Shown: one piece after another, positions 1-64,000 of the stretch
Numbering within the stretch: position 1 is the first letter of the stretch
Layout: each line of letters starts with the position of its first letter
NCBI RefSeq assembly: GCF_028609865.1
Contig: NZ_CP063194.1
Span: forward strand, 2,480,001-2,544,000
DNA length: 64,000 nt
DNA from: Corynebacterium jeddahense
GTDB lineage: Bacteria > Actinomycetota > Actinomycetes > Mycobacteriales > Mycobacteriaceae
Direction: 5' to 3'
The notes under the pieces: model-generated
The model's database searches: none
Told to the model about the DNA's origin: nothing
What the model saw: the letters and a program-made list of their open reading frames with translations, nothing else
Program-made: the position numbers and the translations under genes

Positions 1-1
1 C

Positions 2-1636
2 TTGGAGTTCAAGGAGGATCCGGCTGTTCGGGAGGGGGAGAACGGGGCGAAAGCGAAGCTCGTCGAGAAGCTGCTGAATGAAGCCATCTGCATGGCAAAT
101 AGTGAAGTTGCAACCGGCCACATTGTTGTAGGGGTGGCGGATAAAGCCACGGGCGAGGCCGCGTTCACCGGTACGCAGATGGACGAGGAAAAACTCGCTC
201 AGAAGATATTCAACGGCACGAAGCCAAACATGAATGTGCAGATCACGCCAGTACGAGCGTGGGGAGTGAGGCTTCTGGTTATCCATGTGCCGGAGGCGCG
301 GGCGCTCTACACCCGGGGTGACGGTGCTGCGAAACGTCGCACGGCAGATGCCCAGTTCTCCTGCCAGCCGATGACTGAGGAAATGCGCCGCTCGATCGAC
401 GAGGCTCGGCGCAATCCCGATTATTCGAATGGTCCCGCGGACATTTCCGTGGACGATCTGCCGCTAGCTGTGATTGAAGAGGCGCGGAGGATGCTCCGCG
501 AGCACAGAAGGGCGCGCGGTTCTGAGACCGCGGTTCCGCAAACAACGACCGGGCTGCTGCGCGAACTTGGCCTGGTGCGCGATGACGGCCAGCTCAAGCG
601 GGCGGCTGAGATTCTCCTCGCCGATCCTGACCCCACAGACGTTGTAGTCCGGCACCTGTGGCGCAGTATCCCGGGGGAAGACCCGAAGGCCACGCTGATT
701 TCGGATCCAGTTTTGCTGGCGTTGCCCCGCCTGCGGCGCCTGATTGCGGAAAACGGGGACAGGGAGATCGAACGGGTGCAGTTTGACGGCGGTGAAGAGA
801 TCGCTATTAGCCGCTTCCCTGAGCAGGCTGTAGACGAGGTGGTTTCCAACGCGTTCATTCACCGCGATTGGCGGCTGCCCGGCCCGGTTGTGGTCGAGCA
901 GACCTACCGCACGCTAAAGATCACCTCGCCCGGTCCCCTGCCGCCGGGAGTGTCGGTGGATAAGCTGCTGACCACCACATCTGTTCCGAGGAACAACCGG
1001 CTCATGGCGGCGATGCGGACGCTCGGTCTGGCGGAGGAAAGCTCGCGCGGCTTCGACCGCATGTGGGCCACGATGATCCGCACGGGGCGAAACGTTCCTG
1101 AGGTTTTTGCTACCGAGTCCTATGTTCAAGTGGTCCTGGCCGCGCAGCAGCCCGACACGACCTTCATAAAGGGGCTTAGGAAGCTCTCGGAGCGTTACGG
1201 CGAACCGGTCATCGGTAGCGTCGCAACACTGATTGTGCTTTGGCACCTCAATTCCGCTTCTTTGATCACTGCCGCAACTGCAGCCCGCAAAACGCAACTC
1301 ACTGCCCTTGAGGTGGAAGAGCTTATGGGTGTGCTCGTTGAGCTTGGAATACTCGACTCTGTAGCGGACGCGAGCGAGTGGACGCTCAGCGGCGAGGCGC
1401 GAAAGCTGCTCGGCCGCGGGCAGGCAGGCGACCTGGCGACCGTGAGTATCCAAGAGTGGATAGAAGCAAAGCTTCTCGACGGCGAATCGCTCCGGTCCGC
1501 CGATATCGCAGACCAAACCGGTGTCAGCGTCGCCGAGGCGGGGCGGATTCTCCGCCACCTGCGCAGCCTTGGTCGCGCACAGATTGACCCTGAAGGTCCC
1601 CCGCGTGGGCGCGGCACCCGCTGGATCCGGGCGTGA
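2..1636 (+). CDS. Schlafen-like AlbA_2 / RecG-C-type ATP-binding regulator, 5'-truncated by window
   Basis: Likely DNA-binding regulator of the AlbA_2 (Schlafen AAA_4) family. The N-terminus reads LEFKEDPAV, the usual family opening; the frame is open to the window edge, so the TTG at position 2 is probably not the start and the gene begins upstream. After the AlbA_2 part (about residues 1-130) comes a stretch typical of the RecG-C-terminal/HATPase_c_4 family around residue 275-320 (EVVSNAFIHRDW, then ITSPGPLPPGV). The C-terminus (about 490-540) looks like a winged helix (SADIADQTGVSVAEAGRIL). A second member of the same family lies at 55079-56773. Immediately after the stop codon there is a paired GAAAGATAT repeat that may be its binding site (inference). 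Family assignment is fairly safe; target and ligand are unknown. Confidence 0.8.
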   Translation: MEFKEDPAVREGENGAKAKLVEKLLNEAICMANSEVATGHIVVGVADKATGEAAFTGTQMDEEKLAQKIFNGTKPNMNVQITPVRAWGVRLLVIHVPEARALYTRGDGAAKRRTADAQFSCQPMTEEMRRSIDEARRNPDYSNGPADISVDDLPLAVIEEARRMLREHRRARGSETAVPQTTTGLLRELGLVRDDGQLKRAAEILLADPDPTDVVVRHLWRSIPGEDPKATLISDPVLLALPRLRRLIAENGDREIERVQFDGGEEIAISRFPEQAVDEVVSNAFIHRDWRLPGPVVVEQTYRTLKITSPGPLPPGVSVDKLLTTTSVPRNNRLMAAMRTLGLAEESSRGFDRMWATMIRTGRNVPEVFATESYVQVVLAAQQPDTTFIKGLRKLSERYGEPVIGSVATLIVLWHLNSASLITAATAARKTQLTALEVEELMGVLVELGILDSVADASEWTLSGEARKLLGRGQAGDLATVSIQEWIEAKLLDGESLRSADIADQTGVSVAEAGRILRHLRSLGRAQIDPEGPPRGRGTRWIRA

Positions 1637-1718
1637 AAGATATAGAAAGATATCGGAACAATTCGCTGACCAGGTAAAATAGTAAAAACCGGCCCGCTAT
1701 ATCTTTCCTATATCTTTC
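1635..1718. repeat. Inverted pair of GAAAGATAT double repeats
   Basis: GAAAGATAT occurs at 1635-1643 and 1645-1653. Its reverse complement ATATCTTTC occurs at 1699-1707 and 1710-1718. Two direct copies about one helical turn apart therefore face two inverted copies across 45 bp. The array starts at the stop codon of the AlbA_2 gene. It could be an operator bound by that protein or a hairpin-type terminator; the regular spacing favours protein binding (inference). Confidence 0.6.
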
Positions 1719-1805
1719 GGGGTCGAAAAACGGGACCAAAAAGAATTCCCTGGTGAAATAGCGGGAAACGGCGGCGGGGCGGAGCTGAACGTCGATAAGC
1801 ATAAG

Positions 1806-1824
1806 TTTCACCTGAATTTCACCG
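1806..1824 (+). promoter_or_regulatory. Tandem TTTCACC box upstream of the phosphoesterase
   Basis: TTTCACCT and TTTCACCG are 8-bp direct repeats separated by 3 bp, about 65 bp before the phosphoesterase start. The architecture (8-bp tandem repeat with 3-bp spacer) resembles that described for the corynebacterial phosphate-starvation regulator PhoR. TTTCACCT also occurs at 17418-17425 upstream of the phosphate transporter gene. Regulation by PhoR is inference. Confidence 0.3.
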
Positions 1825-1887
1825 CAGCGAAACCTGAGGGCGCTACGTTTCGAGCTGTCTACTTCCCCTCTGAAACGAAGGACCGCC

Positions 1888-4227
1888 ATGCGCAAGCACG
1901 TCGCCGCAATCACCGCCCTCGCCCTGCTCACCCCAGTTCCTGTCGCCAACGCGGAGGATCTCGCCTCCCGCTTCACCCTCAGTGTCATGCCGGACACGCA
2001 GTTCTACTCCCGCTACGGCACCGAGGCCGCCGGCGATATCTTCGGCGACCGCTACGGCACCAACCCGTACGACGCGCAGACTGAATTCCTGGCCGAAAAC
2101 CACAAGAAGCTGGGCACGCAATTTGTCACCCATCTCGGTGACGTTGTGGACGAGCCTGAAGACCGCGCCAGCTGGGACATCGCGGACCGTGCGATGAAGA
2201 CACTCGAGGACGCCGGAGTGAACTACTCCGTGCTGCCGGGCAATCACGACCTGACCATGTTCGACGGCAAATCCGCCTTCACCGAGTACTTCCCGGAGGA
2301 GCGCGCGAAAAAGAACTCCACGTTCATGGGTCGCACCTCCTCCACCGACATCTACTCCACCGGCAGGGGCGACAAGTACTCCTTCCCGGGCCAAACGGTC
2401 GACTCCGAGTACCACATTTTTGAAGCTGAAGGTCAAAAGTACCTGGTGCTGGCGCTCGGTTTCCGGGCAAATGATGAGACGCTCGACTGGGCGCAGCAGG
2501 TCATCGACAAGCACCCCGAGTTGCCTGTCATTCTGACCTCGCACGAGATTACTGGTATCAACGGTGACGGTTCCACGTACTTCACCGAGGAGTACGGCGA
2601 GCATCTCTGGGACAAGCTCATCCGGAAGAACGACCAGATCTTCCTCACTATCGCGGGCCACCACCATGGGGCCGGCTACCACGTGAAGAAGAACGATGCA
2701 GGTCACGACGTCATCAACATCCTTCAGGACTACCAAATGGCGTACCTGGGTGGCAACGGCCTGATGGGCCAGCTCCAGTTCGACCTGACCAACAATCAGC
2801 TGGAGATGACTGCTTATTCGCCGTGGGTGAAGTCGAAGAAGCACGAGCAGCTGACCTCGTTCGATCACCTTCTCCTCGAGGGCAAGGGCGACTCCTACGT
2901 CATCGACATCAACTTCGCCGATCGTTTCAAGAACTTCGCGCCGGCGTTCAAGGCTGGTGACGCGAACGATCCGAACTACGCCGAGGTGCTGAAGAAGACG
3001 ATCACCGACGGCTACACCCCATACCAGGTCACCGAGAAGGACAAGCCGAAGAACGAGCAGGACTACGCGTTCGTCGAGGGCACCGCGGTGCACTGGCGTC
3101 CGGGCCAGACCACATTCGAGGGCAAGCTGCTTAACGACGGAGCTCCCGCCCCCGCCGGCGCCATCGTCCCCGACGTAGCCAATGGTGACGATATGACCCG
3201 TGTACGTCACCGCATCGGGGCCGGTGCAGACGCCGTGACCTTCACCACCGACAAGCACCCGCTTTCGTCCGACCGTGGCTCCCTGCGTTGGTCCGACCCG
3301 AAGTACAAGCACTCCACCGCATGGTTCGAGACTGCAACGGGCGCCGATATCAACTCCATGACGTTTGAAAAGGGCTACACCATGGAGGCCTTCCTCAAAC
3401 TCGACGAGGATTGGAACGCCGACAACAACAAGTGGTCGAACGCGTTGATCCGCGATGCCTCCGGCACCATCACCCACCCGGAGGACGAGGACGGTGACCC
3501 GATCCAGATGCTCGGCGTATCCAGCCTGCGCGAATTGCGCTGGTACTCCTATGGCGAGAACGGCAGGGGCTTCTCCAACTGGACCCACGAGGTGCCGAAG
3601 GGCACGTGGATGCACGTTGCGGTGGTCAACGATCCGGCGGATAAGTCGGTAACCATGTACGTCGACGGCTCCCCCATCCTTCGCGACGGTTACGGGCCCG
3701 TGGGTATGGGCGGGAACGACGACAGGTGGCTGCTGGGCACGTCCGCTTGGGACAACGACAAGGTCGACGGTTGGTTCGGCAATATTGGCGAGATCCGCAT
3801 CGTGGATCACCCGATTGGCCCGGACCAGTGGCTGACCGCGCGCGGCACGGCCCCGGCACCGACTCCTACCTCGAGCTCTGCTCAGCCATCCACTCCGGCT
3901 CCGGCAACCACCACGGTGGCCGTCCCGACCACAGTGGCCGTTCCTACCACGGTGGCCGTTCCTACCACGGTTGCCGTCCCGACCACGGTGGCCGTTCCGA
4001 CCACGGTGGCCGTTCCGACCACCGTCACGGCTACACCGGTACCGGCGGCGACGACAGTTATTGCCGAGCCCGCAAAGGACGGCTCGTCCAACGTCGGCAG
4101 CAGCATCGGTCTTTTCGCCGGTGGTGCTGCAGTGGGAGCGCTTGGTCTGCTACTGGCCATGTTGGCGGGGCTCAACGGTGCCGTCCAGTGGCTGCTCGAT
4201 CAGGTTCGCCAGTACCTACCGATCTAG
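1888..4227 (+). CDS. Secreted, membrane-anchored calcineurin-like phosphoesterase with LamG-type domain
   Basis: Probable extracellular metallophosphoesterase. Residues 1-22 form a signal peptide (MRKHVAAITALALLTPVPV, cleavage near ANA-ED). The dinuclear-metal motifs follow in order: PDTQ near residue 36, HLGDVVDE near 85, GNHD at 118, SHE near 217 and GHHHG near 257. Residues about 470-650 look like a concanavalin/LamG jelly roll (KGTWMHVAVVND, YVDGSPILRDGYG). Then come six VAVPTT repeats (677-712) as a wall-spanning stalk and a C-terminal hydrophobic helix (SIGLFAGGAAVGALGLLL). A good ribosome binding site (GAAGGA) lies 6 bases before the ATG. The substrate is unknown; phosphate scavenging is plausible given the upstream box. 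Confidence 0.88.
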   Translation: MRKHVAAITALALLTPVPVANAEDLASRFTLSVMPDTQFYSRYGTEAAGDIFGDRYGTNPYDAQTEFLAENHKKLGTQFVTHLGDVVDEPEDRASWDIADRAMKTLEDAGVNYSVLPGNHDLTMFDGKSAFTEYFPEERAKKNSTFMGRTSSTDIYSTGRGDKYSFPGQTVDSEYHIFEAEGQKYLVLALGFRANDETLDWAQQVIDKHPELPVILTSHEITGINGDGSTYFTEEYGEHLWDKLIRKNDQIFLTIAGHHHGAGYHVKKNDAGHDVINILQDYQMAYLGGNGLMGQLQFDLTNNQLEMTAYSPWVKSKKHEQLTSFDHLLLEGKGDSYVIDINFADRFKNFAPAFKAGDANDPNYAEVLKKTITDGYTPYQVTEKDKPKNEQDYAFVEGTAVHWRPGQTTFEGKLLNDGAPAPAGAIVPDVANGDDMTRVRHRIGAGADAVTFTTDKHPLSSDRGSLRWSDPKYKHSTAWFETATGADINSMTFEKGYTMEAFLKLDEDWNADNNKWSNALIRDASGTITHPEDEDGDPIQMLGVSSLRELRWYSYGENGRGFSNWTHEVPKGTWMHVAVVNDPADKSVTMYVDGSPILRDGYGPVGMGGNDDRWLLGTSAWDNDKVDGWFGNIGEIRIVDHPIGPDQWLTARGTAPAPTPTSSSAQPSTPAPATTTVAVPTTVAVPTTVAVPTTVAVPTTVAVPTTVAVPTTVTATPVPAATTVIAEPAKDGSSNVGSSIGLFAGGAAVGALGLLLAMLAGLNGAVQWLLDQVRQYLPI
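3916..4023 (+). repeat. Six 18-bp in-frame tandem repeats
   Basis: Six copies of an 18-bp unit encode VAVPTT six times. Synonymous differences between copies (GTCCCG, GTTCCT, GTTCCG) show that they are not all recent. Such Pro/Thr-rich tandem repeats are prone to length change and probably act as a cell-wall-spanning linker. Confidence 0.9.
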
Positions 4228-4262
4228 CGGTTTTGGCGTGCGGCCATGATCCACGCGCAATA

Positions 4263-4796
4263 ATGGAACGCATGGCCTGCAGCATTTACTACGACACCGT
4301 GTACGGATCCACCCGCGAGTACGCCGAGGCGCTGGGGGAGAGGCTGGGGGTTAGCGTCTCTGGCCTCGAGCACCCAGAGCAGGTTGAGGCCGACGGGCCG
4401 GTCGTGGTCCTCTCGCCGATTCACGGGCCCAACCACACGGGGGTGAAGTTCGTGAGGTCGCTGCCGGAGGCCGTCGTGAAGCAGTGGCCCGTTGCTTTGG
4501 TGACGGTGGGCATGTCGCTCGACGACTATGCCGTGCAGACCGACGCCGCCGCCGGTTTGCTCGGTGAGCGAGCCGAGCGCGTCACCCGCTTTTACGTGCC
4601 CGGCCGCCTCAACTACTCCGAGCTGTCGAGCGCGCACTCGGCGGTGATGAAGGGGATCGTGGGTGCGCTGCGGCTGAAGCCGCGGAAGTCCGACAACGAG
4701 CGCGCGATGATCGACGCGTACGGAAAAGACACCGACCGCGTCGACCTCAATCGCCTCGATGTGGTCGAGGAGTGGGTGCGACAGCGGTCGGTGTAG
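4263..4796 (+). CDS. Flavodoxin-domain protein
   Basis: About 177 residues with a flavodoxin-type N-terminus: [19 protein letters not shown] carries the phosphate-binding T/S-rich loop after the first beta strand. The rest matches the small flavodoxin/HemG-like group, but there is no specific motif for protoporphyrinogen oxidase, so function is not assigned beyond probable FMN binding. Two ATG starts are possible (4263 and 4272); neither has a strong ribosome binding site. It starts 35 bp after the phosphoesterase on the same strand and may be co-transcribed with it. Confidence 0.72.
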
Positions 4797-4922
4797 GGCC
4801 CGCCAGGGGTTACGGCATGAACTGCTGGAGGAACGGGGCAGCTGCCGTTGCAACGGGGACGACGCCAGACCGGCCGCGCGCACCACCGCCGCGCCCCGGG
4901 GGAGCTCGCCAACTGCACGGAT

Positions 4923-4928
4923 TAGACT
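4923..4928 (+). promoter_or_regulatory. -10 box (TAGACT) of leuS copy 1
   Basis: TAGACT ends 8 nt before the leuS ATG at 4937, so transcription would start at or next to the start codon. No Shine-Dalgarno sequence is seen, which agrees with a leaderless mRNA, common in corynebacteria. No clear -35 box is visible. The second leuS copy has the same layout (TACACT ending 8 nt before its ATG). Confidence 0.5.
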
Positions 4929-4936
4929 GGCCAACT

Positions 4937-7777
<2,841 letters not shown>

Positions 7778-7928
7778 CCGGGCCGGGCTGTCGATTTTTG
7801 CAACCGCTCGGGCTGGCTCCGGTTCTGCATTGCGGACTCGTTGGTGCGGCCCCACGATTTGTAAAAATCGGCACAGTTCCCTCTCTGTCAGGCTGGTTGT
7901 GAACAACGATCCGTAGGAGGTTTTGTTC

Positions 7929-8840
7929 ATGACTTTGCTCGATGTTCCAGTGTTGATCCCGGAGCCGGACGCGCTGTCCGAGGCAGCTTCGGTCGGTGGT
8001 CAACAGGTTCGAAGCGGTCGCCTGCCCAGGCGGAGGCTTTGTGCTGATGATGTGTTGTCCCTTGCTGTGACGGTGCTGTCTCCTGGCGAGGTCCTCGACG
8101 AGGATGACCTGGTCATGCCGCAGGCTGGCGCGGTTGTGTTTAGAGCGTGTGAGCCGTATTCGCGGGGGTTGGATTTTACTGCCACTCAGAAGCGGCAGAT
8201 GGTCACGATCTATCGCCAGTTGCCCTACGGGGCGAAAGGTATCTGGCTTGATCGCCATGGGCTGTATGGAGTCAAGATCTTTCGGTGGGGCCAACAGCTT
8301 GGGCTTTTGACCTGCGCGCAGCAAAAAGCAGCGTCGGTCGGCGACGAGGAACTACCAGCGGTGCTTGACGCTGCGGCGGTGACGTCGCTGGCGCAGCGCT
8401 ACCTTGCACTTCCTTACGGTGAAAAGGAGGCGTTTTTAGCCAAGCATGATCTGTGCCACCGGACAGTGCTGCGGTGGGCCACCATGGTTGCAGACGGATC
8501 GATCGCGCATTACACGCATACACGAAAGGCAGGAACAGTGGGAAAACACACCTCCGATGACCTTACGCAGTCACGGCGCCAGGTTGAGGCGATGATTCGA
8601 GAAAACGACCGGTTGAAAAAAGAACTCGCCAAAGCCAACCGCAAACTCACCCGGCAAGAACAAGAACTGGATAAATGGGTCAAAACCAGTGATGTGTTGG
8701 GAAAAGCTTTAGCGTCCATGCCCGATCTTCCTGGCGTGGACTACGACGCGGAGGAAAACGCCTATCCGAAGACGAAACGCGACGCTATGAAGCTGGTCGA
8801 CAAGAAGAACAACGACTCATCGACGCACTTGTCGGATTAG
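7929..8840 (+). CDS. IS3-family transposase OrfA with two HTH units
   Basis: DNA-binding component of the transposase, 303 residues. It starts at ATG 7929 after a strong TAGGAGG site (7914-7920). Two similar helix-turn-helix blocks are visible: PYGAKGIWLDRHGLYG with IFRWGQQ (about 100-125) and PYGEKEAFLAKHDLCH with VLRWATM (about 160-185), suggesting internal duplication. A charged coiled-coil/leucine-zipper-like stretch follows (IRENDRLKKELAKANRKL, about 220-240). The C-terminal part overlaps the orfB frame. An OrfA this long is unusual for IS3 elements. Confidence 0.75.
   Translation: MTLLDVPVLIPEPDALSEAASVGGQQVRSGRLPRRRLCADDVLSLAVTVLSPGEVLDEDDLVMPQAGAVVFRACEPYSRGLDFTATQKRQMVTIYRQLPYGAKGIWLDRHGLYGVKIFRWGQQLGLLTCAQQKAASVGDEELPAVLDAAAVTSLAQRYLALPYGEKEAFLAKHDLCHRTVLRWATMVADGSIAHYTHTRKAGTVGKHTSDDLTQSRRQVEAMIRENDRLKKELAKANRKLTRQEQELDKWVKTSDVLGKALASMPDLPGVDYDAEENAYPKTKRDAMKLVDKKNNDSSTHLSD
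8699..8705 (+). other. Candidate programmed -1 frameshift heptamer GGGAAAA
   Basis: The heptamer reads G GGA AAA in the orfA frame and GGG AAA in the orfB frame, i.e. a canonical X XXY YYZ slippery site. It lies in the 148-nt window (8693-8840) where both frames are open. IS3 elements commonly make the OrfAB transposase by -1 frameshifting. No downstream stimulatory structure was worked out. Confidence 0.45.
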
Positions 8841-9832
8841 GCCACTCCACAACCCGGGCGTGTGTGTTGCTGAGAGTCAGCCGCAGCCGGATCTACTACG
8901 AATCCAACCCACGGCCGAAAACCGCCAACCCGATTGCCCACCACGAACGCAACATCCCCCGGCTCACACAAGAACACATCGACCAGATCCTCGCCCAGCT
9001 GGACGCCAATCCGCAGTCCAGCGTGGACGATGTGTTCTACAACGCCTACAACCACGGCGCTTACATCGCCAGTTTGAGCAGTTTCTACCGCATCGCCCGC
9101 AAGCACAACAGACTGTTGAAACACCGCAACTGCACAAGCACCAAACGCAGGTCGAAACGCGGCAACAACCAGCCACCACATGTCGTCGCTACTGCACCAG
9201 CACAAGTGCTGTGCTGGGACATCACATTCCTGCCCGGCCCGTTCGTCAACGAAACCTACGCCTGCCACACCATTATCGACCTGTACTCACGCGCCGTGAT
9301 TGGCACGCTGGTCACCCACCGCGAAGACGCGCGCGGTGTATCCAAACTCTTCGACGACATCTTGACGCGCTACCCCACAGTGCAAACCGTGCACTCCGAC
9401 AACGGGGCAGCTATGCGAAGCAACGCCTTAAAGCGTGTGTTCGCCAAACACGACGTCACCGCATCGTTTAGTCGGCCGGCCATCAGCAACGACAACCCCC
9501 AAATGGAATCGCTGTTTCACACCATGAAGGGATTTGCGTACTACCCGAAAGTCTTCGCCGACATCGACGCCGCCACCCAATGGGTAGCCCGGTTTACCAG
9601 GCACTACAACAACCGGCCCCACAGCGGCATCAACGGCTACACCCCGCAAAGCGTGCTCGACGGCACCTGGAGACAATACGAAACCAACCGCATCAACGCA
9701 GCACGCGCCGCACTCGAAGCCGGACTCATCACCGCTATGCCAAAAACACCGACCGGACTACCCAAGGAGGTCACCATCATCCGCACAACCACCAAAACCC
9801 GCCCACAGCCACCCACACTTACCGTCGCCTAA
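8699..9832 (+). CDS. IS3-family transposase OrfB (rve/DDE core), translated by -1 frameshift
   Basis: Catalytic part of the transposase. In the -1 frame relative to orfA, the region before the integrase core shows the usual OrfB opening (LVGLGHSTTRACVLLRVSRS, then RIYYESNP, near 8830-8910). Catalytic residues are visible: first Asp in LCWDITF, second in HSDNGAAM, and Glu in SNDNPQMESLFHTMK. The C-terminus has HYNNRPHSGINGYTPQSV, typical of the family. The coordinate given begins at the likely slippage site; a separate start in this frame is not evident. It appears intact. Confidence 0.8.
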   Translation, partial: GKSFSVHARSSWRGLRRGGKRLSEDETRRYEAGRQEEQRLIDALVGLGHSTTRACVLLRVSRSRIYYESNPRPKTANPIAHHERNIPRLTQEHIDQILAQLDANPQSSVDDVFYNAYNHGAYIASLSSFYRIARKHNRLLKHRNCTSTKRRSKRGNNQPPHVVATAPAQVLCWDITFLPGPFVNETYACHTIIDLYSRAVIGTLVTHREDARGVSKLFDDILTRYPTVQTVHSDNGAAMRSNALKRVFAKHDVTASFSRPAISNDNPQMESLFHTMKGFAYYPKVFADIDAATQWVARFTRHYNNRPHSGINGYTPQSVLDGTWRQYETNRINAARAALEAGLITAMPKTPTGLPKEVTIIRTTTKTRPQPPTLTVA

Positions 9833-9887
9833 ACCAGAAACTGTTCACAACCACTTGACACAAAGCGCCGCCCTTAGTGCCAGGGTG

Positions 9888-10388
9888 GTTGTGCCTGCGT
9901 TTCCCCAGGTCGCCCCAGAAGCTGTGTCGATTTTTACAAATCGTGGGTGCGCACCAACTTGTCCGCAATGCAGAGGGGGCGGCTGGGCCAGGTAGCGCCT
10001 TTCCGGCCCGCCCGCCCGGTTGACGTCCGGGCCCCAGCTCGCCGACCACCTTTGCACGGGCAGTGTCAGCCTTTGCGGTTAGTGGGTTCCCACCAACGAG
10101 TCCGCAATGCAGAGGCAGGCGGCTGGGCCAGGTGCCGCCTTTCCGGCCCGCCCGCCCGGTTGACGTCCGGGCCCCAGCTCGCCGACCACCTTTGCACGGG
10201 CAGTGTCAGCCTTTGCGGTTAGTGGGTTCCCACCAACGAGTCCGCAATGCAGAGTGCTGTTGTAAGAATCGACAGCCGCGCGGCCGGTGGTGCCTGCGTT
10301 TCCCCAGGTCGCTGGTCGGCCCTATACAAACCGCTTTGTGCCGATTTTTACAAATCGTGGGGCCGCACCAACGAGTCCGCAATGCAGA
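9888..10388. repeat. Nested repeat array with 140-bp tandem unit between the leuS genes
   Basis: A ~140-bp unit is present twice in tandem (GGCTGGGCCA at 9981 and 10121; TCCGCAATGCAGAG at 9962, 10101 and 10241). Outside it a second block is duplicated: GTGCCTGCGTTTCCCC near 9891 and near 10291, each followed by CGATTTTTACAAATCGTGG and a CAACNNGTCCGCAATGCAGA element. The last element also occurs inverted after leuS copy 1 (about 7824-7846), giving five copies of the CAAC...GCAATGCAGA core. Short palindromes precede it (CGATTT-TTAC-AAATCG; GTGGG-TT-CCCAC). No gene is supported here. Confidence 0.8.
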
Positions 10389-10434
10389 ACCGGAGCCAGC
10401 CCGAGCGGTTGCAAAAATCGACAGCCCGGCCCGG

Positions 10435-13263
<2,829 letters not shown>

Positions 13264-13271
13264 GGTTACGC

Positions 13272-13277
13272 AGTGTA
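13272..13277 (-). promoter_or_regulatory. -10 box (TACACT) of leuS copy 2
   Basis: On the minus strand TACACT ends 8 nt before the ATG, predicting a leaderless or nearly leaderless mRNA. The dispersed GCGTATCGACG repeat lies immediately upstream, where a -35 element would fall. Confidence 0.45.
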
Positions 13278-13290
13278 ATCGGGGGCGTTT

Positions 13291-13312
13291 GCGTATCGAC
13301 GCACCTCCGGCC
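13291..13312 (+). repeat. Dispersed ~22-bp repeat, copy upstream of leuS 2
   Basis: GCGTATCGACG + CACCTCCGGCC. Together with about 15 bp on its left (AATCGGGGGCGTTT) it is almost the same as 18878-18914. It lies 28 bp from the leuS start codon. Confidence 0.7.
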
Positions 13313-13428
13313 CCATCCCGTTTCCCCAGCCACCCGGCGCCCCCTCGGCACCATGTCACTCAACGCATCGCAGATGGACGCCACCCGCCGCGAGCTGCAG
13401 GCCAACTTCGAGCGCTACCATCACGGGT

Positions 13429-13848
13429 ATGCGCCTGTACACCGTCGGCTACTCGCAGAAGACTGCGGAGGAGTTCTTTGACATCCTCCGCGGTCACGGC
13501 GTAACGCGGGTGGTGGACATCCGCCGGCACAACACGAACCAGCTCGCCGGCTTTACCAAACAGTCGGATCTGCCCTGGTTCCTCGACACGATCGCCGGCA
13601 TCAGCTACGCCCACGAGCTCGCCCTCGCGCCCAGCGAGGGGCTCATGCGCGCGTATCGCAAGGAGGGCCTGCCCTTCGACGAATTTTCGCAGCGCCTGCG
13701 CGCCGAGTTCGCCGAGCGCGAGATGCCCAAGCTTATCGACGGCTCCGCCCTCCTCTGCTCCGAACCCGACCCGGGCGTGTGCCACCGCTCCGTGGCGGCC
13801 GCCTACCTCGCCGAACAGGACCCGAGCATCGAGGTCGTGCACCTGTAG
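13429..13848 (+). CDS. DUF488 family protein
   Basis: 139 residues. N-terminal LYTVGYSQKTAEEFFDIL, VVDIRRHN and C-terminal LLCSEPDPGVCHRSVAAAYL are characteristic of DUF488; the conserved CHR segment is present. The biochemical role of the family is not settled. It is divergent from leuS copy 2; no strong ribosome binding site is seen before the ATG at 13429. Confidence 0.85.
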   Translation: MRLYTVGYSQKTAEEFFDILRGHGVTRVVDIRRHNTNQLAGFTKQSDLPWFLDTIAGISYAHELALAPSEGLMRAYRKEGLPFDEFSQRLRAEFAEREMPKLIDGSALLCSEPDPGVCHRSVAAAYLAEQDPSIEVVHL

Positions 13849-13888
13849 TCGCTACGTTGATGAAGCCCAGGCGTTACAGTGACACACC

Positions 13889-14434
13889 ATGAGCACAACG
13901 ACCGAATTGCAAACAGAAGGGGTGCCGGAGGGGCGTCGTCACGCAATTGCCCTGACGATGACCGCGATCGCCGCCGTCGGCGTCGCGCTGCCATTCGCCG
14001 CCGGCGCGCGGGAGGACGACTCGCTCGTCCGGCAGCCCGTCGCCGCCTACGACCACGACGAGTCGGTGCTCGAGGCCTACCGCCCGGACGGCGCGCCGCT
14101 CGAGTGCGACGGCCCAGACGAGCACTCGTCCATGGCCACCTTCTCGTGCGACGGCTTCGACGCGGCCATCGCGCACGTCGAGCGGGGCAACGAGGACCCG
14201 GACGTCACCCTGCGCCGCGCGCAGCGCGCCACGGCGCTCACCGGCAGCCTCTCGGACGCCGAGATCGAGCGGGGCGCACGCACGCGCATGCTTATCGACG
14301 GCTCCGCCGCCACCGTCCTCGTCCCCCTCGACGAGGAGTCCGGCAACAAGGCCGCCTTCATCAGCCTCAGCGGCGAGGGCGCCGGTGATGTCGCCCGCGC
14401 CACCGCCGAGCACTACGAGGAGGCGCACCGATGA
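13889..14434 (+). CDS. Small membrane-anchored protein of unknown function
   Basis: 181 residues. A short cytoplasmic head is followed by one hydrophobic segment (HAIALTMTAIAAVGVALPFA, about 23-42) and an acidic extracytoplasmic domain with two cysteines (ECDGPDE, SCDGFDAA) that could form a disulfide. No family recognised. Its last 4 bp overlap the start of the PrsW-like gene (ATGA), so the two are translationally coupled, and it may be a partner or substrate of that protease (inference). Confidence 0.7.
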   Translation: MSTTTELQTEGVPEGRRHAIALTMTAIAAVGVALPFAAGAREDDSLVRQPVAAYDHDESVLEAYRPDGAPLECDGPDEHSSMATFSCDGFDAAIAHVERGNEDPDVTLRRAQRATALTGSLSDAEIERGARTRMLIDGSAATVLVPLDEESGNKAAFISLSGEGAGDVARATAEHYEEAHR

Positions 14435-15246
14435 GCCGGGTGTTGTTGGGCATCTACCTGCTGGTACTCGCGGCGGTCGGCGTGTTCGTGTTCCTACCCA
14501 CCGGGGCGCTCGTGCCGTCCGTGGCCGCTGCCGGCGCGGGGTGGGTGGCGCTTGTTGCGCTGGTGAACTGGCTGCTCGTGCGGCGCCACCCGGCGCGGCC
14601 TGCCGGCACGGGGTGGGCGTTCGTGGTGGCGTTCGTCGCAGGCGTGCTCGTCTTCGGCGCGATGGCGCCGGTGAACGAGGCGCTCATGGGCGCGCTCGAC
14701 GGGGCCGGGCGCTTCGCACGCTGGGCGGCCTCCCCGATCGAGGAGGAGACGCTCAAGCTGCTCGCCGCGGTGCTCGTCATGGCGTCGTTCAAGCGCATTG
14801 ACAACCCGGTCGCCGCAGCGCTCATCGGCATGACCGTCGGCTTTGGCTTCCAGTGCGTCGAGGACGTGTTCTACGTGGACAAGGGCGTGCTCTACAACAT
14901 GGTCAGCGACGCCGACGGGTTCGCGCAGTCCGCGCCCGGGCGCGTGATCACCCCGGTGAGCCACTGCCTGTACACCGCGCTGGCGGCGTACGGGGCGGGC
15001 AAGGCCATGTTCACCCCGGGCACGTCCGGCGGCTGGCGCTTCGGCACCGCGCTCGCGTGGTTCCTCGCCGGCTACGCCCTGCACGCGGCGAACAACGTCG
15101 GCGCCGAGTTCGCGGGCGATAGCGTCGCCGGGACGGTGTTCATCATCGCGCTGCTCATCGCGCTGCCGGTGCTGGGGATTTGGTTGTACGTGCGGAGCCG
15201 GAAGAGCGCAGCTACGCAAGCATCTGCCACACCGCAACTGCCATGA
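14431..15246 (+). CDS. PrsW-family intramembrane metalloprotease
   Basis: 271 residues with about 7-8 hydrophobic segments. The PrsW/CAAX-protease-like signature is present: EE at about 104-106 in SPIEEETLKL, GFGFQCVEDVFYV about 139-151, an SHCLYTALAAYGAG histidine and GYALHAANN near 220. These proteases cut membrane anti-sigma factors in Bacillus; the target here is unknown. It overlaps the preceding small membrane protein by 4 bp. The 3' end overlaps a possible minus-strand mini-ORF. Confidence 0.85.
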   Translation: MSRVLLGIYLLVLAAVGVFVFLPTGALVPSVAAAGAGWVALVALVNWLLVRRHPARPAGTGWAFVVAFVAGVLVFGAMAPVNEALMGALDGAGRFARWAASPIEEETLKLLAAVLVMASFKRIDNPVAAALIGMTVGFGFQCVEDVFYVDKGVLYNMVSDADGFAQSAPGRVITPVSHCLYTALAAYGAGKAMFTPGTSGGWRFGTALAWFLAGYALHAANNVGAEFAGDSVAGTVFIIALLIALPVLGIWLYVRSRKSAATQASATPQLP

Positions 15247-15322
15247 TGACGGCGACGGCCGTGACGAAGATGAACACGTAGATGCCCCGGCGCGACCGCG
15301 CGCACGAGGTACGTGGTGCCAA
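15212..15322 (-). CDS. Possible 36-residue single-span membrane protein
   Basis: A minus-strand frame from a TTG at 15322 reads a basic head (RTSCARSRRG) followed by one strong membrane helix, IYVFIFVTAVAVIMAVAVW, and ends QMLA. Codon choice (GTC, ATC, GCC) is coding-like and the topology is sensible (basic side in). There is no good ribosome binding site, and it overlaps the last 12 codons of the convergent PrsW-like gene. Unsure whether it is expressed. Confidence 0.35.
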   Translation of the reverse strand: MAPRTSCARSRRGIYVFIFVTAVAVIMAVAVWQMLA

Positions 15323-15331
15323 AATAACAAG

Positions 15332-15364
15332 CCCGCCGCTCCGGTACACGACCGGGGCGGCGGG
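15332..15364. terminator. Bidirectional hairpin terminator
   Basis: Stem CCCGCCGCTCCGGT / ACCGGGGCGGCGGG with a 5-nt loop and one G-T pair. T-rich sequence follows on the minus strand (TTGTTATTTT), and a weaker T-rich run (TCTTATTT) on the plus strand. It ends the 37-residue gene on the minus strand and could also stop the PrsW transcript. Confidence 0.75.
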
Positions 15365-15389
15365 CCTGTCTTATTTGGCGCTCCGAATG

Positions 15390-15503
15390 CTAGGAGCGTG
15401 CGTCGACGTGCGGGAGCACGGCGAGCGGGGAAACGTCGGAGAACGTGGCGATGCCATGCTCCTCGTCGCGGAACCACGCGCGGATGTTCTCGAAGAACTT
15501 CAT
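15390..15503 (-). CDS. 37-residue protein with very strong ribosome binding site
   Basis: The frame begins MKFFENIRAWFRDEEHG and ends LPHVDARS. It is preceded by AAAGGAGGTG, 7 nt before the ATG, has its own TTGACA/TAAAGT promoter and is followed by a clear terminator, so it is a stand-alone monocistron. The N-terminal half could form an amphipathic helix. Function unknown. The leader contains an imperfect ~19-bp direct repeat (GTTCACCTCCTTTCATCT at about 15510 and GTTCACCTTCCGTTCATCT at about 15539) that includes the ribosome binding site. Confidence 0.7.
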   Translation of the reverse strand: MKFFENIRAWFRDEEHGIATFSDVSPLAVLPHVDARS

Positions 15504-15564
15504 ACGGGTTCACCTCCTTTCATCTCTGACGGGAGGTTGTTCACCTTCCGTTCATCTGGAGGTA

Positions 15565-15594
15565 ACTTTAGGTTCCACAAAATTAGTTTGTCAA
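15565..15594 (-). promoter_or_regulatory. Promoter of the 37-residue gene
   Basis: Minus strand: TTGACA (15589-15594), 18-bp spacer, TAAAGT (15565-15570). The -35 is a perfect consensus; the -10 fits the corynebacterial TANANT pattern. The predicted 5' leader is about 55 nt. Confidence 0.65.
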
Positions 15595-15670
15595 CACCAA
15601 CTATTGGCGCAGCGCCATTATGGCTGCATACGCACTAAAAATTCACTCCGTTACGGCTCCTTGAAACGGC

Positions 15671-15700
15671 AAAAGCCGGGCCCCGCAACGGGAGCCCGGC
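15671..15700 (-). terminator. Terminator of the PiT operon
   Basis: Minus strand hairpin GCCGGGCTCCC...GGGGCCCGGC followed by TTTTG, 15 bp after the stop codon of the small membrane protein. Confidence 0.75.
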
Positions 15701-15715
15701 AGCGCCGTACTGCGG

Positions 15716-15973
15716 CTAGAGGAAGGGGTACGGATCCCAGCCGGAGATGTACTCGATGCGCTCGCGCGCGATGAGCAGGAGCGCGGCGATGACCGCGATG
15801 AACACGATGGCCAGGAAGATCCAGCCGAGCACGCGGCGGCCGCCCGCCGGGGCGGAGCCGTCCTCGCCGGGGGAGAGGAAGTGGATGCTCAGGGCGTAGA
15901 GGGCGGGCAGGCCGGCGCCGAGGAGGAGGCCAACACCGGTGACCGCGAGGAGGGATTGCAGCAAATCAGGCAT
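15716..15973 (-). CDS. Small two-span membrane protein downstream of PiT
   Basis: 85 residues with two hydrophobic segments (LLAVTGVGLLLGAGLPALYA about 8-28; VLGWIFLAIVFIAVIAALLL about 48-67) and a short polar loop. It starts 18 bp after the phosphate transporter with an AAAGGA ribosome binding site, so it is very probably co-transcribed. It may be an accessory subunit of the transporter (inference from context only). Confidence 0.75.
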   Translation of the reverse strand: MPDLLQSLLAVTGVGLLLGAGLPALYALSIHFLSPGEDGSAPAGGRRVLGWIFLAIVFIAVIAALLLIARERIEYISGWDPYPFL

Positions 15974-15991
15974 GACGTGGTTCCTTTCCTA

Positions 15992-17365
15992 TTAACCGCG
16001 CGGCGTCTGGTCGGGGGTGATGGTCGTCGTGGAGCCCGGGCGGGTCGCGTCGAGGCCCTTCGAGGTGTCCACGAAGTCGGCGGGCTCGCCGTAGCCGCGC
16101 ACCTTGCGGATACGCTCGTCGCGACGCTCGATGCGCTTGTCGTGCTCGGATGCCGGAGCGCCGGAGTCGGAGTCGGAGGAGCCGGTGGTGTGCGCCGGGG
16201 AGTTGGAGTCGCCGCTCCAGTCGTCGTTGACGTTGTCCTTGTGCACCGGCTTCTGGGAAGCCTGCCAGAACATGTAGCCGCCGCCGAGGGCGATGATGAG
16301 CGCCAGGGTGATGCCGCCCCAGAGCAGGTTGTCGGTGAGCTCGGACACGCCGTGGCCGATCCACCAGGTGACGTAGGAGACGAACGCGGCGACCGGGAGG
16401 GTGGTGATCCAGGCCAGGGCCATGCGGCCGGCGACGCCCCAGCGGACCTCGCCCTTCGGGCCGGTCAGGCCGGAGCCGAGGATGGAGCCGGTGGCCACGT
16501 GGGTGGTGGACAGCGCCATGCCCAGGTGCGAGGAGGTGAGGATGATCGCGGCGGAGGAGGTCTCAGCGGCCATGCCCTGCGGCGGGTGGATCTCAACGAG
16601 GCCCTTGCCCAGGGTGCGGATGACGCGGAAGCCGCCGGAGTAGGTGCCGATGGCGATGGCCAGGGCGCAGGCGAGCTGGATCCAGAACGGCATCGGGTGA
16701 TCCTGGTCGAACTGGCCGGCAGCGACCATGGCGAGGAAGATCACGCCCATGGTCTTCTGCGCGTCAGAGGTACCGTGCGCGAGCGCCACCAGAGAGGCGG
16801 TGCCGATCTGGCCCCAGCGGAAGTAGTTGTCGCGGTGGTTGTGCTCGGCGTTCGCGGTGATCTTGTACACCAGCCAGGTGCCCACCGCGGCGATGAGGCC
16901 CGCGACGAACGGGGCGAACAGCGCCGGGAGGATGATCTTGTCCAGCACGCCGTGCCAGACCACGCCGTCCCAGCCGATCGCGGCGATCGCGGCGCCGATG
17001 AGGCCGCCGAACAGCGCGTGGGAGGACGACGACGGGATGCCGAAGAGCCAGGTAAAGAGGTTCCACATGATGCCGCCGGCGAGGCCGGCGAACACCACGA
17101 GGAGGAGGCGCTCGGAATCGAGCGTGTCGTTGAGGTCGAAAACGTCGAGTTTGACGATGCCGCCCGCGACAGTCTTCGCAACAGCCACAGACAGGAACGC
17201 ACCGACGAGGTTGAGGACACCGGCGAGCGCCACAGCCGTCTTGGGCTTAAGCGCGCCGGTGGCGATGGAGGTTGCCATCGCGTTGGCAGTGTCGTGGAAA
17301 CCGTTCGTGAAGTCGAAGAATAACGAGACGACGATGATGAGTACGAGGAGGATAGTGATGCTCAC
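15992..17365 (-). CDS. pitA: PiT-family low-affinity inorganic phosphate transporter
   Basis: 457-residue multi-span membrane protein. The PiT signature is at the N-terminus (FDFTNGFHDTANAMATSIAT, about 17-36) and is repeated in the second half (ALSTTHVATGSILGSGL). The C-terminal ~100 residues are a charged tail (SDSDSGAPASEHDKRIERR). It imports phosphate with a coupled cation. A TTTCACCT box shared with the phosphoesterase promoter lies ~55 bp upstream (17418-17425). First gene of a two-gene operon with the small membrane protein. Confidence 0.93.
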   Translation of the reverse strand: MSITILLVLIIVVSLFFDFTNGFHDTANAMATSIATGALKPKTAVALAGVLNLVGAFLSVAVAKTVAGGIVKLDVFDLNDTLDSERLLLVVFAGLAGGIMWNLFTWLFGIPSSSSHALFGGLIGAAIAAIGWDGVVWHGVLDKIILPALFAPFVAGLIAAVGTWLVYKITANAEHNHRDNYFRWGQIGTASLVALAHGTSDAQKTMGVIFLAMVAAGQFDQDHPMPFWIQLACALAIAIGTYSGGFRVIRTLGKGLVEIHPPQGMAAETSSAAIILTSSHLGMALSTTHVATGSILGSGLTGPKGEVRWGVAGRMALAWITTLPVAAFVSYVTWWIGHGVSELTDNLLWGGITLALIIALGGGYMFWQASQKPVHKDNVNDDWSGDSNSPAHTTGSSDSDSGAPASEHDKRIERRDERIRKVRGYGEPADFVDTSKGLDATRPGSTTTITPDQTPRG

Positions 17366-17503
17366 AGCGAAAAATTATGCGACAGATTTTGGACGTAATC
17401 TCCACTCGGACGCGAAGTTTCACCTGTCTGTAAACCACGGGTTTTTCGGCGCCGCCGCGACCTGTGTGTTTACAAATGAGCACACCAAAAGTTCATCTGC
17501 GCG

Positions 17504-18865
17504 TTACCCGCGCACCATGTTCCACACCGTCACCGCCATAATGATTAGGCCCATCACCAGAACGAAGATCGTGTCGGGGCGCCGCGCGTAGTGTTTGAAC
17601 GCCGTCGCCTTTTGGAACAGCAGCACCGGCATGATGTAGACGAGGAACGACACGAAGATACCGCCGACCACCGAGATCATGTCCAGAATCGAGGGGTTCG
17701 CCACCGCGACAAGCACCGCCGTGACAAAGACGAAGATGTTCACGATCCACCGGAGGGTGTTCGTCGATAAGCGGGCTGCTGTGTTGGGGGCGACGACGCG
17801 CAGGAGGTAGCCGGTGCCCTCCTCCGTGCCGAGCAGGTGGCCGAAGTACGAAGTGACAATCGCGCAGATGGCGATAATCGGGCTCATCCACGCCATGAAC
17901 GGGGTGTCCGTCTCGTTGGCCAGGTAGGACAGCACCGGCACGTTTTGCGCCGCGGCCTCGTCCATGCCGTCCGCGCCGAGCGCGAGCGCGCACGACCACA
18001 CGAAGAACATGGTGAAGGTGACCAGCATGATCGCGGTGACCAGCTCCACCTTGGACACCTCGCGCTCGGTGGCCTCGACGTCGCCGTCGTGCTTCTTCTG
18101 CATGTCCAGCGCGAACTGGCTCAGCGCCGCCATGTGGCTGAACGAGAACACGAGTACCGGCAGGATGAGCAGCAGGCCCTGCCAGACGGGGTAGGCGGAG
18201 TCGTAGTGGAGGAAGCTGTCGAAGTCCCACGACGGAATGAGGTAGAGCGACACCGCCGCGAGCGCGATGATGAGCGGGTAGACCAGCACGTTCGCGATCC
18301 ACAGGGTGAGCTTCTTGCCGACGGCGTACGCGCCCGTCATCACACCCACGCTCACGCCGGCGAGCACCCAGCGGCTCACGTGCACGCCGCCGAGCTGGTT
18401 AACGATGAAGCTGTCCAGCGTATTCGTAATCGAGATGCCGTAGATGAGCACCGTCGGGTAAATGCCCAGCCAGTACAGCACCGCCGAGGCGAACCCGCGC
18501 TTGCGGCCGGTGAGCGCCGTGATCACCTGCAGCACGTCGAGACCCTTCACCGGCGACGCCGAAACGATGCGCGCGTACGTGCGGTGCGAGAAGAACACCA
18601 TCGGGCCGATGAGCAGCGTCGCGATGACCAGCGGCCAGAAGCCGAAGCTGCCCGCGTTGATGGGCAGGAAGAGGATGCCCGCGCCCACGCCGGTGCCAAA
18701 CAGCGTGATCACCCACCGCATGAACGAGCCGTCCGGGTCGTCGCCCTCGCGCTGCTCCTTGATCTGCTCGATGTCGGCATCCGAGAGGTTCTCCCGGTCG
18801 AACTCTTGGCGCGCCATCTCCAGGTGTTCTTCACTGTATTGTTCCGGCAGCTCGGCGTTAGTCAT
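17504..18865 (-). CDS. Amino-acid permease, SdaC/HAAAP type
   Basis: 453 residues with about 11 membrane segments. The first span, ITLFGTGVGAGILFLPINAG, and FSHMAALSQFALDMQ match the hydroxy/aromatic amino-acid permease family that includes the serine transporter SdaC. A ~45-residue acidic cytoplasmic N-terminus precedes it. Substrate cannot be read; serine or threonine is the usual one. The dispersed 22-bp repeat with its 15-bp extension lies about 10-50 bp upstream of the start, just as at leuS copy 2. Confidence 0.82.
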   Translation of the reverse strand: MTNAELPEQYSEEHLEMARQEFDRENLSDADIEQIKEQREGDDPDGSFMRWVITLFGTGVGAGILFLPINAGSFGFWPLVIATLLIGPMVFFSHRTYARIVSASPVKGLDVLQVITALTGRKRGFASAVLYWLGIYPTVLIYGISITNTLDSFIVNQLGGVHVSRWVLAGVSVGVMTGAYAVGKKLTLWIANVLVYPLIIALAAVSLYLIPSWDFDSFLHYDSAYPVWQGLLLILPVLVFSFSHMAALSQFALDMQKKHDGDVEATEREVSKVELVTAIMLVTFTMFFVWSCALALGADGMDEAAAQNVPVLSYLANETDTPFMAWMSPIIAICAIVTSYFGHLLGTEEGTGYLLRVVAPNTAARLSTNTLRWIVNIFVFVTAVLVAVANPSILDMISVVGGIFVSFLVYIMPVLLFQKATAFKHYARRPDTIFVLVMGLIIMAVTVWNMVRG

Positions 18866-18892
18866 GGAGGTTTACGTTACTCCGGGGGCGTT

Positions 18893-18914
18893 GCGTATCG
18901 ACGCACCTTCGGCC
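18893..18914 (+). repeat. Dispersed ~22-bp repeat, copy upstream of the permease
   Basis: GCGTATCGACG + CACCTTCGGCC, with CTCCGGGGGCGTT on its left. It is nearly the same ~37-bp block as upstream of leuS copy 2. Confidence 0.7.
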
Positions 18915-18970
18915 GGCGGCGGTTTGTCGGGGGTTCCTGCCGGCGGACCGCCAAACCTATCGGCGCAACC

Positions 18971-19783
18971 TCACGCCGGCCGGGATCCCCACTGTTCGAG
19001 CCGGTGCTCCTCCACAACATCTTCGACCGCAAACAGCATGTCCCGCAGCACGCCGTAGGCGCAGCGCTTCGTCTCCAGGTCCACGAGCACCTGCAAGTCG
19101 CCGACCATCATCTCCAGCACCGCGAGCGGCTCCGCCTGGCTCGGGCCGAAGAGGGGCAGCGGGAAATACATGCTGCTCGGCTGCCTGCCCACGTCGTGGC
19201 CGTCCACCTCGTCGCACTTCAAATTCAGGTTGAACTCCGCCAGCCCCGCGCTCTGCAGCTCGACGCCCGGCTTCGGGAACGCGACGTCGCGGACTTCCAC
19301 CCGCATCGCCCGATCCACCAGCCCGGCGCGCTCGACGGGCTGCGGCAGCGCCCACGACATGCTGTCGCACAGCAGCCTCATCTGGTCCATCCGGCCGTCG
19401 TCCGCCTGCTCCCGCGCCGTGACCGCCAGCCCGTACAGGCCCGCAAAGCGCGGCTCGAGCTCGATCGCCTCGCGCAACACGTCCACCATGAGCCGCGCCG
19501 CCGAGCCCGCCGACTCCGGCGTCGACGCCCGCCGCAACAGCAACAGCGGTATCCCCGCCATGACCGTCAAGCTCGCGAGGTCCTTCGCCACCTCACCCGA
19601 TTCCGGCTGCTTCTCGTTGCCCGGGCGCCACTGCCTCGCCACCCGGGTCAGCTCGTCCCCGATCTCCTGGCCGAGCGCCCGCCCGTACGCGTCCAGCTCG
19701 CCCGCCCGATTCGCAACAATGACCTGGCCCCGCACGTGCGTCCCCGCCGCCTTGGCCCCAATTTTCCAAGTTTTCATCCCCAT
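18971..19783 (-). CDS. Conserved-looking hypothetical protein
   Basis: 270 residues, soluble, no signal peptide or membrane span. The sequence has a Lys-rich start (MGMKTWKIGAKAAGTHVRG), a helical middle and an acidic tail (DMLFAVEDVVEEH). No family recognised. Codon use resembles neighbouring chromosomal genes. A further copy of the dispersed repeat core (GCCTATCGACGCACC, 19850) lies about 70 bp upstream. Confidence 0.6.
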   Translation of the reverse strand: MGMKTWKIGAKAAGTHVRGQVIVANRAGELDAYGRALGQEIGDELTRVARQWRPGNEKQPESGEVAKDLASLTVMAGIPLLLLRRASTPESAGSAARLMVDVLREAIELEPRFAGLYGLAVTAREQADDGRMDQMRLLCDSMSWALPQPVERAGLVDRAMRVEVRDVAFPKPGVELQSAGLAEFNLNLKCDEVDGHDVGRQPSSMYFPLPLFGPSQAEPLAVLEMMVGDLQVLVDLETKRCAYGVLRDMLFAVEDVVEEHRLEQWGSRPA

Positions 19784-19869
19784 GCCGGGCAGCTTACGGC
19801 GCTTCCCTCGGAAACACAGCCCCTCACGTGCTCATTTCAGTGGACATCCGCCTATCGACGCACCAAAGG

Positions 19870-21027
19870 TCAGCCCCACAACCCCCTCCGCCGATCCAGC
19901 ACCCTCCTGAGGTCGCGCGCCCGGCGCGGATCGAAATCGGCCGCGGACACGATCCGCTCCGCGGCACCATCGGTTACCCGCAGGGCTTGGGCCATAACGC
20001 GCTCGGTTGCGTTCACCGTCAAACCGATCTCCGTGCAGAATGCCCGGAACGCCTTGCCGCTGATGTTGTCCTTGCGCCCCTGCACGGACAGCGCCATCGT
20101 GGAATCCCCGTAGGGCACCGTTGATGGGATGTCGTAGATAGGGGACATCTCGGCCCTGCGGCCCCTCCAGATCAACGACAGATTCTTCGCATGTAGATCA
20201 CCGTTTCCGGTCAGCCAGGCAAGGGCGACTTGGAAGGCGATTGATCGGGCAGTCAAGCTTGGCGACGCACTCACGCCCATCAACGCCTCCGCCACCTCCT
20301 CCATTGCTGGGCTGTACTTCGCGCTCGGGTACAGGCCCATGACCTGCGCGGCGTCTTCGACGTGGAGCCGGGTGCCGCCTAACCGGTCGAAGCGGGTGAT
20401 GAGGAGGCCGGGGCGACCGGAGGCGTCGATAAGCAACTGCGTTTCAGCGAGCGGGTACTTGGCGGCGGCTGCGATGGCGAAGCACTCGGCCTCATTCTCC
20501 ACAAGCTTCGGGTACTCGGGCGGGGACACCTTGAGAATGTATTCGGTGTTGTGGCCGCGAACTGCGGCTGCAATGGTGCGTGCCGATGCCTTGTCCTGCA
20601 CGCCGGGAACGGCAATGGGATCCGCGATTCCGGCGTCAGTGATGGCCGCCGAGAAATCGAGCGGGCCGGACAAATCGATCACGGCGGGGGAGGGCGCGAG
20701 CGGCTTGCCGTGCGCAACGACGCTGACATCACCGACCGTGTCGGAACCGACTGCGACGAGGAGAGCCAGCTCATCGTCGAGTGATGCCTTGACCGAACGC
20801 TTCAGCGTGGAGAGCCGCCTGCCCTCAGGCAGCAGGTTGGCGAAAAACGGCGGGAGCGCACCTGCTGAGGTGACATAGGGCGCGCCACTGATCGGCAGCG
20901 TTGAGGCCACAGCCTTCGTGGCGCCCTCCACGTAGTCGAACTCCGTGCGGCCATCGGCATGGGTAGTGAAGTGGCCGGCCAGTTCCTCGCCCACGTACAC
21001 GTCTGCTGCAACAACCGGGGACGTCAC
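19870..21027 (-). CDS. hipA: HipA-type Ser/Thr kinase toxin
   Basis: 385 residues, normal for HipA. Visible: GVQDKAS (glycine-rich ATP loop, about 142-148), the catalytic loop WLTGNGDLHAKN about 273-284, and YDIPSTVPYG following it. HipA kinases phosphorylate a translation factor or aminoacyl-tRNA synthetase and cause growth arrest. The start overlaps the stop of hipB by 4 bp (ATGA), the usual hipBA arrangement. Intact by eye. Confidence 0.92.
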   Translation of the reverse strand: MTSPVVAADVYVGEELAGHFTTHADGRTEFDYVEGATKAVASTLPISGAPYVTSAGALPPFFANLLPEGRRLSTLKRSVKASLDDELALLVAVGSDTVGDVSVVAHGKPLAPSPAVIDLSGPLDFSAAITDAGIADPIAVPGVQDKASARTIAAAVRGHNTEYILKVSPPEYPKLVENEAECFAIAAAAKYPLAETQLLIDASGRPGLLITRFDRLGGTRLHVEDAAQVMGLYPSAKYSPAMEEVAEALMGVSASPSLTARSIAFQVALAWLTGNGDLHAKNLSLIWRGRRAEMSPIYDIPSTVPYGDSTMALSVQGRKDNISGKAFRAFCTEIGLTVNATERVMAQALRVTDGAAERIVSAADFDPRRARDLRRVLDRRRGLWG

Positions 21028-21239
21028 AGCAGATCACCCTTGTGCACAACAGGTTCGAGGTCGTAACCGAGAACCGCAAGCACCTCGATCACCTTGCCGA
21101 TCTCCGCCGTCGGCTTGCCATGCTCCAGCTCCCGGAGGAACCGATCCGACACGTCCGCAAGCTCCGCGACCTCCAGTTGGGTCAGCCTCCGCTCCTTGCG
21201 CTGAGCGCGCACAAAGCTGCCGAGTGCCTCAATATCCAC
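21024..21239 (-). CDS. hipB: HipB-type antitoxin, Xre HTH
   Basis: 71 residues when read from GTG 21239, which has GAGGAGG 8 nt upstream; longer in-frame starts extend into poorly conserved sequence. The HTH is seen in LTQLEVAELADVSDRFLRELE. It would neutralise HipA and repress the operon. A palindrome GAACGTTC about 30 bp upstream is a possible operator (weak). Confidence 0.85.
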   Translation of the reverse strand: MDIEALGSFVRAQRKERRLTQLEVAELADVSDRFLRELEHGKPTAEIGKVIEVLAVLGYDLEPVVHKGDLL

Positions 21240-21472
21240 GCGCCACGCCTCCTCGCCGATCGTATTACGGAACGTTCGCACCGAATCTGTTCCAATAGGC
21301 CGTAAGTTTAGCGCAAAACAGTGCATTTCGGTGCGTTCGATCCGAGTTGGACGCACGCAGCCTCAATTTTGCGATATTTCCCATCAGATCGGCGCGTTCG
21401 TTCCGTCGCGGGTGAGCTCGAAGGGTGGTCGCGGCCGCATACACGCAGCGATCTGCCTATCTACGCACCGGC

Positions 21473-21859
21473 TTAGCCCAGCGGCGCGTAGCCAAAGTCA
21501 CCGCGCTGCACCTGACTGCGGGCATTCGGGTCGAAGGTTGCGCACAGGGCTGCCGCCACGTAGCGCACACCGCCTGCCGGCGAAGAGGAACCGACGCGCT
21601 CGGCGCAGTTCTCCAGGGCTGGCAGGCCGATACTCTCCCCGGGCGAAGTCATGGAGAAGAAAGACGCGGCCATCATGGTGTTGCCATCGGCGCGCACGTA
21701 TTCCGAAGAGCCCTTAATAGCTTGCCAAGCAATCGCCCCGACGGGATCGGTGCGGAACTGATCCCGCTCAGTTGGGGTCATCTCGGCGTTAGCAGCAGGC
21801 ACGGACAGTGTTGTGATGAGTAGTGCTGCTGTTGCAGCAAGGAGAGGAAGCTTTTTCAT
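21473..21859 (-). CDS. Small secreted protein of unknown function
   Basis: 128 residues with a clear signal peptide (KKLPLLAATAALLITTLSV, cleavage near ANA-EM). The mature ~100 residues carry two cysteines (ENCAERV, ALCATF), likely a disulfide. A -10-like TAGAGT ends 6 nt before the ATG, so the mRNA is probably leaderless. Family not recognised. Confidence 0.75.
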   Translation of the reverse strand: MKKLPLLAATAALLITTLSVPAANAEMTPTERDQFRTDPVGAIAWQAIKGSSEYVRADGNTMMAASFFSMTSPGESIGLPALENCAERVGSSSPAGGVRYVAAALCATFDPNARSQVQRGDFGYAPLG

Positions 21860-21912
21860 AGGAACACTCTATCTCCCGCGCCACAGTTTTTCTTGGCATT
21901 GCCGACCCCGGC

Positions 21913-22039
21913 TTAACTGCGCAACTGTCGAATCTCGGCAGGCCCCACACGGCGCAATGCGGAGTCCGCACGGGATGACGCATCGGCGACCTCCGCCACC
22001 TCAAGCTGAGGCAGCCTGAGTTTCGGATTACGCTCAACC
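21913..22039 (-). pseudogene. Possible relic of an Xre/HipB-type HTH gene
   Basis: A minus-strand frame ending in TAA at 21913 reads LRLPQLEVAEVADASSR, which resembles RRLTQLEVAELADVSDR of the nearby hipB. It has no good start and no full domain. May be a decayed copy; the resemblance is short. Confidence 0.3.
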
Positions 22040-22041
22040 GC

Positions 22042-22969
22042 TTGGGTTCCCCGAAAACGCTGCAGCTTTTCATGATGGACGGCACTGCCGCCGGGCCGAT
22101 CAAGGCCTCGATTAGAAATTGAGTCGGCCGGGTCTATTCAATCCCGCGCACCGAGCTCAATTCTGAAGAACTCCGAGGCGTCCGGAGCGAACCACCCCGC
22201 GGTGTACTTCCTTGTTGGCACGAACCCGGAGACGGACAAGCCGCGCATTTACATCGGCCAAACCGCGCCCCGTCAGAACGGCGTCGCATTTGCCAGGGCC
22301 GCCGAGCATTCACGCAGCGCGGACAAAGACTTTTTCAACCGCATCATCTACGTGGTTGTGGTGGATGACTCCTGGGGCGCCACCGAAATCACCTTCCTGG
22401 AAAACGCCTTCCACCAGCGCGCCATTAAGGCAGACCGTTACGAAGTCGCCAACGGCAACACCCCGTCCGCCGGCAGTGTCAGCGAAGAGACCCAAGCAGA
22501 GTTGGACGAGTTCATCGAGAACACCAACCTCATCATCAGCGCTCTAGGCGTTTCCGCATTCCAGCTGAAGGCAACTTCGTCGAAGTCTCGCACCTCGACC
22601 AACTCGGCTGCAGCCCCGGCGCGCCCGAGCGATGACGAGGAACCGGTCTTCGAGCTCACCGTTCTCAGCCAAGGTGTTCAGGGCCTAGGCCAGCGCACCG
22701 CTTCCGGCTTCCTCGTCCTGGAGGGATCCACGTTGCGGCCGGAGCTGCGTCCCAGCGCGGACCAGATCCAGGACAACACGCTGACCTCTGACTTGGAGTT
22801 CACCAGCCCGTCCGCCGCAGCGGCGTTCTTGGTGGGCGGTGCAGCAAATGGCAGAACGATGTAGCACCTGCAGGATGAACCGTCCACCACGCTCGCAGCC
22901 TGGGAAGACCGCGAGGGAGACGAAGCCGACCAGCAGGCAGTGCTGCCCGAGCCGCCCGAAACCCCCTAA
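22042..22969 (+). pseudogene. GIY-YIG nuclease-family gene with two stop codons and a frameshift
   Basis: The reading can be followed through three lesions. From TTG 22042 it reads SPKTLQLFMMDGTAAGPIKA and then meets TGA (22120-22122) where the family has Trp. Next, VGRVYSIPRTEL is followed by a one-base frame change near 22155-22175. The open part from 22202 carries VYFLVGTNPE and PRIYIGQTAPRQNG, the GIY-YIG-like core. At 22862 a TAG again replaces a Trp codon, after which HLQDEPSTTLAAWE continues to TAA 22967. This family usually occurs as a ~300-residue protein with a C-terminal DUF4357-like part. It ends tail to tail with the UvrD-like gene. Either a decayed gene or one needing correction. 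Confidence 0.75.
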
Positions 22970-25329
22970 CCCTCCGGCAGCAGCTCCGAGCGCTCGCCGA
23001 CCGTGGTCACCACCAGCGCGTCGCGGGCGCGCGAGGCCGCCACGTACAGCAGCGAGCGCTCCCGCTGCAGGGCAGCGCGGGCGTCTTCCTCGGATAGGTT
23101 CTTCAGGCGGAACCGCAGCGGCATGATCTCCTTGCCCACGCCCATGAGAATCACATGGGTGAACTCCATGCCTTTGGCGCCGTGCATGGTCATCACGGAA
23201 ACCTGCTCGTGGGAGGCCAGCTCGGCGTTCTTCGTCTGGACGGCGTCGATGCCGTGGTCGGCAAGACCGGAGACCACGCGGGAAAGCTGCCCGCGGGTGC
23301 GGCACATCACCCCGACGCGGACTTCCTTGTGCTTACCCTCCTCGGCCGCACGCTCGGCCTCCGCAAGCCAACCGTTGATCAACGCAGCTGCAACGGCGAA
23401 CTCCTCGTCCTCGGACTTGGCGGTCACGATCATCGGCGCCGGGCCGGTGCGCGCGGAGCGGTACCCGGTCACGGAGTCCACGTCGCCCTCGCCGTCCAAG
23501 AACTCCATGTCACCGCCTACCAGGATGCGCAGCGCGTAGTCCAGGTTCTCTTTGGTGGTGCGGTAATTCAACGTTAAACGCCGGGAAGCGCGGCCGCGAG
23601 TAGAAATACCAAAGTGCGACAAGGTCAGCGGGTTGCCGTAGATGCGCTGGTGGGAGTCCTCAGCGATGAAAACATCGTTCGGGCCCTCAGCCACGCACGC
23701 GCGCAGGAACCGCCAGTGGCCGGCGTTGAAGTCCTGGGCCTCGTCCACAACCACGTGGTCGAACAGGGAGCCGCCGCCGCGCTCGTAGCGCACATTCAAA
23801 ATCTCGGCGCCCACGGCGGACATGGTGGGCCAGAACAGCTGCCCGTCGATGGCCTGGGTCTGCATCAACGACTCCAGCACGGCCCACACCTGCTTGCGTT
23901 GCCTGCGGTTCAGCGGCGTGCCGCGGCCGCTTCGTGCGACCTTCAGGTACTCCGCCAGCGTCGTAATGCCACCCGCGAGCACCACAGTCTCGTACTCGGC
24001 CTGCAGGAACGCTTCGTTGGCAATCTCGCGGGGCATGGATTCGTCGGTAGCCTCAAGCGCGCCCTCCCACACTTGGCGCGCGGCCATTTCCGTGTACGGA
24101 CGGACTCGCGGGGCGGCGACGCCGAGGACTCGCCGGGTTGCCTCCGAAACCTCCTCGGGCGTGCCAAGGGAAACCACCTTGCGCACCACGGCGTCGATGT
24201 TGTCCACCCACACGCCGTGCTCGCCGGGCTCGCCGGCCTCGGGGTACAACTGGTTCAGTGCGTTGAGCTGGGACTTCAACCCCTGCGCCAGACCCTTCGT
24301 AAACGTGGTCAGCAACACGCGCGGGCCTGCCCCGGCAACGCGCCCCATGGCCAGGTTGTTCGCGCGGTGCACCGCCACCACCGTCTTGCCGGTGCCCGCA
24401 CCGCCGAACACGCGCGCGGAACCCTTGTACGAGTTCTCCGCCATGCGACGCTGCTCCGGGTGGATGTACACACGCCACTTCTCAAAGCTGCCGGACTCGA
24501 TCACGCTGCGCAGAGACTCGGTATCCACGTCGTCCACGTACGCGAACTCCAGCTCCGCAGCCGCCTGCCGCAGACCAGCCAGCAACCGCGCGTCCTCGGA
24601 CTCCGCCGCCTCCGACGCCGAGACCTTCCGCAGACCCAGCGACTCGCGTGTCTCCTCAACCGAATACCCCGCCACCAGCACCAACACGGCCTCGTGCTCC
24701 CACTTCGGGCGCGGCGCCAGCAACGCATCCAACCCATCCTCGGATTCGAGCGCCAACACCTGCTCGGTCAGCGCCGGGTCGATGCCCAGCTCCTCCCACA
24801 ACTTCTCGGGCGTCAGCTCACCCAGCACCTCGCGCGGGGCGGGCGATTGCTTCTCGACGAGCTCCGCCTCCACCCCTTTCTCCCTCGCAACCGCCTTCGC
24901 CTGCTGGGCCGCCAACTCGTGCGCAGCCTGCGCAGCCGCCTCAGCCTTCGCGCGCGAATCAACATCCGCCGCAGCATCCCCCGCAGCAGGCTCCTCCTTG
25001 ATCAGCGTCGTAATGCCGTTGATCGGGTTCACGTCCAAGCGCAGCCGCGCCGGGTCCAGCCGCTCAGCCTTGAGGTTGCCTTCGTCGTGCGAGTCCACGT
25101 CCACAAGCACGAAGTGGTGCGTGTCCTGGTCGCGGATCTCAAAGAGCACCGCGCGGAACTGGTCGTTGATGCGGCCGGTGCGCACGCGCTTGTCCACGGC
25201 GTTCGTGAGCGTCTTGATCTTCAGCGACGGGTTCGTCGGGTCCGCAGACAGCTTCTGCAGGAAGTTCATCGTCGGCTTCATCAGCGCACCGTCCAGGTCC
25301 AACCCGCTGTACAGGCTAAACGTCACCAT
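22966..25329 (-). CDS. UvrD-type helicase with N-terminal RelE-like domain (DISARM-like operon, last gene)
   Basis: 787 residues. Start set at ATG 25329, which has AAGGAG 7 nt upstream inside the end of the preceding gene (4 bp between them). Superfamily 1 helicase motifs: GGAGTGKT about 307, VVDEAQDF about 525, LNYRTTKE about 585, MTMHGAKGMEF about 708, YVAASRARDA about 763. The first ~110 residues (FLQKLSADPTNPSLKIKTL, VRTGRINDQFRAVLFEI, VDVDSHDE) resemble the RelE/ParE toxin fold; I do not see its catalytic set well enough to claim RNase activity. A ~100-residue Ala/Glu-rich linker follows. Coupled to the large helicase, so likely part of the same defence complex. Confidence 0.88.
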   Translation of the reverse strand: MVTFSLYSGLDLDGALMKPTMNFLQKLSADPTNPSLKIKTLTNAVDKRVRTGRINDQFRAVLFEIRDQDTHHFVLVDVDSHDEGNLKAERLDPARLRLDVNPINGITTLIKEEPAAGDAAADVDSRAKAEAAAQAAHELAAQQAKAVAREKGVEAELVEKQSPAPREVLGELTPEKLWEELGIDPALTEQVLALESEDGLDALLAPRPKWEHEAVLVLVAGYSVEETRESLGLRKVSASEAAESEDARLLAGLRQAAAELEFAYVDDVDTESLRSVIESGSFEKWRVYIHPEQRRMAENSYKGSARVFGGAGTGKTVVAVHRANNLAMGRVAGAGPRVLLTTFTKGLAQGLKSQLNALNQLYPEAGEPGEHGVWVDNIDAVVRKVVSLGTPEEVSEATRRVLGVAAPRVRPYTEMAARQVWEGALEATDESMPREIANEAFLQAEYETVVLAGGITTLAEYLKVARSGRGTPLNRRQRKQVWAVLESLMQTQAIDGQLFWPTMSAVGAEILNVRYERGGGSLFDHVVVDEAQDFNAGHWRFLRACVAEGPNDVFIAEDSHQRIYGNPLTLSHFGISTRGRASRRLTLNYRTTKENLDYALRILVGGDMEFLDGEGDVDSVTGYRSARTGPAPMIVTAKSEDEEFAVAAALINGWLAEAERAAEEGKHKEVRVGVMCRTRGQLSRVVSGLADHGIDAVQTKNAELASHEQVSVMTMHGAKGMEFTHVILMGVGKEIMPLRFRLKNLSEEDARAALQRERSLLYVAASRARDALVVTTVGERSELLPEG

Positions 25330-25333
25330 GGTG

Positions 25334-28300
25334 TCACTCCTTACCCAGCAGCGCGGCCGGGATGGTCTCTGGCGAGAGTGTATCGGGGTACAGCAGCGTC
25401 CAGCCTTGCTCGCGAAGCTTGGCTTCGGCACCCGCGTAGGAGGCGTCCTGCTCGATCAGCAGCGCGATACGTAGCTCGGTCCAGGACATGGCGGTGGGGA
25501 TGGATTCGATTTCCTCGCCGATCTCTTCGGTCGGCGGCGCACCCGCGTCCACGAGGGTGCGCAGCGCGGCGGCCACGTCCGCTTCGTCCTCGAACTCTTC
25601 GATCGCCTCGGCCCACAGCCCACCCACTGCGGCCTCGACGGCACTTTGCTTCTCGACGACCTCCGGTTGCCCAACGCCCACAGCATCACCATCGCCAACG
25701 TCGACCGTAACGGTGTTGTTGGCCAGCCACACGATGTTGGCGAAGCGCAGGAAGTCGCGCCAGTTGTCTTCGGTGATGGAACCGGGTGCCAGCGCGTCGA
25801 CAAGCAGTCGCTGCAGCACCATCTCTTCGCCTACCTTGGCGGCGTCGAAGTGGATCTCGTTGCGGAACGTCAGGCGCGCCCCACCCGGGATGCGCGAGGG
25901 CACCACGGAGGTGCTGAGCATCTGCAGCAGGGCTTTGTCCATGAGCGTGTAGGAGGACCGTTCCGGCTCCGCCAGGTAGGTCAGCAGCTGCGTGATGGGG
26001 GAGGCTTTCAAGAACGCGATCTCATTGTTGCCGATGCCCTCCATGGCGCGCGTGCGCTTCTCCGCTTTCTCGCTGACCCACGACGGTGCGGCCTCGCCGA
26101 ACGTCGTCTCCCGGGCAAACCAATCCAGGCCGGCGTCGGTGACGTTCCACGGCAGGATCTGCTTGTCGCCGAAGTGCAGACTGTTGCGCTTGTGTATGTC
26201 GGTGGGGAAGCGGTAGTGCTGCGCGCTGAAGTGGAACGCGGCACCGTCGGTATAGACGGCCACCGAGCGCAGCAGCGGCTTTCGGCGGTGCTGGAACAGG
26301 AAGTCCGGGCGGGTGTAGCCGTAGTCCACCTGCTCGCGCATGCTCCACTCCTCACCGGTGGCGAACGAGATGTGCCACTCCACGCCGCCGGCGTTGGGGA
26401 TGTCCTTGACCGTCGCATTGCGGGCCTCGAGTGCGTCGCGCACCATCTCGCGGAAGCGGACCTCCAGGTTGGAGGACTGGTCCAGCTGCGGGGCCTCCGT
26501 CTGCGGGGTCCACTGCACCGACATCGGATCCAGGTCCTGGGCGGGGTGGTCCTGGTTGCTCAGGATCGCGCGCATGGCGCGCTCGGCGGCGGCGCGGGAG
26601 GTGACCTCGACGTGCTGGAACAGGGTGTACGGCAGCAAGCAGTCCGGGCAGGCGAGGCGCTCGTCAGCAGCGCAGTCGCAATCCCGCACCTTGGTGAAGG
26701 CCTGCTCGAGGAGCTTGCGGACGTCCTCAGGCGAGGCGAACTGCGAGAGGTACCCGGTGCCGCCCGGCACGTTGTCGTGCATGAGCAGCGCTTCCACCGT
26801 CTTGCCGGTGGCGTCCGGCACGCGCACCGTGACCACGTTGAGGTGGTCCGGGTCGCCGCCGAGGACCTCCTTGAAGCCGAGCTTGATTGCGGCGGTCAGG
26901 CTCGGGATGGTCGCCTTGTCGCCGGCGGTGAGTTGCACCGGCACGTGCAGCAGCACGCCTTGGGTCTGCAGAGTGCGGCCCAGCGCGACCGTGACGGACT
27001 CTTCCTCACGAGCGTTGCGCTTCGGACACCATGGCCTGTGGTCCCACTTCGAGTTCGCGCCCTTCTGCGAATCCAGGTGCCCGCAGTAGTTGCAAACGGT
27101 GAACAGGGGAGCGTCGATCTCCTTGCCCGCCAGCATCTTCTTCGTGGCGGGACCGCGACCCAGGTTGAACCAGCTCAAGTTCACGTACCGCAGGTACTCC
27201 GCGCCGAAGCCCTGGGAGAGGAACCACTTGCCGCCATGGCCGCCGTCTGGCACGGAGAAGCTCAGTGCGGTGTGGAAGAACATGGTGAAGCGGTCTTCGT
27301 GCGAGCCGTCGATGGTCGCGCGCGCACGGTCCACCTCGGCGGAGACTCGGCGCATGCGCACCGTCTCCACAATCTGGCCCTTGTCCGCGAACGCGCCCGC
27401 ACCACAGACCGGGCAAGCACCCGGCGCGGTGCCGGTGACCACCTTTTCGCCGTAGGAGCACTCCGGGCACAGGCGCCACTGCTCCACGTCCGCGCCGCCG
27501 GCACCGAGCTCGACGGCGTCTACCGTGGCGGCGATGCCGCGGGCGTAGAACGTGTTGCCCGGCGCGAGCTCCGTCAGCGCCGAGGACACGCCGCGGGAGA
27601 GCTCGAAGGTCTCCGGGTCGATCTGCATGGACGACGGGTTGAGCTGGGAGACCACCACCGCAAGCTCCACGGAGTCATCCAACAGCGTGAAGTTGGGCAG
27701 CAGCCCGTAGCGCTCCATGGAGCTGATCCAGAACTCGTCGAGCAGGATCTCGTTGTAGTCGCGCCCGGCGCGCCGCCACGCCGCCCGGGTACTGCGCTTT
27801 TCCCGCTCCAACTCCGGGTCGGCGTTCTCGGTGCCCGCGTTCGGGTCGACCTTGGCCTCCAGCTCCTTCAACCGGTCCGCCAACGTGTCCCAGCGCGCCT
27901 GCAGCTCGGACTTTTCGGCCTCCCACAGCAGGCGTGTGCGCTCGAGCTTGCCCAGCAGCGAGTCCGGCCCCTGGCCGCACGCCCACGCGCGCACGCCGTC
28001 CACGGTTGCGGCGTCCACGTGGCCGTCCTCGACCGTGGACAAGAACGCGTCTACACGAGATTCCACCCCGGCCGCGATCTCTTCGCTGAGCACCTGCACT
28101 AGCGACGTCTTACGGCTGCTGAACACGTCCTGCGCGTGTTGCACCTGCAACCCGTTCGCGGCAAACGCCATCGTGTCCACCAGGTACGCGGTGGTCTGCC
28201 TGCGCAGGATTTCGGTGGCGGAGAGGAACGCCGCCGGCGGCACCACAGCACCCGCGATCACGGACAGCGGCTGGTTCAGCTTCGGCAGCATCGTGCCGCG

Positions 28301-31300
28301 CCCCTGCACGAACGCGAGCACCAGCGAGTTGCCGGTCAGGCGCCCGGCGCGGCCCACGCGCTGCACGTACGAGGACACAGACGTCGGCAGCGAGGCGAGC
28401 ATGACCGTGGACAGGTCGCCGATATCAATACCCATTTCCAGCGTCGGCGTTGCAACCAGCACGTTCGGCGCATTCGGCGCCTCGTCATCCGAGCCGCGGA
28501 ACGCTCGCTCGAGCGCCAGCCGCTCCTCCTTGGGGATCAGGCCGGTGTGCTCGCGCGCCACCACCGCGCGCGGGGTGGTGGAGGTGTACAGCCGCGAGTA
28601 GTAGTTCTGCTCGATGCCTTCCGCCTCCAGCTCGCCGAGGCAACCGGGCGTCGGGCACGGCAGCCCGGCGAGTAGGGAGCGGGTTTGCCTGTCCGCGCCC
28701 AACGGTCCCCTGCACACCCCACAGTGCAACATCTCGGCTGCATCCTCGTGGCGCACCACCACGTTCTCCGGTGCAAGCGCGTAGATGATGCCGCCGGAAT
28801 TGGTGGACACCGCCTGCACCGCTCCCTCCCGGGCGAGCACCTTGAACACGTTGGTGAGCACGTTCGTGGCGTCGTGGGTGGAGATCCCCAGCACCTTCGA
28901 CGTCCACCGCGCATACCGCCCGCGCGGGCTGCCCAGGGGAGTGATGCCACGGTCCTTGTCGTCCAAGGCAGCCCCCGAGCGCGGGAACTCGGGTGCTCCG
29001 CCCTTGGGGAAGCTCGGCATACCGTGCGCCTTGGCAAAGCGGTTGTGCAGGCGCCACGAGTTCGCGTCGTCCTGCAGGTAGCTCTTCAACATCGGCGAGT
29101 ACACGCCGCCGCGGTCGCGCACCTGCTCCAGAAGGCCCCGCAGCCAGCGCAGCCGCAGCTCCGGCGAGCCGGCGTCCGCGACCTCAAACAAGCCCTCGTC
29201 CACGTGCTGCAGCGCCTCCTCGGCAGCCGCCAGCAGGACTTCATCGTCCACCTGCACCGACGGCACCAGCGCACCCGTGGACACCAACGAGCGCGGCAGG
29301 TGCGCACGCTGCCCGAACTCGAGCGCGGCATCCAACTCCAGGCGGTGCAGCGCCGCAGTGGTGGCCTCGCGACGAGCCGCGGTATCAGCGTCCTTCGCCC
29401 AAAACGGCGTGAACGTGGTGGTCTCCGCCACCTCCGGCGGCAGCAGCTCAAAGCGCGCACGCGCCGGGTCCGCGGCCCCGTCCGCACGCCCCAGGATCCG
29501 CATCGGCATCTGCGCAAGCGACACCTCGTCGTCGCCGACGACGCTGCGCATCAGCGTACGGATGCCAAACGCACGCGCCCTGGACTGCACGAAGCCCGCG
29601 CGGTGCGCCGCGTCCTGCACGGAGTCCGCGAACACCAGCGTCTTCTTCTCATTCTGCTCCAGCGACGGCATGCCGAACAGGTTGGATAGCCCCACCGACA
29701 GCAGTGTGGCCACGCGCGAGCCGATGTAGCGGATGGCATCCGCCTCCCCGCACGACGGGCACGTCTGCTCACGCGCGAGCTCCTCGGTGTTAAGCCCAGT
29801 GTACGTAAGCACCGGCACGGAGCTGCCCTCAGCGAGCTCTTCCTCGCTGGGCTCGGTACGCGACAGCGTGCGGGATTTGGTGTGGAACCACATCAGCACA
29901 CGGTTGCCGTCTTCGTCGCCGAGCTGGGTCAGCTCCAGGTGGTTCTTCACGGCTTCGCGGTGCTCAGCGGTGGCATCGATGAGCGGACGTACGAGCTCAG
30001 GCTTATCGACGCTCGCCTTCCGAATCTCCGCCCCATTGAGCACCACCGCATCCGTACCCGGCTCAAGTGCCGTCATCCACCCGGCGCGACCGCACGAGCG
30101 GCAGTACGTGGCCGGCAGCCACACCCCGGCGTTGTCGCCGCCGAGCTGCCCGTCGTCCGCGAACCGGAAAGTCTCACCGTCCTCGGTGGGTGTGACGGCT
30201 CGCTCGATGCGGGAGACCTCGCGCACCCACAAGTGCGTTTCCACACCTGGCAGGCGTTTGCCTCCGAAACCGAACTCATCGCCGGCAAGCGCGCGGATCT
30301 GCGCCACGGCGGTGAGCAGGTGGGTGGCAAACTCCCGCGCAGTGGTCTCGCCCAGGGTGCGCACCACGATCGGGTCGAACATGGCCTCCGGCAGCGACTT
30401 GCCGCCCTCGCCCTCACGGCGGATCAGGGACTTCGCCGGGTTAGCCGCGCCCAGGAGCCTTTCCGTCAGCGGGTGCACCGCATACGCGGCGATGGTGCTC
30501 TTCAAATCCGCGCCGGCGTCCACGCCCCACAGCTGCGTACGGAACACATCCAGCACCACCTCGGCGTGGTCGCGGCCGGAGTTGTCGCTAGCGATCGCGT
30601 CCACGATGCCGCGCAGCTGATCGATGTCGGGAGAGAGGGGAGCGGCATGCGCGCCAAACGACTGCGCGATCTCGTCCGTCCACTCCGTGTACGTCAGCGT
30701 CTTTTCCCCCACCAGCGCATCCGGAGTGAACGTCTCACCGAAGATGGTCTCGGCGAAGTCGAGCACCTTCTGCGTGTCGTCCTTGCCACCGAGGGTTGCC
30801 GAGGTCGCCACCGGCGTGACCCACCCCAGCGGGTTCGACGCGTACTCGCCAGCGAACCCTTCCGGTTGGTGCTGCTTGAGCATCAGCCCTAATCGACGAA
30901 GCAACAACGCCACGTCCGTGCCCTGCGCACCGTCATAGGTGTGGAACTCATCCAGCACCAGGTACTGCAGCGAGGTTGCTGAGCGCTTCCAAATCTCCCG
31001 GTCAGCCTCACGCAGCAACAGCTGGTCCAACATTTTGTAGTTGGTGAGCAGGATGTCCGGCGGATCCTGGCGGATCTGGTCACGGTCGTTAATCAACGAA
31101 TCCTTCGTGACCTTCTTGACGCTGCCCGTCGCCTCACCCGTGTAAATACCAGCCGTGACACCGGCAAGCGCCGGCTCACTGGTAATCAGCTTGGCCAGAC
31201 GATCCGCCTGGTCATTCGCCAACGCATTCATCGGGTACAGCAGCAGCGCCTTAGTGCCGCGCTGCCCCTCAGCGCGAGCCCGCGCCGCGTGATCCAGCAC

Positions 31301-31660
31301 CGGGCAGAGGAAGGACTCCGTCTTACCCGAGCCGGTACCCGTGATCACCAGCGTCGGCTCCGGACGACGCGCCCCCTGCTCATCCCTGCTGCGCAGCCTG
31401 CGGAACGCTTCCGCCTGGTGGTGGTACGGCGTAAACCACTCCGGCATCCAATCCAGAATCCCGTCCCACCCGATCGCGCGCGCATACGGCAACCGCGTAC
31501 GCACGTACGGCCCGTGGAACATGCCCCGCTCCGAATCCTCCAAAAACGCCTTCAGCGCGTTGGACGTCTCCGGATTCGCAAGCGAAAACGCAGTGGCCAA
31601 ATACTCGGACACGCCCCCGAGGACGTGCTCCGACGCGTGGACGGGGATGAGGGTAGACAC
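25334..31660 (-). CDS. Giant DEAD/DEAH helicase with DUF1998-like C-terminus (DrmA/DrmB- or DruE-like)
   Basis: 2,108 residues from GTG 31660 (STLIPVHASEHVL); a further GTG at 31720 would add 20 unconserved-looking residues. Helicase motifs: ITGTGSGKTES about 103, LLYPMNALANDQ, LVLDEFHTYDG about 233, TPTLEMGIDIGDL and YVQRVGRAGRL about 1097. Zinc-type pairs CRSCGRAGW (~517), CPSCGEA (~632), CPECSYGEK, CNYCGHLD. DUF1998-like block: DNVPGGTGYLSQF (~1630) and CACPDCLL-type cysteines (~1665-1675). In class 1 DISARM, DrmA (helicase) and DrmB (DUF1998) are separate; here one chain carries both. Druantia DruE is the other family of this size with this layout. Which of the two is closest needs a profile search. 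Confidence 0.9.
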   Translation of the reverse strand: MSTLIPVHASEHVLGGVSEYLATAFSLANPETSNALKAFLEDSERGMFHGPYVRTRLPYARAIGWDGILDWMPEWFTPYHHQAEAFRRLRSRDEQGARRPEPTLVITGTGSGKTESFLCPVLDHAARARAEGQRGTKALLLYPMNALANDQADRLAKLITSEPALAGVTAGIYTGEATGSVKKVTKDSLINDRDQIRQDPPDILLTNYKMLDQLLLREADREIWKRSATSLQYLVLDEFHTYDGAQGTDVALLLRRLGLMLKQHQPEGFAGEYASNPLGWVTPVATSATLGGKDDTQKVLDFAETIFGETFTPDALVGEKTLTYTEWTDEIAQSFGAHAAPLSPDIDQLRGIVDAIASDNSGRDHAEVVLDVFRTQLWGVDAGADLKSTIAAYAVHPLTERLLGAANPAKSLIRREGEGGKSLPEAMFDPIVVRTLGETTAREFATHLLTAVAQIRALAGDEFGFGGKRLPGVETHLWVREVSRIERAVTPTEDGETFRFADDGQLGGDNAGVWLPATYCRSCGRAGWMTALEPGTDAVVLNGAEIRKASVDKPELVRPLIDATAEHREAVKNHLELTQLGDEDGNRVLMWFHTKSRTLSRTEPSEEELAEGSSVPVLTYTGLNTEELAREQTCPSCGEADAIRYIGSRVATLLSVGLSNLFGMPSLEQNEKKTLVFADSVQDAAHRAGFVQSRARAFGIRTLMRSVVGDDEVSLAQMPMRILGRADGAADPARARFELLPPEVAETTTFTPFWAKDADTAARREATTAALHRLELDAALEFGQRAHLPRSLVSTGALVPSVQVDDEVLLAAAEEALQHVDEGLFEVADAGSPELRLRWLRGLLEQVRDRGGVYSPMLKSYLQDDANSWRLHNRFAKAHGMPSFPKGGAPEFPRSGAALDDKDRGITPLGSPRGRYARWTSKVLGISTHDATNVLTNVFKVLAREGAVQAVSTNSGGIIYALAPENVVVRHEDAAEMLHCGVCRGPLGADRQTRSLLAGLPCPTPGCLGELEAEGIEQNYYSRLYTSTTPRAVVAREHTGLIPKEERLALERAFRGSDDEAPNAPNVLVATPTLEMGIDIGDLSTVMLASLPTSVSSYVQRVGRAGRLTGNSLVLAFVQGRGTMLPKLNQPLSVIAGAVVPPAAFLSATEILRRQTTAYLVDTMAFAANGLQVQHAQDVFSSRKTSLVQVLSEEIAAGVESRVDAFLSTVEDGHVDAATVDGVRAWACGQGPDSLLGKLERTRLLWEAEKSELQARWDTLADRLKELEAKVDPNAGTENADPELEREKRSTRAAWRRAGRDYNEILLDEFWISSMERYGLLPNFTLLDDSVELAVVVSQLNPSSMQIDPETFELSRGVSSALTELAPGNTFYARGIAATVDAVELGAGGADVEQWRLCPECSYGEKVVTGTAPGACPVCGAGAFADKGQIVETVRMRRVSAEVDRARATIDGSHEDRFTMFFHTALSFSVPDGGHGGKWFLSQGFGAEYLRYVNLSWFNLGRGPATKKMLAGKEIDAPLFTVCNYCGHLDSQKGANSKWDHRPWCPKRNAREEESVTVALGRTLQTQGVLLHVPVQLTAGDKATIPSLTAAIKLGFKEVLGGDPDHLNVVTVRVPDATGKTVEALLMHDNVPGGTGYLSQFASPEDVRKLLEQAFTKVRDCDCAADERLACPDCLLPYTLFQHVEVTSRAAAERAMRAILSNQDHPAQDLDPMSVQWTPQTEAPQLDQSSNLEVRFREMVRDALEARNATVKDIPNAGGVEWHISFATGEEWSMREQVDYGYTRPDFLFQHRRKPLLRSVAVYTDGAAFHFSAQHYRFPTDIHKRNSLHFGDKQILPWNVTDAGLDWFARETTFGEAAPSWVSEKAEKRTRAMEGIGNNEIAFLKASPITQLLTYLAEPERSSYTLMDKALLQMLSTSVVPSRIPGGARLTFRNEIHFDAAKVGEEMVLQRLLVDALAPGSITEDNWRDFLRFANIVWLANNTVTVDVGDGDAVGVGQPEVVEKQSAVEAAVGGLWAEAIEEFEDEADVAAALRTLVDAGAPPTEEIGEEIESIPTAMSWTELRIALLIEQDASYAGAEAKLREQGWTLLYPDTLSPETIPAALLGKE

Positions 31661-31818
31661 GGAGTCAACTTTATCTAGGACACAGGCTAGAATCTCGAAA
31701 CCTGACGACAGCAATTCCACGAAATGGTTTCAAACAGCCGGTCCGGCGCGACCTCTACGCTGCCTATCGGCTAAGGTTCGTTGCCAAGTACCCTTATTTA
31801 GCCATCCAGGTTGTAATC

Positions 31819-32886
31819 ATGAACGTGCCCTTCAGTGAGAAACTCCGCGCAGAGCTCGTGCGCCAGGAGTGGGACGATGACGAATTCGCTCGAGCCACTA
31901 ATCTTCCCGAATCTACAATCGGCAAAATCGAATCTGGCGATTACTTTCCCTCAGCAGGTGAGCTGAACGCGATTCTCGCTGTTCTTCGCAAGCCGGTCAT
32001 GTGGGCAGTCCAGGCCGAGATCCCACAGATCACGCGGCGCTATCAGGATGTGCACACCACGCGACCTTCAGATATTGAGGCGGGCATCGAATTGCTCGCC
32101 TACGATATTCGCCACCTCATGGATACCGGAGTCCTCGTGGGGAAGAGGCCAGGACCATTCAAACGTCCAAAAACTCACGTGGACGCTGCTCATCTGGCCC
32201 GAAAAGTGCGAAGGGATGCTAACATCTCCGAATCCGAACCCATCGCTGACCTACCAGCCTTGTGTGATAAATTTGGCCTCTGGGAATTCGCCTCCCCGTT
32301 TGAAGGTAACTGGGGACCTCAGGGACTAATGCTCGAAATAGATTCAGACTCCGCCAACCTTCCAATCGGCATAGCCGTTATCAACACTTGTTCGCCTTCT
32401 TTTCACCAGCGTTTCGTGCTAGCTCACGAGCTGTGCCACTGGTTAATCGGAGATGCCTACGAGAACAAATCCGTGGACAACGAGTTTTCTTCTCGAAAAG
32501 AGAGGGGCTCCAAGCTTCACCCCGAACAAGCCTGCAACTCTTTTGCTGCTCATTTGCTTCTACCGGAACAGGCTCTTGCCCACTTTGGCCAGATTACTGA
32601 TGAGTCCGTTTTGGTTGATGAGGCAGTGCGAACTGCGCAAACTTACGGAGTCGGCTGGCGTTCGACAATCGGTCTACTGAAAAGTGCGGGCCATATCTCT
32701 TCTGGGCAAGCAGCCAAGCTAAAAACTCACTCTGAAGCAGATCAGCGCGTTATGGATCATAGTTCCGTCCTCCCGTCTGACCGGATCCCTGCGGAGTACT
32801 CCCGTCAACTTGCCGAGGGCATCAAACTCGGGAAGCTGGATCAACTAGAAGCTATTAACTACAGCTACGGTGTGGCTCTCCCTTGA
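31819..32886 (+). CDS. Xre HTH - ImmA/IrrE metallopeptidase protein
   Basis: 355 residues. An N-terminal HTH (about 10-60, with FARATNLPESTIGKIESGDY) is followed by an ImmA/IrrE (COG2856) peptidase domain with zinc motif HELCHWLIGD at about 203. Proteins of this build act as repressors that inactivate themselves or a partner on a signal, and as antitoxins. It is divergent from the large helicase and overlaps the PIN-like gene by 4 nt (TTGA). Lower GC and less biased codon use than its neighbours suggest recent arrival. Confidence 0.88.
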   Translation: MNVPFSEKLRAELVRQEWDDDEFARATNLPESTIGKIESGDYFPSAGELNAILAVLRKPVMWAVQAEIPQITRRYQDVHTTRPSDIEAGIELLAYDIRHLMDTGVLVGKRPGPFKRPKTHVDAAHLARKVRRDANISESEPIADLPALCDKFGLWEFASPFEGNWGPQGLMLEIDSDSANLPIGIAVINTCSPSFHQRFVLAHELCHWLIGDAYENKSVDNEFSSRKERGSKLHPEQACNSFAAHLLLPEQALAHFGQITDESVLVDEAVRTAQTYGVGWRSTIGLLKSAGHISSGQAAKLKTHSEADQRVMDHSSVLPSDRIPAEYSRQLAEGIKLGKLDQLEAINYSYGVALP

Positions 32887-33632
32887 TAATCGCAGACACC
32901 GGCCCCCTTTCCCACCTATCAAAGTCTGGCCACCTCGAAGTTCTCCGCCTAGTCACTAAGCTGGGGCTAAGCTTCGGCATCCCCCGTGAGGTGCAAAAGG
33001 AGCTCCAAAGAGACGACTTCACCAACTCACGGGTACTTAACTCAGACCTGCTTTGCGTTCTAGCTTTAGACGCTGACGCGGACGGACAGGCGAACTTCAT
33101 TCGTGAGACTAAATTTCCGAAGGAGAGTCCTCTTGCGCGACGGATTTCTAGAAATCCGAATCCTCAAGCCCCAGTTAAGCATGCAGGTGAGTCTGCATGT
33201 ATTGCGTACGCGGTTCATGGGATTTTTCCGCAACAACCAGTTGTTTGGATCGATGACGGTCGTGGAAGAGAAGTTGCTAGGCAGATGGGGCTCGTTTGCC
33301 TTACCACCCTCGATGTAATCGCATGTTTAATTAGACTGCACCTGCTCAATCGCAATGAAGGCGAACGGATCGTGGACGATCTTCTCGGCGTGCAGGCGGA
33401 CAGCCTTCTCGTCCCTCAACAGCCCGATTACATACTTCCCGTCGATTCGGGTTCGGAGTTTTCGCGACAATGGCAACTCTACGGCCCACTTACGGCACCA
33501 GAGCGGGACTGTATTTGTGAGGATTGCATATACGCAAATAACTTGCCCTCGGACCTACCTGCCCACCAGACTCGTGGGCTTTGTCACCTAGCAACTGGGT
33601 GGGTGCCACAGCGCTGTGGAGAAAACAGTTGA
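32883..33632 (+). CDS. PIN-like nuclease, partner of the Xre-ImmA protein
   Basis: 249 residues from a TTG start overlapping the upstream stop codon. PIN-type acidic positions are visible: IIADTGPLSHLSKSG (Asp about 4), a conserved Glu in GESACIAYA (about 103) and WIDDGRGREVARQMG (Asp about 122). Such RNases are common toxins, and pairs of PIN-like genes with Xre-COG2856 proteins have been predicted as toxin-antitoxin modules. The C-terminal ~70 residues include CICEDCIY, a possible metal site beyond the PIN fold. It lies between the two halves of the DISARM-like operon. Confidence 0.7.
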   Translation: MIIADTGPLSHLSKSGHLEVLRLVTKLGLSFGIPREVQKELQRDDFTNSRVLNSDLLCVLALDADADGQANFIRETKFPKESPLARRISRNPNPQAPVKHAGESACIAYAVHGIFPQQPVVWIDDGRGREVARQMGLVCLTTLDVIACLIRLHLLNRNEGERIVDDLLGVQADSLLVPQQPDYILPVDSGSEFSRQWQLYGPLTAPERDCICEDCIYANNLPSDLPAHQTRGLCHLATGWVPQRCGENS

Positions 33633-33671
33633 AATCCAGAGTCGGAGCTATTTTGGCACTGCGACTATGAT

Positions 33672-34050
33672 AAAGCTTCCTCAAACCTCTTGTACGCCTC
33701 CCGCATACGCCTCCCGGTCCAACTGCCTAAACGGATACTCGTACACGTACTCCACACCCGACTGCGGATGCGCCCACGTCCGATCCGCCACCGACAACTC
33801 CGCGCCATCCTTCAACTTCGCATCCGCCTTCACAATCTCCTTCGGCACCTTCCGACCATTCGCATCAAACCGATCCTCCTGGTCATAACGACGCATCACC
33901 GGAAACTGCGTCCGATAAATCATGCACAACTCATCCGCCGTCACACCCAACGACAACGCCACAATCGCATCAATCTCCACCTGCGCGGCCCGCCGCTCCT
34001 CATCCTTTCGCAAAGGCTTATCGACGTTCCAAGGTTCCCCCATCAACTCC
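33672..34050. repeat. Direct repeat, left copy (methyltransferase 3' end)
   Basis: About 375 bp nearly identical to 36232-36610 in the same orientation (the methyltransferase C-terminal coding region). A 2-bp deletion near 33707 changes the last residues in this copy. The two copies bracket about 2.2 kb containing the HEPN-like gene. Confidence 0.85.
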
Positions 34051-34058
34051 TCCCGCAA
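33681..34058 (-). pseudogene. 3' fragment of a second PglX/Eco57I-type methyltransferase gene
   Basis: 125 codons matching the C-terminal ~120 residues of the intact methyltransferase at 36218-40777 ([40 protein letters not shown]). The scattered, mostly synonymous differences suggest divergence and not a duplication of yesterday. The N-terminal >1,300 residues are absent and the final 10 residues are frameshifted. It marks the left border of the HEPN-gene insert. Confidence 0.85.
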
Positions 34059-34522
34059 AGGAACCAGATTGAAAGAGGGCGCGCGACTCGTATGCTCGCG
34101 TGAATGTCATCTAGCATGCCATAGACCTCCCGTCGCATCGCATCGATCCTGAGCTGGAGATCCGAGCCTCTCGTGTCGGAAAGCTCCTCGGCTCTCATCA
34201 CGACTACCCCGAACGGAGCCACATACGCGGTGCAAAACTTTAGTCTGCGTTGACATCTTGCGTCTAAGAAGCTTCTACATGTCCGCGACACCAGCTATCC
34301 TTCTACGTAAGGTGTCTCACCGCTGGGAGAGGACTTGTTCTCATTCGCGCACAGACCACCCTTTCGCCGCGTAATCCATTACCGCCCGGTGTCAGTCACG
34401 ATCAGACACCTCTGATAGCGTCGCGCGCCCTGAGGTCGCGCGGTCACCAGAAACTTCCCCCGGACAGTTTCTCGATACTCAACACGGTGGTAATAGCTAC
34501 GCCGCACAACACTCAGCATGGT
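34059..34522. other. 460-bp stretch without a clear gene
   Basis: Lower GC than the surroundings. A minus-strand frame (34043-34291) contains AMRREVYGMLDDIHASI, which looks coding-like but has no recognisable domain or good start and runs into the methyltransferase fragment; it may be the remnant of a gene cut at the recombination border. Nothing else is supported. Confidence 0.4.
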
Positions 34523-36112
34523 TCACTCGTTTTCTTCGGCAAATCGCTCTAAAGCATCTTTGTATCCGATATCTGATGGGTATAACAGCAGTTTAGGAGA
34601 CATCTCGTAACGGTATGTTTCCCATACCTCCCGGCCGGTAAGGAAATCTAGCTCGTAATCCAGCAACTGGATCACAGGACCGGCCTCGGGCTGGATGGGT
34701 ACACGCCGGCCGATCTCCTCTGTGATTTCTTGTGGTAGGCGCGAAATAACAGCGCCACCCGAATGCACTAGGAATGATTCCTTCGGCCCATCCTCGGATA
34801 CAACAACCTGAAGAACACTTTGTTCTGGGTCTACCAGCTGACCTATCAGGGTCGGACTACTCCGTAGCGAGACAACCATGTCACTCCAGCGGCGGAAGGT
34901 TTGAAGACGAATACGGAGTTGCGAGAGCGACTGTTCGATAGGCGAAAAACGCTCCCACTCACCCCGTTTAACGAGTTGGGCTTCACCCAAGAGCGCGATG
35001 GTCGTGATTGGAAAACGCGAGCGACTTGCGAAAACCTCGTTCTTAACCCAATCCTGGAATTCGAAAAACGCCCGTTCACATCTCTCAATCTCCTCACGGG
35101 TGACTCTTTTCCCGCCGTGGATTACATGATTTCTTGGCTCAACTACGAACTTAGTCCATTGTCTAAACGGTTCCGGCTCATCGCTCGGACCAAAAGTGGA
35201 ACCTCTTAGGAGGCTCAGCGCTTTCTTCTTCATAAGCGAAACAACCGATTCTGGTACAGGGGTTCCCCCTTTTTTCGCTTTGGCGCGGCTTCGGAGAAAG
35301 AACTCTGACGCTTCATGGGGCGTCGTCTGTTGTTCCCACAACAGATGTTGCACTAGTTCGTCTATCGCTGATTCGCACGAGGCTGCATACAAAATCATTG
35401 CGATCTCATATTCACCGGTTTCTTTCTGTTGACGAATTGCTTCTTCGAGCAGCTCCGACGACCGAACGAAAGGCCCCCTCTCAGCATGGTTGATTAGCGC
35501 AGCCTCGATCCAAAGATCCAGCTCATCCGGCTGCGGGGGATGCGTTGAAACTACCGGTCGGGTTTCCCTTAGCTGCATCCAGCCATCGATCTTTAGACGT
35601 GTCAATTTTCCGGGACGGATTTCCCAAGGCTCAAACAATCCTATTCCGACTGGAAGAGCACTTGGTAGAAGTTCAACGCGCACCTTTGCAAGTGGCATTT
35701 GTAGCGCTAGCGACAAAGCACCAATCCATTCATTTGCCATTGCCACCGCATGCGAAAAGGCATCCTCCCGATTAGAACGCCTCCCCCAATCGCCGATCTT
35801 GCTAAACCTCTGGCTAACAACAACCTCAAGAACCGTGACAGGTTTACTAACTTGGACTGCTGACGGGGCGGCGACCCGTTGGGTAGATGCAACCCGGGTA
35901 GCGATAGACGCAAATACGGCTTCCTCAGCAGTACCTGTCGTGTCCTGCGCAAACACTTGGTGGGCGATAATCGCGACGCCATCAGGGAGCTCCATAGCTT
36001 CTCCCAGAGAGCTGTATATCATTCCAGTCGGTGTCTTTAGTGTGACTTTCCCATGTGGAAGAGGCAACACATCCAGAAGTGGTAGAAAGAAGTGCCAGGA
36101 TGCTACTCTCAT
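34523..36112 (-). CDS. HEPN-like protein of unknown function, cargo of the defence operon
   Basis: 529 residues, not recognised as a named family. The N-terminal ~230 residues look beta-rich; the middle is helical and contains VEPRNHVIHGGKRVTREE (about 322-340). RNHVIH fits the R-x4-H signature of HEPN RNases, and AASCESAIDELVQHLLWEQQ (about 244-263) could be the first HEPN helix pair. Codon use is less GC-rich than in the flanking helicase and methyltransferase genes. It is bracketed by direct repeats of the methyltransferase 3' end and read in the same direction as the operon, so it probably serves as an added effector (inference). Confidence 0.65.
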   Translation of the reverse strand: MRVASWHFFLPLLDVLPLPHGKVTLKTPTGMIYSSLGEAMELPDGVAIIAHQVFAQDTTGTAEEAVFASIATRVASTQRVAAPSAVQVSKPVTVLEVVVSQRFSKIGDWGRRSNREDAFSHAVAMANEWIGALSLALQMPLAKVRVELLPSALPVGIGLFEPWEIRPGKLTRLKIDGWMQLRETRPVVSTHPPQPDELDLWIEAALINHAERGPFVRSSELLEEAIRQQKETGEYEIAMILYAASCESAIDELVQHLLWEQQTTPHEASEFFLRSRAKAKKGGTPVPESVVSLMKKKALSLLRGSTFGPSDEPEPFRQWTKFVVEPRNHVIHGGKRVTREEIERCERAFFEFQDWVKNEVFASRSRFPITTIALLGEAQLVKRGEWERFSPIEQSLSQLRIRLQTFRRWSDMVVSLRSSPTLIGQLVDPEQSVLQVVVSEDGPKESFLVHSGGAVISRLPQEITEEIGRRVPIQPEAGPVIQLLDYELDFLTGREVWETYRYEMSPKLLLYPSDIGYKDALERFAEENE

Positions 36113-36217
36113 CGTCCCTTCGAGACTTTCCCCTCACGTAAAAACGAAATCAACTCCGGCCGGAAGAACGGCAAGACTCCACGGCCATACAATTACTCGC
36201 AGTCGATAAGTAGAACG

Positions 36218-39200
36218 TTACTCCCGCACCATCCCCTCAAACCTCTCATACGCCTCCCGCATATCCGCCTCCCGGTCCAACTGCCTAAACGGGTACTCGT
36301 ACACGTACTCCACACCCGACTGCGGATGCGTCCACGTCCGATCCGCCACCGACAACTCCGCGTCGTCCTTCAACTTCGCGTCGGCTTTCACAATCTCCTT
36401 CGGCACCTTCCGACCATTCGTATCAAACCGATCCTCCTGGTCATAGCGACGCATCACCGGAAACTGCGTCCGATAAATCATGCACAACTCATCCGCCGTC
36501 ACACCCAACGACAACGCCACAATCGCATCAATCTCAACCTGCGCCGCACGCCGCTCCTCATCCTTACGCAAAGGCGTATCGACGTACCAAGGTTCCCCCA
36601 CAACCTCTTCCCACAACGGGGCATAGGCCTCGGTGAGGCAGTTGAGCCGGAGATACAGGTTCCGTGCCTTCGTCATCAACGGGTTATCAGCGGGAAGAGG
36701 AATCGTCCGAATGATCGCATTCGATATATGGGCAGAACCCGCCGATCGGACAGCGAAATCAGTGAGCAACGTGCTCATCACTGTTCCGGCGGCTGCAGTT
36801 TCAAAGACGGATGTTGACGCGCACGAGTTTACGGCGTTCACATGGGCAGCCCCGGGCGGGATTATTGCTGGGTAGAGCGTGCGATACCCAGTTGTAGCTG
36901 CCATTTCACGCCACGCAACGCGAAAGAAATCCTTCGCCGAGTTCACCTGATCGCCATGCTCGAATTTTGAATAGTCGAAGTCATACGTCGGCTGCGCATC
37001 CCGGTCCGGTTGGTAGGCCGTAGCCGGAATGAAATCAGCAGCCATCGCCTCGAGATCGATTTCAGACCAATCCTGGTTGTGTTTCAGAGTGGGGTTTGGC
37101 TGTTTGATCATGGGAGTTGAGACCCCAAGGTGGGGCCCTTGGAGAATCACGTCATTCCAGGAATCAGGGTGTTTCCACCCTGTATCGAAGTATCCCGCCT
37201 TCTTGTCGGCGGATTCGTGCCAACCTGCGGAAAACTGTAGCCCCAGTTGCCCGATACGGGGAGCGGAAGCAAGCTTCTCGAGTACCTCAGCGGCTTCGGA
37301 GTTTACGGTGTATACCATGCGAGCCTCGATAGACGGAACCGATTCATCCTCAAGAATTGAGTGCCAGACTTGCAAAGTGTGCTTGTCGACAATTTGAAGC
37401 CGATCACGATGAGGTCGAAGGTCCCAGTTGTAATCGGGATCTTTGATGCCAGGAAGGTCCCCAGTCCCATCATGATGGACTGAATCTTGAGCGGTTGCCG
37501 GGTGGTACATGCGACCGGCCATGACGAATTTAGGCCCCTCGAGTTGAGATCCGTAGAGGTGCACACCGTAGACCACGTGATCGTCGATATCGAACAGCAT
37601 GAGTGCGTTGATGAACTGCCAGTGACGCCTCAATCGCAGATATGCGCCTCGACGCAGGCGAGCAGCCTTCTTCTCTGTGAAATGGGACTCCGGGTGAATG
37701 AGCGAGATAACGCCTTCTGACGAGGTATTTCCCCAGGTGCGTTCCATGAATCCACGGTAGAGATCTGGCTGCTGACCAGTGAGGTGCGGATATCGGGTCA
37801 CATCGGTCAACACCGCAGATGTCGCTACTGACTCGCCGAGACCTCGGTACACGACTTCGCGAGTCTGCCCATCATCGTTCCACTGCTCCCGGCGCGCTTT
37901 CTTCGCTGCTTGCGTCGGCTTGTGTGCCAGTGAGAACCACGGATCGGCTTCGGAGTACAGAGCATCCAGATCGGTACGTGGCCGCACCCACGGCGGGTTG
38001 CCTACCTGCAGGTCGAAACCCTCGCGGGCGAAGACCGCGGCGAAGTCGAGGTCCCAGTGGAAGAAGCCTTGGTCGGCGGCGACGGACTGCACCACGTTGA
38101 GCCACGGGTGGTTTGACAGCACGGTCTCGATCTTGCGGGCGCCGGAGAGGCCTATCTCGGTGCGCTCGAGCTGGACAAGCTCGTCCCAGTTGGTAGCGCT
38201 GGCCAAGCGGATCTGGCTGGCGTCGCGGGCCTGGGTGTCTACGCCGAGGATGTCGGTAAGCGCAGAGAGCCACTCGTCCAGGTCCGGCAGCTCTTCCGTT
38301 GCAGTGAGGGGCCAGAACGTCAGGGCGTTCCAGGCGTCCATGACTAGGCGCAGGCGGAGGTAGGCACCTTCGGCGTCGTGAAGCAGCTCCCGCTCAATCT
38401 GTTCGCGGCGGACGTTCTTGGCGGTGTGCTCGGTCTCGCGGCCCCACAGATCAATGTCGCGGCGGATCTGGTCCTCCGCGATACGCATCTTCGACAGCGT
38501 GATGGCCCACAGGGACTCCACGCGGGCGGCGAGGTTGGTCAGCTTCTTCGTCTGTTCCTTGGTGGGGGCCTTGCCGGTGACGGAGCGTCTCCAGGCCTTC
38601 ATGGCGGTGATCTCGTCCTTGGCCAAGGTCTTCAGGTCCTTCGCGTCCGCTGCCGCACCCCAGGTGGAGGAGGGGAGGAGGAATTGGTGGATGCGGCCGG
38701 AGGTGTGGATGTCCTTGGGCTCGCCGGCGTCGATAGCCTCTGCGAGGTTTTGTACCGGTTCCCGGCGCGGCACGGCGGTGAGCCACTCGCGCTTCTTCAG
38801 CTGCGCGGTGGAGTAGGTCGACCGCAGTGCACCGATGAGCGAGTTGCCACGGCGCAGGTGCAGGCCGAACCACGGGGCCTTGAGCTGGCTGGTCATGGTG
38901 TCCAGCCAGAGGGAGATCTCGGCGAGCTCCACCGCGGTGGGGTTGAGGTCCACGCCGTAGACCTGGTGCAGGGCGATGTGGGCCTTGACTTTCTGCAGCT
39001 CAACGGCGCGGGTCTCGGGGTCGACCTGGGTGTCCAGCTCGTCCTCGCGTAGCTTCAGGTACAGCTCAGCCAGCTGACGCACCGCTTCCACGGCGAAGGC
39101 GCCGGAACCCATGGCGGGCTCGCAGATGGTCAGGCTGAGCACGTCGTCGGATGTTTCGATGCGCCCTTCCTCCTGGAGCACTTCGATGGCCTGGCCAACG

Positions 39201-40777
39201 GTGAACTCGGTGAGTACCTGCGGGGTGTAGAAGGACGCGGAGCGCTCGCGGTCGCGGCTGGACTGGCGGAACACGAAGGAGCCGGCCGGGTGCTCGCGGC
39301 GCACCTTTGAGGTGCCGCCTTCCTCCATCTGCTTGGTCTCCATGACAAAGCTGTCCTGCGGCACGGTGTCCGCGGCGTGGGTGGGCAGCACCCAGGAGCC
39401 CTTGGAAGCGTCGCCCTTCGGTGCGACCTCGTAGAGGTCTTCCTGGGCGATGAAGCCGTGGTAGGACATCAGGCCCTCGTAAACCTGGCCGAGCTCGGTG
39501 ACACCCAGGGTGGCGTAGGAGATGAAGCCGCGGTCCTTGCCGGCGGAGACCTTCGACAGCAGCAGGTTCTGCAGGACGCGGGTAAGGGCGTCGTTGGAGA
39601 GCTTGGCTTCGTCGATAAGCGAGGTGGCCTCGCGCTTGAACAGGTCCGCCTCGAGGTTGCGGAAAGTCAGGCCCTCGTTCTGTGCGTCCCGGTCGGCGCC
39701 TGCGGTCTCGAGAGGGTCGTGGCCGTCGTTGACCTGGGTGAACAACAGCTGCAGCGAGTCGTAGAGGTGGGTGCCCCGGCGCGCCTTGTCGGTCACTGGC
39801 GGGTTGAGAATCTGGTCGCGGAGGCGGTCCAGGCCGTAGCCCTCCACGTACTCCGGTGCGCCGGTGGGCAGGATGGCCAGCTCCGGGGAGGCCTCGGCGA
39901 AGAGCAGGAAGAGGATGCGGTACAGGTAGCGCAGCGACTGGTGGGCGAGCTCGTTGCCATCGACGCCGTCGATGGGCAGGTTGTGCTCCCGGCGGCGGTT
40001 CAGGACGTCGTTGCCGATGATCTCGATGGACTCGCGCACCGCGTCACGCAGGTCGCCGGAGACCTTCACGGCGTGCTGCTGGGATTCCTCGCGGGTCTCG
40101 GCCCACCAGGTGGTGCCGTCGGCGGCGCGCTCCAGGTTCTCGCGGGCGAGGATAACGGCGACGCGCTCGAGCTCGCCGGCTTTCTTGGTGTCGTTTCGCT
40201 CCACCGCCAGCTGCAGGTTTACCGCGAGGTAGCGGCCCAGCGGCCAGGACTCGCGCTCGGCGAGCACGGCCCACGCACCGGCGAGGACCACGATGAACTC
40301 CGGGGGTTCGGCGGCGAGGAAAAGGTCGCCGACCAGCTTGGATACTTTCGCCTGCTCCGGATCCTTACCCTTCGGGGCGATGCCACCGGTGACGGGGAGT
40401 GTGGTCAGGTCTTCCTCGGTGGTGGCCTCGTCGACCTCGGCGCTGACCACCACCAGCGTGCCGGCGTTGCCCACCCAGCCCTGGTAGGTAAACGTGTCCC
40501 CGGCGCGGGTGTAGCGCTGCGTGGTGGGGGAGCCGTAGCTGAACGCGGCGCGCACGAGCGCGTCGGTAGGCGATTGCGTCGCAAAGGCTTGTTGCAGCTC
40601 GCCACGCTCGGCTTGGAAACGCTTGACGGGGGAGGGGGCGCCCGATTCCTGCTCCAGCTGCGCCCACTCCTTGGTGCGGTTTTTCACGCGTTTGGTGAAG
40701 GACTCGCCCTCGTCGGTGGTGAAGTAGTGGTCGCTGATCCATTCATCAACGTTGATGATTGAGTCGTAGGTAGCCAT
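36218..40777 (-). CDS. PglX/Eco57I-type N6-adenine DNA methyltransferase (DrmMI-like)
   Basis: 1,519 residues from ATG 40777 ([19 protein letters not shown]), with AAGGAG upstream inside the end of the SNF2 gene. S-adenosylmethionine motif I is [14 protein letters not shown] near 551 and the catalytic NPPW is in [12 protein letters not shown] near 926. Between them lie [20 protein letters not shown] and [13 protein letters not shown], typical of Eco57I/PglX enzymes. It would modify host DNA so that the helicases spare it. No PglZ, BrxC or BrxL gene accompanies it, so this is not BREX; neighbours fit class 1 DISARM. Its last ~375 bp exist a second time at 33672-34050. Confidence 0.92.
36232..36610. 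repeat. Direct repeat, right copy (intact methyltransferase 3' end)
   Basis: Partner of 33672-34050; part of the intact gene. Confidence 0.85.
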
Positions 40778-40781
40778 TGAT

Positions 40782-43646
40782 CTACTGCTCCTTCGGCAGG
40801 ACGAGGACGAGCGGGCGGATAAGTTCACGGTCTGGTTCAAGCGAGGCGATCAGCGCGCGCTCCTCAGCGATCAGGTTCGCGGAGCGGCCAACGCGCAGCA
40901 TCTGCTGGCTGTCGTCCTTGGCGTGCTGCCAGCGGTCGGCGCGGTCGATCCAGTACTCGATGCGGCTGGTTGCGTGGTTGCGGGCGGCCGCCATCATCGG
41001 CTGCAGCTGGTTGCCGGCGATCTCCACAGACTTTGCGACGAGCTCCTGCGCGTTGTCCGGCAGTGTGAGCGTTTCCGGGTTGATGGCGTTTTCGGTCAGA
41101 TCGATGCCGCGCAACCACGCCACCGGGTCCTCGATGGTCTTGGGCAGCATGCCGCCAGCGACGGTGACAAAGGCGCGGGAGACCACCTGGCCGCGCTTGT
41201 TAGTCAGCGTGGCCATCAGCAGCACGGTGGGCATGTCCACCTCGCCCTCGATGGCGGTGATCTGGCCGGACGACAGCGAGGCCAGCGCGCGGTCCGTGGC
41301 CCAGTCCGTCACCGGGTGCAGCGGGCCCAAAAAGTGGGCCTTGGGCCACGTGGAACCGTCCTGGCCGGTGCGCGCGTTGCGCAGGATCTCATTGCCCACT
41401 GCGGTGTTGGTGGCTAGGAGGAACTTCTCGCGCACCTTGCGGTCCGCCAGGTAGTCCTGGGGCAGCACGTCCAGGCGGCGGCGCAGGTCCTCCGGCGGGG
41501 CGAGCTCGGCCACGCCGTTTTTGCCCAGCTCGTAGGCCACGCCGTTGGCGGCAAGCGCCTTCTCCGGTGCGCCGTAGAAGGCCTCGTTCAGCGCATCTTC
41601 CAGGTAGGCGATCTCCGAGGCGTACAGGCTCGTCGTGTGCGGGGCATTGGGGTCGGAAACGGGGCTTTCCGAAGGTTCGTCGTCAAGCCCGAAGCCCGAC
41701 ATCCACAGGTCGATGAGATCCTCCTCAGACTGCGCATCCGCACTCGCGACCTGCTCCGGGGACTTGACCACCTCATCGAAGCCGGCTTGGTTCTGGATCA
41801 CCCGGCGGATCTCATCCTCCTCGCCGGAGACGGTGTGCTTGCCGATGAGCGAGCCGACGTCGCCAAGCAACGCATGCGCCTCGTTCTCGCGGTTGATCAG
41901 CTTGGTCAGCACATGCAGCTCGCCCACGTAACCGCCCTGCTTCGTGTCCAGCAGGAGGGCTGCGATCTGCGGGGGTTCCATCTGCCCGTAGCGGTCCACG
42001 CGGCCGTTTCGCTGCTGGATGCGGATCAGCGACCACGGAATGTCGTAGTGGACCAGGTTGTGGCACAGCGTGTGCAGGTTCACGCCTTCCGACGCCACAT
42101 CGCCCGTGACCAGGATGCGCAGCTTGGAATCCTCGCGCTTGAACTCGTCTACGAGCCGCATCTGCTCCTCGTCCGAGAGCCCGCCGTGCATGACCTCCAC
42201 CGAACCGGCCGGCATCTTCAGGTCCTTGGTCAGGTTCTCCTTGAGCCAATGCAGCGTGGCCACCCGCTCCGAGAACACCACCGCCCTGGTTGTCTTGCCC
42301 TTGCCCACGCCGATCTCCTGGAGATAGTTGACCAACGCGGCGTACTTGTTGGAGTTTTGGCGGGTGACCTTGGCGTTGAGTGCTTTGAGGCGTTCCAGGG
42401 CTTCGCGCTGATTGGTGTCTGTTTGGGGGACGCGTTTGAGGCGGTTCTCGATGGTCTCTCCCAGCGCGGCGGGGGAGGAGAGGAACGCCTTGACCAGCGT
42501 CCACGGGAACAGGCGGTCCTGGGCCGGGTTGGCCTTGGCGCTATCCGGGTGGATCCAGGTCTGCTCCAACTCGCCAGCGACGGCGTTTTCCTCCGCGGAG
42601 GCCTCCACCGGGATGTTGACGGGGTCCTTGCGCTCCGCCCACTGCTCGCCGACCACGCTGGCGACCTCGTCGCTGTGGCGGTGGCGGCGGATGAGCAGGC
42701 GGGACACGGCGTCCTTGTCGATCTCCCCGTTGGGCAGCACCGCCGTGGGGTCCAGCAGGCGCAGGATCTCCTTGAAGCTCTCCGGGTCGCCGTTGTGCGG
42801 GGTGGCAGACGCCAGCAGCAGCGCCTCGGTTGTGGGCGCGAGGGTGCGGGCCAGCTCGTTGTTCTGGGTGCCCACGTTGGTGGCATTGTGGATCTCGTCG
42901 ATCACCACAGCGTCCCAGCGCACCTTCTCCAGCTGCGCGCGGTACTTCGGGCTCTTCAGCGTGTCCATGGACACGATCACGCGCGGGAAGTAGGTAAACG
43001 GGTTGCGGCTGGCCGGCAGCATTTGGCGCACGCGCTGGATACCGGTGGAGTCCAGGCGCACCAGCGGGATGGCGAAGCGTGACCAGAGTTCCTGCTGGAA
43101 CTGCTCCATGATGTGCTTCGGCGTGACCACGAGGATGCGCTCGCCGCGGCCGCGGCGGATCAGCTCGGAGAGGATCATGCCGATCTCGAGGGTCTTGCCC
43201 AGGCCGACGGCATCCGCGATGAGCACGCGGGGGCGGAGGTTGTCGTCGCTAAGCGCTTTGCGTACGGCGGTGAGCTGGTAATCCAGCGGATCCATGAGCA
43301 TCTGGTCCGCAACCGACAGCTCCTCCTGGTAGAGGGGCACGGGGGTCTGGCGCAGGGTGGTCTCCAGCCACAGGCGCGTGGTGCGGTAGCCGGGGGAGCG
43401 GTCCGGGACGACCTCCACCTTGGCGGGGTCGAAGACCTCCACGTCGTCGATGGCGGTGTAGAAGCTCGCCGTGGTGTCGCGGACGTAGTCCGACAGGCCG
43501 CGCACCTTGAGCAGGTACCCGTCCACGGACTGGGTGACGCTGGTGATCAGCCACAACTCGTCGCGGACCTTGACCATGAGGCCCGGCGCGTAGGCGGTGG
43601 AGTTCGCCGCATTTTCGGTGCGCGCTTCCTGCGTGGGAGAAGACAT
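40782..43646 (-). CDS. SNF2-type helicase (DrmD-like), first gene of the DISARM-like operon
   Basis: 954 residues, superfamily 2. Motifs: ADAVGLGKTLEIGMIL about 142, ILVVTPKHIMEQFQQEL, VVIDEIHNATNVG about 245, LLLASATPHNGDPESF, LVTGDVASEGVNLH about 510 and RIQQRNGRVDRYGQ about 540. The N-terminal ~100 residues (VKVRDELWLITSV) are a small beta domain seen in this helicase subgroup. It precedes the methyltransferase by 4 bp, the same drmD-drmMI order as in class 1 DISARM. A ParB site lies ~80 bp upstream. Confidence 0.92.
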   Translation of the reverse strand: MSSPTQEARTENAANSTAYAPGLMVKVRDELWLITSVTQSVDGYLLKVRGLSDYVRDTTASFYTAIDDVEVFDPAKVEVVPDRSPGYRTTRLWLETTLRQTPVPLYQEELSVADQMLMDPLDYQLTAVRKALSDDNLRPRVLIADAVGLGKTLEIGMILSELIRRGRGERILVVTPKHIMEQFQQELWSRFAIPLVRLDSTGIQRVRQMLPASRNPFTYFPRVIVSMDTLKSPKYRAQLEKVRWDAVVIDEIHNATNVGTQNNELARTLAPTTEALLLASATPHNGDPESFKEILRLLDPTAVLPNGEIDKDAVSRLLIRRHRHSDEVASVVGEQWAERKDPVNIPVEASAEENAVAGELEQTWIHPDSAKANPAQDRLFPWTLVKAFLSSPAALGETIENRLKRVPQTDTNQREALERLKALNAKVTRQNSNKYAALVNYLQEIGVGKGKTTRAVVFSERVATLHWLKENLTKDLKMPAGSVEVMHGGLSDEEQMRLVDEFKREDSKLRILVTGDVASEGVNLHTLCHNLVHYDIPWSLIRIQQRNGRVDRYGQMEPPQIAALLLDTKQGGYVGELHVLTKLINRENEAHALLGDVGSLIGKHTVSGEEDEIRRVIQNQAGFDEVVKSPEQVASADAQSEEDLIDLWMSGFGLDDEPSESPVSDPNAPHTTSLYASEIAYLEDALNEAFYGAPEKALAANGVAYELGKNGVAELAPPEDLRRRLDVLPQDYLADRKVREKFLLATNTAVGNEILRNARTGQDGSTWPKAHFLGPLHPVTDWATDRALASLSSGQITAIEGEVDMPTVLLMATLTNKRGQVVSRAFVTVAGGMLPKTIEDPVAWLRGIDLTENAINPETLTLPDNAQELVAKSVEIAGNQLQPMMAAARNHATSRIEYWIDRADRWQHAKDDSQQMLRVGRSANLIAEERALIASLEPDRELIRPLVLVLPKEQ

Positions 43647-43726
43647 ACTAGGCAGGTTATCCGGCGCGCCCGATGCGGGGGAGGTTTATATCGGACGGGT
43701 GTTTGAGCGGGGGTCGGTTGCGTGAC

Positions 43727-43740
43727 GTTTCACGTGAAAC
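43727..43740. other. parS site 1
   Basis: GTTTCACGTGAAAC, a perfect 14-bp palindrome identical to the core of the bacterial ParB-binding site. Intergenic, upstream of the SNF2-type helicase gene. Confidence 0.85.
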
Positions 43741-43766
43741 GGCAACGATTTTCGGGCGCTGACTAG

Positions 43767-44336
43767 CTAGCTGGCCGGCTGGTGGGTGTAGCCAGTCTCA
43801 GGCGTGTAGGTCCACTGCTCATTGAGATGGTCGATGAAGCTGATTTTGTCCACGCGCCACGTGTTGGCGTACACCACGGGCTTGAACCGCTCGTTTTCGT
43901 TGATGGAGACGAGGTTGCCCCAGCCGTACTTCGTTGTCTTGTGCTCGATGAAGAACTCACCCACGGGCAGTGCGACCATCTGGTGCGATTCGTGGCAGGT
44001 CCGCTCCTTGTCCTTGCACTTGACCTCCACCCGGAAGTCCTTCACCACCGTCGCACGCGGACCCTTGTTACTAATCACCACTCCCCACTGATTGTCGTCC
44101 CGCTTCGCCCAGTAGGCGTAGACACTCATCGCAACCGCATTGCGCCGTTGCTCCTCGTCTTTTTCGCGTTCCTCATCCTTGAACTTTTGGTTGTCATCCC
44201 GCATTTTCTCCGCGAGATCATTGGCCTTATTCGAGGTTTTCAGTGCCATGGCCGCCAAAATCGCTGCGGCGGCAGCCGCAATTGCCTCAATCAGCGAGAT
44301 GATGAAAGTTCCCATGCGGTTGAAGATAAAGGTCAA
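43767..44336 (-). CDS. Membrane-anchored coiled-coil protein, partner of ImmA-like gene
   Basis: 189 residues. One membrane helix near the N-terminus (FIISLIEAIAAAAAAILAAM, about 11-30) is followed by a highly charged helix (NDLAEKMRDDNQKFKDEERE) and a C-terminal domain that looks beta-rich (WGVVISNKGPRATVVKDFRV) with two cysteines. No family recognised. It follows the ImmA/IrrE gene by 43 bp on the same strand, so it may be the effector or target of that protein (inference). Confidence 0.7.
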   Translation of the reverse strand: MTFIFNRMGTFIISLIEAIAAAAAAILAAMALKTSNKANDLAEKMRDDNQKFKDEEREKDEEQRRNAVAMSVYAYWAKRDDNQWGVVISNKGPRATVVKDFRVEVKCKDKERTCHESHQMVALPVGEFFIEHKTTKYGWGNLVSINENERFKPVVYANTWRVDKISFIDHLNEQWTYTPETGYTHQPAS

Positions 44337-44379
44337 ACGCGGGGCTTGCAGGGCAAGTAGTGGTTAAGGGTACTTTGCC

Positions 44380-45399
44380 TTACGCGCTCACGAGCTTAAA
44401 GAGTGACGCATAAGTGCTGACGCCGAGGTGGCGGGACACTTCGCTATCCGCAATTTGCCCATGGCTCCATGCATGAGTGATCGAGTCGAAGAAACGGCTG
44501 CCTACGCGCAAGCGCACCATTGTGCGAAATGGGGGAGCGCCCCCGCTTTCACGCTTGTCGGATGGATGTGCTTCGAGTAACCCGGCCGCGTCTCTAGCTT
44601 CTGCGCGTGAGGTGGGGTCCTGCTCCACTGCCTCCAGCGGTGCAATCACCGCGGTCGCGAACCTGTTGCACCAACGCTCGACGTCCGCATGCTCAGAGTG
44701 ATCAGAGATACCAGTGCGCCCAAGAACAACGTGGCCCAATTCGTGGGCCAAGCTGAACAACTGGGCAGTTTTGGCATCCGCGGTGTTAACAAACACCAAG
44801 ACGTAGCCGCCGTCTTCGATCGTGAAGCCCCGGAACTCGCCAACGCTGAGCCTCCTCGAAGTGGTGTTACCGACGATCGAGTTTCTCGCCACCAAGATTC
44901 CGTCATCTTCCATGGCCGCAGCGAGCTCACTTACCTTGTCGCTTCCCGGGAGGGGCTTGCCCTTCTCGATACCGAGAAGCTCCCGTGCCCGTTCTGCCGT
45001 TTCAGCCGGATCATGCTCGACCGTGGCCGAGGCATACATTGTCGGTGGAGCGATATCCTCTTGAGCAGCGAACTCGGCGTACCAAGCGAGCCTGCTCTGG
45101 CTCGAACGGATAGTCTCCCGCAAATCGGCACTCACGGTACCCATCGCCTTGTTGCCGACGGTCCGAAAGTCCGTCACACCCACTCGCTCACCCGACGGCT
45201 CATCCAACAGCAATCGGCCGAAAGGAATGCGAGCGAGCTTCGAGAGCTCCCTCGCCTGTTTCAGCGTTGGGCGACTCTCACCCGAGTGCCACTGCGGAAG
45301 CTTTGGAAACCGCTTCTCCAATTCGCCTTCTGGCAGGCCAGTGCAATCCACCGCCCAAGCAAGCATGCGGGGCTGGATATTGACCCGGACAGCGCTCAT
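44380..45399 (-). CDS. ImmA/IrrE-family metallopeptidase with degenerate HTH
   Basis: 339 residues. The first ~65 residues (QPRMLAWAVDCTGLPEGELE, TLKQARELSKLARIPFGRLL) are the HTH-like head common in this family. The zinc site is SLAHELGHVVLGRTG at about 219 and the third ligand region is DVERWCNRFATAVIAP. Such genes are usually paired with a toxin such as a DUF4411 PIN protein; here the downstream partner is the membrane protein at 43767-44336, and upstream, 18 bp away, is hicB. Confidence 0.88.
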   Translation of the reverse strand: MSAVRVNIQPRMLAWAVDCTGLPEGELEKRFPKLPQWHSGESRPTLKQARELSKLARIPFGRLLLDEPSGERVGVTDFRTVGNKAMGTVSADLRETIRSSQSRLAWYAEFAAQEDIAPPTMYASATVEHDPAETAERARELLGIEKGKPLPGSDKVSELAAAMEDDGILVARNSIVGNTTSRRLSVGEFRGFTIEDGGYVLVFVNTADAKTAQLFSLAHELGHVVLGRTGISDHSEHADVERWCNRFATAVIAPLEAVEQDPTSRAEARDAAGLLEAHPSDKRESGGAPPFRTMVRLRVGSRFFDSITHAWSHGQIADSEVSRHLGVSTYASLFKLVSA

Positions 45400-45417
45400 C
45401 CCGACCTAAGTTCCCGT

Positions 45418-45753
45418 CTACGCGCTCGCGAGCTTCTGTGTCACCCACGCGTTCAAGGACACACCCTCCCGCGCAGCGTCCATGGCAAGACGGCGGTGGA
45501 GGGAACTGCTGACTCGCACATTGAACCGTCCGGAAAAGTCGCGCTGACCGAACGGCTGGGGGATAGGTTCACCGGTTTGCTGCATGTCTGCGATCACCTC
45601 GGCGACAAGCGCTCGGAGACCTGCACTCGACCGCTGGGCGTCCTCATCGAGCCAGCTCAAGGACGGAAACTCGGCAACGGTGGACACGTACTCACCGTCT
45701 TCCTCAGACCAGAAGGTTTGGTAGGTGTATTTATCCGACAAGCGTTCAGTCAT
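45418..45753 (-). CDS. hicB: HicB-type antitoxin
   Basis: 111 residues. N-terminal HicB fold (YQTFWSEEDGEYVSTVAEFP, then SLSWLDEDAQRS) and a C-terminal ribbon-helix-helix (RFNVRVSSSLHRRLAMDAAR). It begins 3 bp after hicA. It binds HicA and probably the palindrome at 46016-46039. Confidence 0.88.
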   Translation of the reverse strand: MTERLSDKYTYQTFWSEEDGEYVSTVAEFPSLSWLDEDAQRSSAGLRALVAEVIADMQQTGEPIPQPFGQRDFSGRFNVRVSSSLHRRLAMDAAREGVSLNAWVTQKLASA

Positions 45754-45756
45754 CGT

Positions 45757-46008
45757 CTACTCCTGCTCTTCTAGCTTCTTCACCGCAGCCAGCACCTGCT
45801 TGACCTGGTACGGCTTCGCCTTTCCGTGGCGGTTCTGGATATTGACGCGCGGATCGCCAACCCAGGGTGTCTTGTATGTATCGTGATCTCCGCCACTGTT
45901 GGGCCGCTTCTCAAAGAAGTGGTCGCACACCTTACGAAGATCGGCGTAACGAATGTTGTTGCCGGAACGCTGCATCGCGTCCAGGATCTTTTGGATATCG
46001 TCCCCCAT
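45757..46008 (-). CDS. hicA: HicA-type mRNA interferase toxin
   Basis: 83 residues from ATG 46008 (MGDDIQKIL); a GTG at 46026 would lie inside the operator. The catalytic-His region is SGGDHDTYKTP and the C-terminal helix is KPYQVKQVLAAVKKLEEQE, both typical of HicA. Gene order toxin then antitoxin, as usual for hicAB. It follows jetD directly. Confidence 0.85.
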   Translation of the reverse strand: MGDDIQKILDAMQRSGNNIRYADLRKVCDHFFEKRPNSGGDHDTYKTPWVGDPRVNIQNRHGKAKPYQVKQVLAAVKKLEEQE

Positions 46009-46015
46009 GGGAACC

Positions 46016-46039
46016 AGTAGTACCACACATAGTACTACT
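46016..46039. promoter_or_regulatory. Perfect inverted repeat, probable hicAB operator
   Basis: AGTAGTAC, 8-nt spacer, GTACTACT. It lies 8 bp before the hicA ATG and includes the jetD stop codon (46035-46037), so autoregulation of hicAB would act at the very end of the Wadjet operon. Confidence 0.6.
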
Positions 46040-47177
46040 CTGCAGTCGAATCACAAGGCCCCCACACCGCCTTAAACTCCGGCAACGCCAGCGCCCACTC
46101 GAGGGACACGCGCTCCTGCTCCAGTCGCTTCGCACCGGAGGCGACCAGGAACCGGCGGGCGCGTTCCTCGTTGTCGGTGAGGTGGGGGAGTACCCGGGTC
46201 GTGTCGCCGGGGTCGGCAACCGCAAGGTGCAGGAAGCGCTCAACCGTGTCCACGTCCATGGCCACGCTGACAACGGGAACCAAAGAACCCTCGCCAGTCA
46301 GCCGCGACCGAAGGGCGTTCAGGATGGCGTAACCGTCCGCATCCGCGTCACCCCAGTACAGCACCCGGCGGGCCTCGCGCACCCACGGCAGCTCCGGAAG
46401 CGCGCCGGCGGTGTACCCGGAGCCCCACACCAGTACCGCGCCGGACCCTCCGGGGGCCTGGGGAAGGGCCAGGAACGTCTCCTTGTTCTCCACCACGATC
46501 ACCAGCAAACCGTCGGGCAACGCCAGCGACCCGAACGGCACCGCCACATCCACCAACCCCGGCGCGGGCGCAAGCAAACCATCCAGGAACCGCACCCGTA
46601 TCAGCCGATCGCCCTCAGCCAGCCCCAGGTCGGTCACGCCGAGCAGGCGCTGCAGCAGTCCACGGTGCGCGGCGATCCACTTGGTGTCTAAGCCCTCGAT
46701 GGGCACAGCGCGGGCGCGCAGGCCGGACGAAGGTTTCACGTGAAACCATCGCAGAGCGAGGCACAGGCGGGTGAAGTCGTCGTCAGACAACACCAGCCAC
46801 GACGACCACGAGTGCACCGCCCGCTCCCGGAACTCCGGCCAATCCGGGAACAACCCCACCAACACCGCGAACCGCTCGCGGGCCAGCGCAACCTCCCCGG
46901 CGCGCCCGGCCACCTCCGCGATGCGGTCCCACCCGCTCAACGCCACACGCACCGGCACGTCCTGCTTGCCCATGCCAGCCCAGGAGCGGGTGGCCCACTC
47001 CACCTCCTCGGCGGGATGCCAGGCCTGCCAGGCGCGGACGAATGCGCGGGCACCGGCCTCGTCCGCGAGGACCTGCGCACGCGTCGGGGGATGGAGGGGA
47101 ACGGAGAGGGCCGAAGGTTCGTCGAGAAGCAGAAGCTCCATGTTGAACTTCACGGGCAACTGGTCAGGCAGGCGCAT
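46035..47177 (-). CDS. jetD: Wadjet protein JetD, Toprim-like nuclease subunit
   Basis: 380 residues. DUF3322-like N-terminal half and DUF2220/Toprim-like C-terminal half: VIVVENKETF about 225 (Toprim Glu) and LYWGDADADGYAIL about 272 (DxD). JetD cleaves plasmid DNA after JetABC loop extrusion in type I Wadjet. It overlaps jetC by 14 bp. Two features are embedded in the coding sequence: a parS site (WFHVKPSS) and a copy of the dispersed 22-bp repeat (DEPSALS). Last gene of jetABCD. Confidence 0.9.
   Translation of the reverse strand: MRLPDQLPVKFNMELLLLDEPSALSVPLHPPTRAQVLADEAGARAFVRAWQAWHPAEEVEWATRSWAGMGKQDVPVRVALSGWDRIAEVAGRAGEVALARERFAVLVGLFPDWPEFRERAVHSWSSWLVLSDDDFTRLCLALRWFHVKPSSGLRARAVPIEGLDTKWIAAHRGLLQRLLGVTDLGLAEGDRLIRVRFLDGLLAPAPGLVDVAVPFGSLALPDGLLVIVVENKETFLALPQAPGGSGAVLVWGSGYTAGALPELPWVREARRVLYWGDADADGYAILNALRSRLTGEGSLVPVVSVAMDVDTVERFLHLAVADPGDTTRVLPHLTDNEERARRFLVASGAKRLEQERVSLEWALALPEFKAVWGPCDSTAE
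46733..46746. other. parS site 2, inside jetD
   Basis: GTTTCACGTGAAAC within the coding sequence, read on the minus strand as part of WFHVKP. Confidence 0.85.
47109..47130 (-). repeat. Dispersed ~22-bp repeat inside jetD
   Basis: GGCCGAAGGTT + CGTCGAGAAGC, the reverse complement of the consensus with two changes, encoding DEPSAL near the JetD N-terminus. Confidence 0.55.
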
Positions 47178-50100
47178 GGGTATCTATGAGCTCGAAGGTG
47201 GAGCGGGCGACGGGGTCCTCGGTGTAGTGGACCACGATGGTGCCGTCCACGTAGGGGGAGAGGGTCTTGATCAGCTTCAGCGGGGTGGCCAGCACCATGT
47301 GGAAGCCGAAGCTGGTGAAGACGTCCATGGCGGTGCGGGTGAACACGGGGTCGGCGCGGTCGAAGGCCTCGTCCAGCACCACGGTGGCGTAGCGGGGCAC
47401 GTCCGCGTCCACGCCCGCCAGGCGGTAGCGCAGCGCGGCGGCGAGGCAGAAGAACACCAGCTTCTGCGCCTGGCCGCCGGACAACGCCGCCGAATCCACG
47501 TGGGTGTTGTGCACGGTGCCCTCGGCGTCGACCTCGTTGCCCACGAACTTCACGTGGCGGCGGGTGTCCAGCACCACGCTGCGCCAGCTGCGGTCGGCGC
47601 GCTCGGAGGAGCCGAGCCGGTCCATGATCGCGGCCAGGCGGTGGTAGCGCTCGATGGCGTTCTTCTCGTCTGCCTCGCTCAAGCTGCCGGCGGTGGCGTT
47701 TCGCAGGTCCTGCATGAAGTCGCGCACCACGCGGTCGCGGTTGTCGCGCACCTCAATCTGTAGGAAACGCCCCTCGGTGTAGGGGGAGCGGCGAAGCGAC
47801 GCGTTGATGGGCCCCAGGTTGGTCTCAATGTCGCCCTTGGCGCGCTGCAGCTCGGTGTAGATCTTGCTCAGGTGCATCACGGACTGGCCGTTGAGTAGGT
47901 CCAGGAAGCGGCCGCGGAACTCCGGAAGGCGGTCCGAGCGCAACGCGTCCAGGCGCGTGATGGCCTCGCCGGCGAACTCGGCCGTGGCCTGCAAGTCCGC
48001 GGACTCGGCGGACCACTGGGCGATGTACTGGGTCAGGATGGTCACGATGGCGTTGCTGGACTCCGTGATGGTCCGCGCCGCCTGCTTCGCCTGCGCATCC
48101 AGCTGTGCGGCTACCTTGTCGGCGCTGTCGCTCAGGTTCTCCTGGGTGAGGCGGCGCGTGGTGGCGGCGAGCATCGCCTCCAGCTCCTGCGCCAGCGCCG
48201 GGTCCACCTCAACCTGCGCCTCCTGGATGGTGCGCAGCCGTGCGCGGGCCTTCTCCAGCTCCCCGGCCACCACCGCGAGCTGGCCCGTCACCCCGGCGAG
48301 CTCCCGCTCGGTGGCCTTGAGCGCCTCGGACGCCTCCCGCCACGCCTGCTCCAGCTCCTGCGCCTCGGGCGAGGAGGTCAGGCGCGCAAGCTCCGCGCGT
48401 AGGCCGGCCAGGACCTCCTCCACACCGGATACGTCTACGTCCGCCCATTCGAGCGCGTCGATGGTGGTGGCCAGCTCCACATCGCGCTTGTGCGCCTGCT
48501 GCTTGCGCTCCACATCGCTCAGCCGGTTGCTGGCGGCCGCGGTGGCGCGTTTCGCGTCCGCAAGCTCCGCCCGCAGCGCCTCCACCTTGGCGTGGTTGGA
48601 GGAGCCGAGGCGGTAGTCGCGCCGCACGCCCAGGCGGCGCCGGTCGTTCTTCACGTACCGCGCAGAGCCGGTCCTATCCGCCGGGTTGCGCTCCAAACCG
48701 TCGATGGTGGCCGCGCGCTGCGTCTGCCGCTCCAGCTCCTCCACGGTGCGCACCAGCGCGTAGTCGAAGGTGGTGGCCAGCATGCGCATGAGCCACGGCC
48801 GCATCGCGTGCTCCACCACCCGCACCTTATGGAACAGGCTGTCCGCGTTCCTCGGCCCGCGCGGCACCTCCACGCCCTCCGGCACGGTGCGGTACTCCAG
48901 CCGCATCCCTACGTGCCGGCCGTTGACCCAGCCACTCACCTCGCGCTCCAGCTCCGCGGGCACCAGCAGGGTCACCGCGAACCCGCCCAACAGGCGCTGG
49001 ATCACCGGCTCCCACTCCGTCTGCTCCGGCAGCACGTCGATCAGCTCGCCCACGTACGGCAGCTCGCCCACCGTCAGGCCGGTGTCCGCGCACAGCCGCG
49101 CGCGCAGCTCCACGTACGCCTGCTCGATGTTGGAGGAGCGGCTGCCTAACGACGCCAACTCCGCCCCCACCGCCGCCTCCGCGTCAGCGAGCCCGTCGCG
49201 TTCCCGGCGCGCCGCGAACCAGGCCTCCAGCAGGCGCTGCTCCTGCTCCGGCGCCGCCGCCAGTTCCGTGGCGGCCTGGGCCTTCAGCTCCGCGAAACGC
49301 TCCGTGTCCAACGGGCCTTCTAGCTGCGCCACGGCCTGGAGCTTTTTCACCTCCTTTGCACGCCGGGCAAGCGTCTGCTCCTCCCGCGCGATCTCGCGCT
49401 CCAGCGCGCCCAGGCTCTCCCCGGCGAAGTGCTCGCGCCGCATCGCCGCGCGCTGCAGCGCCTCCTGCTGCGTGGCCTTGCGCGCGGTAAGGGATTGCGC
49501 CTGCACGTCCAGGGCGACGTGGTGGGCGGAGCTGACGTCGATACGCTCGCGCAGCTGCTTCGCCTCAATCGCACGCCGCACGTGCGGCAGGGCGGCAGAC
49601 AGCGCGGCCGTGTGCTCCTGCGTCGCCTGCGCGTCCTTGAGCTTGGAGTTCAGCCCAGGCAGGGGAGCGAGCGTCTCAATCTGCTGGTGCACGTCTTCGA
49701 GCCGCTCGTACGCCTGGCGCAGGTCCTCGTGCGTGGCCACGGCGTCTTCCGCGATCTTGAACGTGCCCGGTACGTCCAGCATGTAGTTGCGGAACAGCTC
49801 GTCCATGCTGCCCAGGGATTTCGCGGATTGGGTGCGGTAGAGAAGCATCTGCGCTTCCTCGCTGCCGATGCCCAGCTTGGCGCGGAAGCGGTTGGCAAAC
49901 ACGGAGTACTGCTCCGTGAACGTCACCCCGGCCGTCTTGTACGCTGCCTCCAGCTTGCGCTTGTCCAGCGAGTTCTGCAGCAGCGGCACGAACCCGTCCA
50001 CGTCCACCTCGCTGGGGAAAATGCCGTAGAGCGTCTTCACCTGCGCCTCCTGCTGCTGCCCGGCGTTGAGGCGGTAGATCGCGGTGAGCGTGAGCGACTC

Positions 50101-50454
50101 GTCCCCCGCACGGTAGGTCAGCGCGACGATGCTCGCCGTCGCGCCCGAGCGCAGATACTGGCTGCGGATCTCGCCGGTCGCTGGATCTTCGCTGCGCCGC
50201 CACGCACCGCGAATGTACGACACACGACTGCGGCCCTTGTCCCGGCCACCTACCTCTTGCTGGGCGGCCGCGTTGAATTGCAGCTTTCCGGGTGGAACCA
50301 GCACGGCGGACAACGCGTCGATGAGCGTCGACTTGCCCGATCCCGACGCACCCGTGATCAGGAATCCTTTCTGGCCCACAGGGATGTCGTAGTAGCCGTC
50401 GAACGTGCCCCAGTTGACCAGCTGCACGCGCGCGAGACGGAATTGTGCTGTCAC
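47164..50454 (-). CDS. jetC: Wadjet protein JetC, SMC/MukB-like ATPase
   Basis: 1,096 residues. N-terminal Walker A in LITGASGSGKSTLIDAL (about 32-48), a long coiled-coil region rich in Ala/Glu/Arg between about 230 and 900 with a hinge-like globular part near 440-600, signature ALSGGQAQKLVFF about 988 and Walker B ATVVLDEAFDRADP about 1020. It extrudes DNA loops with JetA and JetB and selects small circular DNA for cleavage. 4-bp overlap with jetB. Confidence 0.95.
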   Translation of the reverse strand: MTAQFRLARVQLVNWGTFDGYYDIPVGQKGFLITGASGSGKSTLIDALSAVLVPPGKLQFNAAAQQEVGGRDKGRSRVSYIRGAWRRSEDPATGEIRSQYLRSGATASIVALTYRAGDESLTLTAIYRLNAGQQQEAQVKTLYGIFPSEVDVDGFVPLLQNSLDKRKLEAAYKTAGVTFTEQYSVFANRFRAKLGIGSEEAQMLLYRTQSAKSLGSMDELFRNYMLDVPGTFKIAEDAVATHEDLRQAYERLEDVHQQIETLAPLPGLNSKLKDAQATQEHTAALSAALPHVRRAIEAKQLRERIDVSSAHHVALDVQAQSLTARKATQQEALQRAAMRREHFAGESLGALEREIAREEQTLARRAKEVKKLQAVAQLEGPLDTERFAELKAQAATELAAAPEQEQRLLEAWFAARRERDGLADAEAAVGAELASLGSRSSNIEQAYVELRARLCADTGLTVGELPYVGELIDVLPEQTEWEPVIQRLLGGFAVTLLVPAELEREVSGWVNGRHVGMRLEYRTVPEGVEVPRGPRNADSLFHKVRVVEHAMRPWLMRMLATTFDYALVRTVEELERQTQRAATIDGLERNPADRTGSARYVKNDRRRLGVRRDYRLGSSNHAKVEALRAELADAKRATAAASNRLSDVERKQQAHKRDVELATTIDALEWADVDVSGVEEVLAGLRAELARLTSSPEAQELEQAWREASEALKATERELAGVTGQLAVVAGELEKARARLRTIQEAQVEVDPALAQELEAMLAATTRRLTQENLSDSADKVAAQLDAQAKQAARTITESSNAIVTILTQYIAQWSAESADLQATAEFAGEAITRLDALRSDRLPEFRGRFLDLLNGQSVMHLSKIYTELQRAKGDIETNLGPINASLRRSPYTEGRFLQIEVRDNRDRVVRDFMQDLRNATAGSLSEADEKNAIERYHRLAAIMDRLGSSERADRSWRSVVLDTRRHVKFVGNEVDAEGTVHNTHVDSAALSGGQAQKLVFFCLAAALRYRLAGVDADVPRYATVVLDEAFDRADPVFTRTAMDVFTSFGFHMVLATPLKLIKTLSPYVDGTIVVHYTEDPVARSTFELIDTHAPA

Positions 50455-51050
50455 TGCTTATCCCCTTCCTGCGCCAAACGCAAATACTCCGCGCGCAGGG
50501 CGTACACGGTGTCCGCGTCGAAGATGTGCCGTAGCACCGGCGAGACCTCCCAACGCCCCTCCGTCTCCGTGTCAGTGAGCAGGCTGTATTTGCGGATCGT
50601 GTTCACCGCCGCCGTAAACCGCTTCTTAAAGCCTGCCTCGTCCCGGTTATCCACCGCGCGGACGTAGCCGATGGCGTTGTACAGCTCGTCTTCGCCGACG
50701 ATCACACGCTCGCCCGGTGCGGACATGCCCAGCTCGTGGCGCAGCTGGAGCAAGATAGCCGTCTGCAGGTGCGTGAGCGCCTCCGTGCGTAGGACCGGCG
50801 GCACCTGCACATCCTGGTTATCCGGGCGCACGTGGCGTGTGAACGCGATGCCGGCTTCCTCGTCCACTATCAGCTCCAAGAAGACGTCGTGCAGTCGCGA
50901 ACGCAGGGCCTCAGTATCGGTAGTGATCGCGTGCCACGTTTCCTTCTTCCGGTCGGCGGTGATGAGTGGTCCTTTCAGCAGGTCCACTAGCGCCCGGCGC
51001 GATTCCTCGGACAGTGTGCCGGTGTCTCCTGTCCACAGGGGTTCCGTCAT
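50451..51050 (-). CDS. jetB: Wadjet protein JetB, MukE-like subunit
   Basis: 199 residues, DUF4194. TEALTHLQTAILLQLRHELG and FTAAVNTIRKYSLL with GRWEVSPVLRHIFDADTV match the MukE-like winged-helix pattern. Overlaps jetA and jetC by 4 bp each, the standard jetABC coupling. Confidence 0.92.
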   Translation of the reverse strand: MTEPLWTGDTGTLSEESRRALVDLLKGPLITADRKKETWHAITTDTEALRSRLHDVFLELIVDEEAGIAFTRHVRPDNQDVQVPPVLRTEALTHLQTAILLQLRHELGMSAPGERVIVGEDELYNAIGYVRAVDNRDEAGFKKRFTAAVNTIRKYSLLTDTETEGRWEVSPVLRHIFDADTVYALRAEYLRLAQEGDKQ

Positions 51051-52522
51051 GCCATCTCCTCTACTGCAACGACGTCGAAGTGCCAGCGTGGAACCGTCGC
51101 TACGCGAATGCTCCCATCTTCTTCCTCAAAGCTGACCTGTTCGCGCCCCTCCCTACGCACGCCGTAGCGCGCCGCGAGGTACACCAATCCCACCACAGAG
51201 CCAAGGCCTTGGGTCGCCGGGTGGCGTTCGAGCACCTTGCTTATCGACGCACCTCCGGCCGCCTCCACGGTCTCACTGACAGCCTCCATGAGCTCCTCCA
51301 GATCGATCTCGCTTTCGCGCACAACGCTGTAGAGCTCCTCGGGGTCGCTCTCACCCGGCTCGAACGCCTCCACTGTGCTCGTGATCACCTCGGCGCCCGG
51401 GTCGGCGAGCTTGAGCTGCGCTACCGAGGTCACCTGCATGCCGATACGCTGCAGCGGAGTGGCCATTTTGTGCGTTGCAGAGAGTTCTTCACGCTCCGCG
51501 GCGTCCGCGGCGAGCTTGCGGGTATCACGCAACAGCTCAATCATCCGACGGTCCTCGGCGAACTGCTCGCTGGCGACATAGTTGCGCAGGTTCCGGGCGA
51601 GACGCGTCATCATTGCGTTGACCTCGTAGCCGGCGTCTTCCATGTCTCGGAATAGCGCGCGGAACCGCGCCCGTTCCTCCGCTGTCATCGCGTCCTCGCC
51701 GACACGCTCGAGGATCTGCCTGATCCACGTGTCCAGCCACGCGCCGCGCTCTGGGTCGACCACCAGCGAGTAAAACGCGTTGAAGCTCCTCCCCGCGTCC
51801 GACTCACCGATGAGGTCCACGCCCGCAAAGATCTCGTCCAGTACATCGCCCCGCGACCCTTCCGGGTCGAGCAGCTGACGCCGCAGTTGCGAATTCAACG
51901 CCTCGAGCTCGTGCCGCACACGTGCAAAGTCCCCGGGGATCGCGCTGGCCTGGCCGAGGATGTCGCTCACTCGCTCGCGCACGGAAGCGGGGGAGGGCAG
52001 CTCAAACTCGCCGCGCTCTACCTGGGCAATCTCAGCGTCAATGCGCGCCCGTTCAGCTTCCAGCTGCACAAGCCGTGTCTCGATGTTCGGATCGGTATCT
52101 CGGGCGAGTGCTTGCAGGGCACTGCTTATCGACGCAACCCGGCTCGCGGTCACCGCCGACCTCGGGGCGCTCACCCGCTCCATGAATTGCAGCGCCGTCA
52201 GTGCTTGCTCGCTCGGTTCCAGTGTCTCACCCGATGCCTTCGTGCCAGATTTACGCACAAGCCAGCCAGCTTTGACCCAGTCGTTGCAGTAGGCGGCAGG
52301 GGTCTTTGGTAGGTCGAATGTCTCGCGCAGCACCGCGAAGTCGGCTGCCATGAGCTCGTAGAGCTGAGCGGCTGGCCGGGCCTCCGCGCCACGCGGGAAG
52401 TGTTCGGCCACCACCGCAAGCAGGACCGGCGCGTTATCGGCGTGGAGCAGGCGGATCGCCGCCGACTCTTCCTTCTGACGTTTGTACGTCAGCGCACGGG
52501 CCTGAATACTCATGCGAGCCAT
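51047..52522 (-). CDS. jetA: Wadjet protein JetA, MukF-like kleisin
   Basis: 491 residues, DUF3375. It opens MARMSIQARALTYKRQKEES (an alternative ATG at 52513 starts MSIQARAL). RASLEKW-type features are replaced by RSFNAFYSLVVDPERGAWLD, common in this family, followed by helical segments and the C-terminal winged helix (SKVLERHPATQGLGSVVGLV). Two copies of the dispersed repeat lie inside it (51239-51260, giving GGASIS; 52124-52142). First gene of the Wadjet operon, divergent from the 6C RNA. Confidence 0.92.
   Translation of the reverse strand: MARMSIQARALTYKRQKEESAAIRLLHADNAPVLLAVVAEHFPRGAEARPAAQLYELMAADFAVLRETFDLPKTPAAYCNDWVKAGWLVRKSGTKASGETLEPSEQALTALQFMERVSAPRSAVTASRVASISSALQALARDTDPNIETRLVQLEAERARIDAEIAQVERGEFELPSPASVRERVSDILGQASAIPGDFARVRHELEALNSQLRRQLLDPEGSRGDVLDEIFAGVDLIGESDAGRSFNAFYSLVVDPERGAWLDTWIRQILERVGEDAMTAEERARFRALFRDMEDAGYEVNAMMTRLARNLRNYVASEQFAEDRRMIELLRDTRKLAADAAEREELSATHKMATPLQRIGMQVTSVAQLKLADPGAEVITSTVEAFEPGESDPEELYSVVRESEIDLEELMEAVSETVEAAGGASISKVLERHPATQGLGSVVGLVYLAARYGVRREGREQVSFEEEDGSIRVATVPRWHFDVVAVEEMA
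51239..51260 (+). repeat. Dispersed ~22-bp repeat inside jetA
   Basis: GCTTATCGACG + CACCTCCGGCC, the best match to the consensus in the window, lying in coding sequence. A partial copy (GCTTATCGACGCAACCCGG) is at 52124-52142 in the same gene. Confidence 0.65.
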
Positions 52523-52573
52523 CTTCCCACGCCAAACCCCCACCTGCACCGACGCCCAACTCTCCACATGATC

Positions 52574-52602
52574 TAGACAGACAACGCGCGATGGTCTATA
52601 TT
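52574..52602 (+). promoter_or_regulatory. Promoter of the 6C RNA
   Basis: TAGACA (52574-52579), 17-bp spacer, TATATT (52597-52602); one mismatch to each consensus box. Predicted start at about 52609. Confidence 0.7.
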
Positions 52603-52608
52603 CATGTT

Positions 52609-52702
52609 CGCGAGCCCTTTCGCCCACGGTCCACCCCCCCGAGACCGGTAGAGCACTCACCCACCCCCCATTTCGAGTGCGAGTAGGCGAAAGGGTTTCG
52701 TC
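52609..52702 (+). ncRNA. 6C small RNA
   Basis: Structure read by hand: outer stem CCCTTTCGCC (52615-52624) with GGCGAAAGGG (52686-52695). Inside are two hairpins, GGTC...GACC (52628-52646) and GCACTC...GAGTGC (52653-52680), each with a run of six or more C in its loop. The outer stem is followed by TTTCGTCTT, so it may also terminate. Two C-run loops inside a closing stem are the hallmark of the actinobacterial 6C RNA (related to mycobacterial B11), which acts on mRNAs through the C-rich loops. Confidence 0.85.
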
Positions 52703-52725
52703 TTGCGCGCGGCCAGATCAAGACC

Positions 52726-52766
52726 CAAAAACGAAAGACCCGCCACCTCGTGTTCTAGGTGGCGGG
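52726..52766 (-). terminator. Terminator of the DUF5129-like gene
   Basis: Perfect 10-bp stem CCCGCCACCT / AGGTGGCGGG with an 8-nt loop, followed on the minus strand by TCTTTCGTTTTTG. Confidence 0.8.
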
Positions 52767-52874
52767 CCGCGCTTCGAATTTCTCCGTGGCTTCAAGTATA
52801 AACACGGATTCATTAATGAAAAGTTGAAACGCAAAATGTGATGAATGTCACCTGAGTTGAACCTGAGCGAACGC

Positions 52875-54320
52875 TTAGAAACTCGAGCTGCCGCCGCCCG
52901 CGCTGAACCCGGAAGAGGACACCGAGGAGCTCCCGCCGCCCGAGGACGCCCCCTGTGCTGCCTGCACGTTTGAGTCGTGCCACGTGGACAGGTGGGCGTA
53001 CGGCACGTACCCCGTGTACCAGAAGCCGGAGTCGTACACCGCCGGCACCGTGAGCTTTTCGCGCTCCTTCACGTCGCTGAACTGCTTCTTCTTCACCTCC
53101 TCGAGGATGACGCGGTAGTCGCCGAGCATGCGCGTGAAGTCGTCCACGAACGTGGGGGAGGTCGGGTTCGCATCGAGCACCTCGATCTGGCGCAGCAGGC
53201 CGTCGAGCTCCTCGCGCAGCACCCGGTCCTTCACCTCGCTGCGCGCGCGGAAGACGTCGGTGCGGATTGTGGTCAGGTCCGCGCGCCGCGTCGCCGCGTC
53301 GCCGTGCTCCACCGCGAACAGGCGGTCGATGTTGTCCTCCGCGTTCGAGGTGTGCTCGACCGCCTCCGCCGCGTCCGCGAGCTGCTTGCGGTGCTTGTAC
53401 ACCACGCCGTCGTCGCCCATATTGATCGAGCTCAGGCCGCCCGCGCCGCTGACCAGCTCGTTCAGAGAGAGGAAACGGTCGCGCACCTCGGCCCACTGGC
53501 GGCGCAGCGTCTCGTCCGCGAACGCCGAGGACAGCGAGTTCGCCCGCACGTCCACCTCGTCCAGCCTCCCCGCCAGCCGCGTGTACTCGCCGGTGACCAG
53601 GTCGTAGTCCTCCCGCGCCTGGGCGATTGCTTTACGACGCCGCTCCCGCACCGCCACCGCCACCGCCGAGCCACCGAACCCCACGGCCGCGCCGCCGAGA
53701 CCGAGGCCCATCGCGGCGCCCACGCGGGAATCTTCCGCCGCGTCGACCTTGTGCTGCGCGATGGCATCCGCGTCCATGGCCTGGTTGGCCGTGCGGAACA
53801 GGCCCGCGGGGATGTTGCCGTCGCGCACGCCGGGCTTCATGGCGTCGAGGAGGTCCTGGACGTGGCCGTCGTCGTCGAGCGCGAGCTCCGAGGTCACGTC
53901 GTCGCCGCCGTAAATGAACCCCTGGCGCGGGTCGAGGCCCACGCCGACGATGAGCACGCCGTCGCGCGGGCGGCCGTTCTCGCCCTTCGACTGGTCGATG
54001 AGGTCGGGGTACTCCGAGCGCAGGAGGCCCTCCACGTCGTCCATGATGTTCTGGTGGTTGGTCTGGAACACCATGTAGTGGAGGTCGGTGACCACCGACG
54101 GGGCGTCGATACGCGAGGTGTCGCTGAGGAGCCGCTCGCGGTCGGCGGGGGAGAGGACCCCCTGCGGGTCGTCGATGCTCGCCTGCGGCGCGCCGGCGGT
54201 CTGCACGGCCACCTCCTGCGCGTCGGGGACGTCGACGGCCGCGTAGCCGATACCGCCGCCCGCCAGACCGACGAGCGCCGTGGCGCCGAGGATGGTTCCA
54301 ATCTGCTTCAGGTTGGGCAT
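52875..54320 (-). CDS. Membrane protein of DUF5129 type
   Basis: 481 residues. An N-terminal membrane/signal segment (TILGATALVGLAGGGIGYAA) is followed by a TPM-like extracytoplasmic domain (VTDLHYMVFQTNHQ, DGVLIVGVGLDPRQGFIYGG), a second span (VGAAMGLGLGGAAVGFGGSA, about 195-220), a long helical cytoplasmic part, and a low-complexity Gly/Ser tail. This layout matches corynebacterial DUF5129 proteins. Function unknown. The gene downstream of its promoter partner at 54330 is co-directional with 9 bp between them. Confidence 0.7.
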   Translation of the reverse strand: MPNLKQIGTILGATALVGLAGGGIGYAAVDVPDAQEVAVQTAGAPQASIDDPQGVLSPADRERLLSDTSRIDAPSVVTDLHYMVFQTNHQNIMDDVEGLLRSEYPDLIDQSKGENGRPRDGVLIVGVGLDPRQGFIYGGDDVTSELALDDDGHVQDLLDAMKPGVRDGNIPAGLFRTANQAMDADAIAQHKVDAAEDSRVGAAMGLGLGGAAVGFGGSAVAVAVRERRRKAIAQAREDYDLVTGEYTRLAGRLDEVDVRANSLSSAFADETLRRQWAEVRDRFLSLNELVSGAGGLSSINMGDDGVVYKHRKQLADAAEAVEHTSNAEDNIDRLFAVEHGDAATRRADLTTIRTDVFRARSEVKDRVLREELDGLLRQIEVLDANPTSPTFVDDFTRMLGDYRVILEEVKKKQFSDVKEREKLTVPAVYDSGFWYTGYVPYAHLSTWHDSNVQAAQGASSGGGSSSVSSSGFSAGGGSSSF

Positions 54321-54329
54321 GGCTCCACC

Positions 54330-55037
54330 TTAGAACGGCTCGGCCACCGCCCGGGCGAGCACGACGGTGCCGGGTTCGATGCGCTCGCGCAACTGCTTCT
54401 CGACGTCCTCCGGCCCGTCCGACGTGAGCAGCCACCCCGCCCATGCGTCCTTGCCGGGCGAGAAGACGCCGTCGCCCTTGCCAATGAGGTTGAGCGTCGC
54501 GTCGCGCAGCCACAGCGGGCCGACGAGCGCCGCGTGTTCGGTGCCCTCGAGCGGGACGACGTAGGGCTGGTAGGCGACGGTGTTGTGGGCGGCGACCGTG
54601 GCGTCGAAAAGCTGCTGCGCGAGGAGCACGTGCTGCGGCGCGCCGAGGTAGACGATGGTGGTGAGCGAGAGCGGGCCGCGCGGCTCGTCGCGCACGGTGA
54701 GGCCGGTGAGCCCGCCGAGCGAGGCGGGGAAGCGCGTCGGCTCGGCGGGGCCCTCGAAGAAGAACGAGTCGAGCGCCTCGTCCCGGTTCGTGGTGGCGAA
54801 GTCCACGAGCGCGTTGAGCTCGTAGAGCCGCAGCGACTCCGGGGCGGCGAGGTTGTCGTAGGCGGCCTGGCAGCGCAGGTCCCAGAGCATGAACTCGTCG
54901 TCGATGGGGTGGGGGTGCGGGGAGACCGCGGCGATCTCCGCCCCGCTGCCGGCGATGCGCCGCCGGTACAGGTCGTACGCGCTGTCGAGGTCGTGCTCGT
55001 GCGCCACAAAGTGGGTGGTGACGATCTCGAAGGGCAT
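54330..55037 (-). CDS. Hypothetical soluble protein
   Basis: 235 residues, acidic, no membrane span. Segments LVDFATTNRDEALDSFFFEG and GKGDGVFSPGKDAWAGWLL are not recognised. It precedes the DUF5129-like gene by 9 bp, so the two form an operon; a parS site lies 26 bp before its start. Confidence 0.6.
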   Translation of the reverse strand: MPFEIVTTHFVAHEHDLDSAYDLYRRRIAGSGAEIAAVSPHPHPIDDEFMLWDLRCQAAYDNLAAPESLRLYELNALVDFATTNRDEALDSFFFEGPAEPTRFPASLGGLTGLTVRDEPRGPLSLTTIVYLGAPQHVLLAQQLFDATVAAHNTVAYQPYVVPLEGTEHAALVGPLWLRDATLNLIGKGDGVFSPGKDAWAGWLLTSDGPEDVEKQLRERIEPGTVVLARAVAEPF

Positions 55038-55063
55038 GGGTCAAGGGTACGCGCTCGCGCGTT

Positions 55064-55077
55064 GTTTCACGTGAAAC
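55064..55077. other. parS site 3
   Basis: GTTTCACGTGAAAC, between two minus-strand genes. Confidence 0.85.
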
Positions 55078-55078
55078 G

Positions 55079-56773
55079 CTAACGCGGCAGGCGGTACTTC
55101 CGCATTCGGCTAGTCTGAGGCGCGGTAGGCGCAATCTCTCCGGCATCCACGAGCCTCCGGAGCTTGGGTCGTAAGGAGCCCACGCTTACCCCCATCATCT
55201 CGGCAATCTCCTTTGCAGATGATTCGCCGTGTTTGGCCAAAACTGCGATCACCTCGAGTTCCTGCTCCGTGAGCTCTTTATCGCCCACACCTAGCCTGAA
55301 GCTGTCTTCGTCAGAACCCGGCCTGAGTAGACCGCTTCGGGACAGCGTGATCAGCAGCTTCCGCGCGTCATCACTGTCGAGGCCTAGATGCTGCCGGAGC
55401 TCGCGGACAGACACCGCGCCAAGTCCGCTGGCGATAGCCAGCGCGACTCGCTCCTGTCGTGAGCTCTCCGGCGCGATCGAGTCCAGCCAGCTCGACATCT
55501 CCGGATCAAGCAGCCCAAATCGGTAGAGAACAACGGTGAATTCCCCGATCCTTGCATCGAATTTCGGCTGCGGCAACCCGTATTCAAGCATTCCGTCTTT
55601 CATGCGCTGAATCCCGCTGCCCTCATTCTCAGCAACGCGCATGGATCCAGACGGGGTGGGCAGGTTGCTTAACAGGTTGGCGAGCGCTGGGTTGCGGCTC
55701 ATCGACCTGTTTTCTTCGAGGTTATCGAGCGTCCGGTCCCCCCAGAGACCTCCCGGGTTGTTCACCTCTACACGATCAGGAAAGACGTCTATCTGCACCT
55801 GACGCCCTTGAACTTGCGGGCTGTAATCACGGTGCATCACGGCATTCACTACCGCTTCGCGCAAAGCGATCTCCGGAATTTCAGGTTCATCGACCATCGT
55901 CGATCCGTGCTCGACCGTGCGAGTCCGGAGGTTTCGCAATATTACCTTGATTGCGTCTTCAACAGCCAGTGGGAGAGGCCCATCACAGTGCGCTCGGTCG
56001 AGGAAACGGGTCGTATCGGCCGACTTCTCTTTTGTCGGATGAACGGCCACGTCAATGTACAGCTGCGGGTAGAACTGCTGCGGGTAGTACCCCAGCGCAA
56101 GCATTCCCGCTAGGATTGGCCGACTCTCCGAGTCAATCACTTGCAGGCGTTCAAGCACCTCCTCCTCGCTCTTGATGCCCTGGCGGATGCGCGAACCGCG
56201 CTTTTCCAACGATTCGATGAGGCCGGTCCAAGCATGGCTGTCCAAATCCGAAACTTCCGCTCCGTCCACTACAGACTGTTCGGAATCGTCCGGTTGATAC
56301 AAGGTGGTGAGCTGAAAAACCTCATAACTGGAAAGCTTCTGGTCACCGTCAAGTACCCGCTTGTAGGCCCCATCCCGCAAACCCTGAGCAGTGACGTAAC
56401 AGGGCATTTGCTTGCCCATCTGCACATCGCCTCGCATCGGGTGGATGCGGACGAGGATTACCGGTGAGCCTTCATTTTCGTCGGACTCGATGTTGTGTTT
56501 CGGAATAGGGGTGACCGGTGGCTTTGCTTGTCCTTCAGTAAACCCACTGATGAGTTGGTCGTTCGAGCGTCGCGGATCGAAACCCGGCGTGGGACGGAAG
56601 GTGCCCGACGCCTGTTCTTCCTCAATACCAAGGACAATGAGCCCACCATCGGTATTCGCGAAAGAGCTCACCGCTTTCCAGAACGCGGTATCTAGCTTGC
56701 CCGTCCCCGACTTTGCCTCAATGCAATGATCATCATTCCGCTGGCGCTCCAGCCGCGCCATGATGTCATTCAT
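55079..56773 (-). CDS. Schlafen-like AlbA_2 / HATPase_c_4 regulator
   Basis: 564 residues from ATG 56773 (MNDIMARLERQRNDD); the longer in-frame starts (GTG 56785, ATG 56806) would begin outside the conserved domain. AlbA_2 part: CIEAKSGTGKLDTAFWKAV and FANTDGGLIVLGIEE. The RecG-C/HATPase_c_4 part has LREAVVNAVMHRDYSP. The C-terminus holds two winged-helix-like units (VSVRELRQHLGLDSDDARKL; KEIAEMMGVSVGSLRPKLRR). Immediately upstream are four TACAGTGAC iterons, a likely autoregulatory operator. Same family as the gene at the left end of the window. Confidence 0.85.
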   Translation of the reverse strand: MNDIMARLERQRNDDHCIEAKSGTGKLDTAFWKAVSSFANTDGGLIVLGIEEEQASGTFRPTPGFDPRRSNDQLISGFTEGQAKPPVTPIPKHNIESDENEGSPVILVRIHPMRGDVQMGKQMPCYVTAQGLRDGAYKRVLDGDQKLSSYEVFQLTTLYQPDDSEQSVVDGAEVSDLDSHAWTGLIESLEKRGSRIRQGIKSEEEVLERLQVIDSESRPILAGMLALGYYPQQFYPQLYIDVAVHPTKEKSADTTRFLDRAHCDGPLPLAVEDAIKVILRNLRTRTVEHGSTMVDEPEIPEIALREAVVNAVMHRDYSPQVQGRQVQIDVFPDRVEVNNPGGLWGDRTLDNLEENRSMSRNPALANLLSNLPTPSGSMRVAENEGSGIQRMKDGMLEYGLPQPKFDARIGEFTVVLYRFGLLDPEMSSWLDSIAPESSRQERVALAIASGLGAVSVRELRQHLGLDSDDARKLLITLSRSGLLRPGSDEDSFRLGVGDKELTEQELEVIAVLAKHGESSAKEIAEMMGVSVGSLRPKLRRLVDAGEIAPTAPQTSRMRKYRLPR

Positions 56774-56828
56774 TCGTTCACTCACACCCTCATTGTAGCC
56801 CAACATCGACAGCAAGGCGCAGTAAACG

Positions 56829-56900
56829 TACAGTGACACCATCACTACGTACAGTGACACCCCCACTACATACAGTGACCGCTCCGAACCCTATAGTGAC
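56829..56900. promoter_or_regulatory. Four iterons TACAGTGAC at exact 21-bp period
   Basis: TACAGTGAC at 56829, 56850 and 56871 and TATAGTGAC at 56892. The first two copies extend to GTACAGTGACACC. The 21-bp period is two helical turns, so bound protomers would line up on one face. They lie 56 bp before the chosen start of the AlbA_2 gene and probably bind its product (inference). Confidence 0.75.
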
Positions 56901-56910
56901 AGCCCATAAA

Positions 56911-56924
56911 GTTTCACGTGAAAC
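56911..56924. other. parS site 4
   Basis: GTTTCACGTGAAAC, between the iterons and the terminator of the symporter gene. Confidence 0.85.
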
Positions 56925-56927
56925 AAC

Positions 56928-56949
56928 AAAAACCGCCCCGAAGGGCGGC
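56928..56949 (-). terminator. Terminator of the symporter gene
   Basis: Minus strand GCCGCCC-TTCG-GGGCGG followed by TTTTTG. Confidence 0.8.
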
Positions 56950-56964
56950 TGTACGGGCGCGAGG

Positions 56965-58182
56965 CTACTGCGCGGGGACGGCCGAAGGTGCGTCGTTAAG
57001 CGACTGCCCCTTGATCTTGCCCGCGGCGAACTTGTTCATGATGAGCGCGATCGCGCCGTCACCGGTGACGTTGGCGGCGGTGCCGAAGGAGTCGACCACG
57101 ATGTAGGAGGCGATCATGAGCGAGACCATGGACTCGTCGAAGCCGAGGTTGGCCTGGAGCAGGCCCACCGCCGCCATGATGGCGCCGCCGGGGACGCCGG
57201 GCGCCGCGATCATCATGATGCCGAGCAGGAGGATGAAGCCTGCGATCTGGCCGCTCGAGATGTCCAGGCTGGCCATGTAGACGATGGAGAGGGCGTAGAG
57301 CGTGATCTTCATCATCGAGCCGGAGAGGTGGATGGTGGCGCAGAGCGGGACGACGAAGCCGGCGACGTCCTCGTCCACCTTGTTCTTCAGCGCGGACTCG
57401 TAGGTGACCGGGATGGTCGCCGCGGAGGAGGAGGTGCCCAGGGCGGTGAAGTAGGCGGGCGCCATGTTCTTCAGGGCCTTGAACGGGTTCACGCCCGCGA
57501 TGGCACCGGCGGCGAGGTACTGGAGGAGGATGATCACGAGCGTCATCACGATGGAGAGGACGAGGACCACGCCCATGGCCTCCATGGTGTCGCCGAAGTT
57601 ATCGTTCATGCCGAGGTTGAGGAACGTGCCGAAGATGAAGATCGGCAGCAGGGGGATGACGAAGGTGGTGACCACCTTCATCACCACTGCGTTGAGCTCC
57701 TCGAGCACGTTCAGGAGGTTCGGCGACTTCACCCCCGTCATGGCCAGGCCGACGACAAAGGCGAGCAGAAGCGCGGACATGACCGCGAGTGGGGCGGGCA
57801 TGTCCACCGTGAAGTACGGCTCCAGGCCGCCGGCTTCGGGGTCGGCGACGTCCGTGACCAGGTGCTTGCCGTCGAGCAGCGTCGGGTACAGCGCCGACGC
57901 CGTGCCCCAGGCGATAAGGCCCGAGATGATCGTGGAGCCGTACGCGAGGCCGGCGGTGATGCCGAGCCACTTGCCCGCGCCCTGGCCCAGGCCCGCGATC
58001 GCGGGCGCGATGAGGGCGAAGATGAGGACTGGGACGAAGAAGCCGAGGAAGTTGGAGAACAGCCCGTTGAACGTGACAAAGATGCGGGCGAGCCAATCCG
58101 GGAAGAAGAAGCTGCAGGCGAAGCCGAGGACGATCGCCACAACCACCCAGAACAGCAGCGAGTGGAGGAGTTTATCTTTCAT
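56965..58182 (-). CDS. Dicarboxylate/amino acid:cation symporter (DAACS family)
   Basis: 405 residues, multi-span. Family features: FALIAPAIAGLGQGAGKWLG, the Ser-rich reentrant loop ALGTSSSAATIPVTYES, and CATIHLSGSMMKITLYALSI with GVPGGAIMAAVGLLQ. DAACS carriers take up glutamate, serine/threonine or C4-dicarboxylates with Na+ or H+; the substrate is not decided. The C-terminus (LNDAPSAVPAQ) is encoded by a copy of the dispersed 22-bp repeat, which may have replaced the original end. Confidence 0.9.
   Translation of the reverse strand: MKDKLLHSLLFWVVVAIVLGFACSFFFPDWLARIFVTFNGLFSNFLGFFVPVLIFALIAPAIAGLGQGAGKWLGITAGLAYGSTIISGLIAWGTASALYPTLLDGKHLVTDVADPEAGGLEPYFTVDMPAPLAVMSALLLAFVVGLAMTGVKSPNLLNVLEELNAVVMKVVTTFVIPLLPIFIFGTFLNLGMNDNFGDTMEAMGVVLVLSIVMTLVIILLQYLAAGAIAGVNPFKALKNMAPAYFTALGTSSSAATIPVTYESALKNKVDEDVAGFVVPLCATIHLSGSMMKITLYALSIVYMASLDISSGQIAGFILLLGIMMIAAPGVPGGAIMAAVGLLQANLGFDESMVSLMIASYIVVDSFGTAANVTGDGAIALIMNKFAAGKIKGQSLNDAPSAVPAQ
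56980..57001 (-). repeat. Dispersed ~22-bp repeat at the 3' end of the symporter gene
   Basis: GGCCGAAGGTG + CGTCGTTAAGC, the reverse complement of the consensus with one change, in coding sequence. Confidence 0.6.
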
Positions 58183-58269
58183 GGGAACAGCGTAGCCGGT
58201 AATTATGCACCTGACTGCAATTTGAACAACTTTTCATTCGCCGGCGGCCCGGCCGTATGCTTGGACACC

Positions 58270-58722
58270 ATGAGCCCGTTCGAGAACATGACCACGCTGA
58301 ACGTCGTCGTCGGCATCGTCTTTATCCTGCTCACGCTGCTGCTGCTCATCCCCGGCGCGATGGCGTCCGCGGGCAAGCTGCCGGGCAACAAGTGGATCGG
58401 CCTCCACGTCCCCGCGGTGCGCAAGAACCAGGCGATCTGGGACCAGGCGCACAAGGTCGCCGGCCCGTTCTGGCTGCTCGCCGGCGTCGCGCTCGCGTTC
58501 GGCGCCGCCTTCTCCTTCATCGCCTCCGGCTGGATGTGGCTCCTGCCGGCCGTCGCGTTCCTCGCGGCGGTTGTCGCGGCGTCCCTGGGCGGCAACTTCG
58601 GCGCCCGGGCGGCCGCCGCGGTCGAGCAGGCGCAGGACAACACCCCGCAGCCGGAGCCGGAGCGCCCCGCCGTGAACATCGATGCGTTGCGACGCGCCGC
58701 CGGCCACGCAGACGGGGAGTAA
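58270..58722 (+). CDS. SdpI-family-like membrane protein
   Basis: 150 residues with three hydrophobic segments (VVVGIVFILLTLLLLIPGAM; FWLLAGVALAFGAAFSFIA; LLPAVAFLAAVVAASLGG). The loop GNKWIGLHVPAVRKNQAIWD fits the SdpI pattern of W-x-G-x-R/H-x-P followed by W. A Pro-rich cytoplasmic tail follows. SdpI itself is an immunity protein; the role here is unknown. Starts at ATG 58270 or 58288; no strong ribosome binding site. Confidence 0.72.
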   Translation: MSPFENMTTLNVVVGIVFILLTLLLLIPGAMASAGKLPGNKWIGLHVPAVRKNQAIWDQAHKVAGPFWLLAGVALAFGAAFSFIASGWMWLLPAVAFLAAVVAASLGGNFGARAAAAVEQAQDNTPQPEPERPAVNIDALRRAAGHADGE

Positions 58723-58726
58723 CCGC

Positions 58727-58936
58727 ATGACCTGGGAGGAAGCGATCCTGCACGTCCTGCGCGAGGCGGGGGAGCCGATGGCGTACAAGGACGTCGGCGC
58801 CCGCATCGTCGCCGAGGGCCTCGCGGACCCGGGCGTGGCCAACGTCGACGTGCTCACCCACGCCGCCATCACGGGCCTCAAGGTCGACGGCCTCGTGGAG
58901 TCCGCCCCGCGCGGCATGTACGCACTGCCTGAATAA
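58727..58936 (+). CDS. Small winged-helix (HARE-HTH-like) protein
   Basis: 69 residues. MTWEEAILHVLREAGEPMAY followed by KDVGARIVAEG resembles the HARE-HTH domain found at the N-terminus of some restriction endonucleases and chromatin proteins. It starts 4 bp after the SdpI-like gene and sits just before the trp promoter. Function not known. Confidence 0.65.
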   Translation: MTWEEAILHVLREAGEPMAYKDVGARIVAEGLADPGVANVDVLTHAAITGLKVDGLVESAPRGMYALPE

Positions 58937-58963
58937 AAAATCCCCGCGCAAATTCTGTTCCGC

Positions 58964-58969
58964 TATAGT
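58964..58969 (+). promoter_or_regulatory. trpL: -10 box (TATAGT) of the trp operon
   Basis: TATAGT, 8 nt before a GTG that is in frame with the leader peptide. No clear -35 is visible. The transcript would begin at or within a few bases of that GTG, so the leader peptide mRNA is probably leaderless. Confidence 0.6.
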
Positions 58970-58986
58970 TGCCAACTGTGACTGAC

Positions 58987-59019
58987 ATGACTTCTTGCAA
59001 CTGGTGGTGGCTCGCCTAG
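58987..59019 (+). CDS. trpL: trp leader peptide
   Basis: MTSCNWWWLA, with three consecutive Trp codons and an in-frame GTG three codons upstream (58978) as the alternative, possibly leaderless start. Ribosome stalling at the Trp codons when charged tRNA-Trp is scarce would free the antiterminator of the following attenuator. Confidence 0.9.
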   Translation: MTSCNWWWLA

Positions 59020-59084
59020 CTGGCGCGCCACCCCACGAAGTCACGGCCCGCCAGTGTGTTGTCCAGGCACCGCGGGCCTTTTTT
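59003..59084 (+). promoter_or_regulatory. trp attenuator
   Basis: Segments read by hand. 1:2 pairing is GGTGGC (over the Trp codons) with GCCACC (~59028-59033). The antiterminator is CTGGCG (59020-59025) with CGCCAG (59049-59054). The terminator is GGCCCGC (59045-59051) with GCGGGCC (59072-59078) followed by TTTTTT. Antiterminator and terminator share 59049-59051, so they exclude each other. Classical transcription attenuation. Confidence 0.85.
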
Positions 59085-59120
59085 CACCCTCGGTGCACCG
59101 AAACGAAAACCGAGGAACCC

Positions 59121-60614
59121 ATGCACTACACCCACCGCGAGGTGCGCTACCACGAGGACGTGGCCAGCCTGTTCGCGCACGTCGGCGGGCTCGAGGCGAG
59201 CGACGCCGTGCTGCTCGAGTCCGCCGACATCACCACCCGCTCCGGCCTCCAGTCCGTGGCTGTGCTCCGCGCGTCCCTGCGCGTGACGTGCACCGGCACC
59301 CGCGTCACCGTCGAGCCGCTCACCCCCTCCGGCGGGGCGATCGCCGCGGACCTCGGCCTCGACGAGTACCGCGTCGCCGAGCACACCTACGACTTCCCGC
59401 CGGCCGCCGCCACGGACGAGCGCGAGCGCCTCACCGCCGCCTCCACCGCAGACGTGCTGCGCGCCCTGACCACCCGCGCTGGCTACGGCAACGGCGTGTT
59501 CCCGCTGCTCGCCGGTGGTTTCGCATTCGACTACCTCGACTCCTTTGAGCAGCTGCCCCCGGTCGCGGAGGGCCCGAACACGTACCCCGACTACCAGTTC
59601 GTGCTCGCGGAGGTGCTTCTGCGCGTCGACCACGAGGCGGGCACCGCCTCGCTCGAGGGCGTGGGCACGACCGCGATCGACCTCGAAGAGCTCGCCCAGC
59701 GTATCGACGCAGCTCCGCCCCCCACCGCGCCCCCCACCGAGACGGGCACCCTCCACGTGCGCGCGGATGTGGGCGACGGGGAGTTCCGGAGGAACGTCGA
59801 GAAGCTGCAGGCGAACATCCACAACGGCGACATCTACCAGGTGGTTCCGGCGCGGACCTTCACCGCCGAGTGCGCGGACGCGTTCGCGGCGTACCGGCGC
59901 CTGCGCGCGGCGAACCCCTCGCCCTACATGTTCTACCTGCGCGGTCCCGGCTACGAGCTATTCGGCGCCTCGCCGGAGTCGAACCTCAAGTTCGACCACG
60001 CCACGCGCCGCGTCGAGCTGTACCCGATCGCCGGTACCCGCCCGCGCGGCCTCAACCCCGATGGCACGGTGAACCACGAGCTGGACACGCGCATGGAGCT
60101 CGAGTTGCGTACCGACGCCAAGGAGATCGCCGAGCACACCATGCTCGTGGACCTGGCCCGCAACGACATGGCGCGCGTCGCTGTGCCGGGCACCCGGCGC
60201 GTGCGCGAGCTGCTCCAGGTGGACCGCTACTCGCGCGTGATGCACCTGGTCAGCCGGGTGACCGCGGAACTCGCTCCGGACCTCGACGCCCTCGACGCCT
60301 ACCGCGCGTGCATGAACATGGGCACGCTCACCGGGGCGCCGAAGCTGCGCGCGACCGAGCTGCTGCGCGAGGCGGAGGGCACCCGGCGCGGCTCGTACGG
60401 CGGGGCGGTGGGGTACCTGCGCGGCGACGGAGACTTCGACACCTGCATCGTCATCCGCTCCGCCTTCGTCGCCGGCGGCACGGCCACGGTGCAGGCGGGC
60501 GCGGGCGTCGTGCGCGACTCCGACCCGCAGGCCGAGGCCGACGAGACCCTGCACAAGGCCTACGCGGTGCTCCAGGCCATCGCCGGCGGCCGCGACCTGG
60601 AGGTGGAGAAATGA
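59121..60614 (+). CDS. trpE: Anthranilate synthase component I
   Basis: 497 residues from ATG 59121 (MHYTHREVRYHED) with GAGGA upstream. Converts chorismate plus ammonia from TrpG to anthranilate. LLESADI (about 33-38) is the usual Trp feedback site. The chorismate-binding core shows GDIYQVVPARTF, PSPYMFYLRGPGYELFGASP, PIAGTRPRG, LVDLARNDMARV and GTLTGAPKLRA. 4-bp overlap with trpG. Confidence 0.97.
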   Translation: MHYTHREVRYHEDVASLFAHVGGLEASDAVLLESADITTRSGLQSVAVLRASLRVTCTGTRVTVEPLTPSGGAIAADLGLDEYRVAEHTYDFPPAAATDERERLTAASTADVLRALTTRAGYGNGVFPLLAGGFAFDYLDSFEQLPPVAEGPNTYPDYQFVLAEVLLRVDHEAGTASLEGVGTTAIDLEELAQRIDAAPPPTAPPTETGTLHVRADVGDGEFRRNVEKLQANIHNGDIYQVVPARTFTAECADAFAAYRRLRAANPSPYMFYLRGPGYELFGASPESNLKFDHATRRVELYPIAGTRPRGLNPDGTVNHELDTRMELELRTDAKEIAEHTMLVDLARNDMARVAVPGTRRVRELLQVDRYSRVMHLVSRVTAELAPDLDALDAYRACMNMGTLTGAPKLRATELLREAEGTRRGSYGGAVGYLRGDGDFDTCIVIRSAFVAGGTATVQAGAGVVRDSDPQAEADETLHKAYAVLQAIAGGRDLEVEK

Positions 60615-61171
60615 TCGTACTGCTGGATAACCAGGACTCCTTCGTCTACAACCTCGTCGACGCACTTGCGGGCTACGACACGGTGGTCTACCGCAACACC
60701 GTGAACGCCGACACCGTGCTGGACGCGAACCCGGAGCTCATCGTGCTCTCGCCCGGCCCCGGCTATCCCGCCGACGCCGGCTGCATGATGGAGGTCATCA
60801 ACCGCGCGCAGGGCCGCATCCCGATCCTCGGCATCTGCCTCGGCTACCAGGCGCTCATCGAGCACTTCGGCGGCCGCGTCCGCCCCTGCGGGCCGGAGCA
60901 CGGCACGTCGCTGCCCATGCGCACCGCGGACGGCCGCCTCGTCCCCGTCGCCCGCTACCACTCCCTCGGCGCGACGGACGCCCCCACCGGGGTCGTCCCG
61001 CTCGCCTGGGCGGACACCGCGATCGGCGACGTCATCATGGCCGCACGCAGCGCCGACGGCATGTCCATCGGGCTGCAATTCCACCCCGAATCCATCCTTA
61101 CCCCCGCCGGCCCGCAGATCCTGGACCGGTGCGTGCACACCCTCCTAGAGAAAGGCCGTGACAATGGCTGA
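60611..61171 (+). CDS. trpG: Anthranilate synthase component II (glutamine amidotransferase)
   Basis: 186 residues, class I amidotransferase that supplies ammonia to TrpE. Nucleophile Cys in GICLGYQAL about 78, His and Glu in QFHPESILT about 159-161, and the oxyanion loop SPGPGYP about 47. ATGA overlap with trpE and 8-bp overlap with trpD. Confidence 0.97.
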   Translation: MIVLLDNQDSFVYNLVDALAGYDTVVYRNTVNADTVLDANPELIVLSPGPGYPADAGCMMEVINRAQGRIPILGICLGYQALIEHFGGRVRPCGPEHGTSLPMRTADGRLVPVARYHSLGATDAPTGVVPLAWADTAIGDVIMAARSADGMSIGLQFHPESILTPAGPQILDRCVHTLLEKGRDNG

Positions 61172-62183
61172 CCACATCGAGATCTTCCGCCGCTTCATCA
61201 ATAGCCCCGCGCCGTCCCTCGAGGAGGCCGTCGAGGCGTTCACCCCGCTCACCGTCGGCGACTACGAGGACGTGCACATCGCCGCCCTCCTCGCGACCAT
61301 CCGTACCCGCGGCGAGACGTTCGCCGACATCGCCGGCGCCGCCCGCGCCTTCCTCGCCGCGGGCCGCCCGTTCCCGGTGACGGGGGAGGGGATCATGGAC
61401 ACCGCGGGCACCGGCGGCGACGGCGCGAACACCATCAACATCACCACCGCCGCCTCGCTCACCGCCGCGGCCGGCGGCGTGAAGATGATCAAGTGCGGCA
61501 ACCGCTCCGTCTCCTCGAAGTCCGGCTCCGCGGACGTGCTCGAGGCGCTGCACATCCCGCTCGACCTCGACCCGGATCGCGCCGTGCGCCAGTTCGAGTC
61601 CTCCAACTTCACGTTCCTCTTCGCCCCGGCGTACAACCCGGCCATCGCGTTCGTCCAACCCGTGCGCAAGGCCCTCGGCGTGCCCACGCTCTTCAACACC
61701 ATGGGCCCGCTGCTCTCGCCCGCGCGCCCGGAGTTCCAGATCATGGGCATCGCCAACCCCGCCCAGGGGCAGATGATCGCGGAGACGATGCGCGAGCTCG
61801 GCAGGGGCCGGGCGCTCGTCGTCCACGGCGCGGGCACCGACGAGATCGCGGTCCACGGCGACACGCTCGTGTGGGAACTCCGCGACGGCGAGATCACCCA
61901 CTACACCGTCACGCCGGAGGTGCTCGGCGTCGAAAAGCACTCGCTCAAGGACCTGCGCGGCGGGGACGGCGCCGCGAACGCCGCCGCGATGCGCGCCACC
62001 TTCGCGGGGGAGGGCCCGGCCGCGCACCGCGACGCCGTCGCCGTGAGCGCCGGCGCGATGTTCACCCTCTACGGCATCACCGACTCCTTCGCCGAGGGCA
62101 CCGCCCACGCGAAGCAGTTGCTCGCCGACGGCACCGTCGCCGAGTGGCTGCGCACCCACGAGGAGGCGGACTACAGTGCCTAG
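61164..62183 (+). CDS. trpD: Anthranilate phosphoribosyltransferase
   Basis: 339 residues from ATG 61164 (GAGAAAGG upstream; a GTG 6 nt earlier is less well placed). Transfers the phosphoribosyl group of PRPP to anthranilate. Signatures: DTAGTGGDGANTINITT about 76-92 (PRPP loop), KCGNRSVSSKSGSADVLEAL and HGAGTDEIA. Overlaps trpCF by 8 bp. Confidence 0.97.
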   Translation: MADHIEIFRRFINSPAPSLEEAVEAFTPLTVGDYEDVHIAALLATIRTRGETFADIAGAARAFLAAGRPFPVTGEGIMDTAGTGGDGANTINITTAASLTAAAGGVKMIKCGNRSVSSKSGSADVLEALHIPLDLDPDRAVRQFESSNFTFLFAPAYNPAIAFVQPVRKALGVPTLFNTMGPLLSPARPEFQIMGIANPAQGQMIAETMRELGRGRALVVHGAGTDEIAVHGDTLVWELRDGEITHYTVTPEVLGVEKHSLKDLRGGDGAANAAAMRATFAGEGPAAHRDAVAVSAGAMFTLYGITDSFAEGTAHAKQLLADGTVAEWLRTHEEADYSA

Positions 62184-63549
62184 CATCCTCGACGAGATCG
62201 TCGCCAACCGAAAGCGTCACCTTGACGGAATTCGTGATCGGGTGGATCACGTTCCTTTCGACACGTTACCCAACTCGGAGCGGTCGCTTTACGACGCCCT
62301 CACGGCCCCCGGCGCCTCCTACATCATGGAGTGCAAATCCGCCTCGCCGTCGCTCGGCACCATCCGCGCCGACTACAGGCCGGGAGAGATCGCGTCGGTG
62401 TACTCGCGCTACGCCTCCGCCATCTCCGTCCTCTGCGAGCCGGACTACTTCGGCGGCGACTACGACCACCTCGCCACCGTCGCCGCGACGACGCACCTGC
62501 CCGTGCTGTGCAAGGACTTCATCGTCGACGAGGTGCAGCTCTACGCCGCGCGCTACTTCGGCGCCGACGCCGTCCTGCTCATGCTCTCCGTGCTCTCCGA
62601 CGCCGAGTACGCGCACCTCGCCGCCGTCGCCGACTCGCTCGGCATGGACGTGCTCACCGAGGTCATCGACGAGGACGAGGCCGCCCGCGCGACCCGCCTC
62701 GGCGCGCGCATCTTCGGCGTGAACCACCGCAACCTCAGCGACCTCTCCATCGACCTCTCGCGCTCCGCCTGCCTCGCCGCGCTCGCGCCCGAGGGTGCGG
62801 CGGTGGTGGCCGAGTCCGGCATCCGCGACGCCGCCACCGTCCGTCGCCTCGGCGCCCACGCCGACGCGTTCCTCGTCGGCTCGCAGCTCACCTCGCAGCC
62901 GGACGTCGACCGCGCCTGCCGCGAGCTCGTCTACGGCCCGAACAAGGTGTGCGGTCTGCGCTCCGCCTCCGCCGCCCAGGCGGCCAAGGCGTGCGGCGCG
63001 GTCTACGGCGGGCTCATCTTCGAGGACGCGTCCCCGCGCAATGTTTCACGTGAAACGGCCGCCGCGATCATCGCCGCGGAGCCGGGCCTCGACTACGTCG
63101 CCGTCTCCCGGCGCGCCTCAGGCTACGGCGAGCTCGTGCAGCCGGGCGTCTCGGCCGTGCAGGTGCACGCGCCGTACCAGGGCTCGCTCGACGCGGAGCG
63201 CGAGCTCATCGAGCGGGTGCGCAGCGAGGTCGGCGAGGGCGTCGAGGTGTGGCGCGCCGTGGACATGACAGGCCCGGCCGCTGAGGTTGCGGGGGAGGTG
63301 GCGGAGCTCGTCGATACGCTAGTGCTCGATGCCGGGGCAGGGGGGACCGGCGAGGCCTTCGACTGGTCGCGGGTGGGCACCACGAATGCGCTGCTCGCGG
63401 GCGGGCTCAACCCCGGCAACCTCGAGGAGGCTCTCCGCGTCGGCTGCCTCGGCCTCGACCTCAACTCCGGCTTCGAGAACCCGCGCGGCGAGAAGGACGC
63501 GGGCGCGCTGCGGCAAGCCTTCGCCACCATCCGAAACTTCCACTACTAA
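62176..63549 (+). CDS. trpCF: Bifunctional indole-3-glycerol-phosphate synthase / phosphoribosylanthranilate isomerase
   Basis: 457 residues starting at GTG 62176 (GAGGAGG upstream). The TrpC half has ECKSASPSLGTIR, LCKDFIVDEVQ, GVNHRNLSDL and VAESGI (about 1-255). The TrpF half has NKVCGLRSA, YGGLIFEDASPR, VQVHAPY and LAGGLNPGNL (about 256-457). The fusion is known from corynebacteria and enterobacteria. A parS site sits in the TrpF part (NVSRETA). Confidence 0.96.
   Translation: MPSILDEIVANRKRHLDGIRDRVDHVPFDTLPNSERSLYDALTAPGASYIMECKSASPSLGTIRADYRPGEIASVYSRYASAISVLCEPDYFGGDYDHLATVAATTHLPVLCKDFIVDEVQLYAARYFGADAVLLMLSVLSDAEYAHLAAVADSLGMDVLTEVIDEDEAARATRLGARIFGVNHRNLSDLSIDLSRSACLAALAPEGAAVVAESGIRDAATVRRLGAHADAFLVGSQLTSQPDVDRACRELVYGPNKVCGLRSASAAQAAKACGAVYGGLIFEDASPRNVSRETAAAIIAAEPGLDYVAVSRRASGYGELVQPGVSAVQVHAPYQGSLDAERELIERVRSEVGEGVEVWRAVDMTGPAAEVAGEVAELVDTLVLDAGAGGTGEAFDWSRVGTTNALLAGGLNPGNLEEALRVGCLGLDLNSGFENPRGEKDAGALRQAFATIRNFHY
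63043..63056. other. parS site 5, inside trpCF
   Basis: GTTTCACGTGAAAC in coding sequence. The preceding T gives a 15 of 16 match to the extended TGTTTCACGTGAAACA site. Confidence 0.85.
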
Positions 63550-63561
63550 AAGGACACTCCC

Positions 63562-64000
<439 letters not shown>

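Follow-up and report, generated by a model that had tools for sequence, protein, structure and literature searches.

Which defense system do four large leftward genes of Corynebacterium jeddahense encode, and what is the low-GC DNA that separates the second of them from the third? The window analyzed here is a 64,000-nt stretch of contig NZ_CP063194.1 (positions 2,480,001 to 2,544,000), and the original prediction read from it a continuous four-gene operon, either a divergent DISARM or a DISARM/Druantia intermediate. The answer we consider highly probable, taking core restriction and slot model together, is an ARMADA Type II system that houses exchangeable cargo in a slot nested at its armB-armC junction (Table 1).

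Table 1. Features of the ARMADA locus, in positions of the window
Feature	Positions	Strand	Description
armA	40782..43646	-	SNF2/RapA-like (BrxHII/DrmD-like) helicase, 954 aa
armB	36218..40777	-	PglX-like N6-adenine methyltransferase with C-terminal variable (target-recognition-like) region, 1519 aa, ATG at 40777
armB conserved 3' block (repeated unit)	36235..36619	-	93.5% over 385 bp to 33679-34061
cargo 1	34523..36112	-	529-aa protein, HEPN-type RNxxxH motif
armB 3' block, second copy	33679..34061	-	rest of gene absent; frame shifted near end
cargo 2a	32883..33632	+	249-aa PDC-S70-type protein; PADLOC PDC-S70 2.8e-10
cargo 2b	31819..32886	+	HTH + ImmA/IrrE (M78); divergent from armC
armC	25334..31660	-	YprA-family DEAD/DEAH helicase + DUF1998/MZB + C-terminal Vsr-like PD-(D/E)xK motif, 2108 aa, GTG
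armD	22966..25329	-	RelE-like N-terminal domain fused to GajB-like UvrD helicase, 787 aa, ATG at 25329

Gene content and catalytic residues of the core

The four minus-strand ORFs (SNF2, methyltransferase, helicase and UvrD) were found where they had been predicted, and the domain reading, including the RelE-UvrD fusion, was right. In Pfam, ArmA matches SNF2-rel_dom and Helicase_C, ArmC matches DEAD, Helicase_C and MZB (DUF1998-type), and ArmD matches UvrD-helicase and UvrD_C; DrmD and BrxHII profiles also match ArmA, as do two PLD-helicase models in its helicase part only, and GajB profiles match ArmD. ArmB matches Eco57I, MmeI_Mtase, N6_Mtase and, at 2206 bits, the PADLOC type IIG profile; its variable region spans approximately residues 1050-1390. 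Silent inverted armB recognition cassettes were observed in related loci of the same genus; G439, G435 and G557 have inverted armB copies.

As described originally, the stop codons of the SNF2 and helicase genes are each followed by a 4-bp gap (armA-armB and armC-armD), with AAGGAG within each upstream gene. The operon is not continuous, since 4,557 bp with further genes part the methyltransferase gene from the helicase gene. The predicted absence of PglZ, BrxC and PLD holds for the matches listed for the scanned ORFs of the window, but does not extend to every ORF in it.

ARMADA Type II was published by Bell et al. 2025 (PMC12458937), with E. coli NCTC 12900 and ATCC 8739, as a BrxHII-like helicase, a PglX-like methyltransferase, a YprA helicase and a GajB-like helicase, in that order; Actinomycetota are one of its two main hosts. 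All four arm genes are required in E. coli, where protection is non-abortive, and among mutants in Walker and NPPW/GxG residues six abolished defense while ArmD D454N and ArmB G605A weakened it (PMC12458937). All eight residues mutated in that study are conserved in the window, and their numbering agrees with that of the mutants in print: ArmA K151 and D250 (Walker) align with K136 and D236 of E. coli ArmA, ArmB keeps the GxG and NPPW residues in alignment with its E. coli counterpart, and the Walker residues of ArmC are kept. Over aligned positions, identity to the ATCC 8739 proteins is 37% for ArmA, 33% for ArmB, 31.5% for ArmC and 34% for ArmD. Judged by sequence, the four genes are thus ARMADA Type II, a known anti-phage system, and anti-phage activity is predicted here.

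Two terminal regions deserve separate mention. The C-terminus of ArmC carries a W..Q..PDF..DG..H..D..KR motif in common with E. coli ArmC, and by this motif it is a putative Vsr-like nuclease domain; the N-terminus of ArmD can be aligned along its length with that of E. coli ArmD and is, by homology, a probable RelE-like domain. Profile searches of solved structures returned no credible relative for either terminus. The original prediction had overlooked both the Vsr-like motif and the cargo between armB and armC.

In the synteny check that had been proposed, 42 of the 52 Corynebacterium loci keep this gene order, as do 24 of 28 other loci examined, and co-occurrence of the four arm genes is not chance. 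The ten Corynebacterium exceptions lie at contig ends (G545, G460), are fragments (G484, G508) or have one or two genes absent from the stretch fetched (G537, G502, G423, G515, G583, G584). With fragments counted, an armC match occurs in 52 of 242 Corynebacterium species genomes.

Placement relative to DISARM and Druantia

Under the original reading, a divergent DISARM or DISARM/Druantia hybrid would have fused drmA and drmB, with a RelE-UvrD gene in place of drmC. DrmD and DrmMI profiles do match the first two proteins strongly, and the DUF1998 part, separately encoded in DISARM, sits on the YprA helicase; however, DrmD scores 339 bits against an NCBI cut-off of 610 and DrmA 23.5 against 999, while among the matches listed for scanned ORFs there is no DrmB model and no DrmC or PLD-domain match. 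The agreement with published ARMADA II takes in ArmC and ArmD, the order of the genes and their catalytic residues. DISARM membership is rejected on these cut-offs, although the kinship of two genes, as judged from profiles, stays true; the DISARM reading as a whole is very improbable.

Druantia membership is likewise rejected on pairwise scores, with DruE profiles matching ArmC piecewise only: window ArmC reaches 588 bits when aligned with its E. coli counterpart, and 116 and 79 bits when aligned with E. coli DruE. DruH is absent among the matches listed (best 25 per protein) for the scanned ORFs. The ArmC tree is rooted on the single DruE included (ARMADA Type I was not among the sequences), so the tree itself is no test of ARMADA versus Druantia placement. 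With all eight mutated residues conserved, the gene order unchanged and ArmC much more similar to its E. coli counterpart than to DruE, the system is neither DISARM nor Druantia. The proposed intermediate nonetheless came close to the "missing link" that Bell et al. see in ARMADA (PMC12458937). The original prediction was to fall if the large helicase belonged clearly in DruE with a partner set already described; in substance this has happened, the described partner set being that of ARMADA Type II.

Cargo between armB and armC in the window

The 4.5 kb of low-GC DNA between armB and armC holds three genes besides a second armB end. Cargo 1 has no Pfam match and a weak PADLOC match to Csx1/Csm6 (CARF+HEPN; 1.5e-4, residues 197-351); R327, N328 and H332 are invariant in all six aligned sequences (window included; four at 31-32% identity), and the protein is a predicted RNase effector. 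An origin as phage or plasmid gene was rejected, with no match in phages and two distant ones in plasmids. Cargo 2a, without a Pfam match above cut-off, has an N-terminus that looks PIN-like by eye and is a candidate toxin. Its neighbor, cargo 2b, matches Pfam Peptidase_M78 (3.4e-10) and HTH_3 as well as capP and RmrA profiles, and is a candidate antitoxin or regulator. No sigma-70-like promoter match was seen in the divergent interval between armC and this HTH gene; the count for the whole region (1) is below that of shuffles (mean 3.2).

The HEPN-motif gene and the PIN-like/ImmA-IrrE pair probably act as a suicidal back-up to the direct defense; the cargo genes may instead be neutral passengers.

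A clade-specific slot with defense-like content

Of the 45 Corynebacterium loci that could be measured, 12 have an insert of 2.4-14.8 kb separating armB from armC; in each of these 12, armA-D matches are near full-length and the other two junctions are closed, at -83 to 3 bp for A-B and at -98 to 8 bp for C-D. Cargo carriers (12 measured and 2 inferred) form a single clade with support 1.0; cargo state requires 2 label changes on the tree versus a shuffled mean of 13.0 and minimum of 10. Locus G132, with 2,702 bp between B and C, is not assigned as slot or otherwise because its armB aligned in two pieces.

Defense-like genes occupy 11 of the 12 slots (G488 and G544 by comparison between loci; G526 by ORF list), including FRG, CHAT, OLD, ApeA-HEPN, PIN, PD-Lambda-5 A+B, NB-ARC and DUF2326; AbiU/AIPR and Mrr are found in G545 (slot inferred), and Abi_2 stands ahead of armC in G537. 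Slot content differs in nearly every species of the lineage.

Such inserts could be passive debris, random insertions and tandem duplications decaying in a degenerating operon with neither exchange nor function. Loci G484, G508 and G628 are indeed fragmentary or relict, the G579 slot contains an IS21 IstB gene, and several armB copies are damaged by stops, deletions or frameshifts; yet near full-length cores and closed outer junctions in the measured cargo loci, the prevalence of defense-like genes and the sharing of an almost unchanged cassette by the diverged loci G446 and G488 make this account rather unlikely.

Junctions, exchange and a possible mechanism

Most slots are punctuated by armB-end copies and armC fragments, and cargo starts shortly after an armB end. 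In the window's genome the two copies in Table 1 are the sole matches to the block at E <= 1e-8. Among the 12 measured slots, those of G544, G503, G526 and G527 have no armB-end copy, and that of G395 has only 46 bp. The damage to several copies argues for decay and against independent small genes, a candidate that was rejected; decay is also suggested by the seven copies compared, of which only a part show a position-3 excess. At the left edge of the armB copy an SD-like GGAGGAG is followed by TTGATG.

Direct armB copies have their left end 382-398 nt before the stop, that is within 16 bp, at 6 of 11 distinct junctions, and at 435, 413, 365, 267 and 266 nt at the other five. These eleven leave out three 31-46 bp remnants (G395, G488, G579); for copies behind the 243-aa cargo (G488, G575, G628) the junction comes from alignments and distances, and a left end at 789 nt, produced by a short stretch that matches another part of the G579 armB, was set aside.

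Elements that integrate in icd or guaA offer parallels for integration at a 3' end. Site-specific integration at the armB 3' end, with a cassette bringing the replacement end and the left edge of the displaced one marking the attachment site, would fit both the six clustered junctions and the onset of cargo soon after an armB end. The five junctions elsewhere speak against it, as do the lack of an integrase among 30 scanned slot ORFs (part of all slot ORFs) and of a common arm, by eye, in the cargo flanks left of the copies. The cluster also coincides with the edge of the armB variable recognition region, so an end-of-homology effect is possible, and we consider site-specific integration unlikely, if worth keeping in view.

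Evidence of exchange comes from the G446/G488 cassette, which is 95-100% identical in 19 windows of 200 bp (98-100% in 17 of those), whereas armC windows after it are at 66-88% and armA-armB at 86%. The unit of armB 3' block, cargo 1 gene and 125 bp is 94.6% identical between the window and G579. This evidence rests on few pairs, since the 529-aa cargo is present in only 2 of 52 loci.

For the exchangeable slot within ARMADA, we envision the following. The core is most likely a modification-guided restriction machine: ArmB would mark the DNA of the host at the site that its variable recognition region specifies, ArmA and ArmC would translocate along unmarked phage DNA, and the Vsr-like domain of ArmC would cut it, with ArmD presumably a required component as in E. 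coli. Judging from conserved residues and gene order, all four genes would be needed here as well and protection would be non-abortive. The slot would have opened once, in the ancestor of one Corynebacterium lineage, and small defense cassettes would have been exchanged in it since. Swaps most likely proceed via homologous recombination anchored in the armB conserved 3' block and the armC 5' end, which would leave surplus armB ends and pieces of armC behind as scars. As a counterpoint, six of eleven left ends within 16 bp is beyond plain homologous recombination by itself. It is conceivable, though doubtful, that the slot is a dedicated cassette dock, where units of armB 3' block and defense cargo are added or swapped at a preferred point, regenerating the armB end each time; suicide modules would then be interchangeable, and both specificity and back-up effector of ARMADA switchable.

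Comparison with known systems

With DISARM class 1 the locus shares a SNF2 helicase and a PglX-like methyltransferase related to DrmD and DrmMI; it differs in placing helicase and DUF1998 on one chain and in falling short of curated cut-offs. DruE is the top-scoring PADLOC family for ArmC, a likeness to Druantia Type III (DruE-DruH), but E. coli DruE is without the Vsr-like motif and scores far lower pairwise, and no DruH is listed. Gene set, order, domain architecture and catalytic residues are those of ARMADA Type II. The core finding is already explained, and it brings ARMADA II, a system tested by experiment, into Corynebacterium with every tested residue in place. Unlike in E. coli, where armB and armC overlap, 4.5 kb with foreign genes lies between them here. 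The ATCC 8739 junction is kept to 80% in only 171 of 518 E. coli genomes, for which variation of the recognition region may account.

Genetically embedded defense genes have reportedly been described by Payne et al. 2024. DarTG2 inside a type I RM (PMC12255303) and effectors inside BREX loci (PMC12839542) are similar in that defense genes lie between genes of another defense operon; they differ in that the host operon here is ARMADA and the slot is confined to one clade in our sample and mostly punctuated by armB 3' ends. Added to these cases is a clade-specific slot inside an ARMADA operon with turnover of defense genes, also a source of candidate defense genes (13 of the 30 scanned ORFs are without a Pfam family). 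As a natural cassette series with clear recombination scars, it makes the embedding of defense genes in other defense operons testable.

The window's ARMADA locus and its interruption

The four large leftward genes of the original prediction are present among the window's ORFs, all on the minus strand, and correspond to armA through armD of ARMADA Type II, a published anti-phage system. The window sequence also shows the two 4-bp gaps and the two AAGGAG boxes claimed for them; the idea of one unbroken four-gene operon fails, as 4,557 bp separate the second gene (armB) from the third (armC). This intervening DNA is 53-56% GC, against mostly 63-68% on both sides. The genome concerned is a single 2.57-Mb contig, and the named relatives are Corynebacterium in eight of nine cases and Flaviflexus in the ninth.

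Features of the window at and around the ARMADA locus
Feature	Coordinates	Strand
HipA-like kinase	19870-21027	minus
PDC-S14/DUF4357 gene, adjoining armD	22202-22864	plus
armD, UvrD helicase	22966-25329	minus
armC, large helicase	25334-31660	minus
Direct copy of armB 3' block	33679-34061	
armB 3' block	36235-36619	
armB, methyltransferase	36218-40777	minus
armA, SNF2 helicase	40782-43646	minus
189-aa protein (no credible family) and ImmA/IrrE (M78) protein, before armA	43767-45399	minus
Wadjet/MksBEFG-like set	46035-52660	minus
Schlafen AlbA_2/RecG-C protein	55079-56866	minus

Because a Wadjet/MksBEFG-like set lies just upstream of ARMADA, the window is a defense island; the set comprises JetD together with SbcC-like, DUF4194, and DUF3375 members, which presumably take the other Jet letters. 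The 189-aa and ImmA/IrrE genes recur in a few relatives and are a possible regulator of armAB.

A slot confined to one clade of the sampled loci

All three junctions between neighboring arm genes were measured in all loci, armB-armC being measurable in 45 of 52 from Corynebacterium. This junction is at most 96 bp in 26 of the 45, spans 2.4-14.8 kb with foreign ORFs in 12, and bears inverted armB copies in 5; G515 (958 bp) and G442 (an alignment artefact) were set aside. The armA-armB and armC-armD junctions are closed in all 12 insert loci; elsewhere, armA and armB of G435 lie 2.1 kb apart. Outside Corynebacterium, armB and armC lie within 130 bp in 24 of 26 measurable loci, the exceptions being Nostoc (621 bp, holding a small ORF) and G132 (2,702 bp, with armB aligning in two pieces). 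On a tree of 72 ArmC proteins and one DruE (eight disrupted or fragmentary ArmC were dropped), a single clade with support of 1.0 holds the 12 insert loci, G545 and G460, with slots deduced across contig ends, and G537, with no armA or armB match within 34 kb. On this tree, the cargo label (14 tips) takes 2 changes; with shuffled labels the mean is 13.0 and the lowest count 10.

Cargo genes were scanned with Pfam (30 clade ORFs, of which the measured slots supplied 27, the G545 contig two, and the stretch before armC in G537 one) and PADLOC (20 ORFs), each covering part of the slot ORFs. Matches among those scanned include FRG (PDC-S15), CHAT, Hypoth_Ymh, an OLD-type nuclease, two ApeA-like HEPN proteins, a PIN toxin, a PD-Lambda-5 A+B pair, an NB-ARC protein, a DUF2326/LmuB-like protein, and IstB of an IS21 element, with AbiU/AIPR and Mrr in G545 and Abi_2 in G537. 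Pfam matches at E <= 0.01 were absent for 13 of the 30, and the one ORF scanned from G503 had no defense-like match. Within the window, the first cargo is a 529-aa protein whose RNxxxH motif is invariant in six of six aligned sequences; the second is an opposite-strand pair, PDC-S70 plus HTH-ImmA/IrrE, in which we read the PDC-S70 protein as putatively PIN-like. Because armC and the HTH gene diverge, the latter could control armCD; no promoter-like match supporting such control was found.

Scars and probable exchange of cassettes

Queried with whole ArmB, the slots hold direct armB copies of the C-terminal end alone (residues 1377 onward, 1540-aa numbering), and the 3' block in question lies directly behind the variable recognition region. 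The window's copy is 93.5% identical to its block, and these two are the block's only matches in the genome at E <= 1e-8. Eleven distinct junctions place the left ends 435, 413, 398 (the window), 391 (behind a 243-aa cargo in four genomes), 386, 385, 383, 382, 365, 267 (G446), and 266 nt before the stop, six of them inside 16 bp; this preferred edge would suit a site-specific process as well as an end-of-homology effect. The right end is at most 18 nt from the stop in 14 of 17 rows, and 50, 75, and 148 nt before it in the others. As several copies bear stops, frameshifts, or deletions, most are remnants. Four measured slots (G544, G503, G526, and G527) have no copy; ArmC 5' fragments occur in four (G488, G579, G395, and G544). 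A relict locus in G628 (L177, L186) retains the 243-aa cassette, three copies of the armB end, and the 3' end of armD, with armA, armC, and full armB unmatched in the 40 kb fetched.

Genomes G446 and G488 are 95-100% identical from the armB-end copy to the armC start over 19 successive 200-bp windows (17 at 98-100%), against 66-88% in all following windows of armC and 86% across armA-armB. The window and G579 share a unit of armB 3' block, 529-aa gene, and 125 bp at 94.6% identity over 2,220 bp; the stretch with armA and the bulk of armB reaches 88.7%, and armC-armD 84.1%. In the window this unit directly follows armB, whereas in G579 it comes much later in the array. Such alignments support an exchange of cassettes with anchors in the armB end and armC start.

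Inverted partial armB copies, spanning recognition region to C-terminus, lie directly 3' of armB and tail to tail with it in G439 (L096/L145), G435 (L097/L146), G609 (L100), G519 (L107), and G557 (L126); the aligned part is stop-free in five of six copies. In G439, G435, and G557, identity reaches 94-100% in some of the 50-bp windows close to the outer edge but is roughly 40-60% within the recognition region; those of G609 and G519 have no near-identical 50-bp windows. The arrangement resembles a recognition cassette by which ArmB could be switched, paralleled by pglX inversion in BREX.

Distribution

At E <= 1e-50, ArmC turns up in 52 of the 242 species genomes of Corynebacterium; a class-wide draw of 394 genomes gave 43. 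All four genes stand in order in 42 of the 52 Corynebacterium loci (of the other ten, contig ends truncate two, two more are fragmentary, and six have one or two genes missing from the fetched stretch) and in 24 of 28 further loci, the remaining four being cut at contig or stretch ends. To these 28, the 42 others in the class-wide search contributed 22 actinobacterial genomes, picked among their best matches; the rest come from Flaviflexus, Tsukamurella, Nostoc, Gemmobacter, and E. coli (two). The E. coli armC is found in 518 of 5,426 complete E. coli genomes (15 of 525 places on plasmids), of which 171 keep 80% of the ATCC 8739 armB-armC junction; swapping of recognition regions is a likely reason for such low retention.

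Relation to known systems

Payne et al. reportedly described in 2024 the embedding of defense genes in other systems. Such embedding is also documented in PMC12255303 and PMC12839542. ARMADA itself is already published (PMC12458937), in a main text where "accessory," "phase varia," and "Corynebact" are absent, "inver" turns up in one reference only, and the three uses of "cargo" mean mobile elements carrying ARMADA. Titles and abstract starts on ARMADA, DISARM, Druantia, embedding, and recognition domains yielded neither cargo nor inverted cassettes in ARMADA.

In E. coli, all four genes are required and defense is non-abortive (Bell et al., PMC12458937); two of the eight residue mutations weakened defense without abolishing it (PMC12458937). 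Those mutations were made in NCTC 12900; the stated positions hold in the ATCC 8739 locus used as reference, and all eight residues are kept in the window. The ArmD N-terminus is alignable with its E. coli counterpart. For the Vsr-like ArmC C-terminal and the RelE-like ArmD N-terminal fold, no support came from profile searches against solved structures; these putative folds follow from motifs plus the published assignment. Overall, the window's proteins share 31-37% identity over aligned positions with those of ATCC 8739, and its ArmC scores 588 bits to E. coli ArmC against 116 plus 79 to E. coli DruE. The ArmC C-terminus carries a W..Q..PDF..DG..H..D..KR motif, absent from E. coli DruE. Across 72 aligned ArmC proteins, conservation exceeds 97% for W, H, R, DG, and the first and last D and 85% for Q, P, F, and K.
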